From: Paenibacillus sp. JJ-223
GTDB taxonomy: Bacteria; Bacillota; Bacilli; Paenibacillales; Paenibacillaceae
Reading direction: 5' to 3'
Assembly (NCBI RefSeq): GCF_927798175.1
Contig: NZ_CAKMMP010000001.1
Span: 744,001 to 808,000, forward strand
DNA length: 64,000 nucleotides
Position 1 is the stretch's first letter. Every line of letters begins with the position of its first letter. This document shows positions 1-64,000 of this stretch, one piece after another. Made by a program: the position numbers and the translations under genes. Under the pieces are notes generated by a model. The model worked only from the letters and a program-made list of their open reading frames with translations, was not told the origin of the DNA and searched no databases.

Positions 1-1883
1 TCGACCACCAGCCGGATCGCGATCCAATCCGAGCATATCAGGGCTTTGGCGGCAATCAGCCTCTGGACGAGAAGGCATTTCCGGATGCCGATGTATATCT
101 GCGATGCCGCAGTTTGGCTTCCGTCCCTGAACTTGCTCCATTCCGCGGCTGGATGAAGCCATTCCCCGAGAGGCTAAGCTCGGATGCTTCAATCTTTGCG
201 TCCAGCATCTGGAAGATGCAGGAGCAGGCGCGTCCCGTTCCTGCGGCCTTGCAGCAGGTATGCGCCGCAAATCGGCAGCCTGCAATCGTTCCAGCAAGCT
301 CTGCCGGAAGGAGCACGGAGCTGATTCTGGACTTTGGCCGCGAATGGTCAGGCTATCTGCGATTCGAGGTCGATGCGGCGGCCGGCACCGTCATCGACGC
401 GTATGGCTTCGAGTATACGGACGGCGACTGGCGACAGGATACCTTTGGCGTGGATAATACGCTTCGCTATGTATGCCGCGAAGGCAGACAACGCTACGAA
501 TCGCCGATTCGGCGCGGACTTCGTTATCTCATGCTTACCATACACGGGAATGCGAGACCTGTGCGACTGTTCGGCATTACCCTTGTGCAAAGCAACTATC
601 CGGTGGCAGAGATCGGCCGATTTCATAGTTCAGACGCGATCCTGAATGACATTTGGGAGATCAGCAAGCATACCACCCGGCTGTGCATGGAGGATACATT
701 TGTGGATTGTCCCACGTATGAACAGGTGTTTTGGGTTGGCGACAGCCGCAATGAAGCGCTCGTGAACTACTATGTATTCGGTGCAACGGATATCGTAAAA
801 CATTGTCTGCAGCTTGTTCCGGGATCAAGCCGGCAAACGCCGCTCTATGTGGATCAGGTGCCCAGCGGCTGGAGCAGCGTGATTCCGAATTGGACGTTTT
901 TCTGGGTCACCGCTTGCCTTGAATATGCCCGTCATACGGGAAGCAGGAACTTTGCCGCGAAAATCTGGCCCAAGGTAAAGTTCACGCTCGATCACTATAT
1001 CTCACATATCGATGCCAGAGGACTATTGATCATTGAAGCCTGGAATCTGCTGGACTGGGCACCATTGGAGCAGCCGAACGACGGGACGGTCACCCATCAA
1101 AATGCGATATTTGCGCGCACGCTGGCAGATGCGGCCCAATTGGCCGAATTGGCAGGGTGCGCAGAAGACAGCCCATACTACTGTTCCGCATCGGAAAGAG
1201 TGGCCCGCGCCATAAATCGTTATCTATGGAGTGATGATCGGCAGGCTTATATGGACTGCATCCATGCCAATGGCTCTCTTTCCAGCACCTATAGTATGCA
1301 GACGCAGGTGATGGCGCTGGTTACCGGGATTGCAGCAAATGAGCGAAAGGAGAAGCTCAACGCGTATTTAACATCGCCGCCTGAAGATTTTGTAACCATA
1401 GGCAGTCCGTTCATGACGTTCTTCTATTATGAGGCGCTAGTGATGAACGGCAAGACGGATCATATGCTCCGGGACATGAGAGAGAAGTTTGGGGAAATGG
1501 TGAAACATGAGGCGACCACTTGCTGGGAGATGTATCCGGGATTTGCCGAGAATCGGCCCAATCCGAAATACCTGACACGCAGTCATTGCCACGCCTGGTC
1601 GGCAGCACCAGGTTACTTTTTGGGAATATCGGTGCTCGGGGTTCGCCCGATTGCAGACGGTTGGACACGAGTTCGGGTTGCTCCCCAGCCTGGCCATCTG
1701 CAATGGGCAAAAGGAGCTGTGCCTCTTCCTGGCGACGGAAGGATCGACGTGAAATGGGAGATTCGGGAAGAGGAAGGCAGCGAGTCCACGTTTCATTTGG
1801 AGGTATGTGCTCCGAAAGAAATTGCAATTGTAATGGAAGCACCTGAAGGATACCGACCAGTGCTTGTACACAGGACTTTATGA
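1..1883 (+). CDS. Alpha-L-rhamnosidase-like glycosidase (GH78), 5' end outside the window
   Basis: The frame is open from base 3, so the N-terminus lies left of the window; the TTG at 114 is only the first start-like codon and has no ribosome binding site. The visible part has a beta-sandwich region followed by an (alpha/alpha)6 barrel. Around base 700 the motif VDCPTYEQVFWVGD keeps the Asp, Glu and Asp with the spacing of the GH78 consensus DCPQREKLGWTGD, so the general acid seems present. The C-terminal block SHCHAWSAAPGYF and the following beta domain are also typical of the family. Predicted role: release of terminal alpha-L-rhamnose, or a related deoxy sugar, from oligosaccharides. It is the first visible gene of a five-gene operon, 45 bases before the GH2 start. 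Exact substrate unknown. Confidence 0.85.
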   Translation, partial: DHQPDRDPIRAYQGFGGNQPLDEKAFPDADVYLRCRSLASVPELAPFRGWMKPFPERLSSDASIFASSIWKMQEQARPVPAALQQVCAANRQPAIVPASSAGRSTELILDFGREWSGYLRFEVDAAAGTVIDAYGFEYTDGDWRQDTFGVDNTLRYVCREGRQRYESPIRRGLRYLMLTIHGNARPVRLFGITLVQSNYPVAEIGRFHSSDAILNDIWEISKHTTRLCMEDTFVDCPTYEQVFWVGDSRNEALVNYYVFGATDIVKHCLQLVPGSSRQTPLYVDQVPSGWSSVIPNWTFFWVTACLEYARHTGSRNFAAKIWPKVKFTLDHYISHIDARGLLIIEAWNLLDWAPLEQPNDGTVTHQNAIFARTLADAAQLAELAGCAEDSPYYCSASERVARAINRYLWSDDRQAYMDCIHANGSLSSTYSMQTQVMALVTGIAANERKEKLNAYLTSPPEDFVTIGSPFMTFFYYEALVMNGKTDHMLRDMREKFGEMVKHEATTCWEMYPGFAENRPNPKYLTRSHCHAWSAAPGYFLGISVLGVRPIADGWTRVRVAPQPGHLQWAKGAVPLPGDGRIDVKWEIREEEGSESTFHLEVCAPKEIAIVMEAPEGYRPVLVHRTL

Positions 1884-1928
1884 GTGCACATTTAAAGCGA
1901 AACGGATCAAGAATGGAGAGTTAGCGTG

Positions 1929-4913
1929 ATGACACACATCTCATATTACCGTCCAGATGAAAGCAAACGCTTTCTGGACGAAGTTCAGGACGAGGCCTAT
2001 GCCCGTTCCTCGCTGCATGGGGATGCATGGGTGGAGATGGACAGCCGCATTCCAGTCCGCTATACGATAGATAAAGCGCAAACTCAATTAGCATCCCGCC
2101 ATGCCGGTGCAGAGCCATCACCTGATTTCACATATGCCAATCCCCACAACGATCGCAATTCTTCCTCCGAAGAAACATTACTTCTGTCCGGAACCTGGCG
2201 AATGAAGGGAGGCGAGGCGGCTGATCATGGAGATCCGGCGCCTGCGACGGGCTGGTTTGGGCGAAAAGCCCGGGCGAGTGAAGGCATGCGGGAACGTTGG
2301 TACGAACCGGCTCACGATCGGAGCGATTGGCTGGAAGTCAGCGTGCCCACAACGGTGCAAAAAGCGCTGGTTGATCAGGAGCTGCTGGAAGATCCCCACT
2401 GGAATACCAATACTATCGATGAACTGGAGCATCACGGCATGCCTGAAGAGACCCCCGTCTGGTTCCGCAGGACACGCGTGGAATGCAAGGAATGGTGGTT
2501 TGCTACGTCATTTGAACTGCCTGAAGAATGGGTGGGGCGCCGACTTTCCTTGCAGTTCGACGGGATCGACTATTCGGGCACCGTATTTCTCAACGGCGCA
2601 TCGCTGGGACATCATCAGGGCATGTTTGGCGGCCCCATTCATGACATTACAGAATTGGTTCGATGTGATAAACCCAATGTGGTTGTCGTTCGGCTGGACC
2701 CTGCACCTCGAAGCTGGAACGGCCTGATGAAGCCAAGTCCGGGCTTTGGCTGGCATTATGGACACCTCATTTCAATCGGCATCTGGAAGGATGTACGGGT
2801 GGTGGCCGAACCGGATATAGCTTTGCTTGATCCGTATGTTGTAACCCTGTCCCACACCTCGGATGAAGCTGTGCTTCACTTGGAGTTTACGGCTGAGAGC
2901 AGTCTCGTTGAGCCAGTGGAATTATCCATCAAAGGTTATATCCGATCAAAGAAATCGAAAATGGATGTTGATTCATTTGACCCCGATAACCAAACATGCT
3001 GCCAAAGGGATACCCATTTTACTTATTCCATTGAAGTGCCATATGGTCGCAGCAAATTCAGTACCGTGATCAGACTGACCGATCCCGAGGTTTGGTGGCC
3101 GGCGGGTTACGGCGAACAGCCTCTCTATGAGCTTGTGTTATCCGGATCAAATTTTGAGCCCATTAAAGTTGGGAAAGCTCACACGTCTTTTGGCATCCGC
3201 ACGCTTGAAATGCGCCCTATGACCGATGCAGCTCCGGAAACGGAATATCGCTGGCAGTTTGTCATCAATGGCGAGCCAATGTTCATCAAAGGCGCTAACT
3301 GGTGTTGGCCTGATGCCATGCTCGACCAGCAGAAAGGGCAGTATGAACGACTGCTGGAGCTCGCGCGCAGGGGCAATGTGCAGATGCTCCGGGCATGGGG
3401 CGGCGGGTTGGTGGAAAGTGACGAATTTTATAATCTGTGTGATGAAAAAGGCATTATGGTCTATCAGGAATTCCCGCTCTGCTGGGGTCCGCCCGATTCA
3501 CCGCTGACTGACCTCGGCGTCATCGACCGACAGACCGTGCTTTCGGTGAAACGGCTGAGGAACCATCCTTCCTTGATCATGTGGGGCGGCGGCAACGAAA
3601 ACGGCAATCATGGCGGTGCAGATGAAGGACTCTTTCTGGTTGGAAAAAGATGCCGCGGATACGATCCGTCCCGACCGTTCCATCGAACCGATCCATGGGG
3701 CGGCAGCGTGCATAATTGGAACGTATATCACGGGGGTGAACCCTTGGATGAGGCAACGTTAGCGATGCCTTCGGTGTTTTACGGCGAATTCGGCATTCCA
3801 AGTCAGACCAATGTTTCAAGCTGTCTCCGCTATATGCCGGAGGAAGAACTGGCGTCATTTCCTCCAACCGAAGACAGCAGGGGCTGGAAAGCGCATTTTC
3901 ACCAGTTCGGTCTGAAGGATGTCATTAAAGTCATGCGTTACGCCGCATACGGACCGATCCGCGACTGGCAGGACTACATCAACTACTCCCAGACCGCTCA
4001 AGGTGATGCGATCCGGCTGACCGCTGATGTACAGAGGGCAGGAACAGGGAGAGACAAGAGCGGCTTTTGGTACTACAAATTCACGGATTGTTTTCCCGGA
4101 CATTCGTGGGCGGTGGTCGATTTTTACGGTACACCGAAGCTGTCCTATTATCGTGCCAAACAGGCTTCACGTCCGCAAAATGCTTTTATCACCTGCGCCA
4201 AATCGGATTCGTGGCAGCCAGATGAAACGTTCCGCGCAGCACTGCATGTCGTGAACGATTCGCGTAACGTCCTTATAAATGCAGCTATCCAAGTCTCGAT
4301 GTACGACAGCCAATTAACCGAGATGACAACGTGGAATTATCCGGCGCTAACCTTGAAGCCCGGGCTGGCGAGCTGCATCGATCAGCTGGAAGTAACCTTG
4401 CCGGAAGAATCAGCAATTCGGCCGTTCTTGATTGCCGTCATGCTTCATGAAAGCAATGGAATGCTCGTGTCCGATCAGTGGTATTGGTTCAATGCCCAGC
4501 CGAAGACCCCAGAGCTGATAACTTTTGAGAGGGAGCATCGACATCAAGCAAACGAATATCCGGGCGATCAGGCCAAGCAGGCGTTTGCATTGTACGCCGA
4601 ACTCTCCGATGCACTGCTGCGTGAACTTCCGCGCACCACGCTTGAATGGTCTGTCGAGACCCAAGACAAGAACGGTTTCATTGCCATTCGAAACATGGGA
4701 AACGTGCCTGCGATTCGGGTGATGATTCACCATTTTCCCGACGAGTGGGGTTGTTATCTGGATGACAACGATTTTGGACTGCTTGCGGGAGAAGAGAGAC
4801 GCATCCCGTTTGAAATCGGTCCTGAGGTGATGCTGGACGGAATTACTGTAAGTGCTTGGAATGCGTTTGAGACATCCCGGAGCGGCGTGCCCATCATAAG
4901 CAAATCGTGCTGA
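1929..4913 (+). CDS. Glycoside hydrolase family 2 protein, beta-mannosidase-like
   Basis: About 994 residues with the GH2 order: N-terminal jelly roll (FDGIDYSGTVFLNG), Ig-like domain, TIM barrel (FIKGANW, MLRAWGGG), then C-terminal beta domains. The likely acid/base Glu lies in WGGGNENG near residue 557 and the nucleophile Glu in FYGEFGIP near residue 620, spaced as usual in the family. The layout resembles beta-mannosidases more than beta-galactosidases, but exo-beta-glucosaminidase or another specificity cannot be excluded. The start is the ATG at 1929, eight bases after GGAGAG; a GTG directly before it (1926) is possible. No signal peptide is seen, so a cytoplasmic enzyme trimming imported oligosaccharides is likely. 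It is followed 21 bases later by a second GH78 gene. Confidence 0.85.
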   Translation: MTHISYYRPDESKRFLDEVQDEAYARSSLHGDAWVEMDSRIPVRYTIDKAQTQLASRHAGAEPSPDFTYANPHNDRNSSSEETLLLSGTWRMKGGEAADHGDPAPATGWFGRKARASEGMRERWYEPAHDRSDWLEVSVPTTVQKALVDQELLEDPHWNTNTIDELEHHGMPEETPVWFRRTRVECKEWWFATSFELPEEWVGRRLSLQFDGIDYSGTVFLNGASLGHHQGMFGGPIHDITELVRCDKPNVVVVRLDPAPRSWNGLMKPSPGFGWHYGHLISIGIWKDVRVVAEPDIALLDPYVVTLSHTSDEAVLHLEFTAESSLVEPVELSIKGYIRSKKSKMDVDSFDPDNQTCCQRDTHFTYSIEVPYGRSKFSTVIRLTDPEVWWPAGYGEQPLYELVLSGSNFEPIKVGKAHTSFGIRTLEMRPMTDAAPETEYRWQFVINGEPMFIKGANWCWPDAMLDQQKGQYERLLELARRGNVQMLRAWGGGLVESDEFYNLCDEKGIMVYQEFPLCWGPPDSPLTDLGVIDRQTVLSVKRLRNHPSLIMWGGGNENGNHGGADEGLFLVGKRCRGYDPSRPFHRTDPWGGSVHNWNVYHGGEPLDEATLAMPSVFYGEFGIPSQTNVSSCLRYMPEEELASFPPTEDSRGWKAHFHQFGLKDVIKVMRYAAYGPIRDWQDYINYSQTAQGDAIRLTADVQRAGTGRDKSGFWYYKFTDCFPGHSWAVVDFYGTPKLSYYRAKQASRPQNAFITCAKSDSWQPDETFRAALHVVNDSRNVLINAAIQVSMYDSQLTEMTTWNYPALTLKPGLASCIDQLEVTLPEESAIRPFLIAVMLHESNGMLVSDQWYWFNAQPKTPELITFEREHRHQANEYPGDQAKQAFALYAELSDALLRELPRTTLEWSVETQDKNGFIAIRNMGNVPAIRVMIHHFPDEWGCYLDDNDFGLLAGEERRIPFEIGPEVMLDGITVSAWNAFETSRSGVPIISKSC

Positions 4914-4934
4914 CTGACAGGAAGGAGCAATAAC

Positions 4935-7652
4935 ATGACATCCATGAAGACCATGGTGGAAATGAAGGAGAAATCAGGATCTGACGAATGGTATGCCAAG
5001 TGGATTACGCGCCCCGTAGTCCAGCCTCATGACTGGTTTTCATATCAGGCAGAGGTCATTCTCAGCGTGGAAGAAGGCGGTGCCGCATTTCTGTTCGGTT
5101 ATCGTGATGAAGGCAATCACTGCGGTATTGAACTGCATGAGCATGAAGAAGACATACAGCAGACGCTCGTTTACATTTATCGCGTTGAAGAAGACGTACG
5201 CCAGGCTTTGGGGAAGATTGTTTTACCTGCGTTGCACAAACTTCCTCCACGTCTTTCGCTCAAGATAAGTACGGAAGCCGGGGAATGGCAAGTATCCATA
5301 GATGAACATTACACGCATCGCTGCATGGCAGCGGATTATGAAGGAACGATTGCGTTCCGGACGATAGACGGGCAAAAGGCAACCTTCCGTGATCTGAAGC
5401 TCAGCGGGAGTGATGGCCGTGTGCTGTACTCCAACCGCTTTTATGATCCGAAGACGACTCATTTTACCGCAGGTACGATTAGCCCTGCGGGGAATGGGCT
5501 CTTGCTTGAGGAAAACATGCTATCGATCTGTGAGGCACCCCTTCCTGTTGACAGCCCTCTGTTTCGCAAAACATTTGAATTGCCGTCGTCTGCACTCGAA
5601 GCCAGACTGCGCATCTATTCGGTAGGTTGGTATGAGCTTTGCATCAACGGGAACCGGGCGGACAACCGTGTTCTGGCCCCAGCCAATTCGCCGTATTCCC
5701 GCAGAATGCTCTATGACACCTATGACGTGACCCATCTGCTTCAAGAAGGAGAAAACGTCCTCGGCGTGTGGCTCGGGAATGGTTACCATTTCAATTATTC
5801 GCGGTGGGGATGGAAATGGAATCGGGATAAAGCCTTTATCCTGCAATTGGACCTCCGGTTTGAGGATGGCGGCACGCGCACTATCATGACGGACGAATCT
5901 TGGTCATTCGCGTCAAGCCCGATTCTTTCCAACGATATCTATGACGGGGAGTCCTATGATGCACGACAGGAGCACATCGGTTGGGATCAACCGGGATTTC
6001 TTGAAAACGGGGATTGGTCGAGGGCTGTAACTGCCGAACCGCCTGTCGGCAAGCTTGAAGCGAACATCCAACCTCCTGTTGTACCTCGCAACCCGGTTGA
6101 GCCCATCGCTGTCTTTCGGCCACGTCCGGGCGTGGGCGTATACGATTTTGGTCAAAACATGGCAGGGTGGGTTCGCATTCAGGTAACCGGTCCTGAAGGC
6201 AGTCAAGTGCGGCTGAGATACAGCGAGCTGGTCGATGAACAAGGCAGCATCGATCCCTGGACGAATCGAAATGCCAAAGCAACCGACACGTACATTCTCC
6301 GCGGGGAGCCGGAAGAACGTTATGCACCTCGCTTCACTTATCACGGCTTCCGTTATGTGGAAGTCAGCGGTGAAACAGATCAACTCTCCATTCAGGCCAT
6401 TCCCATTCATGCAGATGTCGAGCCGGCCGGCAGCTTTGAATGTTCGGATGAAGGCATCAATCAGCTCTACAGCAATATTCGTTGGTCCTACCTCAACAAT
6501 CTGGTCAGCATACCCACGGATTGCTGTCAGCGTGATGAGCGCACGCCTTGTCTCATGGATTCCGCTGTCGTTGAGGAAGCCGGCATGCACCATTTCCATA
6601 TGCAGAATTACTACCGCAAATGGCTCGGAGATATTGAAGAAAGCATGACCAACCCGGACTGGAGCGGGGACAAAGTCTTCCTTCCTTGGCGTCTCTATCA
6701 GCATTACAACGATCTGGATACTTTACGCCAGAGTTATCCGTCCATGAAAGCATATATTGACCATCTGCATCAGGTATGGCCAGACCATCAGGTGAAGGAT
6801 GGCTTTGGGGACTGGTGCCCTCCCAATGATGATGGTTGGGAAAACTACTTTCACGAAGTCGAACTGGTGAATACAAGTATTTACTACAAAATCACGTCCA
6901 TTGTTGCCGAAACGGCGGTGATCCTGGGCATGAGCGCAGATCATGAACATTATTCGGGGCTGGCTCGGGATATCCACCAGACCTTTCATCGCCATTGGAA
7001 CTTGGGGAACGGTGTTTACGGCAGCGGTTCCCAGACCGCTCAGCTTCTGCCGCTCGCGTTTGGCATGGTGCCGGTCAAAGAGCGGACCTCAGCCGCAGAG
7101 CGGCTTGTGGAAGCTATCTGGGAACACGGCGGTCATCTTCATACAGGCATCTATGGCACAAGATATTTGATTGACGTACTGGCGGACTATGGGCACATCG
7201 ATGTTGCCTATGAGCTTCTGAGCAAGAAGGAATATCCCGGCTTCGGATACCAGATTGAGCGCGGAGCCACGACGCTCTGGGAGCAATGGAGCGAGAAAGG
7301 TGGCATGCATTCCCATGACCACGCCATGTTCGGGGGCATCAGCGTTTCTTTTTACACGCGACTGGCTGGCATTAGGCCCGACTCGCCAGGTTATGAAAAA
7401 ATATGGATCGAGCCGATCATCCCCTCAAAGTTGGAACGGGTGAGCGCTTCGCTAAGGACGGCACATGGAACCATTGCGGTAGCATGGAAGAAAGACGAGG
7501 CAGGTCTGCATATGGAGGTGACGATCCCTGAAGGAACCACAGCCACGCTTGTTGTGCCTCCTGGTACAGTAAATGCCGCGAAACTGCGCCGTTCTCACAA
7601 ATTGAACCCGGGACGACACGTCTTCTCCATCCCAATCGGTACGATCCGATAA
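4935..7652 (+). CDS. Alpha-L-rhamnosidase (GH78), cytoplasmic
   Basis: 905 residues. An N-terminal beta region of about 170 residues precedes the GH78 core: the rhamnosidase N domain ([13 protein letters not shown]), the concanavalin-like domain ([14 protein letters not shown]), the six-hairpin barrel and a C-terminal beta domain. In the acid motif [18 protein letters not shown] the catalytic Glu and the distal Asp keep their spacing, but the usual GWTG between them is replaced by PCLM. GFGDW and [10 protein letters not shown] are standard GH78 motifs. The start ATG has AAGGAG seven bases upstream. No signal peptide. It differs from the first GH78 gene, so the two rhamnosidases probably cut different linkages of one glycan. 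Confidence 0.9.
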
Positions 7653-7677
7653 AATATGCAGAAAAGGGGAAATACAG

Positions 7678-9468
7678 ATGACGGATATGACGCATCGTTA
7701 TGAAAACGGATTTCCAAAGATCGGCATTCGCCCGATCGTGGATCGCCGCAAGCTTGTAAAGGCTGCGCTAGCTGGCAGCACGATGGAACTGGCGCATGAA
7801 GCTGCTGCTGCGATTACCTCCGTTCTCCGGAACCCGGACGGCTCCCCAGTGCAGGTTGTCATCTTTGATACATGCATCTCCGGAATGAGCGAAGCAGCCC
7901 GCTGTGCCGAGCAATTCAGGAAGGAAGGCGTCGGCGTCCTGGTCACGGTAGCAAACGGTTGGTGTTATCCGCTTGAAACGATGGAAACGGATCCAACCCT
8001 GCCGCACGCCGTCTGGGGATTCAATGGCACCGAACGGCCCGGTGCGGTCTACCTGGCTGCGCTGCATGCGGCGCATAACCAGAAAGGCCTGCCCATTTTC
8101 AAAATCTACGGCAGGCATATTCAGGACCGGGAGGAACGTAATCTGCCAGAGGATGTTAGGGATCAACTGATCCGGTTCACCCGTGCGGGTCTTGCTGCTG
8201 CACTGCTGCGAGGAAAATCCTATCTGTCGATCGGCTCCGTCTCCATGGGCATCGCAGGTTGTGTTGTAGACGAAGATTTCTACCAGCGTTATCTGGGCAT
8301 GCGCAACGCCTATGTGGACATGACTGAGGTTGCGCGCAGGCTGGAGAAACATATTTATGACGAGCAGGAATTCCACTCAGCTATGGCTTGGGCCGAGCTT
8401 CATTGCAAAGAAGGACCTGATCCCAATCCGGAATCGGTTCAAATCGATCCAGAGAGCAAAAAGGAAAACTGGAAAACTTCCATCCGCATGACGTTGATCG
8501 TGCGTGATCTGATGATTGGCAATCCCAAACTGGCCGAGTTGAGATATGAAGAGGAGGCGTATGGTTATAACGCCATTGCTTCCGGATTCCAGGGACAGCG
8601 TGAATGGACCGATCACCTTCCCAGTGCGGATGTGCTGGAAGCGATTCTGTGCAGTTCATTCGACTGGAATGGCATTCGCGAACCCTATATGGTCGCCACC
8701 GAGAACGACAATCTGAACGCCATCACCATGTTGTTCAATCACTATTTGTCGCATACCGCCCAGATTTTTGCCGATGTTCGCGCGTTTTGGAGTCCGGAAG
8801 CTGTGAAACGAGTGACAGACTGGCAGCCGGATGGCTTGGCTGCGGCAGGGTTCATGCATCTGATCAATTCGGGACCGGCGGCGCTTGATGGAACGGGGGA
8901 GCAGCTTCGCGACGGTCAGCCCGCGATGAAGCCTCACTGGGAGATTGAAGAACAGGAGGTTCAGGCTTGCCTAAATGCTGTAAGCTGGCGACCAACCTAT
9001 ATGGACCAATTTGCAGGCGGAGGCTATTCTACCGACTTTACAACGCGAGGGGGAATGCCCGTCACGATGGCACGCATTAACCTCATAGCAGGGCTGGGGC
9101 CGGTGCTTCAGCTTGCGGAAGGGTATACTTTGGAGTTGCCGGAGGAAGTACATCAACGACTGGATCTGCGAACGACGCCAACGTGGCCGACGACATGGTT
9201 TGTTCCGAAACGGGTAGCGGGTGATCCGATATTCGATGATGTCTACAGCGTGATGGAAGCCTGGGGTTCGAACCATTGTGCTGTAAGCTATGGCCACATC
9301 GGAGCCGACTTGATTACGCTTGCGAGCATATTGCGCATTCCGGTTAACATGCACAATGTTGAAGCAAAGCGCATTTTCCGGCCTAGCGCCTGGTCAGCAT
9401 TTGGCACGAAAGATCCGGAAGCTGCAGACTACCGTGCTTGTGCTGCATATGGCCCGTTGTATGGCTGA
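7678..9468 (+). CDS. fucI: L-fucose isomerase
   Basis: 596 residues that follow E. coli FucI almost throughout: [11 protein letters not shown] at the N-terminus, [66 protein letters not shown] and [16 protein letters not shown]. These include the Mn-binding and catalytic residues (Asp in TEND, His in MHN). The enzyme interconverts L-fucose and L-fuculose, and the same family also converts D-arabinose to D-ribulose. It is cytoplasmic. It sits in the operon 25 bases after GH78 and 77 bases before the GH172 gene. No kinase or aldolase for the ketose product lies in the window, so the pathway must be completed elsewhere. Confidence 0.95.
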
Positions 9469-9545
9469 GCTGAGAGGATGGCAGGATTGGAAATCCTTTG
9501 TGACTATGGACAAGTAATCATTTATGACTCGGAGGTTGCAGGCCA

Positions 9546-11450
9546 ATGATGACCCATTTACAGCCTAAAGGGATTGGCAACATGGAAAAGTTCGACTTGC
9601 TTCCTGTGCTAAAAGACGGCGTGCAGGTTCACTATGAAGGAAGCATCGACAAGCAGGGACGCAATGCGGACTGGGACTGGTGGCTTTATAAGGACGGCAA
9701 GGAGTGGGTGATTTTTGATTATTGCGGTCCAGGATGCATCTATAATTTCGTCCAACACCGTTATCCCGAGAGTCCGGAACCTACCTTTTCTTTTTATTTT
9801 GACGGCGAGGATACGCCCCGATTTGTGATCAAGGCCTCCGAATTCGGGAGTAAATTTCCTTTCGTAACTCCACTGGCAGACGCTTATATTGGGCCCGAGG
9901 ACAATGGACGCGGACCTATTCGCGTAGTCCGAAGTTATGTCCCTATGCCCTTCAAGAAATCATGCAGAATTACCTCGGATATTCAACTGAAAGGAGCAGC
10001 CAAAGGAGATGGCGGTTGGGGCCATGTCATTTATCATTCCTATAGTGACTCTGATCAAGTGGTTACGTTCACGGGAAAAGAAAACTATGCCCCGCTGATC
10101 GAAATGTGGTCTCGGGTTGGTGAAGATCCCAAAACGGCCGTGGGATGCAAGTCTCGATATTACGAAATGTTGACCGTTAAAGCAGGGGAGAAGCTAACCA
10201 TTCTGGAAGAGGTCGGGCAAGGCAGTATCGCCTCCATAAGCGCTGTATTCAATCCCCACTCCTTTTCATCCGAAGACCTGCAGCACCTTTGGATCAAAGC
10301 AAGCTGGGATAAACATGAACAACCGGATATTTGGTGCCCCATAGGTGTATTCTTCGGCAACGAGCTTGGATTTAATCCTGTCGGCGTACTGTCGCACGGA
10401 AGACGAGGGGACGGATTGTTCTATAACTATTTCTCCATGCCGTACTGGGAGCATGCGGTGATTGAACTGGTGAACAAAGGGAACCGTGACGTATGGTTAT
10501 CCGAATTAAACATTGAATTTACAGAAGAGCGGAACGCTGTTTATGAGAAGGGCCGAACCGGTTATTTTCGCACATCGAAATATTATGAACGCCAGGCAAC
10601 AGCAGGATCGGACAGCATCATCGGTCAACTCAAGGGAAGAGGACACATGGTAGCTGGTCATGTAACAGGTTTTACCCATAAACCGGGCACGATCAGCTGT
10701 GAGGGCGATGTCCGTGTGCATATTGACGGCAATGCGACACCACAAGTTGAAAGCGACGGTTCCGAGAGCTGGATATGTTATGGTTGGGGGTTTCCCACGC
10801 CGCCTGAATGTAATCCATCGAGCGCCTATGACGGAATTCCTGACAACCCGTGGTCCATGGTCAGAATGTGCAGCGGTGACTGGTATCCGTTTCAGACGGA
10901 GCTTGTATTTGGTATCGAAGCAGGCGAGCATAACAATCAGTATCTCGAACATTCAGGCATTCTGTTCTACTATGGTGTGGACGATCCGGGAATGGTTCTG
11001 ACGGATGAAATTGATATTGGCGACCCCTCATCGGAGAGGAACCATGATTACAAAACAGAAGGCAGCCGCGGTTACTACACTCTGGATTCAGCTTATGAAG
11101 GGGATCAAGACGATATCATTATTCGCGATAGTGGGCATGAAACAGACGGTTATAGTGAATTCACAATCCGCATCAGGGAGGACAACAGCGGCGTAAGGCT
11201 GCGGCGGCGATGCGATCAGATCACAGGGAGACAACGGGCTTTCGTTCATGTAGATGGGGTGAAAGTAACAGAAAGAACGTGGTACACTGCGGACCGAAAT
11301 CCCTACAAACGATGGTTGGATGATGAGTTTGTGATCCCTGCATCTTATACCAGAGGCAAGAGGGAGCTGCATATTCGAATCGAATTTATTCAGGACGGAG
11401 AGGCCAGAGCATGGAACGAATTCCGTTATTGGGTATATACGATGAACTAG
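9546..11450 (+). CDS. DUF2961 / GH172-like glycosidase
   Basis: 634 residues. The first 330 residues look like the DUF2961 double jelly roll now classified as GH172 (WDWWLYKDGKEWVIFDYCGPG, then GGWGHVIYHSYSD), followed by a second beta-rich half with another DUF2961-like segment. Characterised GH172 members act on alpha-D-fructofuranosides or on D-arabinofuranosides. The ATG at 9546 follows GGAGG by ten bases; a second ATG directly after it is equally possible. No signal peptide. It is the last gene of the sugar operon and is followed by an intrinsic terminator inside repeat A1. Pairing with FucI would suit release and use of D-arabinose, but that is inference. Confidence 0.75.
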   Translation: MMTHLQPKGIGNMEKFDLLPVLKDGVQVHYEGSIDKQGRNADWDWWLYKDGKEWVIFDYCGPGCIYNFVQHRYPESPEPTFSFYFDGEDTPRFVIKASEFGSKFPFVTPLADAYIGPEDNGRGPIRVVRSYVPMPFKKSCRITSDIQLKGAAKGDGGWGHVIYHSYSDSDQVVTFTGKENYAPLIEMWSRVGEDPKTAVGCKSRYYEMLTVKAGEKLTILEEVGQGSIASISAVFNPHSFSSEDLQHLWIKASWDKHEQPDIWCPIGVFFGNELGFNPVGVLSHGRRGDGLFYNYFSMPYWEHAVIELVNKGNRDVWLSELNIEFTEERNAVYEKGRTGYFRTSKYYERQATAGSDSIIGQLKGRGHMVAGHVTGFTHKPGTISCEGDVRVHIDGNATPQVESDGSESWICYGWGFPTPPECNPSSAYDGIPDNPWSMVRMCSGDWYPFQTELVFGIEAGEHNNQYLEHSGILFYYGVDDPGMVLTDEIDIGDPSSERNHDYKTEGSRGYYTLDSAYEGDQDDIIIRDSGHETDGYSEFTIRIREDNSGVRLRRRCDQITGRQRAFVHVDGVKVTERTWYTADRNPYKRWLDDEFVIPASYTRGKRELHIRIEFIQDGEARAWNEFRYWVYTMN

Positions 11451-11551
11451 AGGAACGGTGCTGATGATTGATGAGGTATCGGGACAGTTGTGGGTAAGAT
11501 TATGTTTTTGTCATTTAAGGAACAATATTCCTGTTCTCGGACAGCCTGATC

Positions 11552-11655
11552 TGTCGAGGGACAAGAACATATTCCCATTGAAGTCGCTATTTTGGCGGCT
11601 TTTTTGGTTTTATAAGTACAAGTTATTGTCCCAATCCAAGGACAATAACTTGTAC
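11552..11655 (+). repeat. Intergenic repeat A1 with long palindrome
   Basis: It begins TGTCGAGGGACAAGAAC, continues with ATTCCCATTGAAGTCGCT and a terminator hairpin, and ends GTACAAGTTATTGTCC. The right end is extended into a perfect 16-bp inverted repeat, 11616-11631 and 11640-11655, with an 8-base loop. This is the first copy of the dispersed module A. The rest of the 11451-11769 gap holds no gene. Confidence 0.85.
11582..11605 (+). terminator. Intrinsic terminator inside repeat A1
   Basis: AGTCGC pairs with GCGGCT (one G-T pair) around a TATTTTG loop and is followed by TTTTTT. It should end the sugar operon. Confidence 0.7.
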
Positions 11656-11769
11656 CGATATTTATAGTCAATTCCCTGTTCATGAAGCTGTTCTCACGCG
11701 CTGCGTCGGGGCCGCCGGCGCTGCTAAGTGAGTTGGATCGGTGCGGGACCCCGTGCGCGTTGGGGCCGT

Positions 11770-13239
11770 TCAGGGCCGTTCAATGCCCTCGAAGATGCGC
11801 AGGACCTCGGCCGCATGGGCGGTGGGGTCGAATGGTGGGTTGCCAATCCCATGTGTGATAGGTTCCGTGGTCACGGAGCTCCAAAGCCGATCGTGCTTGC
11901 CTGCGGCAAAGTCGAGGAGAGCGTCGCGGACGAAGGTGTCCCGGATGGCTTGCTCGTCGCTATGTCGGGGGCGTTGCTGGCCGACGATGCCGTACATCTC
12001 CGTGCCGTGTACGGCTGGCGCACCCTCGACAGGGCCAACGGCGAGCAGGTGGGCGTTGCCGCCTGCAGCGGCGTGGGCGAGTGCCGCACGGGCGGCGGGC
12101 AGGGTATAGAGGTAGTCGGTCAAGAGCGCCCCGCGTACTTCGACAGGAGTTCGTCCGTTAACGTCGTAGGCGGCGACGATGCGCCGAGCACGGCTTCGAG
12201 GGATCCGCGACTTCGTTACCAATTCGTCAACGAGGTTGTCGATGCTGCCCGGGTCGAACTGCTCGGTCGCGTTGATAACCCACCAGTCCCCCTCGTTCGT
12301 CGCCGTGCTAAAGAGAATGTCGACGTCGCGGTGACGCCCGGATTCGAGGACACGCAGCGGCGTGTCTGCGAGAATAGCCCCGGTCTGAGAGTGGTCGTTC
12401 ACGATGCCAATCGTCGTGTTGTCGATGCCGTTTCGGTCGCCGATGTCACGTGGGCTAATCTTAACGAGCGTCTCGGCGAGGAGCTTCCCATCCAGGGTGA
12501 GCAGTTGTTCGGGTTCGTCCGCGATGCCGAGTTCGGTGAGAAACTTGATCGCTAGTTCTTCTGCCCACCAGGCCGGAACGATCCGGGATGCGCCGCCGGA
12601 GAACGCAGCGAGGCGCTGGTAGAGGCCGTCGGCCGCCGGAGCTGCAAGGAGCGCTATCGAGGAGAACGCGCCGGCGCTGTGGCCGGTGACGGTGACGTTC
12701 TGAGGGTCGCCACCGAAGCGAGAGATGTTCTCCTGCACCCATCTGAGCGCGGTGATGATGTCCTGCAGGCCGAGGTTAGTGGCATCCGCGAACGCGCCAC
12801 CGTATTGGGAGAGCGAGAGCCAACCGAACGGGCCGAGCCGGTAGTTTAGGGACACCCCGATGGCGCGGCCGGTCGCGGCGAGACCTGAGGCGTTCGAAGT
12901 GGTCTGGGTGTTCGCGCCGCGTTCGAAGCCGCCACCGTAGATGTAGACGACTACGGGGAGCGGTTCGTCGCCAGCGTTTTCGGGTGCCCAGACGTTGAGG
13001 TTCAGGCAGTCCTCGCTTAAACCGTTGTCAGCCTCCAACCAGCTATTGTCGCCCGGTTGGAGCGGGGCGGGTCCCTTTTGGTCGTATGGCAGATCCGGGT
13101 TAAACGGCAGCAAAATGGGTCGGCGGAAGCGTTCTGCACTGGCGTAGGGGATGCCTAGCCAGGAGCGGACCGCTTGGCCGGCGGTATTAGCGTTGTTCGT
13201 GTGATGATTCTTTCCGTTGAGAGTATGGTCAGGTGTCAT
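11770..13239 (-). CDS. Carboxylesterase type B, GC-rich, probably acquired
   Basis: About 489 residues of the type B carboxylesterase / para-nitrobenzyl esterase family: SEDCLNLNVW, VVVYIYGGGF as oxyanion region, and the nucleophile elbow GHSAGAFSS. It hydrolyses carboxylic esters; the natural substrate is unknown. The start is placed at 13239 because AGGAG (13248-13252 on the complement) lies eight bases before that ATG, while an in-frame ATG 18 bases further upstream overlaps this site and has none of its own. No signal peptide. Codon third positions are mostly G or C, unlike every neighbour, and the GC-rich stretch ends near 11690. The promoter side is AT-rich and host-like. This suggests transfer from a high-GC bacterium. 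Confidence 0.85.
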   Translation of the reverse strand: MTPDHTLNGKNHHTNNANTAGQAVRSWLGIPYASAERFRRPILLPFNPDLPYDQKGPAPLQPGDNSWLEADNGLSEDCLNLNVWAPENAGDEPLPVVVYIYGGGFERGANTQTTSNASGLAATGRAIGVSLNYRLGPFGWLSLSQYGGAFADATNLGLQDIITALRWVQENISRFGGDPQNVTVTGHSAGAFSSIALLAAPAADGLYQRLAAFSGGASRIVPAWWAEELAIKFLTELGIADEPEQLLTLDGKLLAETLVKISPRDIGDRNGIDNTTIGIVNDHSQTGAILADTPLRVLESGRHRDVDILFSTATNEGDWWVINATEQFDPGSIDNLVDELVTKSRIPRSRARRIVAAYDVNGRTPVEVRGALLTDYLYTLPAARAALAHAAAGGNAHLLAVGPVEGAPAVHGTEMYGIVGQQRPRHSDEQAIRDTFVRDALLDFAAGKHDRLWSSVTTEPITHGIGNPPFDPTAHAAEVLRIFEGIERP

Positions 13240-13266
13240 TTGTATTTCTCCTTTCATAGGTGAAGC

Positions 13267-13288
13267 GGTATGATCATTTTAGGCCATT
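13267..13288. promoter_or_regulatory. 22-bp motif shared with the araC-rarA promoter, copy 1
   Basis: GGTATGATCATTTTAGGCCATT lies upstream of the esterase gene. It matches 15002-15023 at 21 of 22 positions. A weaker direct copy, TATGACATATTTAGGACAT, lies at 13323-13341. Candidate operator; which regulator binds is inference. Confidence 0.5.
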
Positions 13289-13432
13289 ATTTATAATAAG
13301 AAAAGGTGAAATCAAGACTTGATATGACATATTTAGGACATGTCAGTCAAACCCATCTGCCTTAGAGTGATTAAGGATGCTGTGTTGGTGTGTACACGTC
13401 CAACATGAGGGAAGATATCTTGAATGCCGCAG

Positions 13433-14002
13433 CTACCGAGTATACTCACCTGAATACAGTGATCCCGCCTGAAATCCCAGGGATTTCGCAAAAAGCAGCG
13501 GATCACATTCCTCTTGCTGTTCCATTAGCTTTAACATAATTTGGGCACATGCCCGGGCATCATCGAGCGCATTATGGTGATTTAGTCGAATTCCGAAATG
13601 GTTAGAGATGATGTTTAATTTATGGGAGGATAGCTCTTGCAGCAGCTTTTTCCCAATTCTGTACGTACATAAATATTGTATCTCAGGATAGCTTTTTTCA
13701 GCGGCATCTAAGCAATACCTCAGCACGCTTATATCAAAAACAGCATTATGTGCAATAATAATTTCTCCGGATATTAGTGGTTCAATGGTTGTCCATAGTT
13801 CTCCAAATACAGGTTGCTTGTCAACCATGGAGGGTGTAATACCGTGGATGGCCATATTCATTCGATTAAACGGCTGTTGTGGATCAATTAGCCATTCATA
13901 TTCACCAGTTACAATCCCATCTCTAACTTGAACTAAACCCAGAGAGCACGCACTCGATCGGTTCAAGTTTGCGGTTTCAAAATCAATTGCTGTAAAATTC
14001 AA
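13433..14002 (-). CDS. DnaQ-like 3'-5' exonuclease (DEDDh)
   Basis: 189 residues forming one exonuclease domain. Motif Exo I is AIDFETAN (Asp7, Glu9), Exo II is AHNAVFDISVLRY, and Exo III is NHHNALDDARACA with the His and Asp of the DEDDh class. These resemble the epsilon proofreading subunit, but the protein stands alone and may act in repair or RNA turnover. The start is a TTG: AAGGAG lies eight bases upstream, and the nearby ATG runs into a stop after three codons. The gene follows the radical SAM gene by 51 bases on the same strand, so the two are probably co-transcribed. Confidence 0.88.
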   Translation of the reverse strand: MNFTAIDFETANLNRSSACSLGLVQVRDGIVTGEYEWLIDPQQPFNRMNMAIHGITPSMVDKQPVFGELWTTIEPLISGEIIIAHNAVFDISVLRYCLDAAEKSYPEIQYLCTYRIGKKLLQELSSHKLNIISNHFGIRLNHHNALDDARACAQIMLKLMEQQEECDPLLFAKSLGFQAGSLYSGEYTR

Positions 14003-14053
14003 CGGTTCATTCTCCTTTATATACCTATACCTTAAAAGAAGGATAGGCCCCGC

Positions 14054-14899
14054 CTATTCAAGCACTTTTCCTTTTAAGGGATAAACCTTATCGGAAGAAA
14101 TGAATATCATTTCCTCCGGAAAAAACTTTTTAAAATACTTTTCCACTCTAAGATGAATATCCATTTGATACCATCCGGACAACTCGTTCTCTTTAAACAA
14201 AAATGGCATGCCTAAGCGCTCGGAACGTTTCCCCCTTGTTCCATCTCCAATGTTAAGTGTGTCGATGTAGATCCGATCAACGATGGACTCCAGTGTTTTA
14301 GGAAAATCGGGTGTGAATGGAAGTACAGGCGAAATGGAAGCTTGGGTAGCGATGCCTACGTTATTCACTTCTTTTAATGCCTTCAAGCGTAACTTAATAC
14401 CTGGAGCATGGGGAGCGAACAATCGTTTCATATCTTCCCGATCTGTTTCTATAGTCATAGAGACAAGGACCTCGCATTTTTGATTTAGTTCAAGTAATAA
14501 ATGAAGATCCCTTACGACAAGAGGACTTCGTGTTTGGATCTGAAGGAAATCCGGAGGGTATTTGATCATTTCCTCTAAAATAGAGCGTGTTAGCTCCGTC
14601 TTCCGTTCCAGTGGTTGATAGGGATCTGTTGCAGTAGACATAAAAAGATGAATGGACTTATTTCTCCGGCGGAGATTGACCATCTCATTCCGATATTTGT
14701 CGGCCGCATTTGTTTTGATGCTTACCCATTCTCCCCATGGAGTATCACTGTACCTTTGAATAGGCAATTCCCTAACGTAGCAATACCTGCATCCAAAAGC
14801 ACAACCACTATAAGGATTTAATGAATGTGTGAAACCAACACTTGAATCTCCTTTCATTTCAGTTAAGATTTTTTTTGCTGTTATGCTGTTAACCTGCAT
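14054..14899 (-). CDS. SPL-like radical SAM protein
   Basis: 281 residues. The cluster motif is CAFGCRYCYV (C-x3-C-x2-C) near residue 33, which binds the 4Fe-4S cluster and S-adenosylmethionine. The rest fits the PA0069/Rv2578c branch related to spore photoproduct lyase: STATDPYQPLE, QTRSPLVVRDL and SISPVLPFTPDF. That branch is of uncertain function; repair of a nucleic-acid lesion is often suggested. The length is shorter than SplB itself. The start is the ATG at 14899 with GGAGG six bases upstream. It shares an operon with the exonuclease and is divergent from the AraC/rarA operon. Confidence 0.85.
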   Translation of the reverse strand: MQVNSITAKKILTEMKGDSSVGFTHSLNPYSGCAFGCRYCYVRELPIQRYSDTPWGEWVSIKTNAADKYRNEMVNLRRRNKSIHLFMSTATDPYQPLERKTELTRSILEEMIKYPPDFLQIQTRSPLVVRDLHLLLELNQKCEVLVSMTIETDREDMKRLFAPHAPGIKLRLKALKEVNNVGIATQASISPVLPFTPDFPKTLESIVDRIYIDTLNIGDGTRGKRSERLGMPFLFKENELSGWYQMDIHLRVEKYFKKFFPEEMIFISSDKVYPLKGKVLE

Positions 14900-14981
14900 G
14901 TTAGCCTCCCATATATCGGATGCTGATACTAAATTAAAGAGCGATCAGATCAATCCAAGTAACGCGAACTGACTGCCTGTT

Positions 14982-15023
14982 TTGTTTCGTCCCAATATTA
15001 TGGTATGATCATTTTAGGTCATT
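14982..15023 (+). promoter_or_regulatory. Promoter of araC-rarA with 22-bp motif, copy 2
   Basis: TTGTTT (14982-14987), a 16-base spacer and TATGAT (15004-15009) form a sigma-A-type promoter. The motif at 15002-15023 overlaps the -10 box and matches the esterase copy except at one base, so a bound regulator would block or shape initiation here. Confidence 0.5.
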
Positions 15024-15167
15024 TATCAGATTTGATGAAGGCAAAAACGGGAAATTTAATGATACTTTACAGACATTTCGCTTCGTCAAATACTCTTAAA
15101 GGAGGTTCGTGTAATCGTTCATTCATTCAAACAGGAAAATAATATAAGACCTCTTAAATATAAACCC

Positions 15168-16001
15168 GTGTTTTCTTACCCCTACGATCTGGAGATTTTT
15201 AGTGTATCTTCTCTCAAAGAGCGAACACCAGAGGAACGTATGAAAATCACTTATCGTTATGAATTTTATATGCTCATTTGTGTCACGGAAGGAATGTGTA
15301 CTCAATGGGTCGATTTTGAACCCATCGCTTGTAAGGAAGGAACACTGATAATAGTAACACCAGGACAAGTCCATAATTTTGGACATGATGAAAACTGGGA
15401 CGGATGGGTCATTCTATTCCGTGAAGAATTCCTTCTTCCTGCTTCACTTACGTTGAGTGAACTGAATTTAACGTTTGATATCGGAAGAACGCCTAATAGT
15501 TTGACTTTAAATAATACAGAGCTGCATCGGGCAAACACTTTAATCGATCAAATGGTTCAAGACTCTTTAATTCAAGTAGCCAAAGAGGATGTTCATATGT
15601 TGTTACGGTTTCAGCTTTATGCATTCGTAGCATGGCTCAACATTATTCATAAACAAAAAAATATCCCTACTCCTTCTCAGGTCTCACCAAAGTTTTTAAA
15701 ATTTCAAGAATTAGTGGAGAAAAATTTTGCCAAGTTAAATCATGTTAGTGACTATGCTGCCCTTTTAAATTGCACAGAAAAAACGTTAACACGGGTTACG
15801 GTCGCAGCTGTTGGAATAAGTGCTAAAGCTTTCATATCCGCTCGAATTAGTCTCGAAGCTAAACGTTTATTAATGCATACAGATTACTTGATTAGCGACA
15901 TTGCAGAAATGCTTAATTTTCAAGAAACCACTCACTTTAGTAAATTTTTCAAACGGGAAACTGGCTATACGCCTGTCGAATTCCGAAAGCAGAACCTTTA
16001 A
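15168..16001 (+). CDS. AraC-family transcriptional regulator
   Basis: Cupin-like N-terminal sensor (EGTLIIVTPGQVHNFG near residue 60) followed by the AraC double helix-turn-helix (ISDIAEMLNFQETTHFSKFFKRETGYTPVEFRK). The GTG at 15168 is the first canonical start, but it has no ribosome binding site. The frame is open further upstream to 15114, where AAAGGAGG (15098-15105) sits eight bases before an ATC codon, and the extra 18 residues read like protein. Translation may therefore start at ATC 15114. It lies 13 bases before rarA, so both are one transcript. It may control its own promoter and the esterase through the shared 22-bp motif; this is inference. Confidence 0.85.
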   Translation: MFSYPYDLEIFSVSSLKERTPEERMKITYRYEFYMLICVTEGMCTQWVDFEPIACKEGTLIIVTPGQVHNFGHDENWDGWVILFREEFLLPASLTLSELNLTFDIGRTPNSLTLNNTELHRANTLIDQMVQDSLIQVAKEDVHMLLRFQLYAFVAWLNIIHKQKNIPTPSQVSPKFLKFQELVEKNFAKLNHVSDYAALLNCTEKTLTRVTVAAVGISAKAFISARISLEAKRLLMHTDYLISDIAEMLNFQETTHFSKFFKRETGYTPVEFRKQNL

Positions 16002-16014
16002 ATGGAGTGATACT

Positions 16015-17343
16015 GTGATACAAGGAACATTATTTGATAATGAACATGATCGACCGTTGGCTAATCGTGTGCGTCCTCGATCGTTGGAAGACTTTATCGG
16101 ACAAAAACATTTACTTGGCCCTGGAAAAGTTCTGCAGGATATGATCAAAAATGATCAAGTGTCTTCTATGATATTTTGGGGCCCTCCAGGTGTTGGCAAA
16201 ACTACACTGGCTAAAATTATTGCCAATCAAACCAAGTCTAAATTTATTGATTTTAGTGCTGTAACCAGCGGTATTAAAGATATCCGGAATGTAATGAAGG
16301 AAGCTGAGGGAAACAGGCAATTAGGGGAGAAAACCCTTCTATTCATCGATGAAATTCATCGCTTTAATAAGGCACAACAGGATGCTTTTCTTCCGTATGT
16401 GGAAAAAGGGAGCATTATTCTCATCGGCGCGACAACCGAAAATCCATCGTTTGAAGTTAACTCGGCTTTGTTATCCCGCAGCAAAGTTTTTGTCCTTCAT
16501 CAATTAAGCAGTGAAGATATTGTTGAATTATTAAAAAAAGCGATTTTGGATCCTAGAGGATACGGAGATCAAAAGATCGGTTTTGAAGAGGGCGTACTAT
16601 CTGCTATCGCGGAATATTCAAATGGCGATGCCAGAGTGGCATTAAACACCTTAGAAATGGCTGTGCTAAATGGAGAGAAACAAGCTGAAGCTATTGAAAT
16701 CAGCAAAGAAGGGCTGCTTCAAATTATTCATCGAAAATCATTATTGTATGACAAAGATGGAGAAGAACACTACAATATCATTTCCGCATTGCATAAATCC
16801 ATGCGAAATAGTGATGTAAATGCATCTATTTATTGGTTGTCTCGAATGTTGGAATCAGGGGAAGATCCTTTATTTATTGCTCGTAGGCTCGTTAGGTTTG
16901 CAAGTGAGGACGTGGGTTTGGCAGACAATAGGGCTTTGGAAATCGCTGTTTCGGTGTTTCAAGCATGTCAATTTATAGGGATGCCAGAGTGCGATGTACA
17001 TCTAACACAAGCCGTTATCTATCTGACCCTGGCTCCCAAATCAAATTCTGCTTACTTGGCTTACCGTTATGCGAAAAAAGATGCCCTACATTCCATGAGT
17101 GAACCTGTTCCTTTGCAACTTCGAAACGCTCCAACGAAGCTTATGAAAGAGCTGAACTATGGTAAAGGGTATCAGTACGCCCATGACACAGAAGAAAAGC
17201 TAACAACGATGCAGACTATGCCAGATTCCCTGATCGGACGCGAATATTACCATCCGACAACACAGGGGTCTGAATTTAAAATTAAACAAAGGATGGAAGA
17301 AATTACAGCATGGCACAAGAAGAAAAACAACAATCATGAATAG
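16015..17343 (+). CDS. rarA: Replication-associated recombination protein A (AAA+ ATPase)
   Basis: 442 residues of the RarA/MgsA/WRNIP1 family, which acts at stalled replication forks. Seen: RPRSLEDFIGQ near the N-terminus, Walker A GPPGVGKTTLA, Walker B LLFIDEIHRF, sensor 1 GATTENPSF, and the C-terminal clamp-loader-like and tetramerisation part (SMRNSDVNASIYWLSRML, LAPKSNSAYLAYRYA). The start is GTG 16015 with GGAG upstream; the frame is open further left but that part overlaps araC. The N-terminus VIQGTLFDNEHDRPLANRVRP is usual for the family. Linkage to an AraC regulator is not the usual context. Confidence 0.93.
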   Translation: MIQGTLFDNEHDRPLANRVRPRSLEDFIGQKHLLGPGKVLQDMIKNDQVSSMIFWGPPGVGKTTLAKIIANQTKSKFIDFSAVTSGIKDIRNVMKEAEGNRQLGEKTLLFIDEIHRFNKAQQDAFLPYVEKGSIILIGATTENPSFEVNSALLSRSKVFVLHQLSSEDIVELLKKAILDPRGYGDQKIGFEEGVLSAIAEYSNGDARVALNTLEMAVLNGEKQAEAIEISKEGLLQIIHRKSLLYDKDGEEHYNIISALHKSMRNSDVNASIYWLSRMLESGEDPLFIARRLVRFASEDVGLADNRALEIAVSVFQACQFIGMPECDVHLTQAVIYLTLAPKSNSAYLAYRYAKKDALHSMSEPVPLQLRNAPTKLMKELNYGKGYQYAHDTEEKLTTMQTMPDSLIGREYYHPTTQGSEFKIKQRMEEITAWHKKKNNNHE

Positions 17344-17368
17344 GCTTTACAGATAGGAGGATACCACA

Positions 17369-17707
17369 ATGAAATTAGAAGAAATCGTAGAATACTGTTT
17401 ATCTTATCCAGCCTCATATGAGGACCATCCCTTTGGAGAAGGTTGGACAGCCATACGCCACAAAGGGAACGAGAAGATCTTTGCGTTAATATTTGAAAAA
17501 GATGGTCATCTTTGCGTTAACTTGAAATGTGATCCCGATCGATCTGAATTCCTCCGAAACGCATTTGAAGAAGTTAAGCCGGGATATCATATGAGTAAAG
17601 AACATTGGAATACGATCATCTTAGATGGAAACCTTCCGGTGGATGATCTTCACGATATGGTAAAACATAGTTTTGACCTGACGAAACCCAAACGTAAAGT
17701 GAAATAA
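17369..17707 (+). CDS. MmcQ/YjbR family protein
   Basis: 112 residues, the normal length of this single-domain family. Typical segments are YEDHPFGEGWTAIRHKGNEKIFALI, LCVNLKCDP, VKPGYHMSKEHWNTIIL and a C-terminal helix pair. The fold resembles a double-wing DNA-binding domain, and one member is linked to mitomycin C resistance, but the biochemical role is unclear. The ATG follows an AGGAGG site (17356-17361) and lies 25 bases after rarA, so it probably belongs to the araC-rarA transcript. Confidence 0.85.
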   Translation: MKLEEIVEYCLSYPASYEDHPFGEGWTAIRHKGNEKIFALIFEKDGHLCVNLKCDPDRSEFLRNAFEEVKPGYHMSKEHWNTIILDGNLPVDDLHDMVKHSFDLTKPKRKVK

Positions 17708-17795
17708 CTTATGTGACCTTTCTGCAATGTTACGCAACAACGATTTGGATCTGAGAGATCGCGCAGCACGCTTAAAGCAGGGTACTTTGTATTTG

Positions 17796-17896
17796 TACTT
17801 AAAAACTCATTAAGCACCGTAATACATGAAGATGTTCACATTGTAGCGGGACAACTGACACGATAAAAGGTAAAACATAAGTGGTTAGGTATAAAG
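17796..17896 (+). repeat. Intergenic repeat C1
   Basis: About 100 bp shared with 36965-37066, including AATACATGAAGATGTTCACA, then GACAACTGACACGAT and AAACATAAGTGGTTAGGTAT with a few changes. It lies just upstream of the bgl promoter. No coding frame is evident. Confidence 0.75.
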
Positions 17897-17916
17897 AAAA
17901 ATGTCGTATAAAGTGA

Positions 17917-17964
17917 TTGCTAACTGAATAAATGTGTGATACTATGATCCAGTAAACGTTTACA
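17917..17964 (+). promoter_or_regulatory. bglP promoter and cre box
   Basis: TTGCTA (17917-17922), 17 bases, TACTAT (17940-17945) form the promoter. AGTAAACGTTTACA at 17951-17964 is a near-perfect catabolite-responsive element placed at the transcription start, where CcpA would repress when glucose is present. Confidence 0.8.
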
Positions 17965-17994
17965 TCAATAAAGAATTGAATATTAGCAGTATTT

Positions 17995-18083
17995 GGCTGT
18001 TACTGGTAAAGCAGGCATGACCAAAATGATTTTGCATTTTCCTTATGTGAGTAGGGAAAGGCATATCGTTTTGGTCTTTTTTT
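17995..18083 (+). promoter_or_regulatory. RAT antiterminator and overlapping terminator of the bgl leader
   Basis: GGCTGTTACTGGTAAAGCAG (from 17995) is a BglG/LicT-type ribonucleic antiterminator. Its 3' arm overlaps a terminator: GACCAAAATGAT (18019-18030) pairs with ATCGTTTTGGTC (18065-18076), followed by T7. LicT from the same operon should open expression when substrate is present. Confidence 0.88.
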
Positions 18084-18112
18084 ATATCCAAATTCAGAAA
18101 TGAGGCTAAGGT

Positions 18113-20065
18113 ATGGATTATCGCAAGTTGGGACAAGAGATTACGGAATTGGTTGGAAAGAAGGATAATATCGCTCGGCTTACGCACTGCGCAACCCGAC
18201 TTCGGTTCGAGCTGCACGATATCTCCAAAGCGGAGACAGAAAAACTCAAAGCTCTTCCAGGTGTCATTACCGTTGTGAACAATGGTGGACAATACCAGGT
18301 TGTCGTGGGCAATGAGGTCCAGCAGGTCTACCGAGTTATCACTCAGCAGATGGGTTCGGCAACTCGAAGTGCGGAGTCCAAATCAGATTCCGGCCAAAAT
18401 AACGGACCAAAGCAGAAACAGAGCTGGATTTCCAGATTCATCAGCGTCATCTCGACGACATTTACTCCAGTAATACCGGCAATTATTGGCGCGGGTATGA
18501 TCAAAGCGATATTAGCCGTACTTGTGCTGACAGGCCTCGTAACTACAGAAAGCCAAAACTATTATATCCTTAATACCATTGCGGATGCGGCGTTTTATTT
18601 CATGCCTATTCTACTGGCTTATGGAGCTTCCATTAAGTTCGAAACAAGTCCAATTCTGGCGATGACAGTTGCCGGTGTTTTGTTACACCCGGGATGGAGC
18701 GCCTTGATGGCGGAAGGAAAAGACGTGTTTTTCATCGGTGTTCCAGTTCGACTAACCGATTACGCAGGCTCCGTGCTGCCAATTATTATTGTCGTTTGGC
18801 TCATGTCTTATATTGAACGTTTCGCGGATCGAGTATCGCCCTCAATGATCAAATTTTTCACGAAACCGATGATTGTGCTATTGATTACAGCCCCTCTTGC
18901 CTTGGTGGCGATCGGGCCTTTCGGAACGTACCTGAATGATCTGGTTGCGATGGGTGCAGAAGCGATTAATGCCAGAGCCAGTTGGCTGATTCCTTTGTTA
19001 ATGGGAACTTTGCAGCCGTTTTTGATCGTGACAGGCACTGCATGGGCAATGACGCCGATTGCAACTAGCCAACTGACCAAAAATGGATATGAAATGATCA
19101 ACGGTCCGGGAATGCTCGCGTCCAATATTGCTCAAGGTGGGGCCACGCTTGCTGTAGCATTAAAAACAAAAAACAAAAAACTGAAACAGCTCGCTGCTTC
19201 ATCCGGTTTCACCGCTGTGCTGGGAATTACGGAACCATCCTTGTACGGCGTAACGCTGAAACTGAAAAAACCCTTGATTGCCGCAATGATTGGTGGTGGT
19301 GTAGCAGGGATATACGCCGGTCTGACCGGATTAGTGCGTTATGCCTTCGTTTCTCCGGGACTTGCCGCGTTGCCTGCCTTCATAGGCAGCAATCCGATGA
19401 ACATCGTTCATGCTATTGTGACTTGTCTGATCGCTTTTATCGTTACCTTTGCTCTGACATGGATCATTGGTTTTGAGGATCCAGTAGACGATGAAGAAGG
19501 AAATACCAACATTAACGATGACAAGACGCTTTCCCAAGAGCCTGTTAAAGACAACAATCCAGGCACGCAGTCTGCTGCAACAAATGCAAATGTACCCGGC
19601 CAAAATGAATTACGCCCACTTACGATCGCCAGCCCGATGCAAGGGGAATTAGTCCATCTGGACCGAGTACCAGACGATGTGTTCTCTTTGGGATTACTGG
19701 GTAAAGGTGCTGCAATTATTCCTGCCAAAGGAGAATTGTATGCACCGATCACAGGGGAAGTTACGGCCTTCATGGACTCCAAACACGCGGTCAAATTAAA
19801 TGGTTATGATGGAGAAGAGGTGCTCATTCATATTGGAGTGGATACCGTCAACCTGAAGGGGAGACATTTCGACTCTTCCATTAAAGTGGGGGACCGGGTA
19901 AAACGGGGCGACTTGTTGATCAGCTTTGATATCGATGCCATCAAGGCAGAAGGGTATGAAGTCATAACCCCGATCATTATCGCCAATTCGGATCGTTTCC
20001 CGGACATTAAGCTGGAGAAGCAGAGTCCTGTGGAGGTTGGAGCGACTATTATCCACCTTTCGTAA
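18113..20065 (+). CDS. bglP: Beta-glucoside PTS transporter EIIBCA
   Basis: 650 residues in the order EIIB-EIIC-EIIA. The phosphocysteine is in THCATRLRF near residue 26. EIIC spans about residues 105-460 with hydrophobic helices and ITEPSLYGV. After an acidic linker, EIIA covers about 505-650 with the active His in VLIHIGVDTVNLKG. It imports and phosphorylates aryl-beta-glucosides or cellobiose-like sugars at C6. It is the first gene behind the cre/RAT leader and lies 59 bases before the phospho-beta-glucosidase. Regulation is expected by CcpA at the promoter and by LicT at the leader. Confidence 0.95.
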   Translation: MDYRKLGQEITELVGKKDNIARLTHCATRLRFELHDISKAETEKLKALPGVITVVNNGGQYQVVVGNEVQQVYRVITQQMGSATRSAESKSDSGQNNGPKQKQSWISRFISVISTTFTPVIPAIIGAGMIKAILAVLVLTGLVTTESQNYYILNTIADAAFYFMPILLAYGASIKFETSPILAMTVAGVLLHPGWSALMAEGKDVFFIGVPVRLTDYAGSVLPIIIVVWLMSYIERFADRVSPSMIKFFTKPMIVLLITAPLALVAIGPFGTYLNDLVAMGAEAINARASWLIPLLMGTLQPFLIVTGTAWAMTPIATSQLTKNGYEMINGPGMLASNIAQGGATLAVALKTKNKKLKQLAASSGFTAVLGITEPSLYGVTLKLKKPLIAAMIGGGVAGIYAGLTGLVRYAFVSPGLAALPAFIGSNPMNIVHAIVTCLIAFIVTFALTWIIGFEDPVDDEEGNTNINDDKTLSQEPVKDNNPGTQSAATNANVPGQNELRPLTIASPMQGELVHLDRVPDDVFSLGLLGKGAAIIPAKGELYAPITGEVTAFMDSKHAVKLNGYDGEEVLIHIGVDTVNLKGRHFDSSIKVGDRVKRGDLLISFDIDAIKAEGYEVITPIIIANSDRFPDIKLEKQSPVEVGATIIHLS

Positions 20066-20106
20066 CAACCTTAATACGGCCCGTCATATATCTTGAACAA
20101 CATTAA

Positions 20107-21567
<1,461 letters not shown>

Positions 21568-21584
21568 AGGATCGTGATGAATGC

Positions 21585-22436
21585 ATGAAAGTAATCAAAA
21601 TATTGAATAACAGCTTGCTTCTGACTAAAGATGAACAGGGACAAGAAATGATTGTCATGGGAAAAGGCTTGGCATTCAAAGGCAAAGTCGGCGAGCGACT
21701 GGATGAGGAGCACATCCAGAAACGATTCATTCTGCAAAATAATCCGTCTGCCCAGGCTTACGTACGAACTATCGAAAACATGCCAGAAAAACATGTGAAT
21801 GTCATAAACAAATTGATTACCAATGCGAAAGAAAAGCTGTCTCTTGACGATCAAATCTTCTTTACGCTTATGGATCACTTGTCGTTTGCCATTGAACGAT
21901 GGAAAAAAGGTGTATCATTACAGAATCGCATGTTATGGGAGATCCAGAGGTTTCATCCTGTCGAATTCGAACTGGGGGTTGAAGCCGTTCAGATGCTGAA
22001 TCTGGAACTGGGTATTGAACTGCCGGAAGAAGAAGCAGGGAATATTGCTTTTCATTTCGTGAATGCCCAAACACATGAGCAGAATATGGAGCGCACGATG
22101 CAATCCGTTAAGATGTTAAAAGATATTTTTAACATTATCCAATACACCTTTGATATGCAATTGAACAAAAACTCCATCCATTATGTGAGACTCGTTACAC
22201 ATTTGCAATTTTTCATCCAGCGTTTACAAGAAGGGCGTCTGGGCAATTCGGCGAAAGATTTTATATTTCAACATATGGTGAAGGAGCATCCGCTTGAATA
22301 CAAATGCGCGGAGATGATCAAAACCTACGTTCAAAACATGCTGGATATTTCCATATCGAACGAGGAGTTATTATATTTGATGATTCACATTGCTCGAATT
22401 GTACAGGAGGAGCAATGTGACGAGGGAGGATTATAA
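21585..22436 (+). CDS. licT: BglG/LicT-family transcription antiterminator
   Basis: 283 residues. The first 55 residues are the RNA-binding CAT domain (KILNNSLLLTKDEQGQEMIVMGKG), followed by two PTS regulation domains containing the phosphorylatable His pairs (MDHLSFAIER and NIAFHFVNAQ in PRD1; HYVRLVTHLQFF and LMIHIARI in PRD2). It binds the RAT in the bgl leader and prevents early termination; EIIB and HPr phosphorylation should tune it. It is the last gene of the operon, 17 bases after bglH, and is followed by a terminator. Confidence 0.93.
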   Translation: MKVIKILNNSLLLTKDEQGQEMIVMGKGLAFKGKVGERLDEEHIQKRFILQNNPSAQAYVRTIENMPEKHVNVINKLITNAKEKLSLDDQIFFTLMDHLSFAIERWKKGVSLQNRMLWEIQRFHPVEFELGVEAVQMLNLELGIELPEEEAGNIAFHFVNAQTHEQNMERTMQSVKMLKDIFNIIQYTFDMQLNKNSIHYVRLVTHLQFFIQRLQEGRLGNSAKDFIFQHMVKEHPLEYKCAEMIKTYVQNMLDISISNEELLYLMIHIARIVQEEQCDEGGL

Positions 22437-22497
22437 AACAAAGTTTATATTCTTTACTTAGGCAAGCGATTTTTTGAATAGCGACAGGAAAAACGAT

Positions 22498-22540
22498 GGC
22501 CGTTTTCTCGTATTCTACCGGGAAACGGTCTTTTATTTTT
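22498..22540 (+). terminator. Terminator of the bgl operon
   Basis: GGCCGTTTTC pairs with GGAAACGGTC and is followed by TTTTATTTTT. Confidence 0.8.
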
Positions 22541-22580
22541 GCGCGAAATTCTACATTTAAGCGAGTCAGGAGGCAATGAA

Positions 22581-22724
22581 ATGAAGCAGTGCTATAACCT
22601 TGTTAAATGGATGGTTATTCGAATGTTGGTCGTAAGCATCTGTACGGTTATAGGTTACGTTCCCGGCAGAGCGGCCGTGGATGATTCAGTTATCCAAACC
22701 CTGCCAGCAAAAGGAGAAACATGA
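22581..22724 (+). CDS. Small membrane-peptide gene, unrecognised
   Basis: 47 residues starting MKQCYNLVKWMVIR with a perfect AGGAGG seven bases upstream of ATG 22581. The middle (MLVVSICTVIGYV) is hydrophobic enough for one membrane segment or an uncleaved signal; the C-terminal part ends QTLPAKGET. Its stop overlaps the next ATG in an ATGA arrangement. I do not recognise a family. Cell-cell signalling peptide precursor or the remnant of an operon start are both possible. Confidence 0.45.
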   Translation: MKQCYNLVKWMVIRMLVVSICTVIGYVPGRAAVDDSVIQTLPAKGET

Positions 22725-22855
22725 AACGCTTTCTATCATTTTTAACCATGTCGATCCTTTTTGAAAGCTTGACAAGGTCAAAACATTTATATATAACTAA
22801 ATCAGTTATAACCATTATGGTTATATATAAAAATAAAAACTGGAGGTTAACATGA
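22721..22855 (+). CDS. Small ORF coupled to the preceding peptide gene, probably truncated
   Basis: 44 codons beginning MKRFLSFLTMSILF, which looks like the start of a signal sequence. AAGGAG lies four bases upstream and the ATG overlaps the previous stop. After about 17 codons the frame runs through the promoter and operators of the glyoxalase gene, so the 3' part is not original coding sequence. Most likely the 5' remnant of a secreted protein gene. Confidence 0.3.
   Translation: MKRFLSFLTMSILFESLTRSKHLYITKSVITIMVIYKNKNWRLT
22769..22825 (+). promoter_or_regulatory. Promoter with two overlapping palindromic operators
   Basis: TTGACA (22769-22774), 17 bases, TATAAC (22792-22797). TATAACTAAATCAGTTATA (22792-22810) and TATAACCATTATGGTTATA (22807-22825) are each perfect 7-5-7 palindromes and share four bases. 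They cover the -10 box and the start point of the glyoxalase-like gene, so a dimeric repressor is expected. Confidence 0.8.
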
Positions 22856-23214
22856 AAATCATAAATCATTTTATACCCGTTTTTACCGAGCAATTGGAAT
22901 CAACCGTTGCATATTATGAAGCTCTTGCAAACCGATCTATGGATCGTACGTGGAATATTCCCGAGGCTGGCTTATCTTTAGCCACAGTATATCCTTACGT
23001 CATTGTATCTGGAAGTCCGGAGGCCTTGGAGCCTGCTAGATCACTCCGTGCAGTGGTGTATGTTGATTCCATGAACGAATTGAAGATAGAATTAAAAAAA
23101 CAAAATACCCTTATCGTAAGAGATCAGCATGGTCCCATTGGTCCAGGCGTTTTTGTTCGACATCCTGATGGTAGTTTTATTGAATATGTTGAGCCTGCGC
23201 AAGCTTCTGTTTGA
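22852..23214 (+). CDS. VOC (glyoxalase/dioxygenase) superfamily protein
   Basis: 120 residues, one vicinal-oxygen-chelate module of normal length. It starts MKIINHFIPVFTEQLESTVAYYEALANR and ends with a typical HPDGSFIEYVEP strand. The usual metal residues are only partly recognisable, so the activity (glyoxalase, resistance or binding protein) is open. TGGAGG lies six bases upstream of ATG 22852. Expression should be controlled by the tandem palindromes at its promoter; the convergent Rrf2-type gene downstream is a natural candidate for the regulator. Confidence 0.8.
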   Translation: MKIINHFIPVFTEQLESTVAYYEALANRSMDRTWNIPEAGLSLATVYPYVIVSGSPEALEPARSLRAVVYVDSMNELKIELKKQNTLIVRDQHGPIGPGVFVRHPDGSFIEYVEPAQASV

Positions 23215-23231
23215 CTTGGCGCAAATCAAAA

Positions 23232-23281
23232 AAATGTAAAATAAAGCTACTCCATTAGAGGAGTAGCTTTATTTTACATTT
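23232..23281. terminator. Bidirectional terminator
   Basis: A perfect 22-bp inverted repeat (23232-23253 and 23260-23281) with a 6-base loop, AT-rich at the base and GC-rich at the tip. It serves the two convergent genes and contains the stop codon of the Rrf2 gene. Confidence 0.9.
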
Positions 23282-23703
23282 GCCTTTATCCGTAGTTGCT
23301 CTACAATCTGAGCTAGGGTAACAGAAGCTAGTTCATGCTCCATAGCCTTCTGTGCATTAGAGAGTTGGGGTAATAGAATGGATTCAATGTTCATTCCTAC
23401 AGAACAATTTGGGTCAGTATCCTTGTGAATTTTGAAAAGCTGATTTCCATCCACAGATTCGACTGCTTGGAAGATATTCAGTAGGGTTAATTTTTCAGGA
23501 GATATCAGAAGAGAGGCCCCCGCAACTCCTGGTTTTGTTTCAATATAACCTGCTTTTTTGAGCTGGGCCATAATCCTTCTAATGACTACAGGGTTACTAT
23601 TGATGCTGCGGGCAATTCGATCGCCTGTACTATATAGAGGGTCCAGCGAGATCATGGACAGAATATGGACTGCCATCGAAAAGCGACTACTTATTTGTTT
23701 CAA
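23269..23703 (-). CDS. Rrf2-family transcriptional regulator (YwnA-like)
   Basis: 144 residues: winged helix (SSRFSMAVHILSMISLD, NPVVIRRIMAQLKKAGYIET, GVAGASLLISPEKLTLLNIF) and a C-terminal helical part. The Cys-rich loop of iron-sulfur Rrf2 proteins is absent (one Cys, in PNCSVG), so sensing by a cluster is unlikely. The start is taken as TTG 23703, behind AAGGTGAG; an in-frame ATG at 23739 lies upstream of the -10 box and cannot be used by that promoter. Convergent with the VOC gene, whose operators it may bind. Confidence 0.85.
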   Translation of the reverse strand: MKQISSRFSMAVHILSMISLDPLYSTGDRIARSINSNPVVIRRIMAQLKKAGYIETKPGVAGASLLISPEKLTLLNIFQAVESVDGNQLFKIHKDTDPNCSVGMNIESILLPQLSNAQKAMEHELASVTLAQIVEQLRIKANVK

Positions 23704-23726
23704 TCTACTCACCTTCTTTGCTAAAT

Positions 23727-23755
23727 AGTATAGTTTCATTTAAAGGACAGGTCAA
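23727..23755 (-). promoter_or_regulatory. Promoter of the Rrf2-type regulator
   Basis: On the minus strand TTGACC (23755-23750), 17 bases, TATACT (23732-23727). Its position decides the TTG start at 23703. Confidence 0.75.
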
Positions 23756-23861
23756 TCGACGGCATCATCAGCAGGTAAACGTGTAGGTCAAAGATCACCT
23801 CCGAACATATTATGATTCCCATCAGATAAGAAATTAGCACGAAAAAAAGAATACGATCTTT

Positions 23862-23893
23862 CATTCAAGCTAACGGGAATCTTTACTTCAATG
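23862..23893 (+). repeat. Intergenic repeat B1 (short)
   Basis: Contains AAGCTAACGGGAATC inside an imperfect inverted repeat (CATTCAAGCTA with TACTTCAATG), the core of dispersed module B. Confidence 0.6.
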
Positions 23894-23968
23894 TAGTGTA
23901 GGAACCGGTTTAGATGAAGCTGACTGGGAATGGAGTTTCACTAGCTGCCTCTAGAAACAAGAATTTAG

Positions 23969-24009
23969 GAACGTACGTTCTTTACATGTGCAATATGTGA
24001 GGGTATAAT
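23969..24009 (+). promoter_or_regulatory. Promoter with LexA (SOS)-like box
   Basis: GAACGTACGTTC (23969-23980) fits the Gram-positive SOS box pattern GAAC-RNRY-GTTC exactly. It directly abuts the -35 TTTACA (23981-23986); 17 bases later comes TATAAT (24004-24009). A long AT-rich stem-loop follows in the leader at about 24031-24078. SOS control of the hydrolase gene is inference. Confidence 0.6.
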
Positions 24010-24102
24010 CACAACGTAACGGAAACGGAGAACTGCTTGATTAAACAATGAAGATTTTTCTTCATTTAAGCAAGTTATACATAGTTAATTGGAGGAGTCT
24101 GT

Positions 24103-24921
24103 ATGCCATATTGTAAAGTTAAGAATGCCAGTATATATTACGAGGAAATGGGTACAGGCAAACCGATAATAATGATCCACGGTTTTTCGCCAGACCATCG
24201 ATTAATGAGTGGATGTATGGAACCGATATTTGAAAAGATCCCCGGTTGGCGTCGCATTTATCTTGACCTGCCTGGAATGGGGCAAACAAAGGATTACGAT
24301 CAAATATGTAATTCAGATGATATGCTGGAAGCAGTTATACATTTTATTGAAACTCTCATCCCAAATCAAGATTATCTCATAGCAGGCGAATCATACGGCG
24401 GATATATTACAAGAGGAATAATTAATAAACATAAAGATCGTATTGGTGGCGCTGCACTGATTTGTCCATTAATTATTCCCGATCACAAAAGAAGGAAAGT
24501 CCCCGAGCATTTGGTTGTTCATCGTGATCGCGAGTTTTTAGACACCTTAAGTGAAGAGCAAATAAGTGATTTTAGCGCAAATCAAGTCGTTCTCAATGAG
24601 TATAATTGGAAAAGGTATTCTGAGGAGATCATTGCCGGTTGTAAGATCGCTGACTACGATTTTCTTAGTAAGCTTCAAAGAAACTATGGATTTTCCAAAA
24701 ATATCGATGAATTAGTTTTCGATAAACCAACCGTATTTACTCTTGGGCGACAAGATGCAGTCGTTGGTTACAAAGATGCTTTTAGAATTTTAGACAATTA
24801 TCCTAGAGCAACCTTTGCTGTTCTAGACCGAGCAGGCCATAATCTTCAGATTGAACAGCCTCTGTTATTTGAGTCTCTTATGTGTGAGTGGCTTGAAAGA
24901 GTAACAGAGCATGGATTTTAG
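24103..24921 (+). CDS. Alpha/beta hydrolase
   Basis: 272 residues of the alpha/beta hydrolase fold. It has the HGF oxyanion region (IIMIHGFSPDH), nucleophile elbow AGESYGGYITRG, an acid in LGRQDAVVGYKD, and the catalytic His in DRAGHNLQIEQP. The start ATG has GGAGGAG just upstream. The substrate is unknown; an esterase or lactonase is the simplest guess. It stands alone, behind a promoter with a LexA-like box and a leader hairpin. No signal peptide. Confidence 0.85.
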   Translation: MPYCKVKNASIYYEEMGTGKPIIMIHGFSPDHRLMSGCMEPIFEKIPGWRRIYLDLPGMGQTKDYDQICNSDDMLEAVIHFIETLIPNQDYLIAGESYGGYITRGIINKHKDRIGGAALICPLIIPDHKRRKVPEHLVVHRDREFLDTLSEEQISDFSANQVVLNEYNWKRYSEEIIAGCKIADYDFLSKLQRNYGFSKNIDELVFDKPTVFTLGRQDAVVGYKDAFRILDNYPRATFAVLDRAGHNLQIEQPLLFESLMCEWLERVTEHGF

Positions 24922-24934
24922 TTTTATGTTAACC

Positions 24935-24953
24935 TATTAAACTAACGGGAACG
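24935..24953 (+). repeat. Intergenic repeat B2 (core only)
   Basis: TATTAAACTAACGGGAACG, joined directly to the truncated frame at 24946. Confidence 0.55.
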
Positions 24954-25164
24954 TTATCTGGTTGCCAAAGTCGATGGGAAAAAAGTGAATCTCCCAGACG
25001 TACCTTCAGAGAAGAAATCTCTCATGGGAGGTATGGAGAACAATCAATTATGGGATTCTGCCAAGACGATTAATTTCCTCAAAGAGGTACAGTCCCAAGG
25101 AGCCGATCCGAATGTGGACGGAGCTGGGGGTTACCTGGCCGTTGAATGTCGTACTGTCTCCTAA
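24946..25164 (+). pseudogene. 5'-truncated coding remnant, family not recognised
   Basis: An open frame of 72 codons begins right after the TAA inside the repeat core CTAACGGG and reads YLVAKVDGKKVNLPD, LWDSAKTINFLKEVQSQG, GAGGYLAVECRTVS, then TAA. The composition is protein-like but there is no start codon with a binding site near the 5' end. I do not recognise the parent gene. The abrupt join to module B suggests the rest was lost in a rearrangement. Confidence 0.45.
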
Positions 25165-25261
25165 ATCATCCTAACTCGGCACTGTTCTGAATAAGACGCA
25201 TGGTCGTTTCAAACCAGGGATCGTCCCGGTATTATTCGTTGTAAGTTCGAGACACGGCCAT

Positions 25262-25286
25262 CGAATATGACATGCTGTCATATTCG
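25262..25286. promoter_or_regulatory. Perfect palindrome upstream of the catalase gene
   Basis: CGAATATGACA, TGC, TGTCATATTCG: 11-bp arms, 38 bases before the catalase ORF. It does not fit the PerR box. The inner TGTCATA resembles the palindromes at 50553 and 52444. Operator candidate. Confidence 0.5.
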
Positions 25287-25323
25287 TACATAGCCATGCA
25301 TATATATCCCCGAGAATGTAGGT

Positions 25324-26736
25324 ATGGGGGGCGGATCAATGGACGGTAACAAAGCTAACCATCAGGCAAACGGTCGAAGCTGGCAGGGAGGGAACGTACA
25401 ATCACAATGGCATGCTAAGCAGTCGCCGGAATACCATTCACAGACAGTAGGGGAACGGGGACCGATTTTGGAACAGGATAGCATGCTGCATGAAACACTT
25501 GAAACCTTTGTCCACGAAAAGATATTAGAGCGTCCGGTTCACGTGAAGGGGTTTGGAGCCTTTGGTTATTTTGAAACCCTCCACTCGATGGCCGCTTATA
25601 CGAATCTGTGCTTCCTGCAACAGCCGGGACAACGGGTACCCGTTACCGTTCGTTTCTCACTTGCGGTCAGCAACAAAGGGACACCGGATACATCCCGCAA
25701 CGTGCGTGGATTCTCGACGAAATTTTATACCGAGCAAGGCGTTTTCGACCTGCTCTGTAATCATATCCCTGTGTTCCTCGTACGAGATCCGATCCGGTTC
25801 CCTGAGTCCATCCGTGCTTTCCTGCCATCACCCGTTAACAATCTCATCGATCCCAATCGATTCTGGGGTTTCGTTGCTAGAGCACCAGAGGCAACCCATT
25901 TCGTTGTACGATTGTACTCGGACGAAGGGACGATCAAGAGTCTCCGCCATATGCCAGGACACAGTGTTAACACCTATGTTTGGAAAAATGCACAGAACGA
26001 TCGCTTCTATGTCAAATATCGCTGGATTCCGTTGGCTGGAGAGCAATATATCGATGCGGAAGAAGCGGCTCGTTTGGCCAGCGAGAACCCCGATTATTCG
26101 GGTAAAGATCTATATGATACGATTGCCAAAGGCACACCAGTCCAATACGGGCTGTATGTGCAGTTGATGAACCCACAGGATGAGGCAATGCTGTCGTTCG
26201 ATCCGTTGGATGACACGAAAGTATGGGATGTACGTCATTTCCCGCTGCTGCCAGTTGGTCGACTCGTATTGGATACGAACCCTACGAATTATCAGGAGCA
26301 GGTCGAGAAACTGGCATTCTCTCCGTCAAATCTTCTGGATGGTGTCGAGCTGTCCGATGATAAAATGCTGCAAGGCCGCAGCAATATTTATTGGGATTCA
26401 CAGCGGCATCGCCTTGGATCGGATTTCCGTAAAATTCCGATTAACCATCAAACAAACTGGTCACCGACTGAACAGGTAACGAGTGGGACAGGGCGCTATG
26501 TAGCCGGCCGGATCGTTCGATCCGATATTCCACAGCCCGATAATTTCACGCAAGCGGGAGAATTCTACCAATCGCTAACGCAAGTTCAGCAGGATCATCT
26601 TGTTCAAAACCTCGCTGATGACTTATCGGCCGCTTCTTATGAGATTCAAAGGGTGGTGTTAGGCTATTTATCCCAGGCTAATGCAACATTAGCCGAGAGG
26701 GTAGCGCGTCAGATCGCCGCACCGAAGAAGGGATGA
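25324..26736 (+). CDS. Catalase (monofunctional haem)
   Basis: 470 residues, in the range of small-subunit catalases. The distal His is in ERPVHVKGFGAFGYFE, the distal Asn in DLLCNHIPVFLVRDPIRFP, and the proximal haem Tyr in MLQGRSNIYWDSQRHRLG. RNVRGFSTKFYTEQG and FDPLDDTKVWDVRHFPL also fit. Several spots differ from the usual consensus (for example CNH for GNN), so it is a divergent member. It converts hydrogen peroxide to water and oxygen in the cytoplasm. Start uncertain: ATG 25324 or ATG 25339, the latter preceded by a G-rich stretch. A perfect palindrome lies upstream. Single gene. Confidence 0.92.
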   Translation: MGGGSMDGNKANHQANGRSWQGGNVQSQWHAKQSPEYHSQTVGERGPILEQDSMLHETLETFVHEKILERPVHVKGFGAFGYFETLHSMAAYTNLCFLQQPGQRVPVTVRFSLAVSNKGTPDTSRNVRGFSTKFYTEQGVFDLLCNHIPVFLVRDPIRFPESIRAFLPSPVNNLIDPNRFWGFVARAPEATHFVVRLYSDEGTIKSLRHMPGHSVNTYVWKNAQNDRFYVKYRWIPLAGEQYIDAEEAARLASENPDYSGKDLYDTIAKGTPVQYGLYVQLMNPQDEAMLSFDPLDDTKVWDVRHFPLLPVGRLVLDTNPTNYQEQVEKLAFSPSNLLDGVELSDDKMLQGRSNIYWDSQRHRLGSDFRKIPINHQTNWSPTEQVTSGTGRYVAGRIVRSDIPQPDNFTQAGEFYQSLTQVQQDHLVQNLADDLSAASYEIQRVVLGYLSQANATLAERVARQIAAPKKG

Positions 26737-26777
26737 TTTACGCAATTTCATGAAGTAGGAGAATGAGGTCGATCAAT

Positions 26778-26816
26778 TGTCGGGGTTCAAGAACATATTC
26801 CCATTAAAAATCGCTA
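26778..26816 (+). repeat. Intergenic repeat A2 (left half)
   Basis: TGTCGGGGTTCAAGAACATA then TTCCCATTAAAAATCGCT: the left end of module A with several substitutions, cut off before the terminator, right next to the IS remnant. Confidence 0.6.
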
Positions 26817-26827
26817 TTTGGTCATAA

Positions 26828-26955
26828 TCCTGTCAAGTAGACACTTTAAAAAGACAACATTCAAGCTGCGGCCATTTCTCGGTATTCCACCGGGGAACGG
26901 TTGTTTAGTCTCTTCTGAAATCGGTCCTGGTTGTACGCCGGCTTGCAGTTGAACG
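26828..26955 (-). mobile_element. Terminal remnant of an IS3-family insertion sequence
   Basis: On the minus strand the end of a transposase OrfB reads YNQDRFQKRLNNRSPVEYRE, then MAAA and a stop at 26863-26861. This is the hallmark C-terminus of IS3/IS150-type transposases. TGTCTACTTGACAGGATTA just beyond it looks like the IS end. Only about 34 codons remain, so the element is dead. Confidence 0.8.
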
Positions 26956-27060
26956 GTTTTGAAGTGTATTGTAATCCTTGGCCCGAGTTTATTTTGATGA
27001 TTTTTTTGATCTTAATCGTTATTACGGATAATTGATATAAATATTTTTTAGGCAGTTTCT

Positions 27061-27107
27061 AAAAAGGGCAGGGATGACGTATGTTCATTCCTGCCCTTTT
27101 TGTTTTT
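27061..27107. terminator. Hairpin terminator
   Basis: AAAAAGGGCAGGgATGA pairs with TCATtCCTGCCCTTTTT around a short loop. T-runs on both sides suit either direction. Confidence 0.75.
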
Positions 27108-27138
27108 CGAAATAATGAGAATTATAGTTTTAATTTTT

Positions 27139-27255
27139 ATGAAAATTTTCGTAGCTGGTGCAAGTGGTGTTATTGGGAGATTGTTGCTGCCGCAACTCGT
27201 ACAAGCTGGACACGATGTCATTGGCATGACGCGGAAAGAAGAGCAAAGACATTAA
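27139..27255 (+). pseudogene. N-terminal fragment of an NAD(P)-dependent epimerase/reductase
   Basis: 38 codons: MKIFVAGASGVIGRLLLPQL, VQAGHDVIGMTRKEEQ, then a stop. The Rossmann motif GASGVIG is intact, but the remaining roughly 250 residues are missing. The sequence switches directly into another gene fragment. Confidence 0.75.
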
Positions 27256-27256
27256 G

Positions 27257-27403
27257 AATGGCCGAAACGAAGTGGATTCCCTGGTTAATGAACAAAATAA
27301 AGAAGCTATGAAGTTGTTAGAGTCAATGGGATATACCTTTCCTGTAAAATTAGAACTCATGATGTTTAAAAAAGGGACAATACCATTTCCATTTGGCGGC
27401 TGA
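27257..27403 (+). pseudogene. C-terminal fragment of a GNAT-like acetyltransferase
   Basis: The frame reads VDSLVNEQNKEAMKLLESMG, then YTFPVKLELMMFKKG and a TGA at 27401. The N-x5-LLESMGY pattern and the final strands look like the end of a GNAT domain. There is no start, and the fragment joins the epimerase remnant within a few bases, so a deletion fused two broken genes. Confidence 0.5.
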
Positions 27404-27458
27404 TATTTCCCTCAACAATGTCAGGTGGAATCCAAAAATATTAAAGTTAGCAAAAGTG

Positions 27459-27497
27459 GACGACCGTTTTCATTATGATCTTGAGAAAACGGTCGTC
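27459..27497 (-). terminator. Terminator of the STAND regulator gene
   Basis: A perfect 13-bp inverted repeat (GACGACCGTTTTC with GAAAACGGTCGTC) 20 bases beyond the minus-strand stop, followed in that direction by a T-rich run. Confidence 0.8.
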
Positions 27498-27516
27498 ACT
27501 TATTCTTGCTTATCAC

Positions 27517-30045
27517 CTAAATTTCCAGTGAATACGCAAGCACTTGGGAACGTGTCATTGCTTTACCTTTGCTCCACAATTCTTGCAATTCCTGCTCAGA
27601 AAAAACATGCTGAAGATCAAGAATTACCTCTTCATGCTCTGCGGGAAAATTGGGCATGGCCTCCCCGCCAGAGCTTTGGCGGCCTTTCTCAGCAGCTCCG
27701 AGAAGGATTGCAGATTCGGTGAAGGCCTTCTTAGCACATAAGGCAATGGCTAATCCTTCAAGACCACGCGATAGAATCCAAGAACCTCTGTAGATCTGGC
27801 TTGCGGCGATGCATTTTTTGAAATATTCAATAGAAGCAGTAATCTGCTCAAGCTTCAGGGCGGAATACCCCAGACTTTCGTACGGACCGGATACTTCCCA
27901 TTGGTCCTGGACGACTTCGAAGAAATGTACACTCTCATTCAGGCTCTTAGACGCTTCAAAATAATTATGCTGTCCTAATCGGAGCTTCCCGTAAGCATGC
28001 AATGAGGAAGCTAAATTCCACAAATCGCCCGTGGCTCTAGCAATATCAATGCTCATCTGTACCAACGGTTCGGCTTCCTCAAGACGTTTCTGTTTGATGT
28101 GAAGAAACGCGAGCAGTCGAAGGGAGGAGATAAGGAGAGAGCTTTCTCCCAAATCGCGAGCGAGTTCCACGCTTCTGATCGCCGAATACATGGCATCTTC
28201 AACATTTCCACGGATAAATTGAATGACACCACGTCCATGCAAAGCCTTTGCGGAATCGGTGCCAGACTGTCCTTCGTGTGTTTCATTATCCAGAAAGCGA
28301 TTCAGCCAGAACAATCCTTCCTTCAGCCTGCCTTCGTGCAGCCAGAACCAATAGAGGTTTGAGACCATGTGAAGTCCAAATGAATAGGCATGCGGGTTAG
28401 AGTACGACCATTCCAGGGCAGAACGCAGGTTCGCATATTCTTGCCGTACTTCATCAATACACGCTTCGCGTTCGTGAGTCCTGAATTTGGGCTCCGCACG
28501 GACCAAACATTGACTGTAATAACGAACATGGCGTTCAGAAAGCTGATGGCTCTTATGCTTGTCGGTTTCTTTCTGCAACTTTCCGCCTGCATATTCTTTG
28601 ATAGCTTCCAGCATGAAGTAGCGGATGTAGCGGTAATTCTCGCCGATCTCGATAGAAACGAGAGACTTGTTGACCAGACCGGACAACAGGTCGAGTACGT
28701 CTTCGCGAGTGATGCGATCTTCCCGCTCAGGCATTCCGGGCTCACAGATGCAGATCTCTTCCGCCGCCTCCAAAGTAAACCCTCCCGCAAATACGCTAAG
28801 CCGCCTCAACAAGAGACGTTCTTTGCCGGTCAGCAATTCATAACTCCAATCAATTGTGGATTTGAGCGTTTGCTGACGGGTCACAGCGGTTCGTTTGCCT
28901 GCTGTCAGCAAGGTCAGCAGATTCCCTAGGCGTTCCGTGATTTGTTCCAGTGTCAGCATGTTCATTCTGGCAACCGCCAGCTCAATGGCTAACGGGATTC
29001 CCTCCAGCTTTTTGCAAATAGAGCCAACAAGTCTGAGATTCTGCAATGTGGGCTGAAACTGGGGCGCAGCAATATGCGCCCGCTCCAAAAAAAGTTGCAC
29101 GGCTTCAAAGGATATGATCTCCTGTTCGGGTATCTCCTCAAGCAAATGCTCGTCCGCTGGAAAAGATAACGGAGGAAGCCGATAGACGGATTCCCCGGGA
29201 ATATTGAGTGGTTCCCGGCTGGTGGCGAGGATCGTCAGCCCCGGCGCGAATGCAAGAAGTGATTCAGCCAAAGACGCGCTTGCGTCAATGACATGTTCGC
29301 AGTTATCAAAAATAAAGAGTGCTTTCTGGTCGGACAAAGCCTCCAGTATCGTTTGAAGATCGGTCCCGTTTGCCTGGTTCTGCAGCCTTAATGTGGACAG
29401 AAGCAGTTGTCCCAGGTCTTGCGGTTCTTTGACAGAGCCGAATTCAAACATCCATATCCCTTGCGGGTACGTTCCCCCGAGCGTTGAAGCCACCTGAACG
29501 GCAAGGGACGTCTTGCCTATTCCTCCGGGACCCACGACAGAGACCAGGGAGTGAGCATTCAGCCGTTCCTTCAAGTCAGCCATGGCTAGACTTCGTCCAA
29601 CGAAGAGCGTAGGGAGCTTGGGCAGCCGATGTGCTGGCGCGATTGAAGCCTGCGGCGCGGCAATCATTGGTTTCGGTGTTGTCCCTTCCATAGTAACCAG
29701 TGTGTCGAACCAGGTTGCGTCGAAATCGGGAAACTCCCGTGAGGTCGCTGACCGCGCTTCCGAGAAGCGCTTTACAGAATTCCAAAGCTCCTCAGCCTCA
29801 TGACGCGGATCAGCTTCCAGGAGAAGCCCTTCTTCGCAGAACGCTTGGATCATTCGTTTGAGACTGCCCACGCTGGGGAGGCGGTCTCCATTCTCCCATT
29901 GCTGCACCGTTCGTGGATCAACACCGACCCGCCGTGCCAGGTCCACTTGCCGCATCCGTTTGGATAAGCTGTGCCTGGCAGGTCTGGAACGAATTTTTTT
30001 GATCCATTCATGAGGCCAATCTTTTGGCAATTTCCCGTCTTCCAT
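27517..30045 (-). CDS. XRE-type HTH / STAND ATPase / TPR transcriptional regulator
   Basis: About 842 residues. An N-terminal helix-turn-helix (RQVDLARRVGVDPRTVQQWENG) is followed by an NB-ARC-like STAND ATPase (Walker A GPGGIGKTSLA, Walker B ALFIFDNCEHV, ATSREPLNIPGE, GLPxAIELA-like GIPLAIELAVAR) and a long C-terminal helical-repeat region. Proteins of this build hold ATP and change state when a ligand binds the repeats. The start is ATG 30045 behind AGGTGAT; the longer open frame runs over the divergent promoter and is not used. It faces the tautomerase-azoreductase operon, with repeated ACACGAAC elements between, so it probably controls that operon and itself. Confidence 0.88.
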   Translation of the reverse strand: MEDGKLPKDWPHEWIKKIRSRPARHSLSKRMRQVDLARRVGVDPRTVQQWENGDRLPSVGSLKRMIQAFCEEGLLLEADPRHEAEELWNSVKRFSEARSATSREFPDFDATWFDTLVTMEGTTPKPMIAAPQASIAPAHRLPKLPTLFVGRSLAMADLKERLNAHSLVSVVGPGGIGKTSLAVQVASTLGGTYPQGIWMFEFGSVKEPQDLGQLLLSTLRLQNQANGTDLQTILEALSDQKALFIFDNCEHVIDASASLAESLLAFAPGLTILATSREPLNIPGESVYRLPPLSFPADEHLLEEIPEQEIISFEAVQLFLERAHIAAPQFQPTLQNLRLVGSICKKLEGIPLAIELAVARMNMLTLEQITERLGNLLTLLTAGKRTAVTRQQTLKSTIDWSYELLTGKERLLLRRLSVFAGGFTLEAAEEICICEPGMPEREDRITREDVLDLLSGLVNKSLVSIEIGENYRYIRYFMLEAIKEYAGGKLQKETDKHKSHQLSERHVRYYSQCLVRAEPKFRTHEREACIDEVRQEYANLRSALEWSYSNPHAYSFGLHMVSNLYWFWLHEGRLKEGLFWLNRFLDNETHEGQSGTDSAKALHGRGVIQFIRGNVEDAMYSAIRSVELARDLGESSLLISSLRLLAFLHIKQKRLEEAEPLVQMSIDIARATGDLWNLASSLHAYGKLRLGQHNYFEASKSLNESVHFFEVVQDQWEVSGPYESLGYSALKLEQITASIEYFKKCIAASQIYRGSWILSRGLEGLAIALCAKKAFTESAILLGAAEKGRQSSGGEAMPNFPAEHEEVILDLQHVFSEQELQELWSKGKAMTRSQVLAYSLEI

Positions 30046-30079
30046 CCTATCACCTGAATTCCATAGTTTCCGCAGCTTC

Positions 30080-30135
30080 ACACGAACAAACACGAACTTA
30101 TGTACATTCGTGTTCTGGATTCTAACAGATATAAT
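30080..30135 (+). promoter_or_regulatory. Divergent operator region and detoxification-operon promoter
   Basis: ACACGAAC occurs at 30080-30087 and 30090-30097. AACACGAA (30089-30096) is mirrored by TTCGTGTT (30107-30114). The latter contains the -35 TTCGTG (30107-30112), 17 bases before TATAAT (30130-30135). Spacing of one helical turn suggests cooperative binding by the divergent regulator. Confidence 0.7.
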
Positions 30136-30169
30136 TAGCCATATCAACAACAACGAGGAGGTAACACAC

Positions 30170-30553
30170 ATGCCATTGACTCGCATTACCACATTGAAGG
30201 GTCGCTCCAGCGAAGAGAAAGCCCGTATTGGCGAGGTCGTCTTGCAGACGATTGTGGACAAGCTGCATGTCCCCCAGAACGATCGCTTTCTGATTGTAGA
30301 AGAACTTGAACGTGACAATTTCAGCTTTGATCCGAATTGCCTGGATATTGATAGAAGTAACGGTTTTCTAATCGTTCAGGTCACGCTGAATGCTGGCCGA
30401 TCAGCAGAAGTGAAGAAAGAGTTCTATGAGGTATTAGCCGAGCAGCTTCATCAGCAGTGCGGCATCAGAACGGAAGATGTGTTCATCAATCTGGTTGAGG
30501 TCACCAAAGAAAACTGGTCTTATGGTAACGGCATCGCTCCATTTATCGTGTAA
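30170..30553 (+). CDS. Tautomerase family protein
   Basis: 127 residues. The mature N-terminus is Pro after Met (MPLTRITTLKGRSSEEKARI), as in 4-oxalocrotonate tautomerase relatives, where that proline is the catalytic base. The remainder (VPQNDRFLIVEELERDNF, FLIVQVTLNAGRS, VFINLVEVTKENWSYGNG) fits the longer Tautomerase_2 type. The ATG at 30170 follows GAGGAGG. First gene of the operon divergent from the STAND regulator, which suggests a role in handling quinones, enones or related electrophiles. Confidence 0.88.
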   Translation: MPLTRITTLKGRSSEEKARIGEVVLQTIVDKLHVPQNDRFLIVEELERDNFSFDPNCLDIDRSNGFLIVQVTLNAGRSAEVKKEFYEVLAEQLHQQCGIRTEDVFINLVEVTKENWSYGNGIAPFIV

Positions 30554-30593
30554 TTTCACAAAATAAACTTAATGATGAGAGGAAGTTTTAATT

Positions 30594-31229
30594 ATGTCAA
30601 CTGTACTTTATATAACTGCCCATCCCGGCAGCGTTGAAGCATCTTACAGTCTTTCCGTCGGAGAGCAATTCGTTCAAGCTTACAAAGAAAGCAATCCGGG
30701 AGATCAAGTAGTCCATGTAGACTTGTATCGGCGCGACATTCCCCAAATTGACGTTGACGTATGGGAAGCCTGGGGAACCCTTCAAAATGGTGGTTCGTTT
30801 GATCAATTGACTGCCGCGCAGCAACTCAAATTAACTCAGTTGAATACATTGCTTGATGAATTCGTTGCTGCAGACAAGTATGTGTTCGTAACACCTATGT
30901 GGAACTTCTCTTACCCTCCGGTAATGAAGGCATACATTGATTCCTTCTGCGTCAGAGCCAAAACCTTCAAATACACAGAGAACGGTCCCGTTGGCCTGCT
31001 TGAAAACAAAAAAGCATTCCATATCCAGGCTACCGGCGGCATTTACTCGGAAGGACCTGTGGCGGACCGGGAGAACGGCAGCCGTCATTTGAAAACCGTC
31101 CTGAACTTCGTAGGCATCACCGATTTCGATAATCTGTTTATTGAAGGAGTGTCCACTGCAGGAGACCGCGCTCCACAAATCAAAGCCGAAGCGATCGAGA
31201 AAGCACGCATAGCCGCCAAAAACTTCTAA
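30594..31229 (+). CDS. azoR: FMN-dependent NADH-azoreductase
   Basis: 211 residues of the flavodoxin-like AzoR family. Seen: YITAHPGSVEASYSLSVGEQF near the N-terminus, the FMN-binding FVTPMWNFSYPPVMKAYIDS, TFKYTENGPVGLL and IQATGGIYSEG. It reduces quinones and azo dyes with NADH by two electrons, avoiding semiquinones. The gene lies 40 bases after the tautomerase gene with GAGAGGAAG upstream. Acts in the cytoplasm; likely part of an electrophile or quinone response. Confidence 0.93.
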   Translation: MSTVLYITAHPGSVEASYSLSVGEQFVQAYKESNPGDQVVHVDLYRRDIPQIDVDVWEAWGTLQNGGSFDQLTAAQQLKLTQLNTLLDEFVAADKYVFVTPMWNFSYPPVMKAYIDSFCVRAKTFKYTENGPVGLLENKKAFHIQATGGIYSEGPVADRENGSRHLKTVLNFVGITDFDNLFIEGVSTAGDRAPQIKAEAIEKARIAAKNF

Positions 31230-31272
31230 GACTACATTCAGATAACACGCTGAATATGCTTCGCAACATTTT

Positions 31273-31316
31273 GCCCATCCATCGCTCACCCGGTATACGA
31301 GCATTGGATGGGCATC
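31273..31316. other. Intra-operon stem-loop
   Basis: TGCCCATCCATcGCTC pairs with GAGCatTGGATGGGCA between azoR and the transporter gene. No T-run follows, so it may protect or process the mRNA rather than end it. Confidence 0.6.
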
Positions 31317-31382
31317 CTCATGGAGGTGTTCATGGGCGTTCGAATCGAAGGCGTATTTGGTGAATTCAAGGAGGGGAAGAGC

Positions 31383-32623
31383 ATGACAGAGCTTCAGGCA
31401 CAAGCAGGGCTGAAAGCGGGGAAACGAGCGGGGGTGGCGGTCATATTGGGTGCTTTGGCTGCGCTCGCCCCGTTCTCCCTGGACATGTATTTGCCCGCGC
31501 TGCCGACATTAGCCAGCGATTTGCAGGCATCACCTGCCATGGCGCAGATTAGCTTGACTGCCTGCATGTTGGGACTCTCGTTCGGGCAATTGGCAGCCGG
31601 TCCGCTGAGCGATATGCACGGACGGCGCAGGCCGCTGCTTGTGGGGTTATTCCTGTATATCGCCGTATCCGTGTGGTGTACCTTAAGCGGGCCATCTGGT
31701 CATTTATCGCGTTGCGGTTTGTACAAGGTCTGTCTGGAAGCTTCGGCGTAGTGATTTCCCGGGCGGTGGCGCGGGACCTCTTTTCAGGGGCCGAATTGAC
31801 CCGGTTTTTCTCACTCCTGATGCTGGTGAACGGGGCCGGTCCAATCTTTGCGCCGATTGCCGGCGGGCAGCTCCTGCGGGTGGCTTCCTGGCAGGGCGTA
31901 TTCGTAGCGTTAAGTCTTATTGCTGCGATTCTGTTCGTTGCAGTCTTCACCACTCTGGAAGAGACATTGCCAGAGAAGGACAGAGTGAAGGGCGGCTGGA
32001 AGGAGACGATTGTTACGTTCCGAACCCTGCTTCGGGACCGGATCTTTATGGGTTACGCCTTATCACAAGGTTTCGTTCTGGCTGCGATGTTTGCGTATAT
32101 TTCAGGCTCCACGTTCGTAATTCAAGACCTATTCGGTGCTTCGCCGCAATTGTTCAGCATTTTGTTCGCGCTGAATGGGGTTGGTTTGATCATCGCTGGG
32201 CAAGTTACGGGTAGGCTGTCCGGCAAAATAAGCGGGTATACACTTTTCGTCAGTGGAATTATGCTTGCAACCATTAGCAGCTTGGCGTTATTCGGGGTGT
32301 TATTGAGCGGTGGGGGGTTATACGCGGTATTAGTGCCGCTATTTTTCGTAGTATCCAGCGTCGGCGTCGTAACTACGACTGGCTTCTCCCTCGCGATGCA
32401 GAACTATGGACAAGCCGCCGGGAGCGCTTCCGCGCTGTTAGGCCTGATCTCATTCGTGCTGGACGGACTCGCTGCACCTCTTACCGGGATCGGAGGAGGT
32501 CAATCAGCCATCCCTATGGGAACGGTCATCGCGTTATCCAATATCGCCGCAGTCATCTGTTACCTCACGTTAATCCGAAGAAACCCGGCATCAGCAATTT
32601 CATCAAAGGGGGAATACAAATGA
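31383..32623 (+). pseudogene. Bcr/CflA-type multidrug efflux transporter, frameshifted
   Basis: The start (ATG 31383 behind AAGGAGGGG) gives ALAALAPFSLDMYLPALPTL and GPLSDMHGRRRPLL, the first helices and motif A of a Bcr/CflA MFS transporter. The frame then turns into nonsense near 31690, while another frame continues AIWSFIALRFVQGLSGSFGV to the end at 32623. Loss of one base around 31688-31695 restores a continuous protein of roughly 410 residues. Either an authentic mutation or a sequence error. Drug or metabolite export fits the detoxification operon. The stop overlaps the next start (ATGA). Confidence 0.85.
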
Positions 32624-33309
32624 AAGTATCCTATCATGGACATTCTGTAGTAAAAATCGAAACAAACGGCACTACCATCCTGATTGATCCGTTCATTACA
32701 GGCAACGCAAATACCGATCTGGATGCGGCCAGTATACAAGCAGACGTAATCCTGTTAACCCACGGCCACGGAGATCATGTAGGGGATACGGTAGACATTG
32801 CGAAACGAAACAACGCATTGGTCATTGCCTCGGCAGAGCTGGCAGATGTGCTCGGATGGGAGGGAGTGAGAACCCATGCCATGAGTATCGGCGGGGCATA
32901 CACCTTCGACTTTGGCAAAGTGAAGCTGACTCAGGCTTTCCATAGCTCTAGTTATGTTAACCCGGAGACCCGAACCATTATCTATACGGGAATGCCTACC
33001 GGAATTCTGTTCACCGCCGAAGGCAAAACAATATACCATGCAGGTGACACGGGCCTTTTTTACGACATGAAAGTGATTGGGGAACGCAATGACATTGACC
33101 TGGCTTTTCTCCCGATTGGCGACAACCATACGATGGGCCCGGAAGACGCGGCCGTAGCCACAGATTGGCTTCAAGCCAAACAAGTTGTGCCGATCCACTT
33201 CAATACGTTTCCGTACATTCAACAAGACCCCTATTACTTCGCCTCGCTCCTTGAGGATGGAGTAGGGGTCGTCCTTGAACCGGGAGAAGCTATCCATCTG
33301 TCATCCTAA
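32620..33309 (+). CDS. Metal-dependent hydrolase, UPF0173/metallo-beta-lactamase fold
   Basis: 229 residues, the normal length of this family. The metal motif is [12 protein letters not shown], with later ligands in [11 protein letters not shown] and [10 protein letters not shown]. The family is widespread and its substrate is unknown; RNase-Z-like or lactonase-like activity has been proposed. The ATG overlaps the transporter stop by four bases, so it is translationally coupled and the last gene of the operon begun by the tautomerase gene. Confidence 0.9.
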
Positions 33310-33369
33310 ACATCGATAAGACACCGGAGGGAAACATTTCACAGCCGTCGCTCTGTATGCTTGGGATGC

Positions 33370-33451
33370 TATCGGACAAGAATATAGTCCGGTTGAAGTC
33401 GCTATAATTATAGCGGCTTTTTTATGTTATCGGTACAACTTTTTGTTCCGA
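33370..33451 (+). repeat. Intergenic repeat A3 with terminator
   Basis: A diverged full-length module A: ATCGGACAAGAATATAGTCC at the left, GGTACAACTTTTTGTTCCGA at the right. The centre (33397-33418, then T6) is a perfect hairpin with T-run, which should end the detoxification operon. Confidence 0.75.
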
Positions 33452-33713
33452 GTGCTGCAGGCGAACATGATGATCCGAACAGTGCTGATGGCATGGGGAA
33501 TGCTAGCACCTTAAGGAGTTTGTAGCTATGGAACTATAGCGGTCAGGAGAGCCTAACCTCGGCAAGTGCTTCCGTACGGATCAGCTTATTACGTTTGCCA
33601 CGGAAGAATACCGTTTGAATTCGGGTAAATCGAATGATGTAAAGGAATAAGCAAAAGAAATAATGGCTGCACAAGAAGTTACCGAGCAGCAAAAAATACA
33701 AACAAGGATTTAG

Positions 33714-33749
33714 TAGCGATTGCTTCCGGGGAGGGGGAAGCAATCGCTA
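33714..33749. terminator. Hairpin in the gap before kbl
   Basis: TAGCGATTGCTTCC and GGAAGCAATCGCTA, 14-bp perfect arms. The region 33452-33713 before it shows no convincing gene. Confidence 0.6.
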
Positions 33750-33829
33750 TGTTTATTTGCGGATTTTTTATTTTTTTGTCCTTCACATGTGTACAAAAAA
33801 TAAAAAAGATGCTACATTGAAATTAGTCT

Positions 33830-33853
33830 AAACCCTTTTATAAAAAGGTTTTT
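33830..33853 (+). promoter_or_regulatory. Leader hairpin upstream of kbl
   Basis: AAACCCTTTT and AAAAAGGTTT form a small stem followed by TTTTT, 55 bases before the kbl start. It could be an attenuator or a terminator; no known riboswitch pattern is evident. Confidence 0.35.
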
Positions 33854-33908
33854 CGTAGAATTACATGTCTCCTGTACGAGTACAAACGTATATCAAGGAG
33901 GGAATCGA

Positions 33909-35099
33909 ATGTCAAGTCGAGCATTGGACCAATTTTTAAATTCGAACATCGAAAATCTAAAGACTAAAGGTCTATATAACGTCATCGATACGCTGCAGGG
34001 TGCAAATGGTCCTGTTATTCGTATCGACGGAAAGTCCCTAATCAATTTGTCCTCTAATAACTATTTGGGACTGGCAACAGATGACCGCCTGATTGATGCT
34101 TCAGTTAAGGCGGCGCAGACATATGGGGCAGGCGCAGGGGCTGTGAGAACAATTAATGGTACGATGGATCTTCATATTGAGCTTGAAGAAAAACTGGCCC
34201 GTTTCAAAAAAACGGAAGCCGTTATCGTGTATCAATCAGGATTTAACTGTAATATGGCTGCTATATCCGCGGTTATGGACCAGCATGATGCGATTTTATC
34301 CGATGAGCTGAACCACGCTTCAATTATTGATGGGTGCCGCCTGTCGAGAGCCAAGGTGATTCGCTTTAAGCATTCGGATATGAATGATTTAAGACAGCAG
34401 GCGAAAGAGGCCAAGGAATCCGGTCAGTACCATAAAATTATGGTCATCACCGACGGGGTTTTCTCCATGGATGGTGATATAGCAAAGCTGCCCGAAATCG
34501 TGAAAATAGCGGAAGAATTCGATCTGATTACTTATGTGGATGATGCCCACGGTTCGGGCGTTCTCGGAGCAGGTGCGGGAACCGTAAAGCATTTTGGATT
34601 GTCCGACCGCATTGACTTTCAAATTGGTACTCTTTCCAAGGCGATCGGCGTTGTCGGCGGTTATGTGGCGGGTAAAAAACAACTGATCGAATGGTTGAAG
34701 CTAAGAAGCCGTCCGTTTCTGTTCTCGACATCGCTACCTCCGGCTGCAATCGCTTCTTGTAGCGCTTCTGTCGACATTTTGATGAATGACAAAGAGCTGA
34801 TCGAGAAGCTATGGGGGAACGGCAATCATTTGAAAAATGGCTTGAGCCGGCTTGGATATGATGTAGGCCAAAGCGAAACGCCGATCACACCTTGTATCAT
34901 TGGCGATGAAGTAACCACCCAACAGTTCAGCAAACGGCTTTATGAAGAAGGCGTTTACGCCAAGGGAATCCTGTTTCCGACAGTTCCGAAAGGAACCGGT
35001 AGAATACGCAACATGCCGACAGCTGCCCATACCAAGGAGATGCTTGACCAGGTGATCTCCGTTTATGAGAAAGTTGGTAAGGAAATGAAGCTGATTTAG
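33909..35099 (+). CDS. kbl: Glycine C-acetyltransferase (2-amino-3-ketobutyrate CoA ligase)
   Basis: 396 residues of the alpha-oxoamine synthase family. Seen: [58 protein letters not shown] and the PLP lysine in [13 protein letters not shown]. It cleaves 2-amino-3-oxobutanoate with CoA to glycine and acetyl-CoA, the second step of threonine breakdown. AAGGAGGG precedes the ATG. The next gene encodes the threonine dehydrogenase for the first step, 37 bases downstream, so both form one operon. Confidence 0.95.
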
Positions 35100-35136
35100 A
35101 TGCATTCGCGGGAGTATATTTCGGGAGGAATGTCTT

Positions 35137-36096
35137 ATGAAAAAGATATTGGTGACCGGAGCACTGGGCCAAATCGGTTCTGAGTTAGTTGTTAAATTGC
35201 GTGAGATTTATGGTGCGGATCACGTCGTTGCTACGGATCTCCGGTCATCAGCCCACGAAATTACCCGATCCGGACCATTCGAGCTGCTGGACGTGACGAA
35301 TGATAAGGCGATGTTCGAAATCGCCAAGCGGTACGAAGTTGATACCGTCATTCATTTGGCTGCGCTGCTGTCGGCTACCGCAGAGGAGAAACCCCTGCTT
35401 GCCTGGAATTTGAATATGGGCGGATTGATGAATGCACTTGAAATATCCAGAGAGCTCGGCTGCAGATTGTTCACTCCAAGCTCCATTGGATCTTTTGGCC
35501 CTACGACTCCGAAATACAATACCCCGCAGGATACGATTCAGAGGCCCAATACGATGTACGGCGTGAGCAAAGTGTCCGGCGAACTGCTTTGTGATTATTA
35601 TTTTCATAAATACGGCCTGGATACTAGGGGGCTACGATTCCCAGGTTTAATATCTTATATGACGCCTCCCGGCGGAGGAACGACGGATTACGCGGTGGAA
35701 ATTTATTACGCAGCCGTGACGGCTGGCCGGTATACATCTTATATCGCCAAAGACTCAAGCATGGACATGATGTATATGCCGGATGCCCTGAATGCTATCA
35801 TTGATTTAATGGAAGCGGATTCTTCCCGGTTGATTCACCGAAACTCATTTAATGTCACCGCAATGAGCATGGATCCGGAGGCGATCGCTGCAGCGATTCG
35901 GGAGGAGTTTCCCGGCTTTATCCTCGATTATGACGTTGATCCTAAGAGACAGGCGATAGCCGATAGCTGGCCGCATTCCATTGATGCGACGGCAGCGAAA
36001 ACAGAATGGGGATTTCATGCACGCTACGACTTGAAGGCCATGACGAAGGATATGCTTTCACAGCTAAGCGAGAGACAAATGCTTCGCAAAGCTTAA
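35137..36096 (+). CDS. tdh: L-threonine 3-dehydrogenase, short-chain (NAD-epimerase) type
   Basis: 319 residues with an extended-SDR Rossmann fold: KKILVTGALGQIGSELV (GxxGxxG), DVTNDKAMF, VIHLAALLSATAEE and the catalytic YGVSK. SIGSFGPTTPK, GLRFPGLISY and GGGTTDYAVEIYY are typical of the epimerase-like threonine dehydrogenases. It oxidises L-threonine to 2-amino-3-oxobutanoate with NAD, feeding Kbl. It lies directly after kbl with GGGAGGA upstream of the ATG and is followed by a terminator. Confidence 0.93.
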   Translation: MKKILVTGALGQIGSELVVKLREIYGADHVVATDLRSSAHEITRSGPFELLDVTNDKAMFEIAKRYEVDTVIHLAALLSATAEEKPLLAWNLNMGGLMNALEISRELGCRLFTPSSIGSFGPTTPKYNTPQDTIQRPNTMYGVSKVSGELLCDYYFHKYGLDTRGLRFPGLISYMTPPGGGTTDYAVEIYYAAVTAGRYTSYIAKDSSMDMMYMPDALNAIIDLMEADSSRLIHRNSFNVTAMSMDPEAIAAAIREEFPGFILDYDVDPKRQAIADSWPHSIDATAAKTEWGFHARYDLKAMTKDMLSQLSERQMLRKA

Positions 36097-36137
36097 AGTT
36101 ATTATGAATTCGCTGTGCAAAACGAGTAGAAGTACAA

Positions 36138-36198
36138 AAGAAGCTGCATCAAGAGGAGGTTTGGCATTACCCGGACCTTTTGTTGCAGCTTCTTTTTT
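36138..36198 (+). terminator. Terminator of kbl-tdh
   Basis: AAGAAGCTGCA pairs with TGCAGCTTCTT and runs into TTTTTT; a smaller hairpin fills the loop. Confidence 0.85.
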
Positions 36199-36241
36199 CA
36201 TCCTCCATTTCCGTGAGGAGAAATAGTAGGGGCTGGAAGAA

Positions 36242-36279
36242 TGTCGAGGGACAAGGACATATTCCCATTGAAGTCGCTG
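36242..36279 (+). repeat. Intergenic repeat A4 (left half)
   Basis: TGTCGAGGGACAAGGACATA then TTCCCATTGAAGTCGCT; the terminator half is missing and module B3 follows within six bases. Confidence 0.8.
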
Positions 36280-36285
36280 AACTTG

Positions 36286-36388
36286 ACGGTTAAGCTGTCG
36301 GGTGAAATATAGCTTAATGATGCCCCGAAGACAGCCGACCACAAAGATCGGCTGCCTTCGTTGCGATAACGAGCCGATTAATTCAAAT
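36286..36388 (+). repeat. Intergenic repeat B3 (full)
   Basis: TTAAGCTGTCGGGTGAAATA, AGCTTAATGATG, then the GC hairpin AGCCGACC-acaaa-GATCGGCT, CTTCGTTGCGATAACGAG. One of the most complete module B copies. Nothing else is seen before the XRE gene at 36506. Confidence 0.75.
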
Positions 36389-36505
36389 AAAAGACTTAAC
36401 ATAACATACTTGTTAAGTTTGTTCTCGGTTTAAGTGCTGGTTATACATTTCCTTGAACAGTAAAATCTAAATGTAACGTAAGAAATTCGCTTTAGGGGTG
36501 CAAAC

Positions 36506-36922
36506 ATGAAGATTGGTTCGATCATCAGAAAACTAAGGTTGAAAAGTGGTATTACCCAAGAGCAACTGTCCAATGCTCTAGCCGTTTCGGTTCAGACAAT
36601 TTCAAGATGGGAGACATCCGCTAATTATCCTGACTTAGAAATGCTGCCCTTAATTGCAAGGTATTTCCGAGTTACAACAGACTATTTGTTAGGAATAGAA
36701 GGAGGAAATAATAACATGAAATTGCTTAAAACCGTTGAAACATTTGAAGTTCCTAGCCGGGAAGAAGCTGAATCGTTGGTAAAAAAATTCTCAAGCGAAA
36801 AATTCCCTGTATTGCTAGGTCATAGAATTACGGAAAATGATGATGGGGCGATTATTCTTGAGGTAGAAAAGAAGTTTGGCGTTAACCTTGAAGATATGCC
36901 ATGGAAAGCTAACCAGGGTTAG
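36506..36922 (+). CDS. XRE-family regulator with possible internal start
   Basis: 138 residues. Residues 1-65 are a standard helix-turn-helix (KLRLKSGITQEQLSNALAVS, VQTISRWETSANYPDLEMLP, YFRVTTDYLLGIEG). The rest (MKLLKTVETFEVPSREEAES onward) is a separate small alpha/beta segment of unknown family. GGAGG at 36701-36705 sits 10 bases before an in-frame ATG at 36716, so a second 68-residue product could be made from the same gene. The gene stands alone between repeat modules B3 and D/C2. Confidence 0.8.
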   Translation: MKIGSIIRKLRLKSGITQEQLSNALAVSVQTISRWETSANYPDLEMLPLIARYFRVTTDYLLGIEGGNNNMKLLKTVETFEVPSREEAESLVKKFSSEKFPVLLGHRITENDDGAIILEVEKKFGVNLEDMPWKANQG

Positions 36923-37066
36923 CCCGATTGCCGATTTGATGTATATCTAAACATTGATCACATGCACTTAAAACTTCATTAAGTACAACAATACATGAAA
37001 ATGTTCACATTGTTATGGACAACTGACACGATGAGAGGTTAAACACGGGTGGTCATGTATTAATAA
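36923..37066 (+). repeat. Intergenic repeats D and C2
   Basis: CCCGATTGCCGATTTGATGT (module D) is followed by module C at 36965-37066, which shares long stretches with 17796-17896, for example GACAACTGACACGAT. No gene lies between 36923 and 37595. Confidence 0.7.
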
Positions 37067-37191
37067 AGGTGAAATATCAACTGAATCTGAGCAATACATC
37101 GTGCAGAACAATAAGCTCTGGTTAAAAGATGAGTACGCAAAATACCAGTAAACAAAGGATACATGCACCTAGCTTCCGGCACGTAAATAAG

Positions 37192-37228
37192 AAAGCCGAA
37201 CCCTGTTCAAAAGACGGGTTCGGCTTTT
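37192..37228 (+). terminator. Hairpin terminator
   Basis: AAAGCCGAACCC pairs with GGGTTCGGCTTTT after a short loop. No intact gene directly precedes it. Confidence 0.7.
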
Positions 37229-37319
37229 GCTTATTCCCTACGACAGTTCAAAGCAAATAAACTAGTAGACTGCAGAATAATGTTTTATACCGAGTAAATA
37301 AAGTTATAGACTGATACGC

Positions 37320-37455
37320 CGGTTCGCGCAGCAGTTCCGCCATCCTAGTCCTCTCCGGATACGCGGGGCGCGGAGATCGGCAGCTGTCTACGACGGCTAA
37401 CAGTTGCGGCCTTAAGCTCCCTCGGGCGAGTCCAATCCGGCACCTCCGAACAGGT
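37320..37455. other. GC-rich island of unknown origin
   Basis: About 135 bases are clearly richer in G and C than the AT-rich surroundings. I see no start codon with binding site, no tRNA cloverleaf and no known riboswitch pattern. It could be a piece of a transferred element or a structured RNA. Confidence 0.3.
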
Positions 37456-37595
37456 TGAAATATTTAAAATTCATGTTGGCATCGAGCATTTATTTTTTAG
37501 GATACAGAAAGTAACATAGAAAATAAAGCGCTTACGAAATTCAGTTTCTAGCCTTAAACGGATTCAGGATTACAACCTTGGGAAGGGGATTGCAC

Positions 37596-37739
37596 ATGAA
37601 GAAAATGCAGGTATGGTTAGGGGTATGTCTTCTTGTTGTAGTGATGGCTCTGAGTGGCTGCAGTGGTATCGATTACCATGTGGGTGCCTTTCAGCGCTGC
37701 TTTATCTCAGGTCTCACGGTTGGCGGGGTGAAAGGTTAA
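37596..37739 (+). CDS. Small lipoprotein, possibly truncated
   Basis: 47 residues: MKKMQVWLGVCLLVVVMALS, then GC at the lipobox LSGC, then a short tail ending GVKG. The ATG at 37596 has GGAAGGGGA upstream. The signal peptide and lipobox are convincing. The tail is short, and a protein-like stretch in another frame follows (IDEMDVASFCLVFIASASN from about 37755), so the gene may be frameshifted and originally longer. Function unknown. Confidence 0.55.
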   Translation: MKKMQVWLGVCLLVVVMALSGCSGIDYHVGAFQRCFISGLTVGGVKG

Positions 37740-38054
37740 AAGAAATCCCTCTATTGACGAAATGGATGTCGCAAGCTTCTGTCTTGTTTTTATTGCCTCT
37801 GCGTCGAACGAGAAGGTGGGGCATTCTATCATCATCTGAAGGGGTGCTAAACGATGTAAGTTCCACGTATGTGGAATAACGGTTATAGGATTCGATATCT
37901 TAACAAACGACTTAGAGATTCTACTTTAGACGAAAGCATGAACGTCATTTTTCGATTGATCGGTCAAAGGTATTTCGTGTAAGAAACTATACTTACCGGT
38001 TTTAAGAGAATTAAACCCCTAATGGATATGATCACATGTATACAGGAGGTTATA

Positions 38055-41000
38055 ATGACAATGATTTCGAAGAAGTGGAAGCCGCTTATGATCGCGCTGC
38101 TCCTGGCTATTCCAAGTCTGCCGCTACAGGTTAGTGCTTTGCCTGAGGCTGCGGCTGCTGCAGTCAAGACCGCTATCTCCAATGCCAGCCTGTCGGCCAA
38201 AGTCGGCGACTTAGGCCAGATTGAAGAGCTCTATATCAACAACAATCCTACGAATAAACAGGGGGAGCCGATCAATTTCGTTCTGCCTAACACTACATCG
38301 CCGCAGAATGGTACCCAGCACCAATGGATGGGGGAAATGATCTTCTCCTACCGTACGGGTGCCAATGAACAATTCCCTGACAACAGGGACGGCTTTGTAG
38401 AAGTGGATACCAATAAAACATTGGCTGCCGGGGGATCTACACAATATTCAACGATTAATCCGGATAACCCCTACATCAACAAGACAGCATCAGCAGACGG
38501 CAAGAAGGTAGAAATCAACTTTATTGGACAGAATCTGGACTCTACAGACCAGCGGGTAATGAAGGGCTTCGATGTGAAATCCGTTTTTGATATGGAGACC
38601 GATGACGGTTCAATGCTTTGGGAGATTACGCTGAAGAACAAGAGCAATCAGTATATCGAATTCGGGGATATCGGCTTGCCCATGCCTTGGAACAACAAAT
38701 ACCAGACCTTATCCGATACCTATGATGACCGTGTGACGGTGCATAATTTCGCAGGTGCTGACAGTGGATATTCTTATGCCATCCGCACCAGTGGTGAGGG
38801 AAACTTCATGCTCTTCACTCCGGTGCCGGAGAGCGGCGCTCGAATCGAGTATGTGGATTATTGGATGCATGAGGCAGGAGAGCGGCGTGCTGCAGACACC
38901 TTTAAGAACTGGACAGGAGACAGTGGCGGCTGGTATCCGGGGCTGAACGTGCTCTATATCCACTCCAAAGAAATCCAGAAAACGGGACGCGGATACTTTA
39001 CGGATGCTTCCAGCCTCGTCCTAGGCCCGGATGAGTCCAAGACGTATAAGTTCAAATTTTCAGCAGTCCGTGGAGGCGACAATACGCCGCAGGAGAGCGC
39101 CCAAAGCCCTAATAACAGTTCGACTTCAATGGAAGACCGTGAAGCCAATCTCCGGTCCATCCTGTATAAATCAGGCATGATTGATGCCGTAGCGGTGCCG
39201 GGCTTCCAGACAGCCATCAATATGCCTGTCAAGCTGGACCTGCACTATGACGACAGTATCGTTGATGTACAATCCATCGATATTCAAAATGTGGCAGAGA
39301 ATGATCCGTTTGACGAAGCGCATATTCCGGATATCAAACCTGGGAAGAGCAGAAAGGAAATGGTTGACAACTCGCGGGCCGGACGTGGACTGCCTGACGG
39401 AAACCCCGGTTACAACGAGTCGGTTGAGTTTGTGGAGACCAAGATCGTAAATGGTGAACAGCATCATATCTATTCACTTCAGTTTGATTCGATCGGCAAC
39501 AACAGCGTGCGTATCGAATATAAGCTGAAGGACGGCAACGAATGGGTAGATAAATTCACTCAATTTGAGTTCAATGTTCTGGCCGAGCTGGATACAATCT
39601 CGGATGCGCACTCCGAATTCATGGTTGAGCAAACACAGGATAACAACCCGGAAAGTCCAACTTACGGGAACTATTTCGACTGGTATCTTTCAAGCGGCAT
39701 GGATCTCAACACAAACCACTGGGGAGATGACTGGAGCCATGACAACATTAATTTCATGACGATGAAGAACTATCTGGCTCCCAACCCCGATGAAATTCGA
39801 TCTATCGAGACATACCTGATCGACTTCATGTGGGAACGATACATGAAGAATACTCAGGATAGCTATATCGTTGCGAACTGGCTGAAAGATTCTGGAGCGT
39901 ACACCGACAAGGATAAGCCTTATACACGTACGTTCTCCGAAATCATGGAAGCTACCGGATTTTTCAACATGTACCGGATTCAGAAGGCTTATCCTAATCT
40001 GATCGAGTACCGGGAATCGCCTCAGTTTTATCTGGAGAAAGCTTATAACATCTACTATAAGCGCGTTTCCACCGGGGCCATCGGATTCTATGGCGAGCAG
40101 CAAATCCCGGATATGATTGAAGCACTGAAGGAAGAGGGGATGCAGACCGAGTCAGCCAATCTGCAGAAGAAGTTCGCCCTCGACAAGGGACGGAATATGA
40201 CTAGAGCCACTTATCCTTACGGATCGGAATTTGAATATGACAATACTGGCGAAGAAGGGGCTTATGCCGCAGCGAAGGCTCTGCGCACGTACTATCCAGC
40301 AGACTCTCTTACAGGTGCAGCTGAGAAAAGTATGGAAATGGCCGATTGGAAAACACGTGCCATGCGCGGGATTCAGCCTACCTGGTTCCATTATTCCGTG
40401 CCCGTATTCCGCGGCGGTGAAGGCTGGTGGAATTTTCAATATACTGCGTCTTTAGCTGGATACATTATGGATGACTGGCTTAGGTATGAGAATGATGGCA
40501 GATCGGTGGAGCAGAAGGCAATTGCACAGCAGCGCAATTATGCCGCGAAGATTTCGAACTTTAACGCCGTCAATATGGGACAGATTTCGGCTAATTCCGT
40601 TGGCAGCACCTCTTGGAGATATTCGATGTATAAAGGAGGCACAGGCACGAAGGACGTATACGATGGTGGCTCACGCGTCATGAGTAACGGCTGGAACGAT
40701 TTTTCAGGCGAATCGGAAGAAGGCCTCTATGGTTCCCTTCTCAGCATCAGCTCCGATATTGTTACAGATCCGATATTCGGGCTGTTCGGTTATGGAGCGC
40801 TGGTGAGTGACGAAGGAGACAGCTACAACATTACGCCGAAAGACGGCTTCGGCAAGCGGATCAATCTGATTGATGAGAAAATCTATTTGGAGCTGGAAAG
40901 CGATAAAATAGAAAGCGCGCAAATTCAAAAAGATGGTAACGGTTTTACACTTCAGCTCCTGAATCCATCAGGGAAAGAGCATACTTCACGGATTTTGTTC

Positions 41001-44000
41001 GATGGAGTGGGGATGGAGAACGGATACTATACCATGAAGCTGAATGGTGCAGCTGCCGGACAGTTCTATGTTCAGAACAATGAAGGCGTTGCCATGTTTC
41101 AGATGGGTAGCGTGCAGCGTGCTGAATTGATCATTGAAAAGTCAGCTGGCGGTGAAAATGAAGCTCCGCAAATTACTGCAGAGCTGGCGACACAACATCC
41201 ACAGGCGTTGATTCCATTTATGCTGAATGGGATTGTAACCGATGATGGCGCGCCTGAAGGGACTCTGTCTTACCAATGGGAAGTGGTCAGCGCCCCGGAT
41301 GGCGGCAAGCTCACCTTTACTCATCCGAAAGCAAGCATTACACAGGCTACGGGTACCAAAGAAGGCTCTTATACGGTTATGCTTAGCGCAAGTGATGGAC
41401 AACTGACGGGCTCTAACCAAGTAAACTTCGAGCTGGCCTCACCGCCGGAGAAACAACCTCCAGCAATTGGCCAAGTGTCTGCGGTTCAGGATGTTGGCAA
41501 TAACAGTATCGTGGTATTGTCCGGGGAGGCCATTCCCGATCCTGTGCATAGCGAGGAAGAAGAACCCCAGTTGAAGTACTCATGGGCCATTAAGCAAAAG
41601 CCCGAAGGTTCAGCGGACATTTCCTTTGTGGATGGTGACAAAACAGCGGCCTATGCACGTGTAAGCAAGGCAGGTACCTACACGTTTACCTTCAGTGCGG
41701 CAGACGGAGACAAGAAGGCCAGCAAGGATGTAACGATAGAGATCAAAGAAGATACCGTTGACGTTTACCGGGCACTCAGCGTTGTCACCAAGAAAGATAT
41801 TGAACCAGAACTTCCTGGACAAATCCATATTTTGTCAGAGGACGGGTATCTGGAGCAGGAAATCACTTGGGATGCTATTGATCCAAGCTTCTATGCTAGT
41901 GCAGGCCAATTCGAAGCCAAAGGAAACGTTGTTGGCAGTGCTTTGGAGGTTCGGGCTACCGTCCATGTCGTGAATACTGAGCTGCAAAATGCGGCGCTGA
42001 CAGCCAAGGCTTCCGCCAGCTTCTCTGGTGGCGACGGTTATCCGGAAGCGATGAATAACGGCATTGAACCTAAAAGCTCGGCAGATTTCTCTCCGAACCG
42101 AGGTGCCCCCAACAGTGCATGGCATAACTGGGGTAGAGAAGGAGATCCGGCATGGGTGACGTATGAATGGGATCAGCCATTCCTGGCCTCTTCTATGGAT
42201 GTATATGTCTTCCAGGACGGCGGCGGGAACTTCCGTCCGAAGGATATGCAGCTTATGCTTCGCGGCGAAGATGGAAAATGGTACACCCCGCGGGACATAA
42301 AGGGATTGGGCAATGAACTTAATAAATACAATACGACTACCTTTGAGCCCGCCTATATTACAGGTGTTCGTATGGACATGAAGCCTTCCGTTAATGGCAG
42401 CGGTATTCTGGAATGGAAGGTATACGGCTATACCGGAGCGGTAGATAAGACAGAACTGATCAAGGTCTATAACTATGTAAATACATTAAATGCTTCGAAC
42501 CTTGCAGATCCTGGCCTTGCGCCAATCGAAGCGGCGAAGACAGAAGCATCTGCTGTGATCAAGAATATGAATGCCACAGACGAAGAAGTTACCCTGGCGC
42601 TTGAGAAGCTGCTGATGGATTTGCGTCTGCTCAGTCCGAGAGACGGCAATATGGCCTTCCTCGCAAATGCTTCTTCCAGCTATACCTCTCCTTGGGAGAG
42701 TCTGGCTGCAGTAAACGACGGAAAGAAAGATGGCAACAACATTTCACATTGGGGAACCTGGGGTCATGAAGACGCAGAGGAGTGGGTGCAATATGAATGG
42801 CCGCAGGGTGCATCTATCCGGAGTTCGAATCTGGTGCTGTGGTCAGATGCCGGCGGAATCAAGCCGCCTACCCAAATTGTATATTCCTATATCCCGGCGG
42901 ATAGCGCAACTGATGAATGGGTAACAGCGGGAACGGTTACGGAGGGAATCAAAGTGGTTGAACATACTCCGGCGGAATCCTCCAATCCGTACACGTTTGA
43001 TCCGGTGATGAATGTAAAGGCACTGCGGGTAACCCTGACCAAGCAATCACAGGCAGGCGATAACGGTGTTGGCCTATGGGAATGGGAAGTTCTCCAGGCC
43101 GGATCCAGTCCTGATCGTGAGGCTCCAGTAACACCGGTCGGGGTGGCCCCGTCCGTTCTCCATGGAGATGACGGCAAATTGATCGGTGTGACAACAGAAA
43201 TGGAGTATAAGAAGGAAGGCGAAGAAGAATATACAGCAATTGCAGGAATTGAGGTCACAGGTCTCACCGCCGGTAAATATTATGTCCGGTATATGAAGAC
43301 TGGTTCGCTGAGTGCCAGCCCGGATAAGGAAGTCGTTATACCGGAAGGGCAGACACAGGAGCAGGCTGCACCCGATGCGAGTGGGTGGGTGATCTCACAC
43401 GCCAATTCGGATACCGGTATAAAAGGCATAATTGAGGGTTTGGATGATACGATGGAATACCGGAAGCTGGGCGAAGAGGACTACACGCCTGTTACAGGTT
43501 CGAGTATTAGCGATCTGGAGCCCGGCAGTTATCAGATCCGGTATGCAGCCACAGACATCCTAAAGGCAAGCCCGCCGGTAACCGTGGACATTCGCAATGA
43601 AGCCAAGGCAGACAGAGAGGCACCAACAGCAGAAGGACTCGTCATTACACCGCCTACAGCGGCAGGCGGAAATGATGGCAGAATTGAAAATGTGACTGTT
43701 GATATGGAGTACCGGAGGACGGATCAAGGTGGTTACATGCCGGTTAGTGGAACCAGCATTGAAGGACTGGAGGCTGGCAGCTACGAGCTCCGGTACGCCG
43801 GAACGGATTTGAGCAATCCAAGTCCTGCGATCCTGATCGTTGTGCCTGACGGAACCAAGCAGGAGCAAAATCCCCCGTCCAATGCAGAGGTCAAGACTGT
43901 AAATGTCAGTGCATCTGGGGCCAAGGACGGCAAGATCACTGGTGTAAGTCCTGGAATGGAATACCGGCAAGTGGGTGGAGACGCTGGCAGCTGGAATGCG

Positions 44001-45371
44001 ATCACAGGCACAGAGGTTACAGGTCTTGGTAATGGAGTCTACGAAGTAAGATATAAAGAAACGGCAACTCATTATGCGAGCCAATCCCTTACTGTCGTTA
44101 TCAGCAATCCAGTCATCAATCCGAAGCCTACGGAAACACTGCCGTCAACGGATGCACCTGTGTCAGTCATCGCACCTTCACCGACTCCTGATAGCATAAG
44201 AGTCGAAGGGAATTTGATTAAGATTGTGGCACCAAAGACGGATACCAAAACCGGTAAAGCTAAAGGAGCACCCATCCGGCAGGAAGACCTTAATAAGGCT
44301 CTGGAGCATGTAAAGGCGAATAGCAGTAGTATTAAAACAATCATGGTGGACATTCCGAAAGCAGAGGGAGCCAATTCCTATGCGGTTGAGCTTCCTGCCG
44401 CTGCACTAACCGCAGAGCATGCCAACATCAAGATCGAGATTAACACGGAATTTGGAACCGTTACCGTACCTTCTAATATGCTGAAGTATACATCAGGTGC
44501 CAAGAGTGTAGAACTGTCACTAAGTCGGCTAGATACTGTAAAGCTTCATTCAGATGTAAAATCAGTGACAGCCAGCAGACCTGTTATTGCATTCGCTGTC
44601 CAATTAGATGGAGTAGAAACGGTAGCCCTGAATGCACCGGCTGAAATCAGAGTGCTTTATGCTCCTGATGTTGAAGAATTGGCCAATTCCAAATACCTTA
44701 CAGTTTCGTACTTGGCTGCAAACAGTACGATTGTTCAGCTGCTGAATGGCAAATACGACAGTGCTCTACAAGCCATGGTTTTTCCAGCGGCAAACACAGG
44801 TGAATATGCAGTTGTTTATACGAAGAAGTTCTTCAATGATGTCATCAAGGATTCGTGGTACGCACCAGCGGTTGAAACCATGGCGTCCAAAGGATTCATC
44901 GAGGGGACATCAGCAACAAGTTTTAGTCCCGGACAAAAGGTCACAAGAGGTGAGTATCTAGCTTGGTTGGTAAGGACACTGGATCTCAAAGCAGAGTTCA
45001 ACACCACCTTCAGTGATATAAAGCGAACAGACCTCTACTATGAGGAAATCGGAATCGCGAAAGCACTCGGGATCGCCCTGGGCTCGAACGGCAGCTTCTA
45101 TTCGGAAACGGACATTGCTAGACAAGATTTGGCTGTGCTGACCATGCGGGCTTTGCGGGCAGTGGGCAAAACCGAGCAGACCCGTACAGCTGAGGATCTC
45201 AATAGATTTACAGATGCGGCAAATGTAGCAAAGTACGCAATTGATGACATGGATGCAATGGTCAAAATGGGTTTCATAAACGGGCGAAGCAATGTCATCT
45301 TGAGTCCTGACGGAACGACAACCAGAGCAGAAGCAGCTCAGGTTCTGTATAAGATTTTCTTGCAGCTATAA
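38055..45371 (+). CDS. Giant S-layer-anchored multidomain protein
   Basis: 2,438 residues from ATG 38055, chosen because AGGAGG lies just upstream. Signal peptide to about residue 34 (ALLLAIPSLPLQVSALPEA). Residues about 35-1025 form one large region resembling DUF5695, suspected to be carbohydrate-active. Then two Ig/PKD-like domains (1030-1235), an Ig-like strand domain (1238-1305), an F5/8-type carbohydrate-binding domain (1312-1458), a helical FIVAR-like spacer (1465-1527), a second F5/8 domain (1533-1685), four related repeats of about 75-85 residues (1690-2020), a beta linker, and three SLH domains (2257-2438; FNDVIKDSWYAPAVE, FSDIKRTDLYYEEIG, FTDAANVAKYAIDDM). It should be displayed on the cell wall and bind or process polysaccharide. 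Single gene. Confidence 0.9.
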   Translation: MTMISKKWKPLMIALLLAIPSLPLQVSALPEAAAAAVKTAISNASLSAKVGDLGQIEELYINNNPTNKQGEPINFVLPNTTSPQNGTQHQWMGEMIFSYRTGANEQFPDNRDGFVEVDTNKTLAAGGSTQYSTINPDNPYINKTASADGKKVEINFIGQNLDSTDQRVMKGFDVKSVFDMETDDGSMLWEITLKNKSNQYIEFGDIGLPMPWNNKYQTLSDTYDDRVTVHNFAGADSGYSYAIRTSGEGNFMLFTPVPESGARIEYVDYWMHEAGERRAADTFKNWTGDSGGWYPGLNVLYIHSKEIQKTGRGYFTDASSLVLGPDESKTYKFKFSAVRGGDNTPQESAQSPNNSSTSMEDREANLRSILYKSGMIDAVAVPGFQTAINMPVKLDLHYDDSIVDVQSIDIQNVAENDPFDEAHIPDIKPGKSRKEMVDNSRAGRGLPDGNPGYNESVEFVETKIVNGEQHHIYSLQFDSIGNNSVRIEYKLKDGNEWVDKFTQFEFNVLAELDTISDAHSEFMVEQTQDNNPESPTYGNYFDWYLSSGMDLNTNHWGDDWSHDNINFMTMKNYLAPNPDEIRSIETYLIDFMWERYMKNTQDSYIVANWLKDSGAYTDKDKPYTRTFSEIMEATGFFNMYRIQKAYPNLIEYRESPQFYLEKAYNIYYKRVSTGAIGFYGEQQIPDMIEALKEEGMQTESANLQKKFALDKGRNMTRATYPYGSEFEYDNTGEEGAYAAAKALRTYYPADSLTGAAEKSMEMADWKTRAMRGIQPTWFHYSVPVFRGGEGWWNFQYTASLAGYIMDDWLRYENDGRSVEQKAIAQQRNYAAKISNFNAVNMGQISANSVGSTSWRYSMYKGGTGTKDVYDGGSRVMSNGWNDFSGESEEGLYGSLLSISSDIVTDPIFGLFGYGALVSDEGDSYNITPKDGFGKRINLIDEKIYLELESDKIESAQIQKDGNGFTLQLLNPSGKEHTSRILFDGVGMENGYYTMKLNGAAAGQFYVQNNEGVAMFQMGSVQRAELIIEKSAGGENEAPQITAELATQHPQALIPFMLNGIVTDDGAPEGTLSYQWEVVSAPDGGKLTFTHPKASITQATGTKEGSYTVMLSASDGQLTGSNQVNFELASPPEKQPPAIGQVSAVQDVGNNSIVVLSGEAIPDPVHSEEEEPQLKYSWAIKQKPEGSADISFVDGDKTAAYARVSKAGTYTFTFSAADGDKKASKDVTIEIKEDTVDVYRALSVVTKKDIEPELPGQIHILSEDGYLEQEITWDAIDPSFYASAGQFEAKGNVVGSALEVRATVHVVNTELQNAALTAKASASFSGGDGYPEAMNNGIEPKSSADFSPNRGAPNSAWHNWGREGDPAWVTYEWDQPFLASSMDVYVFQDGGGNFRPKDMQLMLRGEDGKWYTPRDIKGLGNELNKYNTTTFEPAYITGVRMDMKPSVNGSGILEWKVYGYTGAVDKTELIKVYNYVNTLNASNLADPGLAPIEAAKTEASAVIKNMNATDEEVTLALEKLLMDLRLLSPRDGNMAFLANASSSYTSPWESLAAVNDGKKDGNNISHWGTWGHEDAEEWVQYEWPQGASIRSSNLVLWSDAGGIKPPTQIVYSYIPADSATDEWVTAGTVTEGIKVVEHTPAESSNPYTFDPVMNVKALRVTLTKQSQAGDNGVGLWEWEVLQAGSSPDREAPVTPVGVAPSVLHGDDGKLIGVTTEMEYKKEGEEEYTAIAGIEVTGLTAGKYYVRYMKTGSLSASPDKEVVIPEGQTQEQAAPDASGWVISHANSDTGIKGIIEGLDDTMEYRKLGEEDYTPVTGSSISDLEPGSYQIRYAATDILKASPPVTVDIRNEAKADREAPTAEGLVITPPTAAGGNDGRIENVTVDMEYRRTDQGGYMPVSGTSIEGLEAGSYELRYAGTDLSNPSPAILIVVPDGTKQEQNPPSNAEVKTVNVSASGAKDGKITGVSPGMEYRQVGGDAGSWNAITGTEVTGLGNGVYEVRYKETATHYASQSLTVVISNPVINPKPTETLPSTDAPVSVIAPSPTPDSIRVEGNLIKIVAPKTDTKTGKAKGAPIRQEDLNKALEHVKANSSSIKTIMVDIPKAEGANSYAVELPAAALTAEHANIKIEINTEFGTVTVPSNMLKYTSGAKSVELSLSRLDTVKLHSDVKSVTASRPVIAFAVQLDGVETVALNAPAEIRVLYAPDVEELANSKYLTVSYLAANSTIVQLLNGKYDSALQAMVFPAANTGEYAVVYTKKFFNDVIKDSWYAPAVETMASKGFIEGTSATSFSPGQKVTRGEYLAWLVRTLDLKAEFNTTFSDIKRTDLYYEEIGIAKALGIALGSNGSFYSETDIARQDLAVLTMRALRAVGKTEQTRTAEDLNRFTDAANVAKYAIDDMDAMVKMGFINGRSNVILSPDGTTTRAEAAQVLYKIFLQL

Positions 45372-45381
45372 TCAAAGAAAC

Positions 45382-45416
45382 CGACCTTGATCCTGTTTTG
45401 TGCAGGACCAAGGTCG
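45382..45416 (+). terminator. Terminator of the S-layer protein gene
   Basis: CGACCTTGaTCCTG pairs with CAGGAcCAAGGTCG; only a short T-run follows. Confidence 0.7.
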
Positions 45417-45470
45417 TCTTAAATTAGGAGAAGATTACATTATTAATCCGTCATTAACATGATAAACGGG

Positions 45471-45689
45471 TGTCGAGGGACAAGAATAATGTGGCATTTC
45501 TGATTTAATGTTTATCTAAACATTAGCAATTTGAAAAATCATACCTCATGCCAAAAGCGAATTACCATAAAATCTAGCTAAATAGACGGTTTATAACTTT
45601 TTTGAGCTGAGGATAAGTGTACATTGTACCATTGATCAGTCAAAAAACTAATTTTACCGAGATATCATTTAAGCTAACGGGCTGATGCT
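45471..45689 (+). repeat. Composite intergenic repeat A5-D-B4
   Basis: Starts TGTCGAGGGACAAGAATAAT (A), has TTTAATGTTTATCTAAACAT (D-like) at about 45505, and ends TTTAAGCTAACGGGCTGATG (B) at 45669-45688. The middle is unique AT-rich sequence. This is the longest A-D-B unit; no gene in 45372-45809. Confidence 0.65.
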
Positions 45690-45809
45690 CACCATCCATC
45701 CCGGATGACTTTACTTTCAGAGGGGATTTGGCGTTTAGATGCATATGTTGCAGACAGACGGCGCGGGAAAGCGGATCATTACCGTGTTTCGGTATCTAAC
45801 AATATTTTG

Positions 45810-46979
45810 TCACGGACGAATTTTCTTGTTCCTAAGCGGCCGGAAAAAGGCGCGGATATCCTCGGCCAACGCCTCGGGTTCTTCCAAGGCGGTAAAATGG
45901 CCTCCCCGGGGCATCGGAGTCCAGCGAGTAATATTCAGGCTGCGGGAAGCCCAAGCCTTGGGAGGCAGCATAATATCTGCCGGGAACAAGGCCAGCCCCG
46001 TCGGGACTTCTATACGGGCCAGCGGCGGCAATGTATTTGCATTTTCATAATACATCCGGGCTGATGAGCCTGCCGTGTTGGTAACCCAATAAATCATAAT
46101 ATGGGTAATCAGTTCATCCGAACTAAACGTGCTCAGGAGGTCGCCGCCGCAATCGCTCCAGGCCCGGAATTTCTCCATGAGCCAGGCCGCTAAACCTGCC
46201 GGAGAATCGGAAAGGCCGTATGCGAGCGTCTGCGGACGTGTCGATTGCAGCGTCATATAACCGCCTTCTTTGGCTATCCATTCTGCGGCGTTTTTTCTGT
46301 ATTGGCGCTCTTCTTCGGAAAGTTTGTCCGGCTCCGGCGCAGCCATAAGATCCCGGATGATGCCGATATCCGTCAGGTGTATGCCAACTAACTGTCCGGG
46401 GTGGCTGGAAGCCAGGTAGCGGGTTACGCCGGAGCCGATATCGCCGCCGGCGGCACCAAACCGATCATAACCTAATTCCTCCGTCATGAGTTTAGCCCAC
46501 ATTTCGGCGACTCGAAAATTGTTTACGCCGGCATGCGCGGGACGGCCGGAGAAACCGAAGCCAGGTAACGAAGGGACGATGACATCAAAAGCATCCGCAG
46601 GGTCTCCTCCATAGCTGGCCGGATCGGTCAGCAGTGGGATGATTTTTTGATAACGCAGATAGCTGTCCGGCCACCCGTGGGTGAGAATTAAAGGCAAAGG
46701 TTCGGAACCTTTCCCGCGTTCATGGACGAAATGTACATCGATTCCGTCGATTTGACAGCGGTACTGGGACAGCCGGTTAAGGACCGATTCCTGGGCGCGC
46801 CAGTCATAATGGTCCTTCCAATACGAGATGAGCGATTTTAAAGCCTGCAGATTCGTCCCCCGTTCCCAATGGGAATTGGCGTTTTCCAGCTGATCCGGAT
46901 AGCGGACACGGTGCAGCCTGTCTTGCAGGTCATCAAGGACTTCATCAGAGACATGAATGTGAAATCGTTCAACAGCCAT
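45810..46979 (-). CDS. Epoxide hydrolase (microsomal/EHN type)
   Basis: 389 residues. The N-terminal EHN lid (VERFHIHVSDEVLDDLQDRL, then YDWRAQESVLNRL) is followed by an alpha/beta hydrolase core: oxyanion HGWPDSY, nucleophile Asp in AAGGDIGSGV, and catalytic His in MPRGGHFTALEEP. It opens epoxides to diols, or acts on related substrates. The ATG at 46979 has AGGAGGAG upstream. The gene is divergent from an AraC-family regulator with about 110 bases between, a common regulator-target pair. Confidence 0.92.
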   Translation of the reverse strand: MAVERFHIHVSDEVLDDLQDRLHRVRYPDQLENANSHWERGTNLQALKSLISYWKDHYDWRAQESVLNRLSQYRCQIDGIDVHFVHERGKGSEPLPLILTHGWPDSYLRYQKIIPLLTDPASYGGDPADAFDVIVPSLPGFGFSGRPAHAGVNNFRVAEMWAKLMTEELGYDRFGAAGGDIGSGVTRYLASSHPGQLVGIHLTDIGIIRDLMAAPEPDKLSEEERQYRKNAAEWIAKEGGYMTLQSTRPQTLAYGLSDSPAGLAAWLMEKFRAWSDCGGDLLSTFSSDELITHIMIYWVTNTAGSSARMYYENANTLPPLARIEVPTGLALFPADIMLPPKAWASRSLNITRWTPMPRGGHFTALEEPEALAEDIRAFFRPLRNKKIRP

Positions 46980-47096
46980 AACGCTGCTCCTCCTTTTTCC
47001 TGTGGATTCACAACGCCATTATATCCTTCGTGCCGGCATGATACACTGTTATAAATGAAGCATTTAACTATACGATTTGATAGGTGGATGACCAAG

Positions 47097-47948
47097 ATGC
47101 CTCAAATAGACCGATACAAAAACCGGACCGTGAACATAGAATTTGCTCCGGTGGAGAGTTTTACGGCACTGCCTTATCCTGAGCGGCTTACGCTGATTTT
47201 TATTACGTCCGGAAGCCTTCAAGGTACTCTCAACGAGCGACCTGTATCGATAAGCGCCCCCGGAATTCTTTGTCTGGCAGACGGGGATAAGGTGGAGATA
47301 ACGGAAAAATGCAGCATTGCTGCCCAATCCTTCAGCTTTCATCTGGACTTTTTGAACTCGACTGTTCTTTCTGAAACAAAGTCGTTTCCGGCAGTGCCAA
47401 GGATTCATACAGGCCTTTCCCTATTTCAACGAGAGCAGGGTTGTTATGGTGCACCCCGTATAACCGAAACGGCTTATCCGCTGCTATTTGAATGGTTTTT
47501 TGTGCTGGGCACGGAGGTTCAAGCGCAAAGCGACTCCCTTTGGGTGTGCAGGATCAAAAGATACCTGATCCAGATTTTAGGCCTGCTCGAGGAATTGAAT
47601 CAGCAGAGGGAGCACTCGCCCGTCGATGCCGTGCTGGATTACATCCATACGCATTACTCGCGAAAGATTGCCTTGCAGGAACTAACGGATTGCGCCCATT
47701 TGAACCGTGTATCGCTGAATAAACGGTTTCAGGAAAGGTGCGGAAATACGGCGATGGGTTACCTGATTGCCTATCGGTTAAAGGTTTCGCGTGACCTTCT
47801 GACCCATACCGATATGAGCCTGATTGAAATTGCCCGTGCCACGGGGTTTGAGTATGATACTTATTTCATCAAACAGTTTACGGCCAAGCTGGGGATGTCT
47901 CCGACCACCTACCGGCTGACCTCCCGCAAGCTGGCAGGAGATTTATAG
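47097..47948 (+). CDS. AraC-family transcriptional regulator
   Basis: 283 residues. The N-terminal half is a cupin-like sensor (LIFITSGSLQGTLNERPVSI, GILCLADGDKVEI); the C-terminal half has both helix-turn-helix units (KIALQELTDCAHLNRVSLNK and SLIEIARATGFEYDTYFIKQ, then FTAKLGMSPTTYR). Three in-frame ATGs are possible; 47097 is preferred because AGGTGG ends nine bases before it, while 47055 overlaps a probable -10 region. Divergent from the epoxide hydrolase, which it probably controls. Confidence 0.88.
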   Translation: MPQIDRYKNRTVNIEFAPVESFTALPYPERLTLIFITSGSLQGTLNERPVSISAPGILCLADGDKVEITEKCSIAAQSFSFHLDFLNSTVLSETKSFPAVPRIHTGLSLFQREQGCYGAPRITETAYPLLFEWFFVLGTEVQAQSDSLWVCRIKRYLIQILGLLEELNQQREHSPVDAVLDYIHTHYSRKIALQELTDCAHLNRVSLNKRFQERCGNTAMGYLIAYRLKVSRDLLTHTDMSLIEIARATGFEYDTYFIKQFTAKLGMSPTTYRLTSRKLAGDL

Positions 47949-48065
47949 ACGAATGCCCTTAGGATCCCGGTGCCCAAAGCTTAGGAAGATGCAAGAATTC
48001 AGGGATAAGTAACAGCCGTCATCTTTTGTGGGAAGGATTCATTCTCGGAGCGTGTGATAACATAC

Positions 48066-48110
48066 GGAAGAAGCATCCCAGGTCAATGGACCCTTTGGGA
48101 TACTCCTTCC
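48066..48110. terminator. Shared hairpin between convergent genes
   Basis: GGAAGaAGcATCCCA pairs with TGGGATaCTcCTTCC, ending just before the SDR stop codon. Confidence 0.7.
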
Positions 48111-48118
48111 TTATGGGA

Positions 48119-48913
48119 TTACGCTCTTGTTCCACCGTCCACCGGCAGAACTACGCCTGTTACGTAAGAGGCGCGATCGCTCAATAACCAGGCAGCCGCT
48201 TGTGCGATCTCATGAGGATCGGCAGGACGCCTAAGAGGCGTCACAGAGTTGCTTTTTTCGATTATATCTGGAACTTGTGCAACTAACCCCTCGATCATCT
48301 CGGTCATGGTGGTGCCAGGTGCAACAGCGTTTACGCGGATACCTGAAGGTCCGTATTCAATGGCAGCCGTCTCGGTCAGACTATTAACAGCCCGTTTGGC
48401 GGCTCCGTAGACAGACAACCCCGGATTACCTCTGAAGCTGCCGACGCTGCTGTTATTGACAATGGCACCGGTACCTGCAGTATCGATCATTGCCTTGATT
48501 TCCGCTTTCATTGCCACCCAGATTCCTTTATAATTTACAGCTTGAAGAAGGTCGAAATCCTCTTCTGAGACCTCTGTTAAGGGCGAAAGGGGAGCCCCGA
48601 TTCCAGCATTATTGAATGCTATATCCAGGCGACCGTGACGCTCAACGGTCGTTTGAACCGCCCGTTCGATGCTGGCGGAATCGGCTAGATCGGCTACAAT
48701 GTAATCGGCCTTACCGCCTTTCGCGATAATTTCCTCAACTCCAGAGCGTAGAGCTGCTTCTGTTCTTGCGACGAGAGTAACCGCCGCTCCTTCTTCGGCG
48801 AAGAGTTTGGCTGCCGCAGCTCCGATGCCGCGGCTGGCCCCTGTAACCAGAGCTACTTTATTGATAAGCATTCCCTGAGAGTTGTAATTTTTGTGCTGTG
48901 TTATTGATTGCAT
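48119..48913 (-). CDS. Short-chain dehydrogenase/reductase
   Basis: 264 residues of the classical SDR family. Cofactor motif TGASRGIG, then NNAG, catalytic Ser in NNSSVGS, and YGAAK. The C-terminal segment YVTGVVLPVDGGTRA is typical. VARTEAALRS after the second strand has an Arg that suits NADP. Substrate unknown. The ATG at 48913 follows AAAGGAG by seven bases. The gene is divergent from an XRE/MmyB-type regulator, a pairing seen in many bacteria, so it is probably repressed by it. Confidence 0.92.
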   Translation of the reverse strand: MQSITQHKNYNSQGMLINKVALVTGASRGIGAAAAKLFAEEGAAVTLVARTEAALRSGVEEIIAKGGKADYIVADLADSASIERAVQTTVERHGRLDIAFNNAGIGAPLSPLTEVSEEDFDLLQAVNYKGIWVAMKAEIKAMIDTAGTGAIVNNSSVGSFRGNPGLSVYGAAKRAVNSLTETAAIEYGPSGIRVNAVAPGTTMTEMIEGLVAQVPDIIEKSNSVTPLRRPADPHEIAQAAAWLLSDRASYVTGVVLPVDGGTRA

Positions 48914-48941
48914 GGCCTGTCTCCTTTAAAGTCGGTAATGG

Positions 48942-48957
48942 TTTGAAATGTTTCAAA
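48942..48957. promoter_or_regulatory. Palindromic operator candidate between SDR and its regulator
   Basis: TTTGAAATGTTTCAAA, 7-bp arms around TG, 29 bases upstream of the SDR start on the minus strand and in the divergent promoter region. Confidence 0.6.
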
Positions 48958-49061
48958 TTGAATTGAAGCGATTTCTATGATTGAGTATAGTTTTCTAATA
49001 CACTTTTAACGAGAGGTTGCTTAATCATAGGTTTCCGAGTAATAGGTTAGGAGGGATTGAG

Positions 49062-49913
49062 ATGAACGATCGCGAGCGCCGTTCGGCTCTCGGTGATTTT
49101 TTGCGTAAACAGAGGTCAAGTCTTTCCCCAGAGGATGTGGGTTTGCCGACTGGGTCGCGCCGCCGGACAGCCGGATTACGCAGGGAAGAGGTCGCACAGC
49201 TGTCGAATATCGGCACATCCTGGTATATGTGGCTGGAGCAGGGACGTGATATCCGTCCGTCAGTACAAGTGTTGGAAAGCCTAGCTGCGGCTCTAAAGCT
49301 TAATCCCAATGAACGACGCCATCTTTTTTTTCTTGCAGGAGAATCACTTCCTCCATACTTGTCTCCTCATAAAGAAAGTATCGGGTCAGCATTTCAAAGG
49401 ATGCTGGATGACCTTACTCCGAATCCTGCATATATTCTGGGGAGACGCTGGGATTTTGTGGCCTGGAATGATGCTGCAAATGAAGTTTTCTCTATTTCCT
49501 CGGCAGCACCGCCTCATGAATTCAATTTAATCTGGCGGTTTTTCACGGACCCGGCATGGAAAGAGCGCTTTAAAAATTTCGATCAAAAGGCTACGGGAAT
49601 GATTGCTGAATTCCACACGGCATCAGCCCGATATGTTGAAGATTCGTCGTTTGCCGAATTAATAGAAGATCTTAAACGAATAAATCCGGAATTTGACCGG
49701 CTATGGCTGCAGCATGAAACTCCCGGCTCTCTTGAAGGATTTAAAGAGGTGGAGCATCCCTACATGGGGCACCTGGAGTTTGATCATATTACCCTTCAAA
49801 TCCCCAATGATCCTGATATGAGAGTGATGATTTACATGCCTCTACCAGCAACAAGATCAAAGCTGGAAAAATATTTGGCAAAGGGATCACCTGCAAAAGA
49901 AAGTAAGGGATAA
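49062..49913 (+). CDS. XRE regulator with MmyB-type ligand-binding domain
   Basis: 283 residues. The N-terminal helix-turn-helix is of the RRRTAGLRREEVAQLSNIGT, SWYMWLEQGRDIRPS type, followed by the MmyB-like sensor (LTPNPAYILGRRWDFVAWND, then DHITLQIPNDPDMRVMIYMP), a PAS-like fold that in relatives binds fatty-acid-like ligands. The start ATG 49062 has AGGAGGG upstream. Divergent from the SDR gene; the palindrome at 48942-48957 is the likely binding site. Confidence 0.92.
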   Translation: MNDRERRSALGDFLRKQRSSLSPEDVGLPTGSRRRTAGLRREEVAQLSNIGTSWYMWLEQGRDIRPSVQVLESLAAALKLNPNERRHLFFLAGESLPPYLSPHKESIGSAFQRMLDDLTPNPAYILGRRWDFVAWNDAANEVFSISSAAPPHEFNLIWRFFTDPAWKERFKNFDQKATGMIAEFHTASARYVEDSSFAELIEDLKRINPEFDRLWLQHETPGSLEGFKEVEHPYMGHLEFDHITLQIPNDPDMRVMIYMPLPATRSKLEKYLAKGSPAKESKG

Positions 49914-49959
49914 CATCATTATCCTAAACGCGGGGACTTTCGATGTGGGAGTTTTATAA

Positions 49960-50056
49960 TGTCGAGGGACAAGAACATGAGCCGATTACCGATTAGATAA
50001 GTATATGATTGGATTTTTATACAATTTAATCAAGCTAACAGGCAGGATGTGTTACG
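49960..50056 (+). repeat. Composite intergenic repeat A6-D-B5
   Basis: TGTCGAGGGACAAGAACATG (A) is followed by GCCGATTACCGATTAGATAA (D) and, 27 bases on, CAAGCTAACAGGCAGGATGT (B). At under 100 bp it shows the A-D-B order most compactly. Confidence 0.75.
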
Positions 50057-50214
50057 AACTTTAAAATTATTTTACAGGTTATAAACCCATATATTGCTAA
50101 AATATAGGTGGTGATTGGTTACGCAGTAATGATAGCAAATTGTTCGGCTCATTACCCACAGATAAAATCCTGTGGATAGTGGAGTGAACGGTAGCCCGTA
50201 AAGCTACGGGAAAT

Positions 50215-50335
50215 GGTCGGGTCACAAAAACATAGTAACAATAGAAGCTGCTGATTATGCGGCTTTTTATATTTATGTTATCAAGTTCTAGTCAAAACAC
50301 AATGAACAAGAACATGGCTAAATTCCCGATATGAT
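50215..50335 (+). repeat. Diverged intergenic repeat A7 with terminator-like hairpin
   Basis: GTCGGGTCACAAAAACATAG at the left, AGCTGC with GCGGCT plus TTTTT in the centre, and ATCAAGTTCTAGTCAAAACA at the right. It resembles module A but with many changes. The wider 49914-50672 gap contains no convincing gene. Confidence 0.45.
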
Positions 50336-50552
50336 TTCGTCGAGGCAGCAGACGCCTTTTTAGAGAGGTCCATTTGGCAGTTGTTAAAGCCCGTAGATAC
50401 AGGTAGAAATGCCGTTTTCTCTTTTTGATTGGATTATCACTCCTTAGTATGTGATTGGATAGGGCTCGTCTTCATGATTCATTCCGGCAGTCCTAGTTAT
50501 GAGCGAAGGGCTTGATTTCCCACAGTATGGCTGATCACTTCTTTGAAGGGCG

Positions 50553-50605
50553 TGTCATATGACATTTTGACACTGTTGTACATAACAACGAGTGCAGTAG
50601 GATAC
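50553..50605 (+). promoter_or_regulatory. Regulated promoter of the erythromycin-esterase-like gene
   Basis: TGTCATATGACA (50553-50564), then TTTTGACACTG, and exactly 25 bases after TTGACA the sequence TAGGATAC. The promoter of the sensor-domain gene (52444-52496) has the same parts at the same spacing, so both should answer to one regulator. Confidence 0.65.
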
Positions 50606-50672
50606 AGAAGAGAGTTCTGGGAACTAGAATATATCTCATCAAACCAAATCACGTATTTAAGGAGAGGTTTTT

Positions 50673-52013
50673 ATGAAAAAGAAAATGGGTATCGCAATTG
50701 CTGCTTCGATGATCACACTGGCTGGTTTTACAGGAAATATTCATGCAGCTTCGAAAGTGGGTGCTTCTCTTATAGCTCCCTACAACTCAAATCAAAAAGC
50801 CGAGCAGATTAAATGGTTAGAAAAGCATGCCATGCCACTAAAGTCAACGAATCCAACAGCATCTCTTCAGGATTTAAAACCGCTTAAGGATATGATCGGA
50901 TCAGCTACAATTGTTGGTTTAGGCGAAGCGACGCATGGAGCTCACGAAGTTTTTACCATGAAGCATCGCATTGTTAATTATTTGACAGCTGAAATGGGCT
51001 TTAAGGCTTTAGTATTAGAAGAGGGATGGGACAGAGCATTGGGACTCGATCGCTATGTTCTTACGGGCAAAGGGGACCCAAGCCAATATCTAAGTCCTGT
51101 ATTTAACACAAAAGAAATCATAGATCTGCTTCAATGGATACGCCATTATAATGCTGATCCAAAGCATAAATCCAAAATACGGATCATCGGGATGGATATA
51201 CAAACCGTGAACGAGAGTGTTTATAACAATATCCTAGCGTATGTAAAGAAATACGATCCGAAACTTGTCACTCGTTTCGAACAAAAGATGAAAGGCCTTA
51301 TTCCTGTAACCAAGGATTTAGATACGTTTGGCGGTCTTAAGAAAGAAACGAAAGCACGGTATGTTTCAGATGCGAAACAAATCAGCGCTTTATTAGAGCA
51401 AAATAAAAATAAACTGAATGGAAAATCCCCAGAGTTCGCATGGATCAAACAAAATGCCCGTATTATCGAGCAATTTACGACAATGACAGCCGCATATCCT
51501 GATAACCTGGAAGACTTTTATTTGAAACACGATATTGCCATGTATGAGAATGCGAAATGGACAGAAGAACATATAGGAAAAACAATCGTGTGGGGCCATA
51601 ATGGGCACGTGTCGAAAACAAATATGCTCCCTTTCGTATACCCTAAAATGGCTGGGCAGCACTTAGCAGAACATTATGGAAAACGGTATGTAACCATTGG
51701 AACATCTGTTTTCGAGGGACGTTACAATGTTTATAACACAAGCCAACAATTCGGGCCCTATGGAATCTTAAAATTAGATGACCCGAATAGTTTCAACTAT
51801 ACCTTTGGACAAGTAAAATACGACCAGTACTTTGTTGATTTACGTAAGGCAAGCGGAGTGACTAAAACTTGGCTAAACGAGCAACATCCCATTTTTGCCG
51901 GAGTAACAACGGTAGGTCCAGATATCCCAACGACTGTTGATGTATCATTAGGTAAAACATTTGACATCCTCGTTCACATTCAGAAAGTGAAGCCATCTCA
52001 ACTGAATCAATAA
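50673..52013 (+). CDS. Erythromycin esterase family protein, secreted
   Basis: 446 residues. The N-terminus (MKKKMGIAIAASMITLAGFT, then GNIHAAS) is a cleavable signal peptide, unlike cytoplasmic EreA/EreB. The domain carries the family motifs GLGEATHGAHEVF, LVLEEGWDRA, IRIIGMDIQ and VWGHNGHVSK with the expected catalytic His and Glu. Macrolide hydrolysis is possible, but many relatives have other or unknown substrates. AAGGAGAGG precedes the ATG. A strong terminator follows. Its promoter shares an unusual architecture with the nearby two-component region. Confidence 0.88.
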   Translation: MKKKMGIAIAASMITLAGFTGNIHAASKVGASLIAPYNSNQKAEQIKWLEKHAMPLKSTNPTASLQDLKPLKDMIGSATIVGLGEATHGAHEVFTMKHRIVNYLTAEMGFKALVLEEGWDRALGLDRYVLTGKGDPSQYLSPVFNTKEIIDLLQWIRHYNADPKHKSKIRIIGMDIQTVNESVYNNILAYVKKYDPKLVTRFEQKMKGLIPVTKDLDTFGGLKKETKARYVSDAKQISALLEQNKNKLNGKSPEFAWIKQNARIIEQFTTMTAAYPDNLEDFYLKHDIAMYENAKWTEEHIGKTIVWGHNGHVSKTNMLPFVYPKMAGQHLAEHYGKRYVTIGTSVFEGRYNVYNTSQQFGPYGILKLDDPNSFNYTFGQVKYDQYFVDLRKASGVTKTWLNEQHPIFAGVTTVGPDIPTTVDVSLGKTFDILVHIQKVKPSQLNQ

Positions 52014-52034
52014 AATCTTAATTATGTATGCTTA

Positions 52035-52060
52035 AAAGTCGCTTAGATGCGGCTTTTTTG
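52035..52060 (+). terminator. Terminator after the erythromycin-esterase-like gene
   Basis: AAGTCGC pairs with GCGGCTT, followed by TTTTT. The stem resembles the one inside module A, but the flanks do not. The stretch from here to 52440 shows no gene I can support. Confidence 0.8.
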
Positions 52061-52443
52061 TTTTAACGATCCATGTTTGTCAAAAACCGATAGACTTGAA
52101 GGTTTCTTTGCAGGATCTGGAATTCCGAGTTCCGAGTTCTTTCTGTACCTTATTTTTTCAAAACATATTAGTGAAAACATCAGAGCGCTTATGAGCGTCA
52201 GGGATCCATCTGGTCTAAATGCCATATATAAATTATGCGGATTGTAGAGGAACATCTGGAGTATATGGCTCCATGATATGGACTGCTGCTTTGGCATAGT
52301 GCTTAATTACTTTTTTTCCTGTAGTATTGTAAGAGAATAGTTGCGGATTGTACCTGTATCACTGGCACACAGGGGTCATCCTGAGTTTGAACAATTCTAC
52401 TGTGCAGTTGGTTATGACTGTAGCTCACAATCCGTTCATTTTA

Positions 52444-52496
52444 TGTCATATGACATTTTGACACTGGCAGATTTGACATCAAGAGCAGTAGGATAC
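52444..52496 (+). promoter_or_regulatory. Regulated promoter of the sensor-domain / fused two-component region
   Basis: TGTCATATGACA (52444-52455), TTTTGACACTG, then 25 bases after TTGACA the sequence TAGGATAC, matching 50553-50605. An autoregulated promoter is likely. Confidence 0.65.
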
Positions 52497-52528
52497 GTTT
52501 ACTACTTGCAAAGGATGTGAGCTCTTTG

Positions 52529-53116
52529 ATGGCAAGAACCGTCGCCTGTTATGTTCAAAACGGCTATTTCCTGCTGTTTACTTTCGTCACCGGCTTGTTT
52601 TACTTCTGCTTTTATCTGGTTGCCATTATTCTAGGTTTGAGTCTTTCGTTTACTGTCGTGGGCGTTCCTCTCCTGGCTAACGTTTTGCGAACGACAACTG
52701 TCTTCCTGCAATTCGAACGAGTACAAACCAAGATCTATATGGATATCACCACCGAGCCTTGTGTTAAAGCCGTCAACCCGAAAGTGTCCAACTGGCTCCA
52801 AGCGAAAAAGGAGCTGCTGAACCGACGCAACTGGAACGCGATTGGCTGGCTGATGTTGAAGTTTCCGGTAGGGATTTTAAGTCTGGTCAGTGCGGCCTTA
52901 CTCTATGTGGCGCCGCCTGTATTGATTGCGGTCCCGTTTCTCTATCCGTTTATCAGCCTTTCCATTATGGGTGCGACGGTAGACACGTTTGCCAAAGCTA
53001 TGATGGTATCGGCGACAGGGGTCGTATTGTTGATGGTGAGCTACTGGCTTGCGGACCGCTTGGCGCGCTGGATAGGCGGCTACACGCGTCTCATGATCAA
53101 GCATGTGAACCGGTAG
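52529..53116 (+). CDS. Sensor-domain membrane protein
   Basis: About 195 residues. Two hydrophobic pairs (FLLFTFVTGLFYFCFYLVAI and VVGVPLL; then LMLKFPVGILSLVSAALLYV and ISLSIMGATVDTF, VLLMVSYWLA) give an integral membrane protein of the putative sensor type often fused to, or encoded beside, LuxR-linked histidine kinases. The start is uncertain: ATG 52529, TTG 52526 or GTG 52517, with AAAGGA at 52510. It precedes the fused kinase-regulator by 117 bases, which suggests it supplies a signal or modulates that protein. Confidence 0.75.
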   Translation: MARTVACYVQNGYFLLFTFVTGLFYFCFYLVAIILGLSLSFTVVGVPLLANVLRTTTVFLQFERVQTKIYMDITTEPCVKAVNPKVSNWLQAKKELLNRRNWNAIGWLMLKFPVGILSLVSAALLYVAPPVLIAVPFLYPFISLSIMGATVDTFAKAMMVSATGVVLLMVSYWLADRLARWIGGYTRLMIKHVNR

Positions 53117-53155
53117 ATGAATGCCCCGCTTCGCCTCGTAGGTCGTCGGAGGATA

Positions 53156-53200
53156 GTTTACTCTATAGCAGTTTACTCTATAGCAATTTACTTTATAATA
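53156..53200 (+). repeat. Three tandem 15-bp repeats
   Basis: GTTTACTCTATAGCA twice in perfect tandem, then ATTTACTTTATAATA. They lie 34 bases before the fused kinase-regulator ORF and could be binding sites or a slipped promoter; the third unit contains TATAAT. Confidence 0.8.
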
Positions 53201-53233
53201 GTTACGTAATGTCACACTGAAAGTCTTTAGGGG

Positions 53234-55042
53234 ATGATGGTTTTGTTCGATATAGTCAAGCAATGGTACTGGTACGACTGGTTCATGTTTATAATCCGCC
53301 TGATATCCAGCATTTCTCTCGTGTTTACGACAATAAGTCTGCAACAATATTTCACGCTGCCGATTATGGTCCTTGTCCTATGGCAGCTGATTGCTTTTTC
53401 CGTTCCATGGCTTTGCTTGCAGCTCAATTATAAATACTACTTGTTTACCGAAATTGTGATCTCGGGCGGGTTGTGTTTGTATCTGGCTTCATTTTTTCCC
53501 CAAGCCTACTTAGCATTCCTGCTGTATGCATTTTTCATTGCTGCCCATAGCGCGCATAGGGCCTATCTCTGGTCAGGACCTGTATCCATATTGCTCCTGC
53601 CCGCCATAATCAAGCAGCTTGCAGAGCAGAGTGAATACTGGCTCATGGCCGTTCACATAGGGATGGCATATATCTTCGGATTCTCCTTCCATTTACTCGC
53701 GCTCAATCATCGTCAAGGCGAAACGATTCGCGAGCAAAATGCGGTGTTGGAGCAGTACCTGTCCCAAATCGAGCGTATTACGCTTGCCGAAGAACGGAGC
53801 CGGCTGTCCAAAGAGCTTCATGATACCGTCGGTCATTCCTACACTTCGCTCATTATGGGACTGGAAACGTTGCGTCCTCAGATGGCAACGAATACAGGAA
53901 CCGAAAGTCTGGATTCTCTATTGAACCTGGCCCGCCAAAATATGGAGGAGGTCAGAGGTTACGTGCATCAAATCGAATCGCCGCATGAGACTCTCCCGCT
54001 GCTTCAGTCTTTGAGGAAGCTGGCGGAGGAGTTTCAGGAACATGCCAAGGTATCGGTTACTTTCCATGCCTACGGGGAGGAATACCCTGTAATGAAGCAA
54101 GCGAAGACAGCGCTCTACCGCTGCCTGCAAGAGTCGTTGACGAATGCCGTGCGCCATGGACACTCGACAGAGATTAAGGTTTCCGTGCATTTCGAGCCCC
54201 AGCAGACGAGATTGGAAATTCATGATAACGGCCGCGGGATGGAGCATGGAAGGGAGGGCTTTGGCCTCAGCGCCATGAAGGAGCGGGCAATGATTTTGCA
54301 AGGCCATGTTGCCGTCTATACGGAGCGGGGAGAAGGCACTCTCGTTACCTGCACGCTACCCAGACAAACGGAGCTTAAGGATGATGTCATCCGCCTGTTG
54401 GTCGTCGATGACCATCCCGTTATCCGTGAAAGCTTGCGGACTTTGCTGGAGGAACAGCAGGATTTTCAGGTTGTCGGGACGGCGGAGGATGGCGAGCAAG
54501 CGATCGAGCTGTGCAGGCAAGTTAGGCCGCAACTGGTGCTTATGGATGTTGAAATGCCGAATGTGGATGGAATCTCCGCATCCCGTACGATAAAAGAATC
54601 GTGGCCCAACATCCGGATTCTGATTCTCACCACGTTCGAGGATACCAAACAGGCTATGGAGGCAATGCGAAGCGGGGTGGATGGATACCTATTGAAGTCC
54701 ATGCAGCCGTTAGAGCTGGCTGAAACGATTCGCACCGTCCACCGCGGGGGCATGCTGATCGATCAGGGCATGTCACACAAATTATTTGCCCAACTGGAAG
54801 CGGACAAAAGCGTCGATGACCATTCGTCAATCAAAGTCTCCTCGGCCTATGATTTAACACCGCGGGAACTTGAAATTTTACAGTTCGTGTCCAAAGGGCT
54901 GCGATATAAAAGCATTGCTTCCAAATTGTATTTATCCGATGGTACGGTTCGAAACTATGCGTCATCGGCTTGTTTGAAGCTGGGAGTCCGCAACCGTGAG
55001 GAAGCGGTGCTGAAAGCCAGGGAGGCTGGGCTTCTGGAATAA
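53234..55042 (+). CDS. Fused histidine kinase / NarL-type response regulator
   Basis: 602 residues in one frame. Residues about 15-160 carry five or six membrane segments. The H-box is RLSKELHDTVGHSYTSLIMG, and the HATPase part has LTNAVRHG, DNGRGM and GFGLSAMKERA. At residue 380 the kinase runs straight into a receiver domain (LLVVDDHPVIRESL, phospho-Asp in LVLMDVEMPN, Lys in GYLLKSM) and a LuxR-type helix-turn-helix (LTPRELEILQFVSKGLRYKS, then TVRNYASS). Two-component partners of this class are normally separate genes, as at 55988-57797. The start is uncertain (ATG 53234 or 53237, TTG 53243). Likely regulates the matching promoters at 50553 and 52444. Confidence 0.9.
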   Translation: MMVLFDIVKQWYWYDWFMFIIRLISSISLVFTTISLQQYFTLPIMVLVLWQLIAFSVPWLCLQLNYKYYLFTEIVISGGLCLYLASFFPQAYLAFLLYAFFIAAHSAHRAYLWSGPVSILLLPAIIKQLAEQSEYWLMAVHIGMAYIFGFSFHLLALNHRQGETIREQNAVLEQYLSQIERITLAEERSRLSKELHDTVGHSYTSLIMGLETLRPQMATNTGTESLDSLLNLARQNMEEVRGYVHQIESPHETLPLLQSLRKLAEEFQEHAKVSVTFHAYGEEYPVMKQAKTALYRCLQESLTNAVRHGHSTEIKVSVHFEPQQTRLEIHDNGRGMEHGREGFGLSAMKERAMILQGHVAVYTERGEGTLVTCTLPRQTELKDDVIRLLVVDDHPVIRESLRTLLEEQQDFQVVGTAEDGEQAIELCRQVRPQLVLMDVEMPNVDGISASRTIKESWPNIRILILTTFEDTKQAMEAMRSGVDGYLLKSMQPLELAETIRTVHRGGMLIDQGMSHKLFAQLEADKSVDDHSSIKVSSAYDLTPRELEILQFVSKGLRYKSIASKLYLSDGTVRNYASSACLKLGVRNREEAVLKAREAGLLE

Positions 55043-55065
55043 CCCCAAGTTATGTATCCATTTTT

Positions 55066-55087
55066 CATAAGCTAACGGGCAGAATTA
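55066..55087 (+). repeat. Intergenic repeat B6 (core)
   Basis: CATAAGCTAACGGGCAGAAT, the core of module B, between the fused kinase gene and the broken AraC gene. Confidence 0.65.
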
Positions 55088-55180
55088 CGCACTAACCGTG
55101 TTTCTCCGCCGATATGAGAAAAAACATCGAGAAACCAATTGTTTTCCATGGTACAATGAACGCCGTGAAAGTGCACATCC

Positions 55181-55414
55181 ATGGATTATAAACAAAGAAT
55201 TCAATCCGCGCTTAATTATATTGAAACGGATGTACAGAAAGACATTCCGTGTGAGTCGCTTGTAGCGTTAGCCGGCTTTTCTAAGTCACATTTTTTGCGT
55301 GTGTTTGAGGCGGAGACTGGCTTCACCGTCATGTCATATGTACGCGGTCGCAAATTAGATCTTGCCGCCGAACGATTAAGGAATAGCAGTAATAAAATAG
55401 CAGAGATCGCATAG
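55181..55414 (+). pseudogene. AraC-type regulator truncated at a repeat element
   Basis: 77 codons: MDYKQRIQSALNYIETDVQK, LVALAGFSKSHFLRVFEAET, VMSYVRGRKLDLAAERL, NSSNKIAEIA, stop. This is the first helix-turn-helix of an AraC domain plus the start of the second. Relatives continue with an aromatic-rich helix (LDYGFES type) and often an effector-binding domain. The frame ends two bases before repeat A8, so the element or a deletion at its edge removed the rest. No function expected. Confidence 0.85.
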
Positions 55415-55416
55415 AT

Positions 55417-55498
55417 GTCGAGGGACAAGAACCTATTCCCATTGAAGTCGCTAATTTAGCGGCTTTTTCATGTTATCGGTACAAGTTCTTGTCCCGAC
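55417..55498 (+). repeat. Intergenic repeat A8 (best full-length copy)
   Basis: 82 bp bounded by GTCGAGGGACAAGAAC (left) and GTTCTTGTCCCGAC (right), which are inverted repeats of each other apart from two extra bases. The centre is an intrinsic terminator: AGTCGCT (55446-55452) with AGCGGCT (55458-55464), then T5. Module D (GATTGCCGATTAGTCATAT) and a C-like piece follow to about 55596; nothing else is seen before 55988. Confidence 0.85.
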
Positions 55499-55987
55499 CC
55501 AAGAACAAGAACATTGTCCGATTGCCGATTAGTCATATATCTAAGTGAAAACGATTAATTAAAACCTCAATAAGCAGCATAATGTAGGACAGTTTTGCAT
55601 TTCAATTAGATGAAGATCTGAGTAGAAGTGATGTTGTGTCTCTTTGGAGAGACTGAAACGCTAAATGCTGTTTAATGGTCAAAGAGACCCGTTTCATTAA
55701 TCGGAAGCACTTCAATTTAAACTGTGACCTCATTTGAATTAGATCAAACAAACTCGTCAAAGCACTTTGAAAACTCAACTAAGTTAGTCTTCTATTTTAT
55801 ATTGAGATAGATCTTCCATAACTAGCATTTTGGCTTGATCTTGCATCAAGAAATTGAGTCATGGAGTCCACCTCTAGGAGAATCGAGAATTAAGGAATGT
55901 AATTAATAGTAAACAAACGAACAAAAAGTGATACACTAAATTCACGGGTTCTGATGTTTTTACTGAAAAACAGTGTAGGATGATGAT

Positions 55988-57166
55988 ATGAGAAAGATAT
56001 TATCTTTTATGGATTGGGGTATTTTTGCTCTTCGTTTATACCATTACATTTTGCTGTCATCACGGCTGTTTACAGAAAGTGACCTGTCAAACCGAACATG
56101 GTTAAATGTTATTTGGCTAATGACAGCACTTATCGTTCCAATGATATTCTGGTTTCCTCAACGGCGGACGAACAAGGTCTGGTTTTGTATCGCGGAGCTA
56201 ATGCTGGGTGGTTCTTATTATGTGAACTCGGTTATTCATCCGGAACTGACTTCCAAAGCAGACTACCTGCTGCCGAGTTTAACAATGGGTTACTTATTGA
56301 CCAAGAAGACATTCTGGGTCATTCCCGTTATTCTATTCATTCCTTTTATCTTCCAATCTTATTTAAAGGTACCTTGGGAACAAGCTATTAGTAGCGGGAC
56401 AGACAATGTATTATTCTGCTTCATCGGCATATGGGCCAGCTTCGTGGCCAAAGCGTATCACCAGAAAAATGAACTTGTGGTCGAAGTAAAGCAGCAAAAT
56501 AAACTGTTAACCCACTACGCTGCTGAAATTGAGAAAATGACTCTGCTTGAAGAACGCAATCGTATGTCCAAGGAACTTCATGATACCCTGGGGCATTCCT
56601 TTATCTCAATCATTATGAGTCTTGATGCTTCCATCGCCCTTATGGACCGTAAGCCTGCAGAGGTCAAGGAACGGTTAATTCGCTTAAGAGCACTGGCTGA
56701 ACAAAATCTGGACGAAATGAGAAGTATTGTTCATGAGATTGGAGAAGAAGAGGAAGAGTCTGATCTTGTACGGCAGGTTGAGGCCTATGTGGCCAATTTT
56801 CGGGAACATACAGGAATTCTCTTGACGTTAAATGTACTAGGAACGGAGAAGCACACGCATTTTGAAGTACGACAGGCAATTCTGCGAGTCATCCAGGAGT
56901 CCATTACGAACGCACTAAAACATGGAAAAGCGTCTCAACTGTATTTGGAGCTTCAATTTTCTGAATTCGTTCTGTACCTGGTTGTTCGAAATAATGGGAA
57001 ACCGATTGACAAATTGGAATATGGCTTCGGGTTGACTTCAATGAAACATCGCGTTGAGCGGTTGGGGGGCAACCTGTTCGTATCATCAGAGATGGGAGAT
57101 GAAACGATCACCGAAGTCAGATGCGAGATACCCCTAAAAGGAGTGGGGCTGCATGGGGAAAATTAA
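55988..57166 (+). CDS. Sensor histidine kinase (HisKA_3, DesK-like)
   Basis: 392 residues. About five membrane segments in the first 150 residues, a coiled linker, then the H-box MSKELHDTLGHSFISIIMS and HATPase motifs ITNALKHG, VRNNGKPID and YGFGLTSMKHR. It should autophosphorylate on the His and pass phosphate to the regulator encoded next; the ligand is unknown, and a membrane or cell-envelope cue is usual for this group. The last 14 bases overlap the regulator gene. TAGGATGAT lies just before the ATG. Confidence 0.92.
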   Translation: MRKILSFMDWGIFALRLYHYILLSSRLFTESDLSNRTWLNVIWLMTALIVPMIFWFPQRRTNKVWFCIAELMLGGSYYVNSVIHPELTSKADYLLPSLTMGYLLTKKTFWVIPVILFIPFIFQSYLKVPWEQAISSGTDNVLFCFIGIWASFVAKAYHQKNELVVEVKQQNKLLTHYAAEIEKMTLLEERNRMSKELHDTLGHSFISIIMSLDASIALMDRKPAEVKERLIRLRALAEQNLDEMRSIVHEIGEEEEESDLVRQVEAYVANFREHTGILLTLNVLGTEKHTHFEVRQAILRVIQESITNALKHGKASQLYLELQFSEFVLYLVVRNNGKPIDKLEYGFGLTSMKHRVERLGGNLFVSSEMGDETITEVRCEIPLKGVGLHGEN

Positions 57167-57797
57167 AGTATTACTTGCGGATGATCAGGAATTAATTTTG
57201 GAGAGCCTATATATCGTATTGTCCATGGAAGATGATATAGAAATCGTTGGATTAGCTAAAAATGGGGAAGAAGCAGTCCAAGGCTGTCATCAGTTTCAGC
57301 CCGATATGGTATTGATGGATATCAATATGCCAGTCATGAATGGCGTTGACGCAACAGCTCTGATCAAAGAGCGAATGCCTATCATCAAAGTGATGATGCT
57401 GACCTCCTATCAGGAAGTGGAGTATGTCATGGCGGCTTTAAGCCATGGAGCAGAAGGTTATCTTCTTAAGGCCATCCATCCCAGGGATCTGGCTGCAGGT
57501 ATACGGGTGGTTCATGCGGGCGGGACGTTAATCTCGCAGGAGATGGCGAGTAAAATGATCAAAAGTATGAATACGGGATCCGCTATTAAAAATAATGAAT
57601 ACGGGCTTAGTAACCGTGAAATTGAAATATTGCAAAAGCTGGCTTCTGGCATGCGCAATCGAGATATTGCAGAGGCTTTGTTTCTTAGCGAAGGAACGGT
57701 TAAGAATTACATTTCAACGATTTACTCAAAACTTAATGTTAAGGGAAGACAAGAGGCAGCCCGTAAAGCCAGAGACTCGGGAATCATGAAATACTAA
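57153..57797 (+). CDS. NarL/LuxR-type response regulator
   Basis: 214 residues. Receiver domain: VLLADDQELILES, phospho-Asp in MVLMDINMPVMNG, then MLTSYQ and GYLLKAIHP. Output: LSNREIEILQKLASGMRNRD, IAEALFLSEGTVKNYISTIY. It overlaps its kinase gene by 14 bases, so translation is coupled. The ATG follows GGAGTGGGG. A perfect terminator follows. The GTCAC/ATGAC repeats upstream of the next gene (CPBP protease) make that gene a likely target. Confidence 0.94.
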   Translation: MGKIKVLLADDQELILESLYIVLSMEDDIEIVGLAKNGEEAVQGCHQFQPDMVLMDINMPVMNGVDATALIKERMPIIKVMMLTSYQEVEYVMAALSHGAEGYLLKAIHPRDLAAGIRVVHAGGTLISQEMASKMIKSMNTGSAIKNNEYGLSNREIEILQKLASGMRNRDIAEALFLSEGTVKNYISTIYSKLNVKGRQEAARKARDSGIMKY

Positions 57798-57808
57798 GAC
57801 AACCTACC

Positions 57809-57845
57809 TAAGAAGCCGGCAACGTATATAGTTGCCGGCTTCTTA
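57809..57845. terminator. Perfect terminator hairpin
   Basis: TAAGAAGCCGGCAAC and GTTGCCGGCTTCTTA, 15-bp perfect arms with loop GTATATA. The weak T-run on the + strand is replaced by TTCTTA. Confidence 0.8.
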
Positions 57846-57852
57846 GGGGTAT

Positions 57853-57914
57853 AGTCACATGACTTTAATATGACAAAAGAGCACTGTCACTTTATGACTT
57901 TTTCACCCTATACT
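57853..57914 (+). promoter_or_regulatory. Activator-type promoter of the CPBP protease gene
   Basis: TATACT (57909-57914) has no good -35. Instead GTCACATGACTTT (from 57855) and GTCACTTTATGACTTTT (from 57887) form two related elements upstream, as expected for a NarL-type activator. Confidence 0.55.
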
Positions 57915-57953
57915 CATAACTATGATCAAGCCATAGAGGAGATGATTTAAGAC

Positions 57954-58832
57954 ATGAAGAAAAGATCTGCACAAAAAGAACATTCGCAGATGGATGAGAA
58001 ATTAAGCAAATGGAGATTATTTTGGTGCTTTCCAATAGTCTGGATGGTTGCGGGGGCTATCAGCATAATTCTTGTTGATGCATTCATCCGGCCGCTAGGG
58101 GAGCAAGTACCGGGCTTGCTTTCTCTTCTTTTGACACTAACGATGAGCTTTCTGGCCATCATAGTCTATATGCTCACCATGAAATATTTGGCCCGTCGAT
58201 CCATTCCTGAGTTATCAAAAAAGGGCGCAGGGTTTGAAGCTGTTATGGGAGCACTAACCGGGGTTATCTTTATTGCCTTATCCACGATTATTATTGTTTC
58301 ATTGGGAGGTTACTCCTTTCAATGGGCGAATAACGCAGATACGGTTACTAATCTAATCGCTTCTATTGAAGCCGCTTTAGGCGCAGCCATTGTCGAAGAA
58401 CTTATCTTTCGTGGACTAATGTTTCAAGCCATGAATAAATTGCTGGGAAATTGGGCCGCACTCGCTGTGACTTCTCTATTCTTTGGAATCGCCCATCTTG
58501 GGAATGCAGGAGCAACATTATGGAGTGCGTTCGCCATAACCTTAGAAGCCGGTGTCCTGCTTGGAGCCGCATTTATGTGGCGACGGAATCTGTGGTTTGC
58601 CATGGGACTGCACTTTTCTTGGAATGCACTTGAAGGTTTGCTTGGTATTCCTGTTTCTGGACACACTACAGCCGGTCTGTTAATTGTGAAAATGCAAGGT
58701 CCTTATCTTCTCACTGGAGGTGATTTTGGACTTGAGGGGTCTGTAGTTCCGGTTATCATCAGCCTGCTGATTGCCATTCCCATGCTGTATACCGCTAATC
58801 GAAATCGCAATCTGCCAACGAATTTTACATAA
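57954..58832 (+). CDS. CPBP family intramembrane metalloprotease
   Basis: 292 residues, about seven or eight hydrophobic helices. The family motifs are present: EELIFRGLMF (EExxxR), FFGIAHLGNAG (FxxxH) and HFSWNALEGL (HxxxN), so the glutamate/histidine active site is intact. Bacterial members (Abi/CAAX-like) cut membrane peptides, and some give self-immunity to bacteriocins. GAGGAGATGA lies 10 or so bases before the ATG. It follows the kinase/regulator pair and its promoter carries repeats fitting that regulator. Confidence 0.9.
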   Translation: MKKRSAQKEHSQMDEKLSKWRLFWCFPIVWMVAGAISIILVDAFIRPLGEQVPGLLSLLLTLTMSFLAIIVYMLTMKYLARRSIPELSKKGAGFEAVMGALTGVIFIALSTIIIVSLGGYSFQWANNADTVTNLIASIEAALGAAIVEELIFRGLMFQAMNKLLGNWAALAVTSLFFGIAHLGNAGATLWSAFAITLEAGVLLGAAFMWRRNLWFAMGLHFSWNALEGLLGIPVSGHTTAGLLIVKMQGPYLLTGGDFGLEGSVVPVIISLLIAIPMLYTANRNRNLPTNFT

Positions 58833-59030
58833 AGCGAGGTAGTAGATAGTATGTTCCTGAACACTATGATACCCTTGTTGTTTCAGACCGGATTCCAACC
58901 CGCCGTATATAAAAAATACTCTGCAATTGCGAGAGGATGTCTTTCTTGGTAGGATGGTCCAGGTTCAGGAACAAAGTGCCACCCAATAAGTTGCCAGCTG
59001 CCGGCTGCGACTTTAGGTGATAATGAAGAT

Positions 59031-59123
59031 GTATTAAACTAACGGAAAACGTTAGCCCAGTAAAACCCTTGAGGCAGTCGACCATAGTGATCGGCTGCTT
59101 CGTATTGATTTATTGGTCTGCAG
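59031..59123 (+). repeat. Intergenic repeat B7 (full)
   Basis: GTATTAAACTAACGGAAAAC, GTTAGCCC, then the hairpin GCAGTCGACC-atag-TGATCGGCTGC and TTCGTATTG. Here CTAACG and CGTTAG also pair. Confidence 0.75.
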
Positions 59124-59154
59124 GAGTGAAAAGAGGAAGTAAACGTTAATGTTG

Positions 59155-59189
59155 TTAAGGTACAAGAACGTTTTCCCATTGAAGTCGCT
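59155..59189 (+). repeat. Intergenic repeat A9 (left half)
   Basis: GTTAAGGTACAAGAACGTTT then TCCCATTGAAGTCGCT; the terminator half is replaced by unrelated sequence. Confidence 0.65.
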
Positions 59190-59210
59190 AGCCTCTTTTG
59201 AACTAAAAAT

Positions 59211-59242
59211 GGCCGGTTTCCTGGATGCTAAGGATACCGGCC
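59211..59242 (-). terminator. Terminator of the sigma/anti-sigma operon
   Basis: GGCCGGTTTCC and GGATACCGGCC pair with one mismatch; in the minus direction ATTTTT follows. Confidence 0.75.
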
Positions 59243-59302
59243 TCGTATTACTTTTTACCAATCTCGATATTTACGCGTACATCCTCTTAGTTGAATGGAT
59301 AA

Positions 59303-60352
59303 TTACTTTGAAGGAGTTTCAGTTTTGTGCTCAATAACTTGTAATACTTTTAGTTCAACAGCTTTTAACATTTGTTCATTTGAACGATTGCTTTTTGGAA
59401 CATCGCCATTTTTTTCACCTTGAATCTGTCCGTCAGCCTGCGTTTTTGCAATGACGTCAATCACTTGTTGTTTTGATACATTTCTAGATGCTGCAATCTC
59501 CACAACAGATTTACCCTTTTCTAATTCTTGTTTTAATTCTGCTGGGCTGATTTTAAGTAAAGCAAACAGTTTTTCATCATTTAGATAGGCATCGGCAAAA
59601 TAATCTGGTTTACCATTTGTAGAGAAGAAACCTTCTACCTTGTTTGAAGGTATAGTCTCAACTCCGATCAGAGAAACACTGATGGAATTGCCCTGAACAA
59701 ATGCCTGGTAGAACGGTGTTGTTGATCCCTTAGTGCTGTAATTCAATATAAACGTTTTTTGATTCGAGTTCTCCATTTGCTCCATAGAAAACTCGTACTT
59801 TTCGATGTTACCATACAATTTATCAATGAGAAAATCTACCTTCGACCTGATTTCCTGATCGGTTAAAGCGGTGAGCGGCTTCTCCTTAGGCTCCCAATTC
59901 TCTTGAATCACGTGTTCAATCGCACCGGTAATACCGTTTATATGAAGTGTAATCTTTTTGCCGGTCCCTCCCTTCTCCTGTAGGATGATGCTTGTTTGAA
60001 CACCTTGAACGTTGCTTGCATCGATGATCTCAAACGCTTTTGTTTCGGGAAATGCGCTGTACAGCTTCTCAAGTGCTGCTTTGCCAATCTCATCCGCTTT
60101 GACTTGCTCAGCAGTCAATGATGATCTGGTAAACATATCAATCAAGGTAGGTGCCGCAAATGCTGCACTTGGAATCAAAATAGCAACAGCAACAATTCCA
60201 CCAATCAATCGTTTTTTCATGGGTCTTCCGCTCCTTTTTTGTTGCAAATATTGAGAATAGGATTGTTCTATTCGATTGGAAATGGCCGGTGGGCACTCCA
60301 CCGTTTCGGCTTCTTTGTGCAGATGTTCACGGATTTTGCGTTCAATAGTCAT
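59303..60352 (-). CDS. Anti-sigma-factor-like membrane protein
   Basis: 349 residues from ATG 60352, which overlaps the sigma gene by 11 bases; the longer frame upstream only runs back through sigma coding sequence. A cytoplasmic part of about 45 residues (MTIERKIREHLHKEAETVEC) is followed by one membrane helix (RLIGGIVAVAILIPSAAFAA) and a large external domain with a PepSY-like look (KKITLHINGITGAIEHVIQE). Near the C-terminus is ISPAELKQELEKGKSVVEIA, a helical motif seen in other secreted Firmicute proteins. No zinc-binding motif. The overlap with the ECF sigma gene makes an anti-sigma role likely. Confidence 0.75.
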   Translation of the reverse strand: MTIERKIREHLHKEAETVECPPAISNRIEQSYSQYLQQKRSGRPMKKRLIGGIVAVAILIPSAAFAAPTLIDMFTRSSLTAEQVKADEIGKAALEKLYSAFPETKAFEIIDASNVQGVQTSIILQEKGGTGKKITLHINGITGAIEHVIQENWEPKEKPLTALTDQEIRSKVDFLIDKLYGNIEKYEFSMEQMENSNQKTFILNYSTKGSTTPFYQAFVQGNSISVSLIGVETIPSNKVEGFFSTNGKPDYFADAYLNDEKLFALLKISPAELKQELEKGKSVVEIAASRNVSKQQVIDVIAKTQADGQIQGEKNGDVPKSNRSNEQMLKAVELKVLQVIEHKTETPSK

Positions 60353-60914
60353 TGATCTTTTCCATCCTTTCTGGGGGGAGATTCCATATGTTTTTTCGAA
60401 GCGCCTGCAGGCCAGCATGATATCTCGACTTGACTGTACCCAATGGAATATCGAGCAAAGTCGCGGTTTCCTCGAGCGTATAGTCATGAAAAAAGCGGAG
60501 GATAATCACCGTTCGCTGTTTGTCGGTCAGTTTCTTAATGGCCTGCGATATCATGTCGTTCGTCCCATCCATCAACACCGCGGGTTGATCCCAATGAGGC
60601 TCTTCCCGAGAGAAGGAACGGATCCGTTCAAAAATTCGGAATCTCCGCCAGCTCTTGACCCGAAGTCTCTGCACTTGACGGATCACCAAGCCGTGCAACC
60701 AGAAGTGGAAAGGTCTACTCGTATCGTAGTTGGCAAGTGAGGTCCACATTTGCATATAAATCTCATTCATGACATCTTCCCGATCCTGCTGATGATCCAC
60801 CAGAAAGGTGACGGTCCGATAGACGTCCTGATAAGTGGCATCATATATCGTATGAAACGCCTGTTGATCACCATCTTTCATCCTTTTGAGTAATTGATAC
60901 ATATCACTTTCCAT
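60342..60914 (-). CDS. ECF-type RNA polymerase sigma factor
   Basis: 190 residues. Region 2 is FHTIYDATYQDVYRTVTFLV, DREDVMNEIYMQMWTSLANY; region 4 is LTDKQRTVIILRFFHDYTLE, ETATLLDIPLGTVKSRYHAG. No other sigma regions are present, so it is an ECF factor. AGGAGG lies before ATG 60914. The stop overlaps the anti-sigma start by 11 bases. Upstream, GAACCTTTTT on the minus strand resembles an ECF -35 element, so autoregulation is likely. The stress signal is not evident. Confidence 0.93.
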   Translation of the reverse strand: MESDMYQLLKRMKDGDQQAFHTIYDATYQDVYRTVTFLVDHQQDREDVMNEIYMQMWTSLANYDTSRPFHFWLHGLVIRQVQRLRVKSWRRFRIFERIRSFSREEPHWDQPAVLMDGTNDMISQAIKKLTDKQRTVIILRFFHDYTLEETATLLDIPLGTVKSRYHAGLQALRKNIWNLPPERMEKINDY

Positions 60915-60944
60915 TCAGAGGGCCCTCCTGTAAGCAGCTTACAC

Positions 60945-60978
60945 CCTATATTGTCTCTCTATCGGAAAAAGGTTCGGT
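60945..60978 (-). promoter_or_regulatory. Possible ECF promoter of the sigma gene
   Basis: GAACC (60975-60971 on the minus strand) followed by TTTTT is a typical ECF -35; the -10 is unclear, GAGACAAT being the nearest candidate. Confidence 0.35.
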
Positions 60979-61063
60979 TTTCTTTTTGTTTTTTTGTAAG
61001 CTCATCAGTAATTAGTGTGAGGTTTATGGCTTGAATAAACAAGCCGTAAGGTATGGAAGAAAA

Positions 61064-61101
61064 GAAAATAAGCCTCTAACCCATGAGAGAAGCTTATTTT
61101 C
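61064..61101. terminator. Hairpin terminator
   Basis: GAAAATAAGC and GCTTATTTTC form a 10-bp stem extended by TCT with GAGA; symmetric, able to work in both directions. Confidence 0.7.
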
Positions 61102-61142
61102 ATTATTATTCATGTCTTCGGATTCAGGCTGAACATGAATGA

Positions 61143-61337
61143 TGCGTAATAATCAGTCTCGAACGAAAGGGCCAGTATGAACTTATCATAAAATACTTCG
61201 AGCTAGGAGAGGATGGCCGACACACGCCAGATAACTTGAAGGATTTGTTGAAGCTTTTCCTTAGACTTCGCGAAATCATTGTGGTTGTCGTTATGCATAG
61301 GAGCTGGGATTTAAAAGGAGGATACTCATTGAGCTAA
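61143..61337 (+). pseudogene. Possible coding remnant joined to repeat B8
   Basis: An open frame of about 64 codons reads SLERKGQYELIIKYFELGED, PDNLKDLLKLFLRLREIIVV and stops inside the repeat core GAGCTAACGGG. Protein-like composition, no start with binding site, no recognised family. The rest of 60915-61497 holds only the hairpin and repeat. Confidence 0.3.
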
Positions 61338-61414
61338 CGGGAAACTGTAGCTTAATAAAGTCAAGAAAGCATCCGATCCAAGTGATCGGCTGCTTTGGTT
61401 TAACAAACGGGCAG
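61328..61414 (+). repeat. Intergenic repeat B8 (full)
   Basis: TTGAGCTAACGGGAAACTGT, AGCTTAATAAAG, hairpin GCATCCGATCC-aag-TGATCGGCTGC, then TTTAACAAACGGGCAGG, which repeats the ACGGGCAGG core. Confidence 0.75.
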
Positions 61415-61497
61415 GTTAGTTTAGTCATAACCGTACTTTCCAAAAAAAGTGTGTGGTAAACTATTCGAAACAAGATACTTTTGGGGGTGAAAAAACT

Positions 61498-62433
61498 GTG
61501 AGAGACTCTGTAGTTACACAAGCAGAACGAATTGTAAGCGATGTACTTCTTGAAAAAGTAAAAACATCATACCAGGTCATAGGGAAAGGCTTCGTAAATC
61601 AGGTTTTCGTAGTCGAAACAGAGAGTCGTAAAGTCGTTGTTCGCATGAACGACTCAGGTACATATCCAAGCTATGTGAAAGAAAAATGGTGTATTGAACA
61701 AGCTGCCGCAATTGGCATTCCCGGACCTGAGGTGTTGTCTATTGGCATAATTGATAGAACTGCATATATGATTCAAGCTTTCGTTGATGGAGACAACGGG
61801 GTAGATAGTACGGTTTTTAAGTCCGATATTTGGAGGCAGCTTGGCAAATATGCCAAACTTATTCATTCGATCCCAGTGAAGGGATATGGGGAAAATCTGA
61901 TAGATCCAGTCCATGGTGAGTTTCATTCACCCTCGCATGCAGGGTCGGACGGCAGTTGGCTAGGATATGTGCAATATAATATCAATAGTTTGACGGAGTA
62001 TGATCAATTGATTGAGCTTGGAGTAATCAATCCAATGAAATCGCAGAGAGTGCGAAAACTGTTTGAGAATTTGAAAAAAGAAACGTTCCGCTTCGGTTTA
62101 ATTCATGGAGATATTTCATTGAAGAATACGATCGTCAATCAGACGGGACAAGTAATATTATTGGATTGGGGTAATGCAGAAGTAAGAACGGTGCCGCATG
62201 GAGAAATTATTTGGCTGATGCGGTGCCATATCCTAGACGGAAATCCGAATATAGAAGAATTCAAAGCATTTCTAGACGGGTACGGAATAAGTGAAGAAAA
62301 CCTGACTGATATGAGACATTTGCTGCTATTAAGCGCGTTTGATAACCTCAGATGGGCCATTGATCGAAATCCGGACCTGATCGAATCCTATGCTGCGTTC
62401 GCTAAAAAAGTTGTTGATATGATTATGGACTAG
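61498..62433 (+). CDS. Aminoglycoside phosphotransferase-like kinase
   Basis: About 311 residues of the APH/choline-kinase fold. N-lobe: GKGFVNQVFVVET and the Lys/Arg strand KVVVRMND. Catalytic loop: LIHGDISLKNTIVN (HGD, Asn) and the metal Asp in VILLDWGNAEV. Small-molecule phosphorylation is expected; antibiotic, homoserine or sugar substrates cannot be told apart. The start is GTG 61498 behind GGGGGTG; a GTG 45 bases upstream keeps the frame but lacks a site. Single gene flanked by repeats B8 and B9. Confidence 0.85.
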   Translation: MRDSVVTQAERIVSDVLLEKVKTSYQVIGKGFVNQVFVVETESRKVVVRMNDSGTYPSYVKEKWCIEQAAAIGIPGPEVLSIGIIDRTAYMIQAFVDGDNGVDSTVFKSDIWRQLGKYAKLIHSIPVKGYGENLIDPVHGEFHSPSHAGSDGSWLGYVQYNINSLTEYDQLIELGVINPMKSQRVRKLFENLKKETFRFGLIHGDISLKNTIVNQTGQVILLDWGNAEVRTVPHGEIIWLMRCHILDGNPNIEEFKAFLDGYGISEENLTDMRHLLLLSAFDNLRWAIDRNPDLIESYAAFAKKVVDMIMD

Positions 62434-62482
62434 CGGAGATTGAGCAATGTTTTTGTATCTCAGTTAAACAAGATGAAGAAAA

Positions 62483-62559
62483 TGATTGAACTAACGGGGA
62501 ACAATAGCTCAAGTTCAAACGACGGCAGACGGTCTCAGAACGATCGGTTGCCGTCGTGA
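62483..62559 (+). repeat. Intergenic repeat B9 (full)
   Basis: ATTGAACTAACGGGGAACAA, TAGCTCAAG, then the GC hairpin CGACGGCAG...GATCGGTTGCCGTCG. The hairpin stem differs in sequence from other copies yet stays paired, so structure seems to be kept. Confidence 0.75.
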
Positions 62560-62609
62560 AATAATATGAGTACAATTAAAGCGAAAATTATCAGTAAGGG
62601 ATGGTCGAA

Positions 62610-63107
62610 ATGGTTAATACATCAACTACCGAACTAAAGATGACACGTTATTTTCATGTTAATGCAGATAAATTGTTTGATGCATGGTTGAACTCAGAAA
62701 TGATTAAAAAATGGCTTTTTACTTTGGAAACAACAAATAAAGTGACAAAGAACGAACCTCACGTCGGTGGGACATGGGAAATTGTTGATCATCGCGGTGG
62801 TAAAGATTACAGAGCGATTGGTGAGTACCTAGAAATTGATCCACCAACTAAATTAGTTTTCACATTTAGGATGCCTCAGTTTAATGACTTAGAGGATAGA
62901 ATTACTGTAGAGATTAAACCCCATGAAAAGGGTTGCGAGATGACCTTTACACAGGTGATTATCGTTGCTCATGAAGAAGGTTGGACTTCAGAAGATATCA
63001 AAAAAGCTCTTACAGAATACCATGATGGTTCTGAACAAGGATGGGATTTAATGTTTGAGGGGTTAAAACAATTAGTTGAAACAGGTAAATTAAATGATCC
63101 ATCTTAA
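62610..63107 (+). CDS. SRPBCC (AHSA1-like) domain protein
   Basis: 165 residues forming one START/SRPBCC domain: YFHVNADKLFDAWLNSEMIK, VGGTWEIVDHRGGKDYRAIG, EYLEIDPPTKLVFTFRMPQF and the C-terminal helix GWDLMFEGLKQLVE. Such proteins bind hydrophobic ligands or act as Aha1-like partners; no catalytic residues are evident. The start is ATG 62610, nine bases after AAGGG; an ATG at 62601 directly abuts that site. Single gene between repeats B9 and B10. Confidence 0.85.
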   Translation: MVNTSTTELKMTRYFHVNADKLFDAWLNSEMIKKWLFTLETTNKVTKNEPHVGGTWEIVDHRGGKDYRAIGEYLEIDPPTKLVFTFRMPQFNDLEDRITVEIKPHEKGCEMTFTQVIIVAHEEGWTSEDIKKALTEYHDGSEQGWDLMFEGLKQLVETGKLNDPS

Positions 63108-63206
63108 ACTGTTAGCATGAGAGGGCTATAGTTTAATGATGACCAGAAGGCAGTTGGCTACAAAAATCGGCTGCCTTCGTTGCGCTAGCTGGCAGGATTG
63201 TTTAAG
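63103..63206 (+). repeat. Intergenic repeat B10 (full)
   Basis: ACTGTTAGCATGAGAGGGCT, ATAGTTTAATGATGACCAG, hairpin AAGGCAGTTG...CGGCTGCCTT, CGTTGCGCTAGCTGGCAGG. Closely matches B3 in the second half. Confidence 0.75.
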
Positions 63207-63216
63207 AAGGCTACCG

Positions 63217-63313
63217 CATTGGACAATAACATGTTCCTATTGCCGATTAGACGTGTATCTAATCGGCATCTTGCCCTTTAATTCATTAAACTAACGGACA
63301 GGATAGTTTAATG
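63217..63313 (+). repeat. Composite intergenic repeat A10-D-B11
   Basis: CATTGGACAATAACATGTTC (A-like), then D as a perfect hairpin GCCGATTAGA-cgtgta-TCTAATCGGC, then B11 with ATTAAACTA and TAGTTTAAT as perfect inverted repeats around ACGGACAGGA. Confidence 0.75.
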
Positions 63314-63371
63314 ATTGGGTTTATAAGGCTGTACTAGATAGTACAATGTATAGTGTACTGTTGAGCTATGA

Positions 63372-63415
63372 GACCATAACAAAACCACCTTTTCGCAGGT
63401 GGTTTTGTTATGGTC
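63372..63415. terminator. Strong terminator hairpin
   Basis: 19-bp perfect arms (63372-63390 and 63397-63415) with loop TTTCGC, 18 bases beyond the minus-strand gene stop. Confidence 0.85.
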
Positions 63416-63433
63416 AAATCATAGTATCAAAAT

Positions 63434-64000
63434 TTAGCATAGCCTAGATTTTAAATATTGCACCCACATCCCGTGCAGCTCAGCTTCCGATACTTGAAAT
63501 GCGCCTTGAAAATCAGTGGCATCGCGTATGAATTTGTTGAGCGCATCTAAATTGTATGAATGGATGAGGTATTCTACGAGTAAGTGCGAGAATCCATATC
63601 CCCCTATCTTCTCGAAATCCCAGGTATCATTAGTTAATGCTTGAAAGCTAGGGACAGCGTTATTTTGAATCGCTTCGGAGGTGCTATACTGGATATATTC
63701 TTGTGACATTTGTTTGGCTTCATGCCCGCCGAGACCGTGTGTAAGCCATTTCGGTGCCAACGGATTAATATCCTTCACTAACCACATCGTAAACAAGCTT
63801 ATAGTGTGCCGTAGTACCGATTGATACGTATGTTCAGGGCCTGGGTTGAGTGGGGATACGATTTTAATTTTATTGTCTTCATAGGTTCCCATAAACCAAT
63901 TGGGTGCATCCGGCTCGTTTATTGCTTGATGAAAAGTGGGCAGATCCGGATAGATCTCAATAGCGATTTTCTGAGAAGGGCGATGACGATAGGTTGTAAT
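63434..64000 (-). CDS. Peptidase-MA-like protein, 5' end outside the window
   Basis: The minus-strand frame is open to the right edge, so the N-terminus is missing; at least 188 residues are visible. The plan follows the gluzincin (peptidase MA) fold: IAIEIYPDLPTFHQAI, WFMGTYEDNKIKIVSP, a helix VLRHTISLFTMWLV, then PKWLTHGLGGHEA and YGFSHLLVEYLIHSYNLDAL. In active relatives the helix carries HExxH and the next segment WLxEG. Here they read HTISL and WLTHG, so both Glu residues and the second His are lost. Probably an inactive homologue with a binding or structural role. Three residues from the end lies the only visible Arg-Leu-Cys tail. Confidence 0.6.
   Translation of the reverse strand: MTTYRHRPSQKIAIEIYPDLPTFHQAINEPDAPNWFMGTYEDNKIKIVSPLNPGPEHTYQSVLRHTISLFTMWLVKDINPLAPKWLTHGLGGHEAKQMSQEYIQYSTSEAIQNNAVPSFQALTNDTWDFEKIGGYGFSHLLVEYLIHSYNLDALNKFIRDATDFQGAFQVSEAELHGMWVQYLKSRLC

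Follow-up and report, generated by a model that had tools for sequence, protein, structure and literature searches.

The window analyzed here, a 64,000-nucleotide stretch of Paenibacillus sp. JJ-223 DNA, contains short intergenic sequences that recur over 52 kb, which raises the question of what these sequences are and why they appear to point the same way. The initial annotation described four modules (A, D, C, and B) in the fixed order A-D-(C)-B and in a single orientation. Across Paenibacillus, such hairpin-forming repeats lie between accessory genes near the inferred terminus, nearly all of them on the G-rich strand and often at seams where blocks differ between species; they likely spread and help to swap blocks during replication.

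The recurrence is genuine. Both the A motif (≤3 mismatches; seven copies, 0.14 expected) and CTAACGGG (seven copies, including one within an ORF at 28989; 1.25 expected) exceed their expected counts in the window, and all of these copies are on the + strand. The D motif alone provides weak evidence (five matches vs. 2.25 expected). The A-D core profile (nhmmer) matches 12 times on the + strand and five times on the - strand, the latter all overlapping a + match because the core holds a palindrome; two weak + matches (50216-50332 and 52035-52089) lie beyond the sites originally named. A single orientation holds for all A, CTAACGGG, and independent core matches, and for box matches with ≤1 mismatch (10/10 on +; at least one of these, at 15950, falls within an ORF and is therefore probably due to chance). 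It does not extend to three of the eight GATCGGCTGCC matches (≤1 mismatch; five +, three -; 1.24 expected), which lie away from module sites, or to three two-mismatch box matches on the - strand. The features of the window are as follows:

11552..11659 (+), A-D core positions 1-107, comprising the 5' edge, a terminator-like hairpin, and a long palindrome (nhmmer, 102.7 bits)
17794..17916 (+), C module with a long 3' tail common to many relatives, here without a core match (repeat search)
23868..23904 (+), B-type box, CTAACGGGAATC (repeat search, box match)
24936..24960 (+), B-type box, CTAACGGGAACG (motif/box match)
26778..26819 (+), A-D core positions 1-41, followed by DNA that we take to be insertion-sequence-like (profile match)
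33374..33466 (+), A-D core positions 8-97 (58.6 bits)
36242..36281 (+), A-D core positions 1-40, continuing as a B element (30.9 bits)
36290..36370 (+), B element with a GGCAGCCGA/GATCGGCTGCC-type hairpin (36295-36370, fold z -3.2)
36920..36954 (+), D, the 3' part of the core (128-162; 14.4 bits)
36963..37084 (+), C module, a long tail after D (repeat search)
45471..45522 (+), short A-D form (A motif; weak profile match, 9.7 bits)
45674..45685 (+), B-type box 2 (CTAACGGG/box match)
49960..50009 (+), short A-D form with a putative internal deletion (A motif, profile)
50035..50046 (+), B-type box 2 tail, CTAACAGGCAGG (box match)
50216..50332 (+), divergent A-D core (2-116; 39.1 bits)
52035..52089 (+), weak A-D core fragment (29-86; 17.3 bits)
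55072..55083 (+), B-type box 2 (CTAACGGG/box match)
55416..55545 (+), A-D core 1-159, the most complete in the window (114.9 bits)
55554..55604 (+), C module fragment (repeat search)
59033..59105 (+), B element, here ahead of A (repeat search, box match)
59154..59191 (+), A-D core positions 2-39 (21.9 bits)
61328..61425 (+), complete B element with box 1, terminator-like hairpin, and box 2 (fold z -3.5)
62485..62560 (+), B element with no clear box 2 (GATCGGCTGCC/box match)
63119..63205 (+), B element (repeat search)
63211..63266 (+), D, the 3' part of the core (107-162; 35.0 bits)
63285..63313 (+), box 2 tail, CTAACGGACAGGATAGTTTAAT (box match)

A and D are not separate modules but the two ends of one hairpin element of approximately 158 bp, whose 5' edge is sharp. 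As its tail, this A-D core can have either C or one kind of B; the other kind of B is a separate element of approximately 95 bp with three hairpins. Sequences taken to bound the elements are TGTCGAGGGACAAG and ATATCTAA, or the CTAACGGG boxes. The proposed fixed order does not hold, with B preceding A at 59033-59191, and B, D, and a CTAACGGG-type box following one another at 63119-63313. As single-stranded DNA, the A-D core folds with a z score of -9.0. Its 20-bp stem displays compensatory changes (22 two-sided cells vs. 4.8 in shuffles, with none of 500 shuffles reaching 22), and its 3' hairpin, TTAGAT/ATCTAA, is 90.9% paired in 42 copies. A terminator-like hairpin, with T on its 3' side, is also present in the core. 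B boxes consist of inverted arms of 11-6-11 or 11-7-11 bp, and single-strand folds of four B sequences give local hairpins, including box hairpins.

The 5' edge of the core abuts unrelated DNA, copies also occur in head-to-tail tandem, and the long C tail that follows cores is common to many relatives. The long core is present in 39 of 59 Paenibacillus genomes searched. Partial and interrupted copies make decay visible. The short form at 49960-50009 looks like the product of an internal deletion between two GGACAAGAACATG copies, and the same kind of deletion distinguishes G022 from L208. Sequence similar to that following the core fragment at 26778..26819 also follows a core in L219, and L137 and L203 carry one IS200-like element seated inside the A-D core. 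Judged from its sequence, an apparently cut-off AraC-like reading frame lies directly before the core at 55416..55545.

Orientation was related to replication in stretches of approximately 400 kb, extending up to the GC-skew reversal, that cover the arrays of the window's own genome and of G022, G034, and G016. A search for a dif site with the B. subtilis sequence (≤3 mismatches) found none, and the terminus was therefore placed by GC skew and dnaA; the G-rich strand was treated as leading, and the point where the skew reverses as the terminus. Independent A-D profile matches occupy one strand in each array (own genome 39/39, G022 32/32, G034 50/50, G016 27/27). In the named loci, 226 of 232 copies are on the G-rich strand, compared with 419 of 539 ORFs; for B boxes the figure is 239 of 249. 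Of the readings suggested initially, a link to the strand is well supported: on either replication arm, and on plasmids too, the elements keep to the strand indicated by local GC skew. A-D and B copies agree with local skew on the + strand in G023, G024, and G025, and B matches do so on the - strand in G064, G069, G078, and G090. The element strand flips at the skew reversal in G020, where copies occupy both arms, and in plasmid pY5S7-1, here by one copy. Real B exceptions occur in G065 and G069, and looser box patterns place 10 of 92 box matches in the four arrays on the - strand. The arrays end approximately 2-20 kb short of the skew reversal. Profile score correlates with nearness to the terminus (Spearman) at p = 0.0007 in G022 and 0.03 in G034, with p = 0.23 in the own genome and 0.34 in G016; an age gradient toward the terminus, significant in only two of four arrays, is suggestive.

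Shared gene blocks often end at these elements. In the four arrays, 46 of 208 block ends lie ≤50 bp from an element (mean of the shift controls 7.9, maximum 22 among 300), and for 21 of 208 an element is within 150 bp of the block end in both genomes (control mean 0.4), while most ends (118/208) are >300 bp from any element. The A-D core moves along with downstream DNA in three of four cases.

The proposal of a decaying mobile element is upheld for decay. Recent hopping is not seen, because arrays that share both flanks normally share the element as well (20 of 23 comparisons, each side being counted). One clean present/absent pair was found. At the junction, no target duplication was found: 36 copies ending in box 2 gave a best z of 3.3 over 100 tests, off the junction, and 45 copies ending in CTAA and lacking a known tail gave a best z of 2.4 over 84 tests. 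A fixed target word of 4-5 bases is absent from the left edge, the only preference being an A at -3 in 118 of 220 flanks. Six candidates for an autonomous copy with a gene between the core halves were considered, and none was convincing. The family was not found in phage records, and viral contigs gave one match. No transposase or recombinase was linked to the elements among the genomes searched: tyrosine recombinases are present in all four genomes searched and occupy no common place within their arrays, and a serine recombinase gave no match in the window's genome.

We tentatively favor the reading that these are non-autonomous, palindrome-ended mobile elements whose insertion proceeded from single-stranded DNA at replication forks and which now likely serve as seams of block exchange. 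Such insertion would set the single orientation and place the elements near the inferred terminus; it would use the exposed lagging-strand template, as described for IS200/IS605 transposons and for Tn7 with TnsE. The enzyme may be encoded elsewhere or have been lost, and blocks would now be exchanged by recombination between co-oriented copies. Because no enzyme was identified, this mechanism is one that we infer. A more doubtful version is a terminus-anchored, replication-polarized gene-exchange system, in which blocks bounded by co-oriented hairpins would pass from one Paenibacillus species to another in single-stranded form at forks and build a one-way array by the terminus; its behavior would resemble that of integrons, although both site and enzyme would differ.

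It is rather unlikely that the elements, B above all, are tyrosine-recombinase sites of an integron-like system that shuffles the intervening genes as cassettes in one orientation. Such a system would account for one-way sites, for shared blocks that start and stop at elements, none of 104 being inverted, and for B with its downstream DNA changing partner at the box 1 edge (L177/L225 and L177/L264); the layout of the box arms also resembles, we presume, a tyrosine-recombinase core, and elsewhere in Paenibacillus there is an IntI-like integrase accompanied by attC-like repeats. However, none of 75 genomes has an IntI integrase above the TIGR02249 cut-off, and the repeats at the IntI-like locus are different, its best box match having at least four mismatches. 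Shared stretches reach 25 kb, exceeding single-gene cassettes. An attC-like fold of B was set aside, since the four folded B strands form local hairpins instead of a single long attC-type hairpin and RNAalifold gave no consensus structure for a 31-sequence B alignment. The cassette-like array first proposed is supported in that shared blocks often end at the elements, and not as a classical integron.

The elements could instead be old, immobile repeats acting as passive homology arms, between co-oriented copies of which foreign blocks (acquired, for example, by natural transformation) recombine; their orientation would be passed on, since exchanges would be viable only between direct repeats. 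We consider this rather unlikely as well. It fits the retention of elements with their flanks, block boundaries that meet an element in each partner, and an orientation retained in every block, but alone leaves unexplained why the G-rich strand is used on each arm and on plasmids, why the 5' edge is sharp where it joins arbitrary DNA, and why head-to-tail tandems occur.

A selected chromosome signal, either a replication-strand mark of the AIMS/KOPS type or a set of polar terminators facing the fork, is distinctly unlikely. G-rich-strand orientation with a switch at the skew reversal, copies denser toward the terminus in some arrays, and the terminator-like hairpin and T in the core would suit this role. 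Against it, the copies are accessory, decayed, and also present on megaplasmids, and among the matches listed the A-D copies of G016, G022, G023, G024, and G025 are on one arm only, which would leave one side of the terminus unmarked. A chance resemblance among ordinary intrinsic terminators and debris of insertion sequences is very improbable, and the initial annotation had already judged random terminators a poorer fit. For A-D and complete B we take this reading as refuted by core spread, sharp edge, compensatory changes, and orientation beyond gene bias, even though the core and B are each terminator-like in part, weak own-genome matches outside the array comprise that hairpin only, on either strand, and 118 of 129 joints come after a + gene.

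The family appears to be unnamed, as first suspected. Rfam gave no match at gathering score in the window, and in seven loci three sub-threshold matches with none at gathering score for the elements; literature searches returned no name or description, and key terms for the elements are absent from the main text of PMC10969869. Integron cassette arrays, and attC clusters without integrase, likewise have one-way sites between exchanged genes, but differ in integrase, fold, and block size. An AIMS/KOPS-like mark would lie on both sides of the terminus; the A-D matches listed are confined to one arm in five genomes and occupy both arms in G020. The bcr1-type repeat of the Bacillus cereus group, compared by description, is likewise short and intergenic, specific to its group, and mobile in appearance, and its secondary structure is conserved; what sets the present elements apart is that a replication-locked strand and exchange-seam position were tested for them.

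IS200/IS605 mini-elements, compared here partly on general family traits, share hairpin ends (A-D 3' end and B boxes), no detected target duplication, and an orientation following replication, with the leading strand taken from skew, near the inferred terminus. In contrast, the present elements have no transposase gene or fixed left-edge target word, and often move with downstream genes. The A-D element starts with TGTCG and repeated GGACAAGAAC motifs, which we take to be reminiscent of Tn7-like ends. Like Tn7 with TnsE, the elements lie near termination in a single orientation relative to the fork; unlike Tn7, they show no 5-bp target duplication and no terminal inverted repeats, the four arrays containing no independent inverted core copy. 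IS200/IS605 transposons, in part according to PMC5371812, follow replication in their orientation and prefer termination regions, and Tn7 with TnsE is described there as inserting near replication termination sites and facing a single way with respect to the fork. Whereas fork-relative orientation of mobile DNA is usually a statistical bias, that of A-D is near absolute across the genus and in the plasmid stretches analyzed, and these elements also occupy the joints of exchanged blocks. Should an enzyme be found, they would offer a naturally occurring, testable example in which the accessory genome of Gram-positive soil bacteria is shaped by the terminus and by replication polarity.

When copies from many species are compared, A and D, which the initial annotation had placed with C and B in a fixed four-module order, prove to be opposite ends of a single ~158-bp core; C is an alternative tail, and the four-module order does not hold. 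The core comprises TGTCGAGGGACAAGAACAT..., then a terminator-like hairpin and a stem of 20 bp, followed by the motif GGACAAGAACATAGTCC and, on the 3' side, the hairpin TTAGAT/ATCTAA. Its 5' edge is sharp, with 223 of 403 profile matches beginning at position 1, and at one relative's locus (L129) two copies lie head to tail with a period of 158 bp. Of the alternative tails 3' of the core, one ends in CTAACGGGCAGG (within 200 bp in 30/94), and the second, longer one is C. The short "A then D" form matches an internal deletion found on comparing genome G022 with locus L208. B proper (~95 bp) has a variable hairpin between box 1 and box 2.

As a single strand, the A-D core folds with -37.3 kcal/mol (z -9.0), and the proposed structure has standard pairs in 92.6% of cells (42 copies). 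Two-sided changes occur in 22 cells versus 4.8 in shuffles (0/500 reach 22), and the covariation score is 0.082 versus 0.051. Support for the structure rests on these cells and this score, mainly in the 20-bp stem, because neither further pair types (29 vs 27.4, within the ordinary range) nor pairs changed on both sides (9, against 4.1 in shuffles and a like 6 to 10 in slid controls) are unusual against controls. B single strands form local hairpins in 4/4 folded; RNAalifold gave no consensus structure for 31 B copies.

Some cores are interrupted at or beside the terminator-like hairpin, which may be an insertion hotspot:
Window 26778-26819: core ending at position 41-43, inside the hairpin
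L219:112-154 (a relative): core ending likewise, with similar sequence after the break to that of the window copy
C1:863143-863184 (window's genome): core ending likewise
L203:2783-3794 (Paenibacillus tundrae): element with a 138-aa protein and HVH motif, within a core, directly 3' of the hairpin
The DNA after the three cut-off cores is presumably insertion-sequence-like, and the L203 element is one we take to be IS200-like.

In the window, the A motif has 7 matches on the + strand against 0.14 expected. A profile of A-D built from relatives gives 12 matches on + and 5 on -, all five overlapping + matches because the core holds a palindrome. B-type boxes with at most one mismatch lie on + in 10/10 cases, at least one inside an ORF; three with two mismatches lie on -. 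A match to an Rfam family, which the initial annotation would have taken as a refutation, was not found in a scan of the window. The Paenibacillus identity of the genome follows from named relatives. Its draft has 46 contigs, the window covering bases 744001-808000 of contig C1 (885,375 bp). C1 and contig C3 both end inside A-D cores (C1:885375, C3:515113), so this repeat probably caused the assembly to break, and C1 and C3 may be adjacent at these ends. Further features of this genome are:
C1:449650, 500830, 501790, 572247, 575800, 627373 and 681024: repeats of ~165-236 bp in the array region (self-comparison)
Window 50553-50605 and 52444-52496: TGTCATATGACATTTTGACA... in two copies of 53 bp (81% alike), one before an erythromycin-esterase-like gene, the other before a sensor-domain gene; this may be a regulatory site common to both genes
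C4:308848-342796, strand -: denser run of B elements, all on one strand, with negative GC skew and low G+C

A search of 59 genomes at E 1e-6, the window's own among them, found the core in 39, belonging to 4/17 genera. Complete or partial cores also occur in nine plasmid records, all Paenibacillus, and none of the matches listed overlaps an annotated feature; no core was found in the phage records searched. Among the matches listed for five closed genomes numbered from the origin (base 1), A-D occupies one arm only.

Four arrays were compared: that of the window's genome (460 kb, two contigs) and those of G022 (400 kb), G034 (380 kb) and G016 (400 kb). A-D matches lie on a single strand in each (39/39, 32/32, 50/50 and 27/27, respectively), with no independent opposite-strand match in these stretches. 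A search of the window's whole genome gave, outside the array, weak matches on either strand, covering the terminator-like hairpin only. The leading strand was inferred throughout, from skew and dnaA; no dif site was found. GC skew is positive throughout the C1 array. The skew reversal lies at ~C3:503.7-505.3 kb in the window's genome (nearest solid copy C3:507190-507377), at 3.800 Mb in G016 (last copy 3.796 Mb), at ~3.83 Mb in G022 (3.827 Mb) and at ~730 kb in G034 (~750 kb). In G020, skew reverses at ~2.2925 Mb and the elements switch strand in the interval 2.2937-2.2985 Mb, with one + copy ~1 kb beyond the reversal. Local skew agrees in single 10-kb pieces with A-D and B on + (G023, G024, G025) or B on - (G064, G069, G078, G090). 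On plasmid pY5S7-1 (50 of 375 kb covered), ten + copies precede a single - copy, the latter in a 5-kb bin where skew drops to +0.026 ahead of its negative turn; on pART37 (45 of 543 kb covered), 11/11 copies are on -, with negative skew.

Across 117 named stretches, chosen by exact A motif among the matches listed, 226 of 232 A-D copies lie on the G-rich strand; the other six come from four loci of weak skew (at most 0.048). At the same loci, 419/539 ORFs of 150 aa or longer lie on that strand. The one orientation first noted holds for A-D in the window, and the strand link, one of several readings first proposed, is well supported. B boxes lie on the G-rich strand in 239/249 cases; three loci chosen for being discordant (L338-L340) account for seven of the ten exceptions. 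For B orientation, G065 and G069 are real exceptions, and G080 has almost no skew. Looser box patterns place 10/92 matches on - in the four arrays.

Between the four arrays, 104 shared blocks were chained (each at least 800 bp and at least 85% identity). Of their 208 ends, 46 have an element of at least one of the two genomes no more than 50 bp away (with elements shifted circularly: mean 7.9, largest 22 in 300), and 21 have an element within 150 bp in both (shift mean 0.4, largest 3). At 300 bp the count is 90/208 (control mean 27.8), so most block ends lie away from elements. No block is inverted (0/104); at a lower threshold of 500 bp, 4/41 matched stretches are inverted. Synteny is partial in some pairs; the 22 blocks that the window's genome shares with the others differ in order. 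One 2.4-kb block sits at different places in the four genomes and has elements alongside in each; a 5.8-kb block has them in three.

Among 7 pairs sharing the downstream side alone, grouped as 4 independent cases, the core is nearly identical where it aligns in 3 cases and at background level in the fourth. In 5 pairs (4 cases) with only the upstream side in common, core identity is 0.68 to 0.90 (background 0.853). An element thus tends to move together with the block on its downstream side. When conservation extends to both flanks, 20/23 comparisons (counted from both sides) also keep the element. In G064, of the same species, a 98.8% identical 8.9-kb stretch starts ~85 bp after a B element (one 10-kb piece compared) that is missing from the window's genome at the corresponding place. 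Elements lie 3' of a + gene in 118/129 intergenic cases and inside an ORF in 11/140. That the elements at these seams are passive homology arms is unlikely.

Target duplications were found neither at 36 copies with a box 2 end nor at 45 copies with the other 3' end (CTAA), which argues against Tn7 and is consistent with single-strand transposition. No fixed target word was found at the elements, and no enzyme for them emerged from tyrosine and serine recombinase searches or the window ORF scan. All four genomes searched have tyrosine recombinases (five in the window's genome; one within the G016 array), at no common place. For serine recombinases the window's genome gave no match and the G022 array one, and no transposase is present among 29 scanned window ORFs. 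A site-specific cassette system is as improbable as passive homology arms. Ahead of both we rank, tentatively, replication-coupled mobile elements that would enter by single-strand transposition: orientation, place, hairpins and the missing target duplication fit, and the ranking stays tentative because neither a target word nor an enzyme was found.

Elsewhere in G022, locus L332 (C1:1653001-1663000) encodes a 369-aa IntI-like tyrosine recombinase, whose best relatives of solved structure are XerC-like 4a8e and IntI4 2a3v; after it come small ORFs in a row, all on the same strand, with attC-like repeats TAACATAATATTCACG...CGTGAATACAGGAACGTTA between them. Locus L333 of the window's genome (C5:19001-27000) holds a decayed integrase and three repeats of this type. 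Such a locus looks like an integron in Firmicutes. All 75 Paenibacillus genomes have integrase-profile matches, a count that pools the L332-type gene with all others, and 0/75 exceed the IntI cut-off.

A description of the A-D/B family was not found in the open-access literature searched, which is weak evidence of novelty. Each feature has precedents; none was found there for the combination of near-absolute fork polarity, a place beside the terminus and a role at gene-block seams. According to the review PMC5371812, insertion at replication forks in an orientation that follows replication is common to Tn7 (via TnsE) and the IS200/IS605 family, as is a preference for termination sites. The Paenibacillus elements differ from Tn7 in that no target duplication was found, and resemble both systems, as that review describes them, in replication-following orientation and termination place, and the IS200/IS605 family in their hairpins too.
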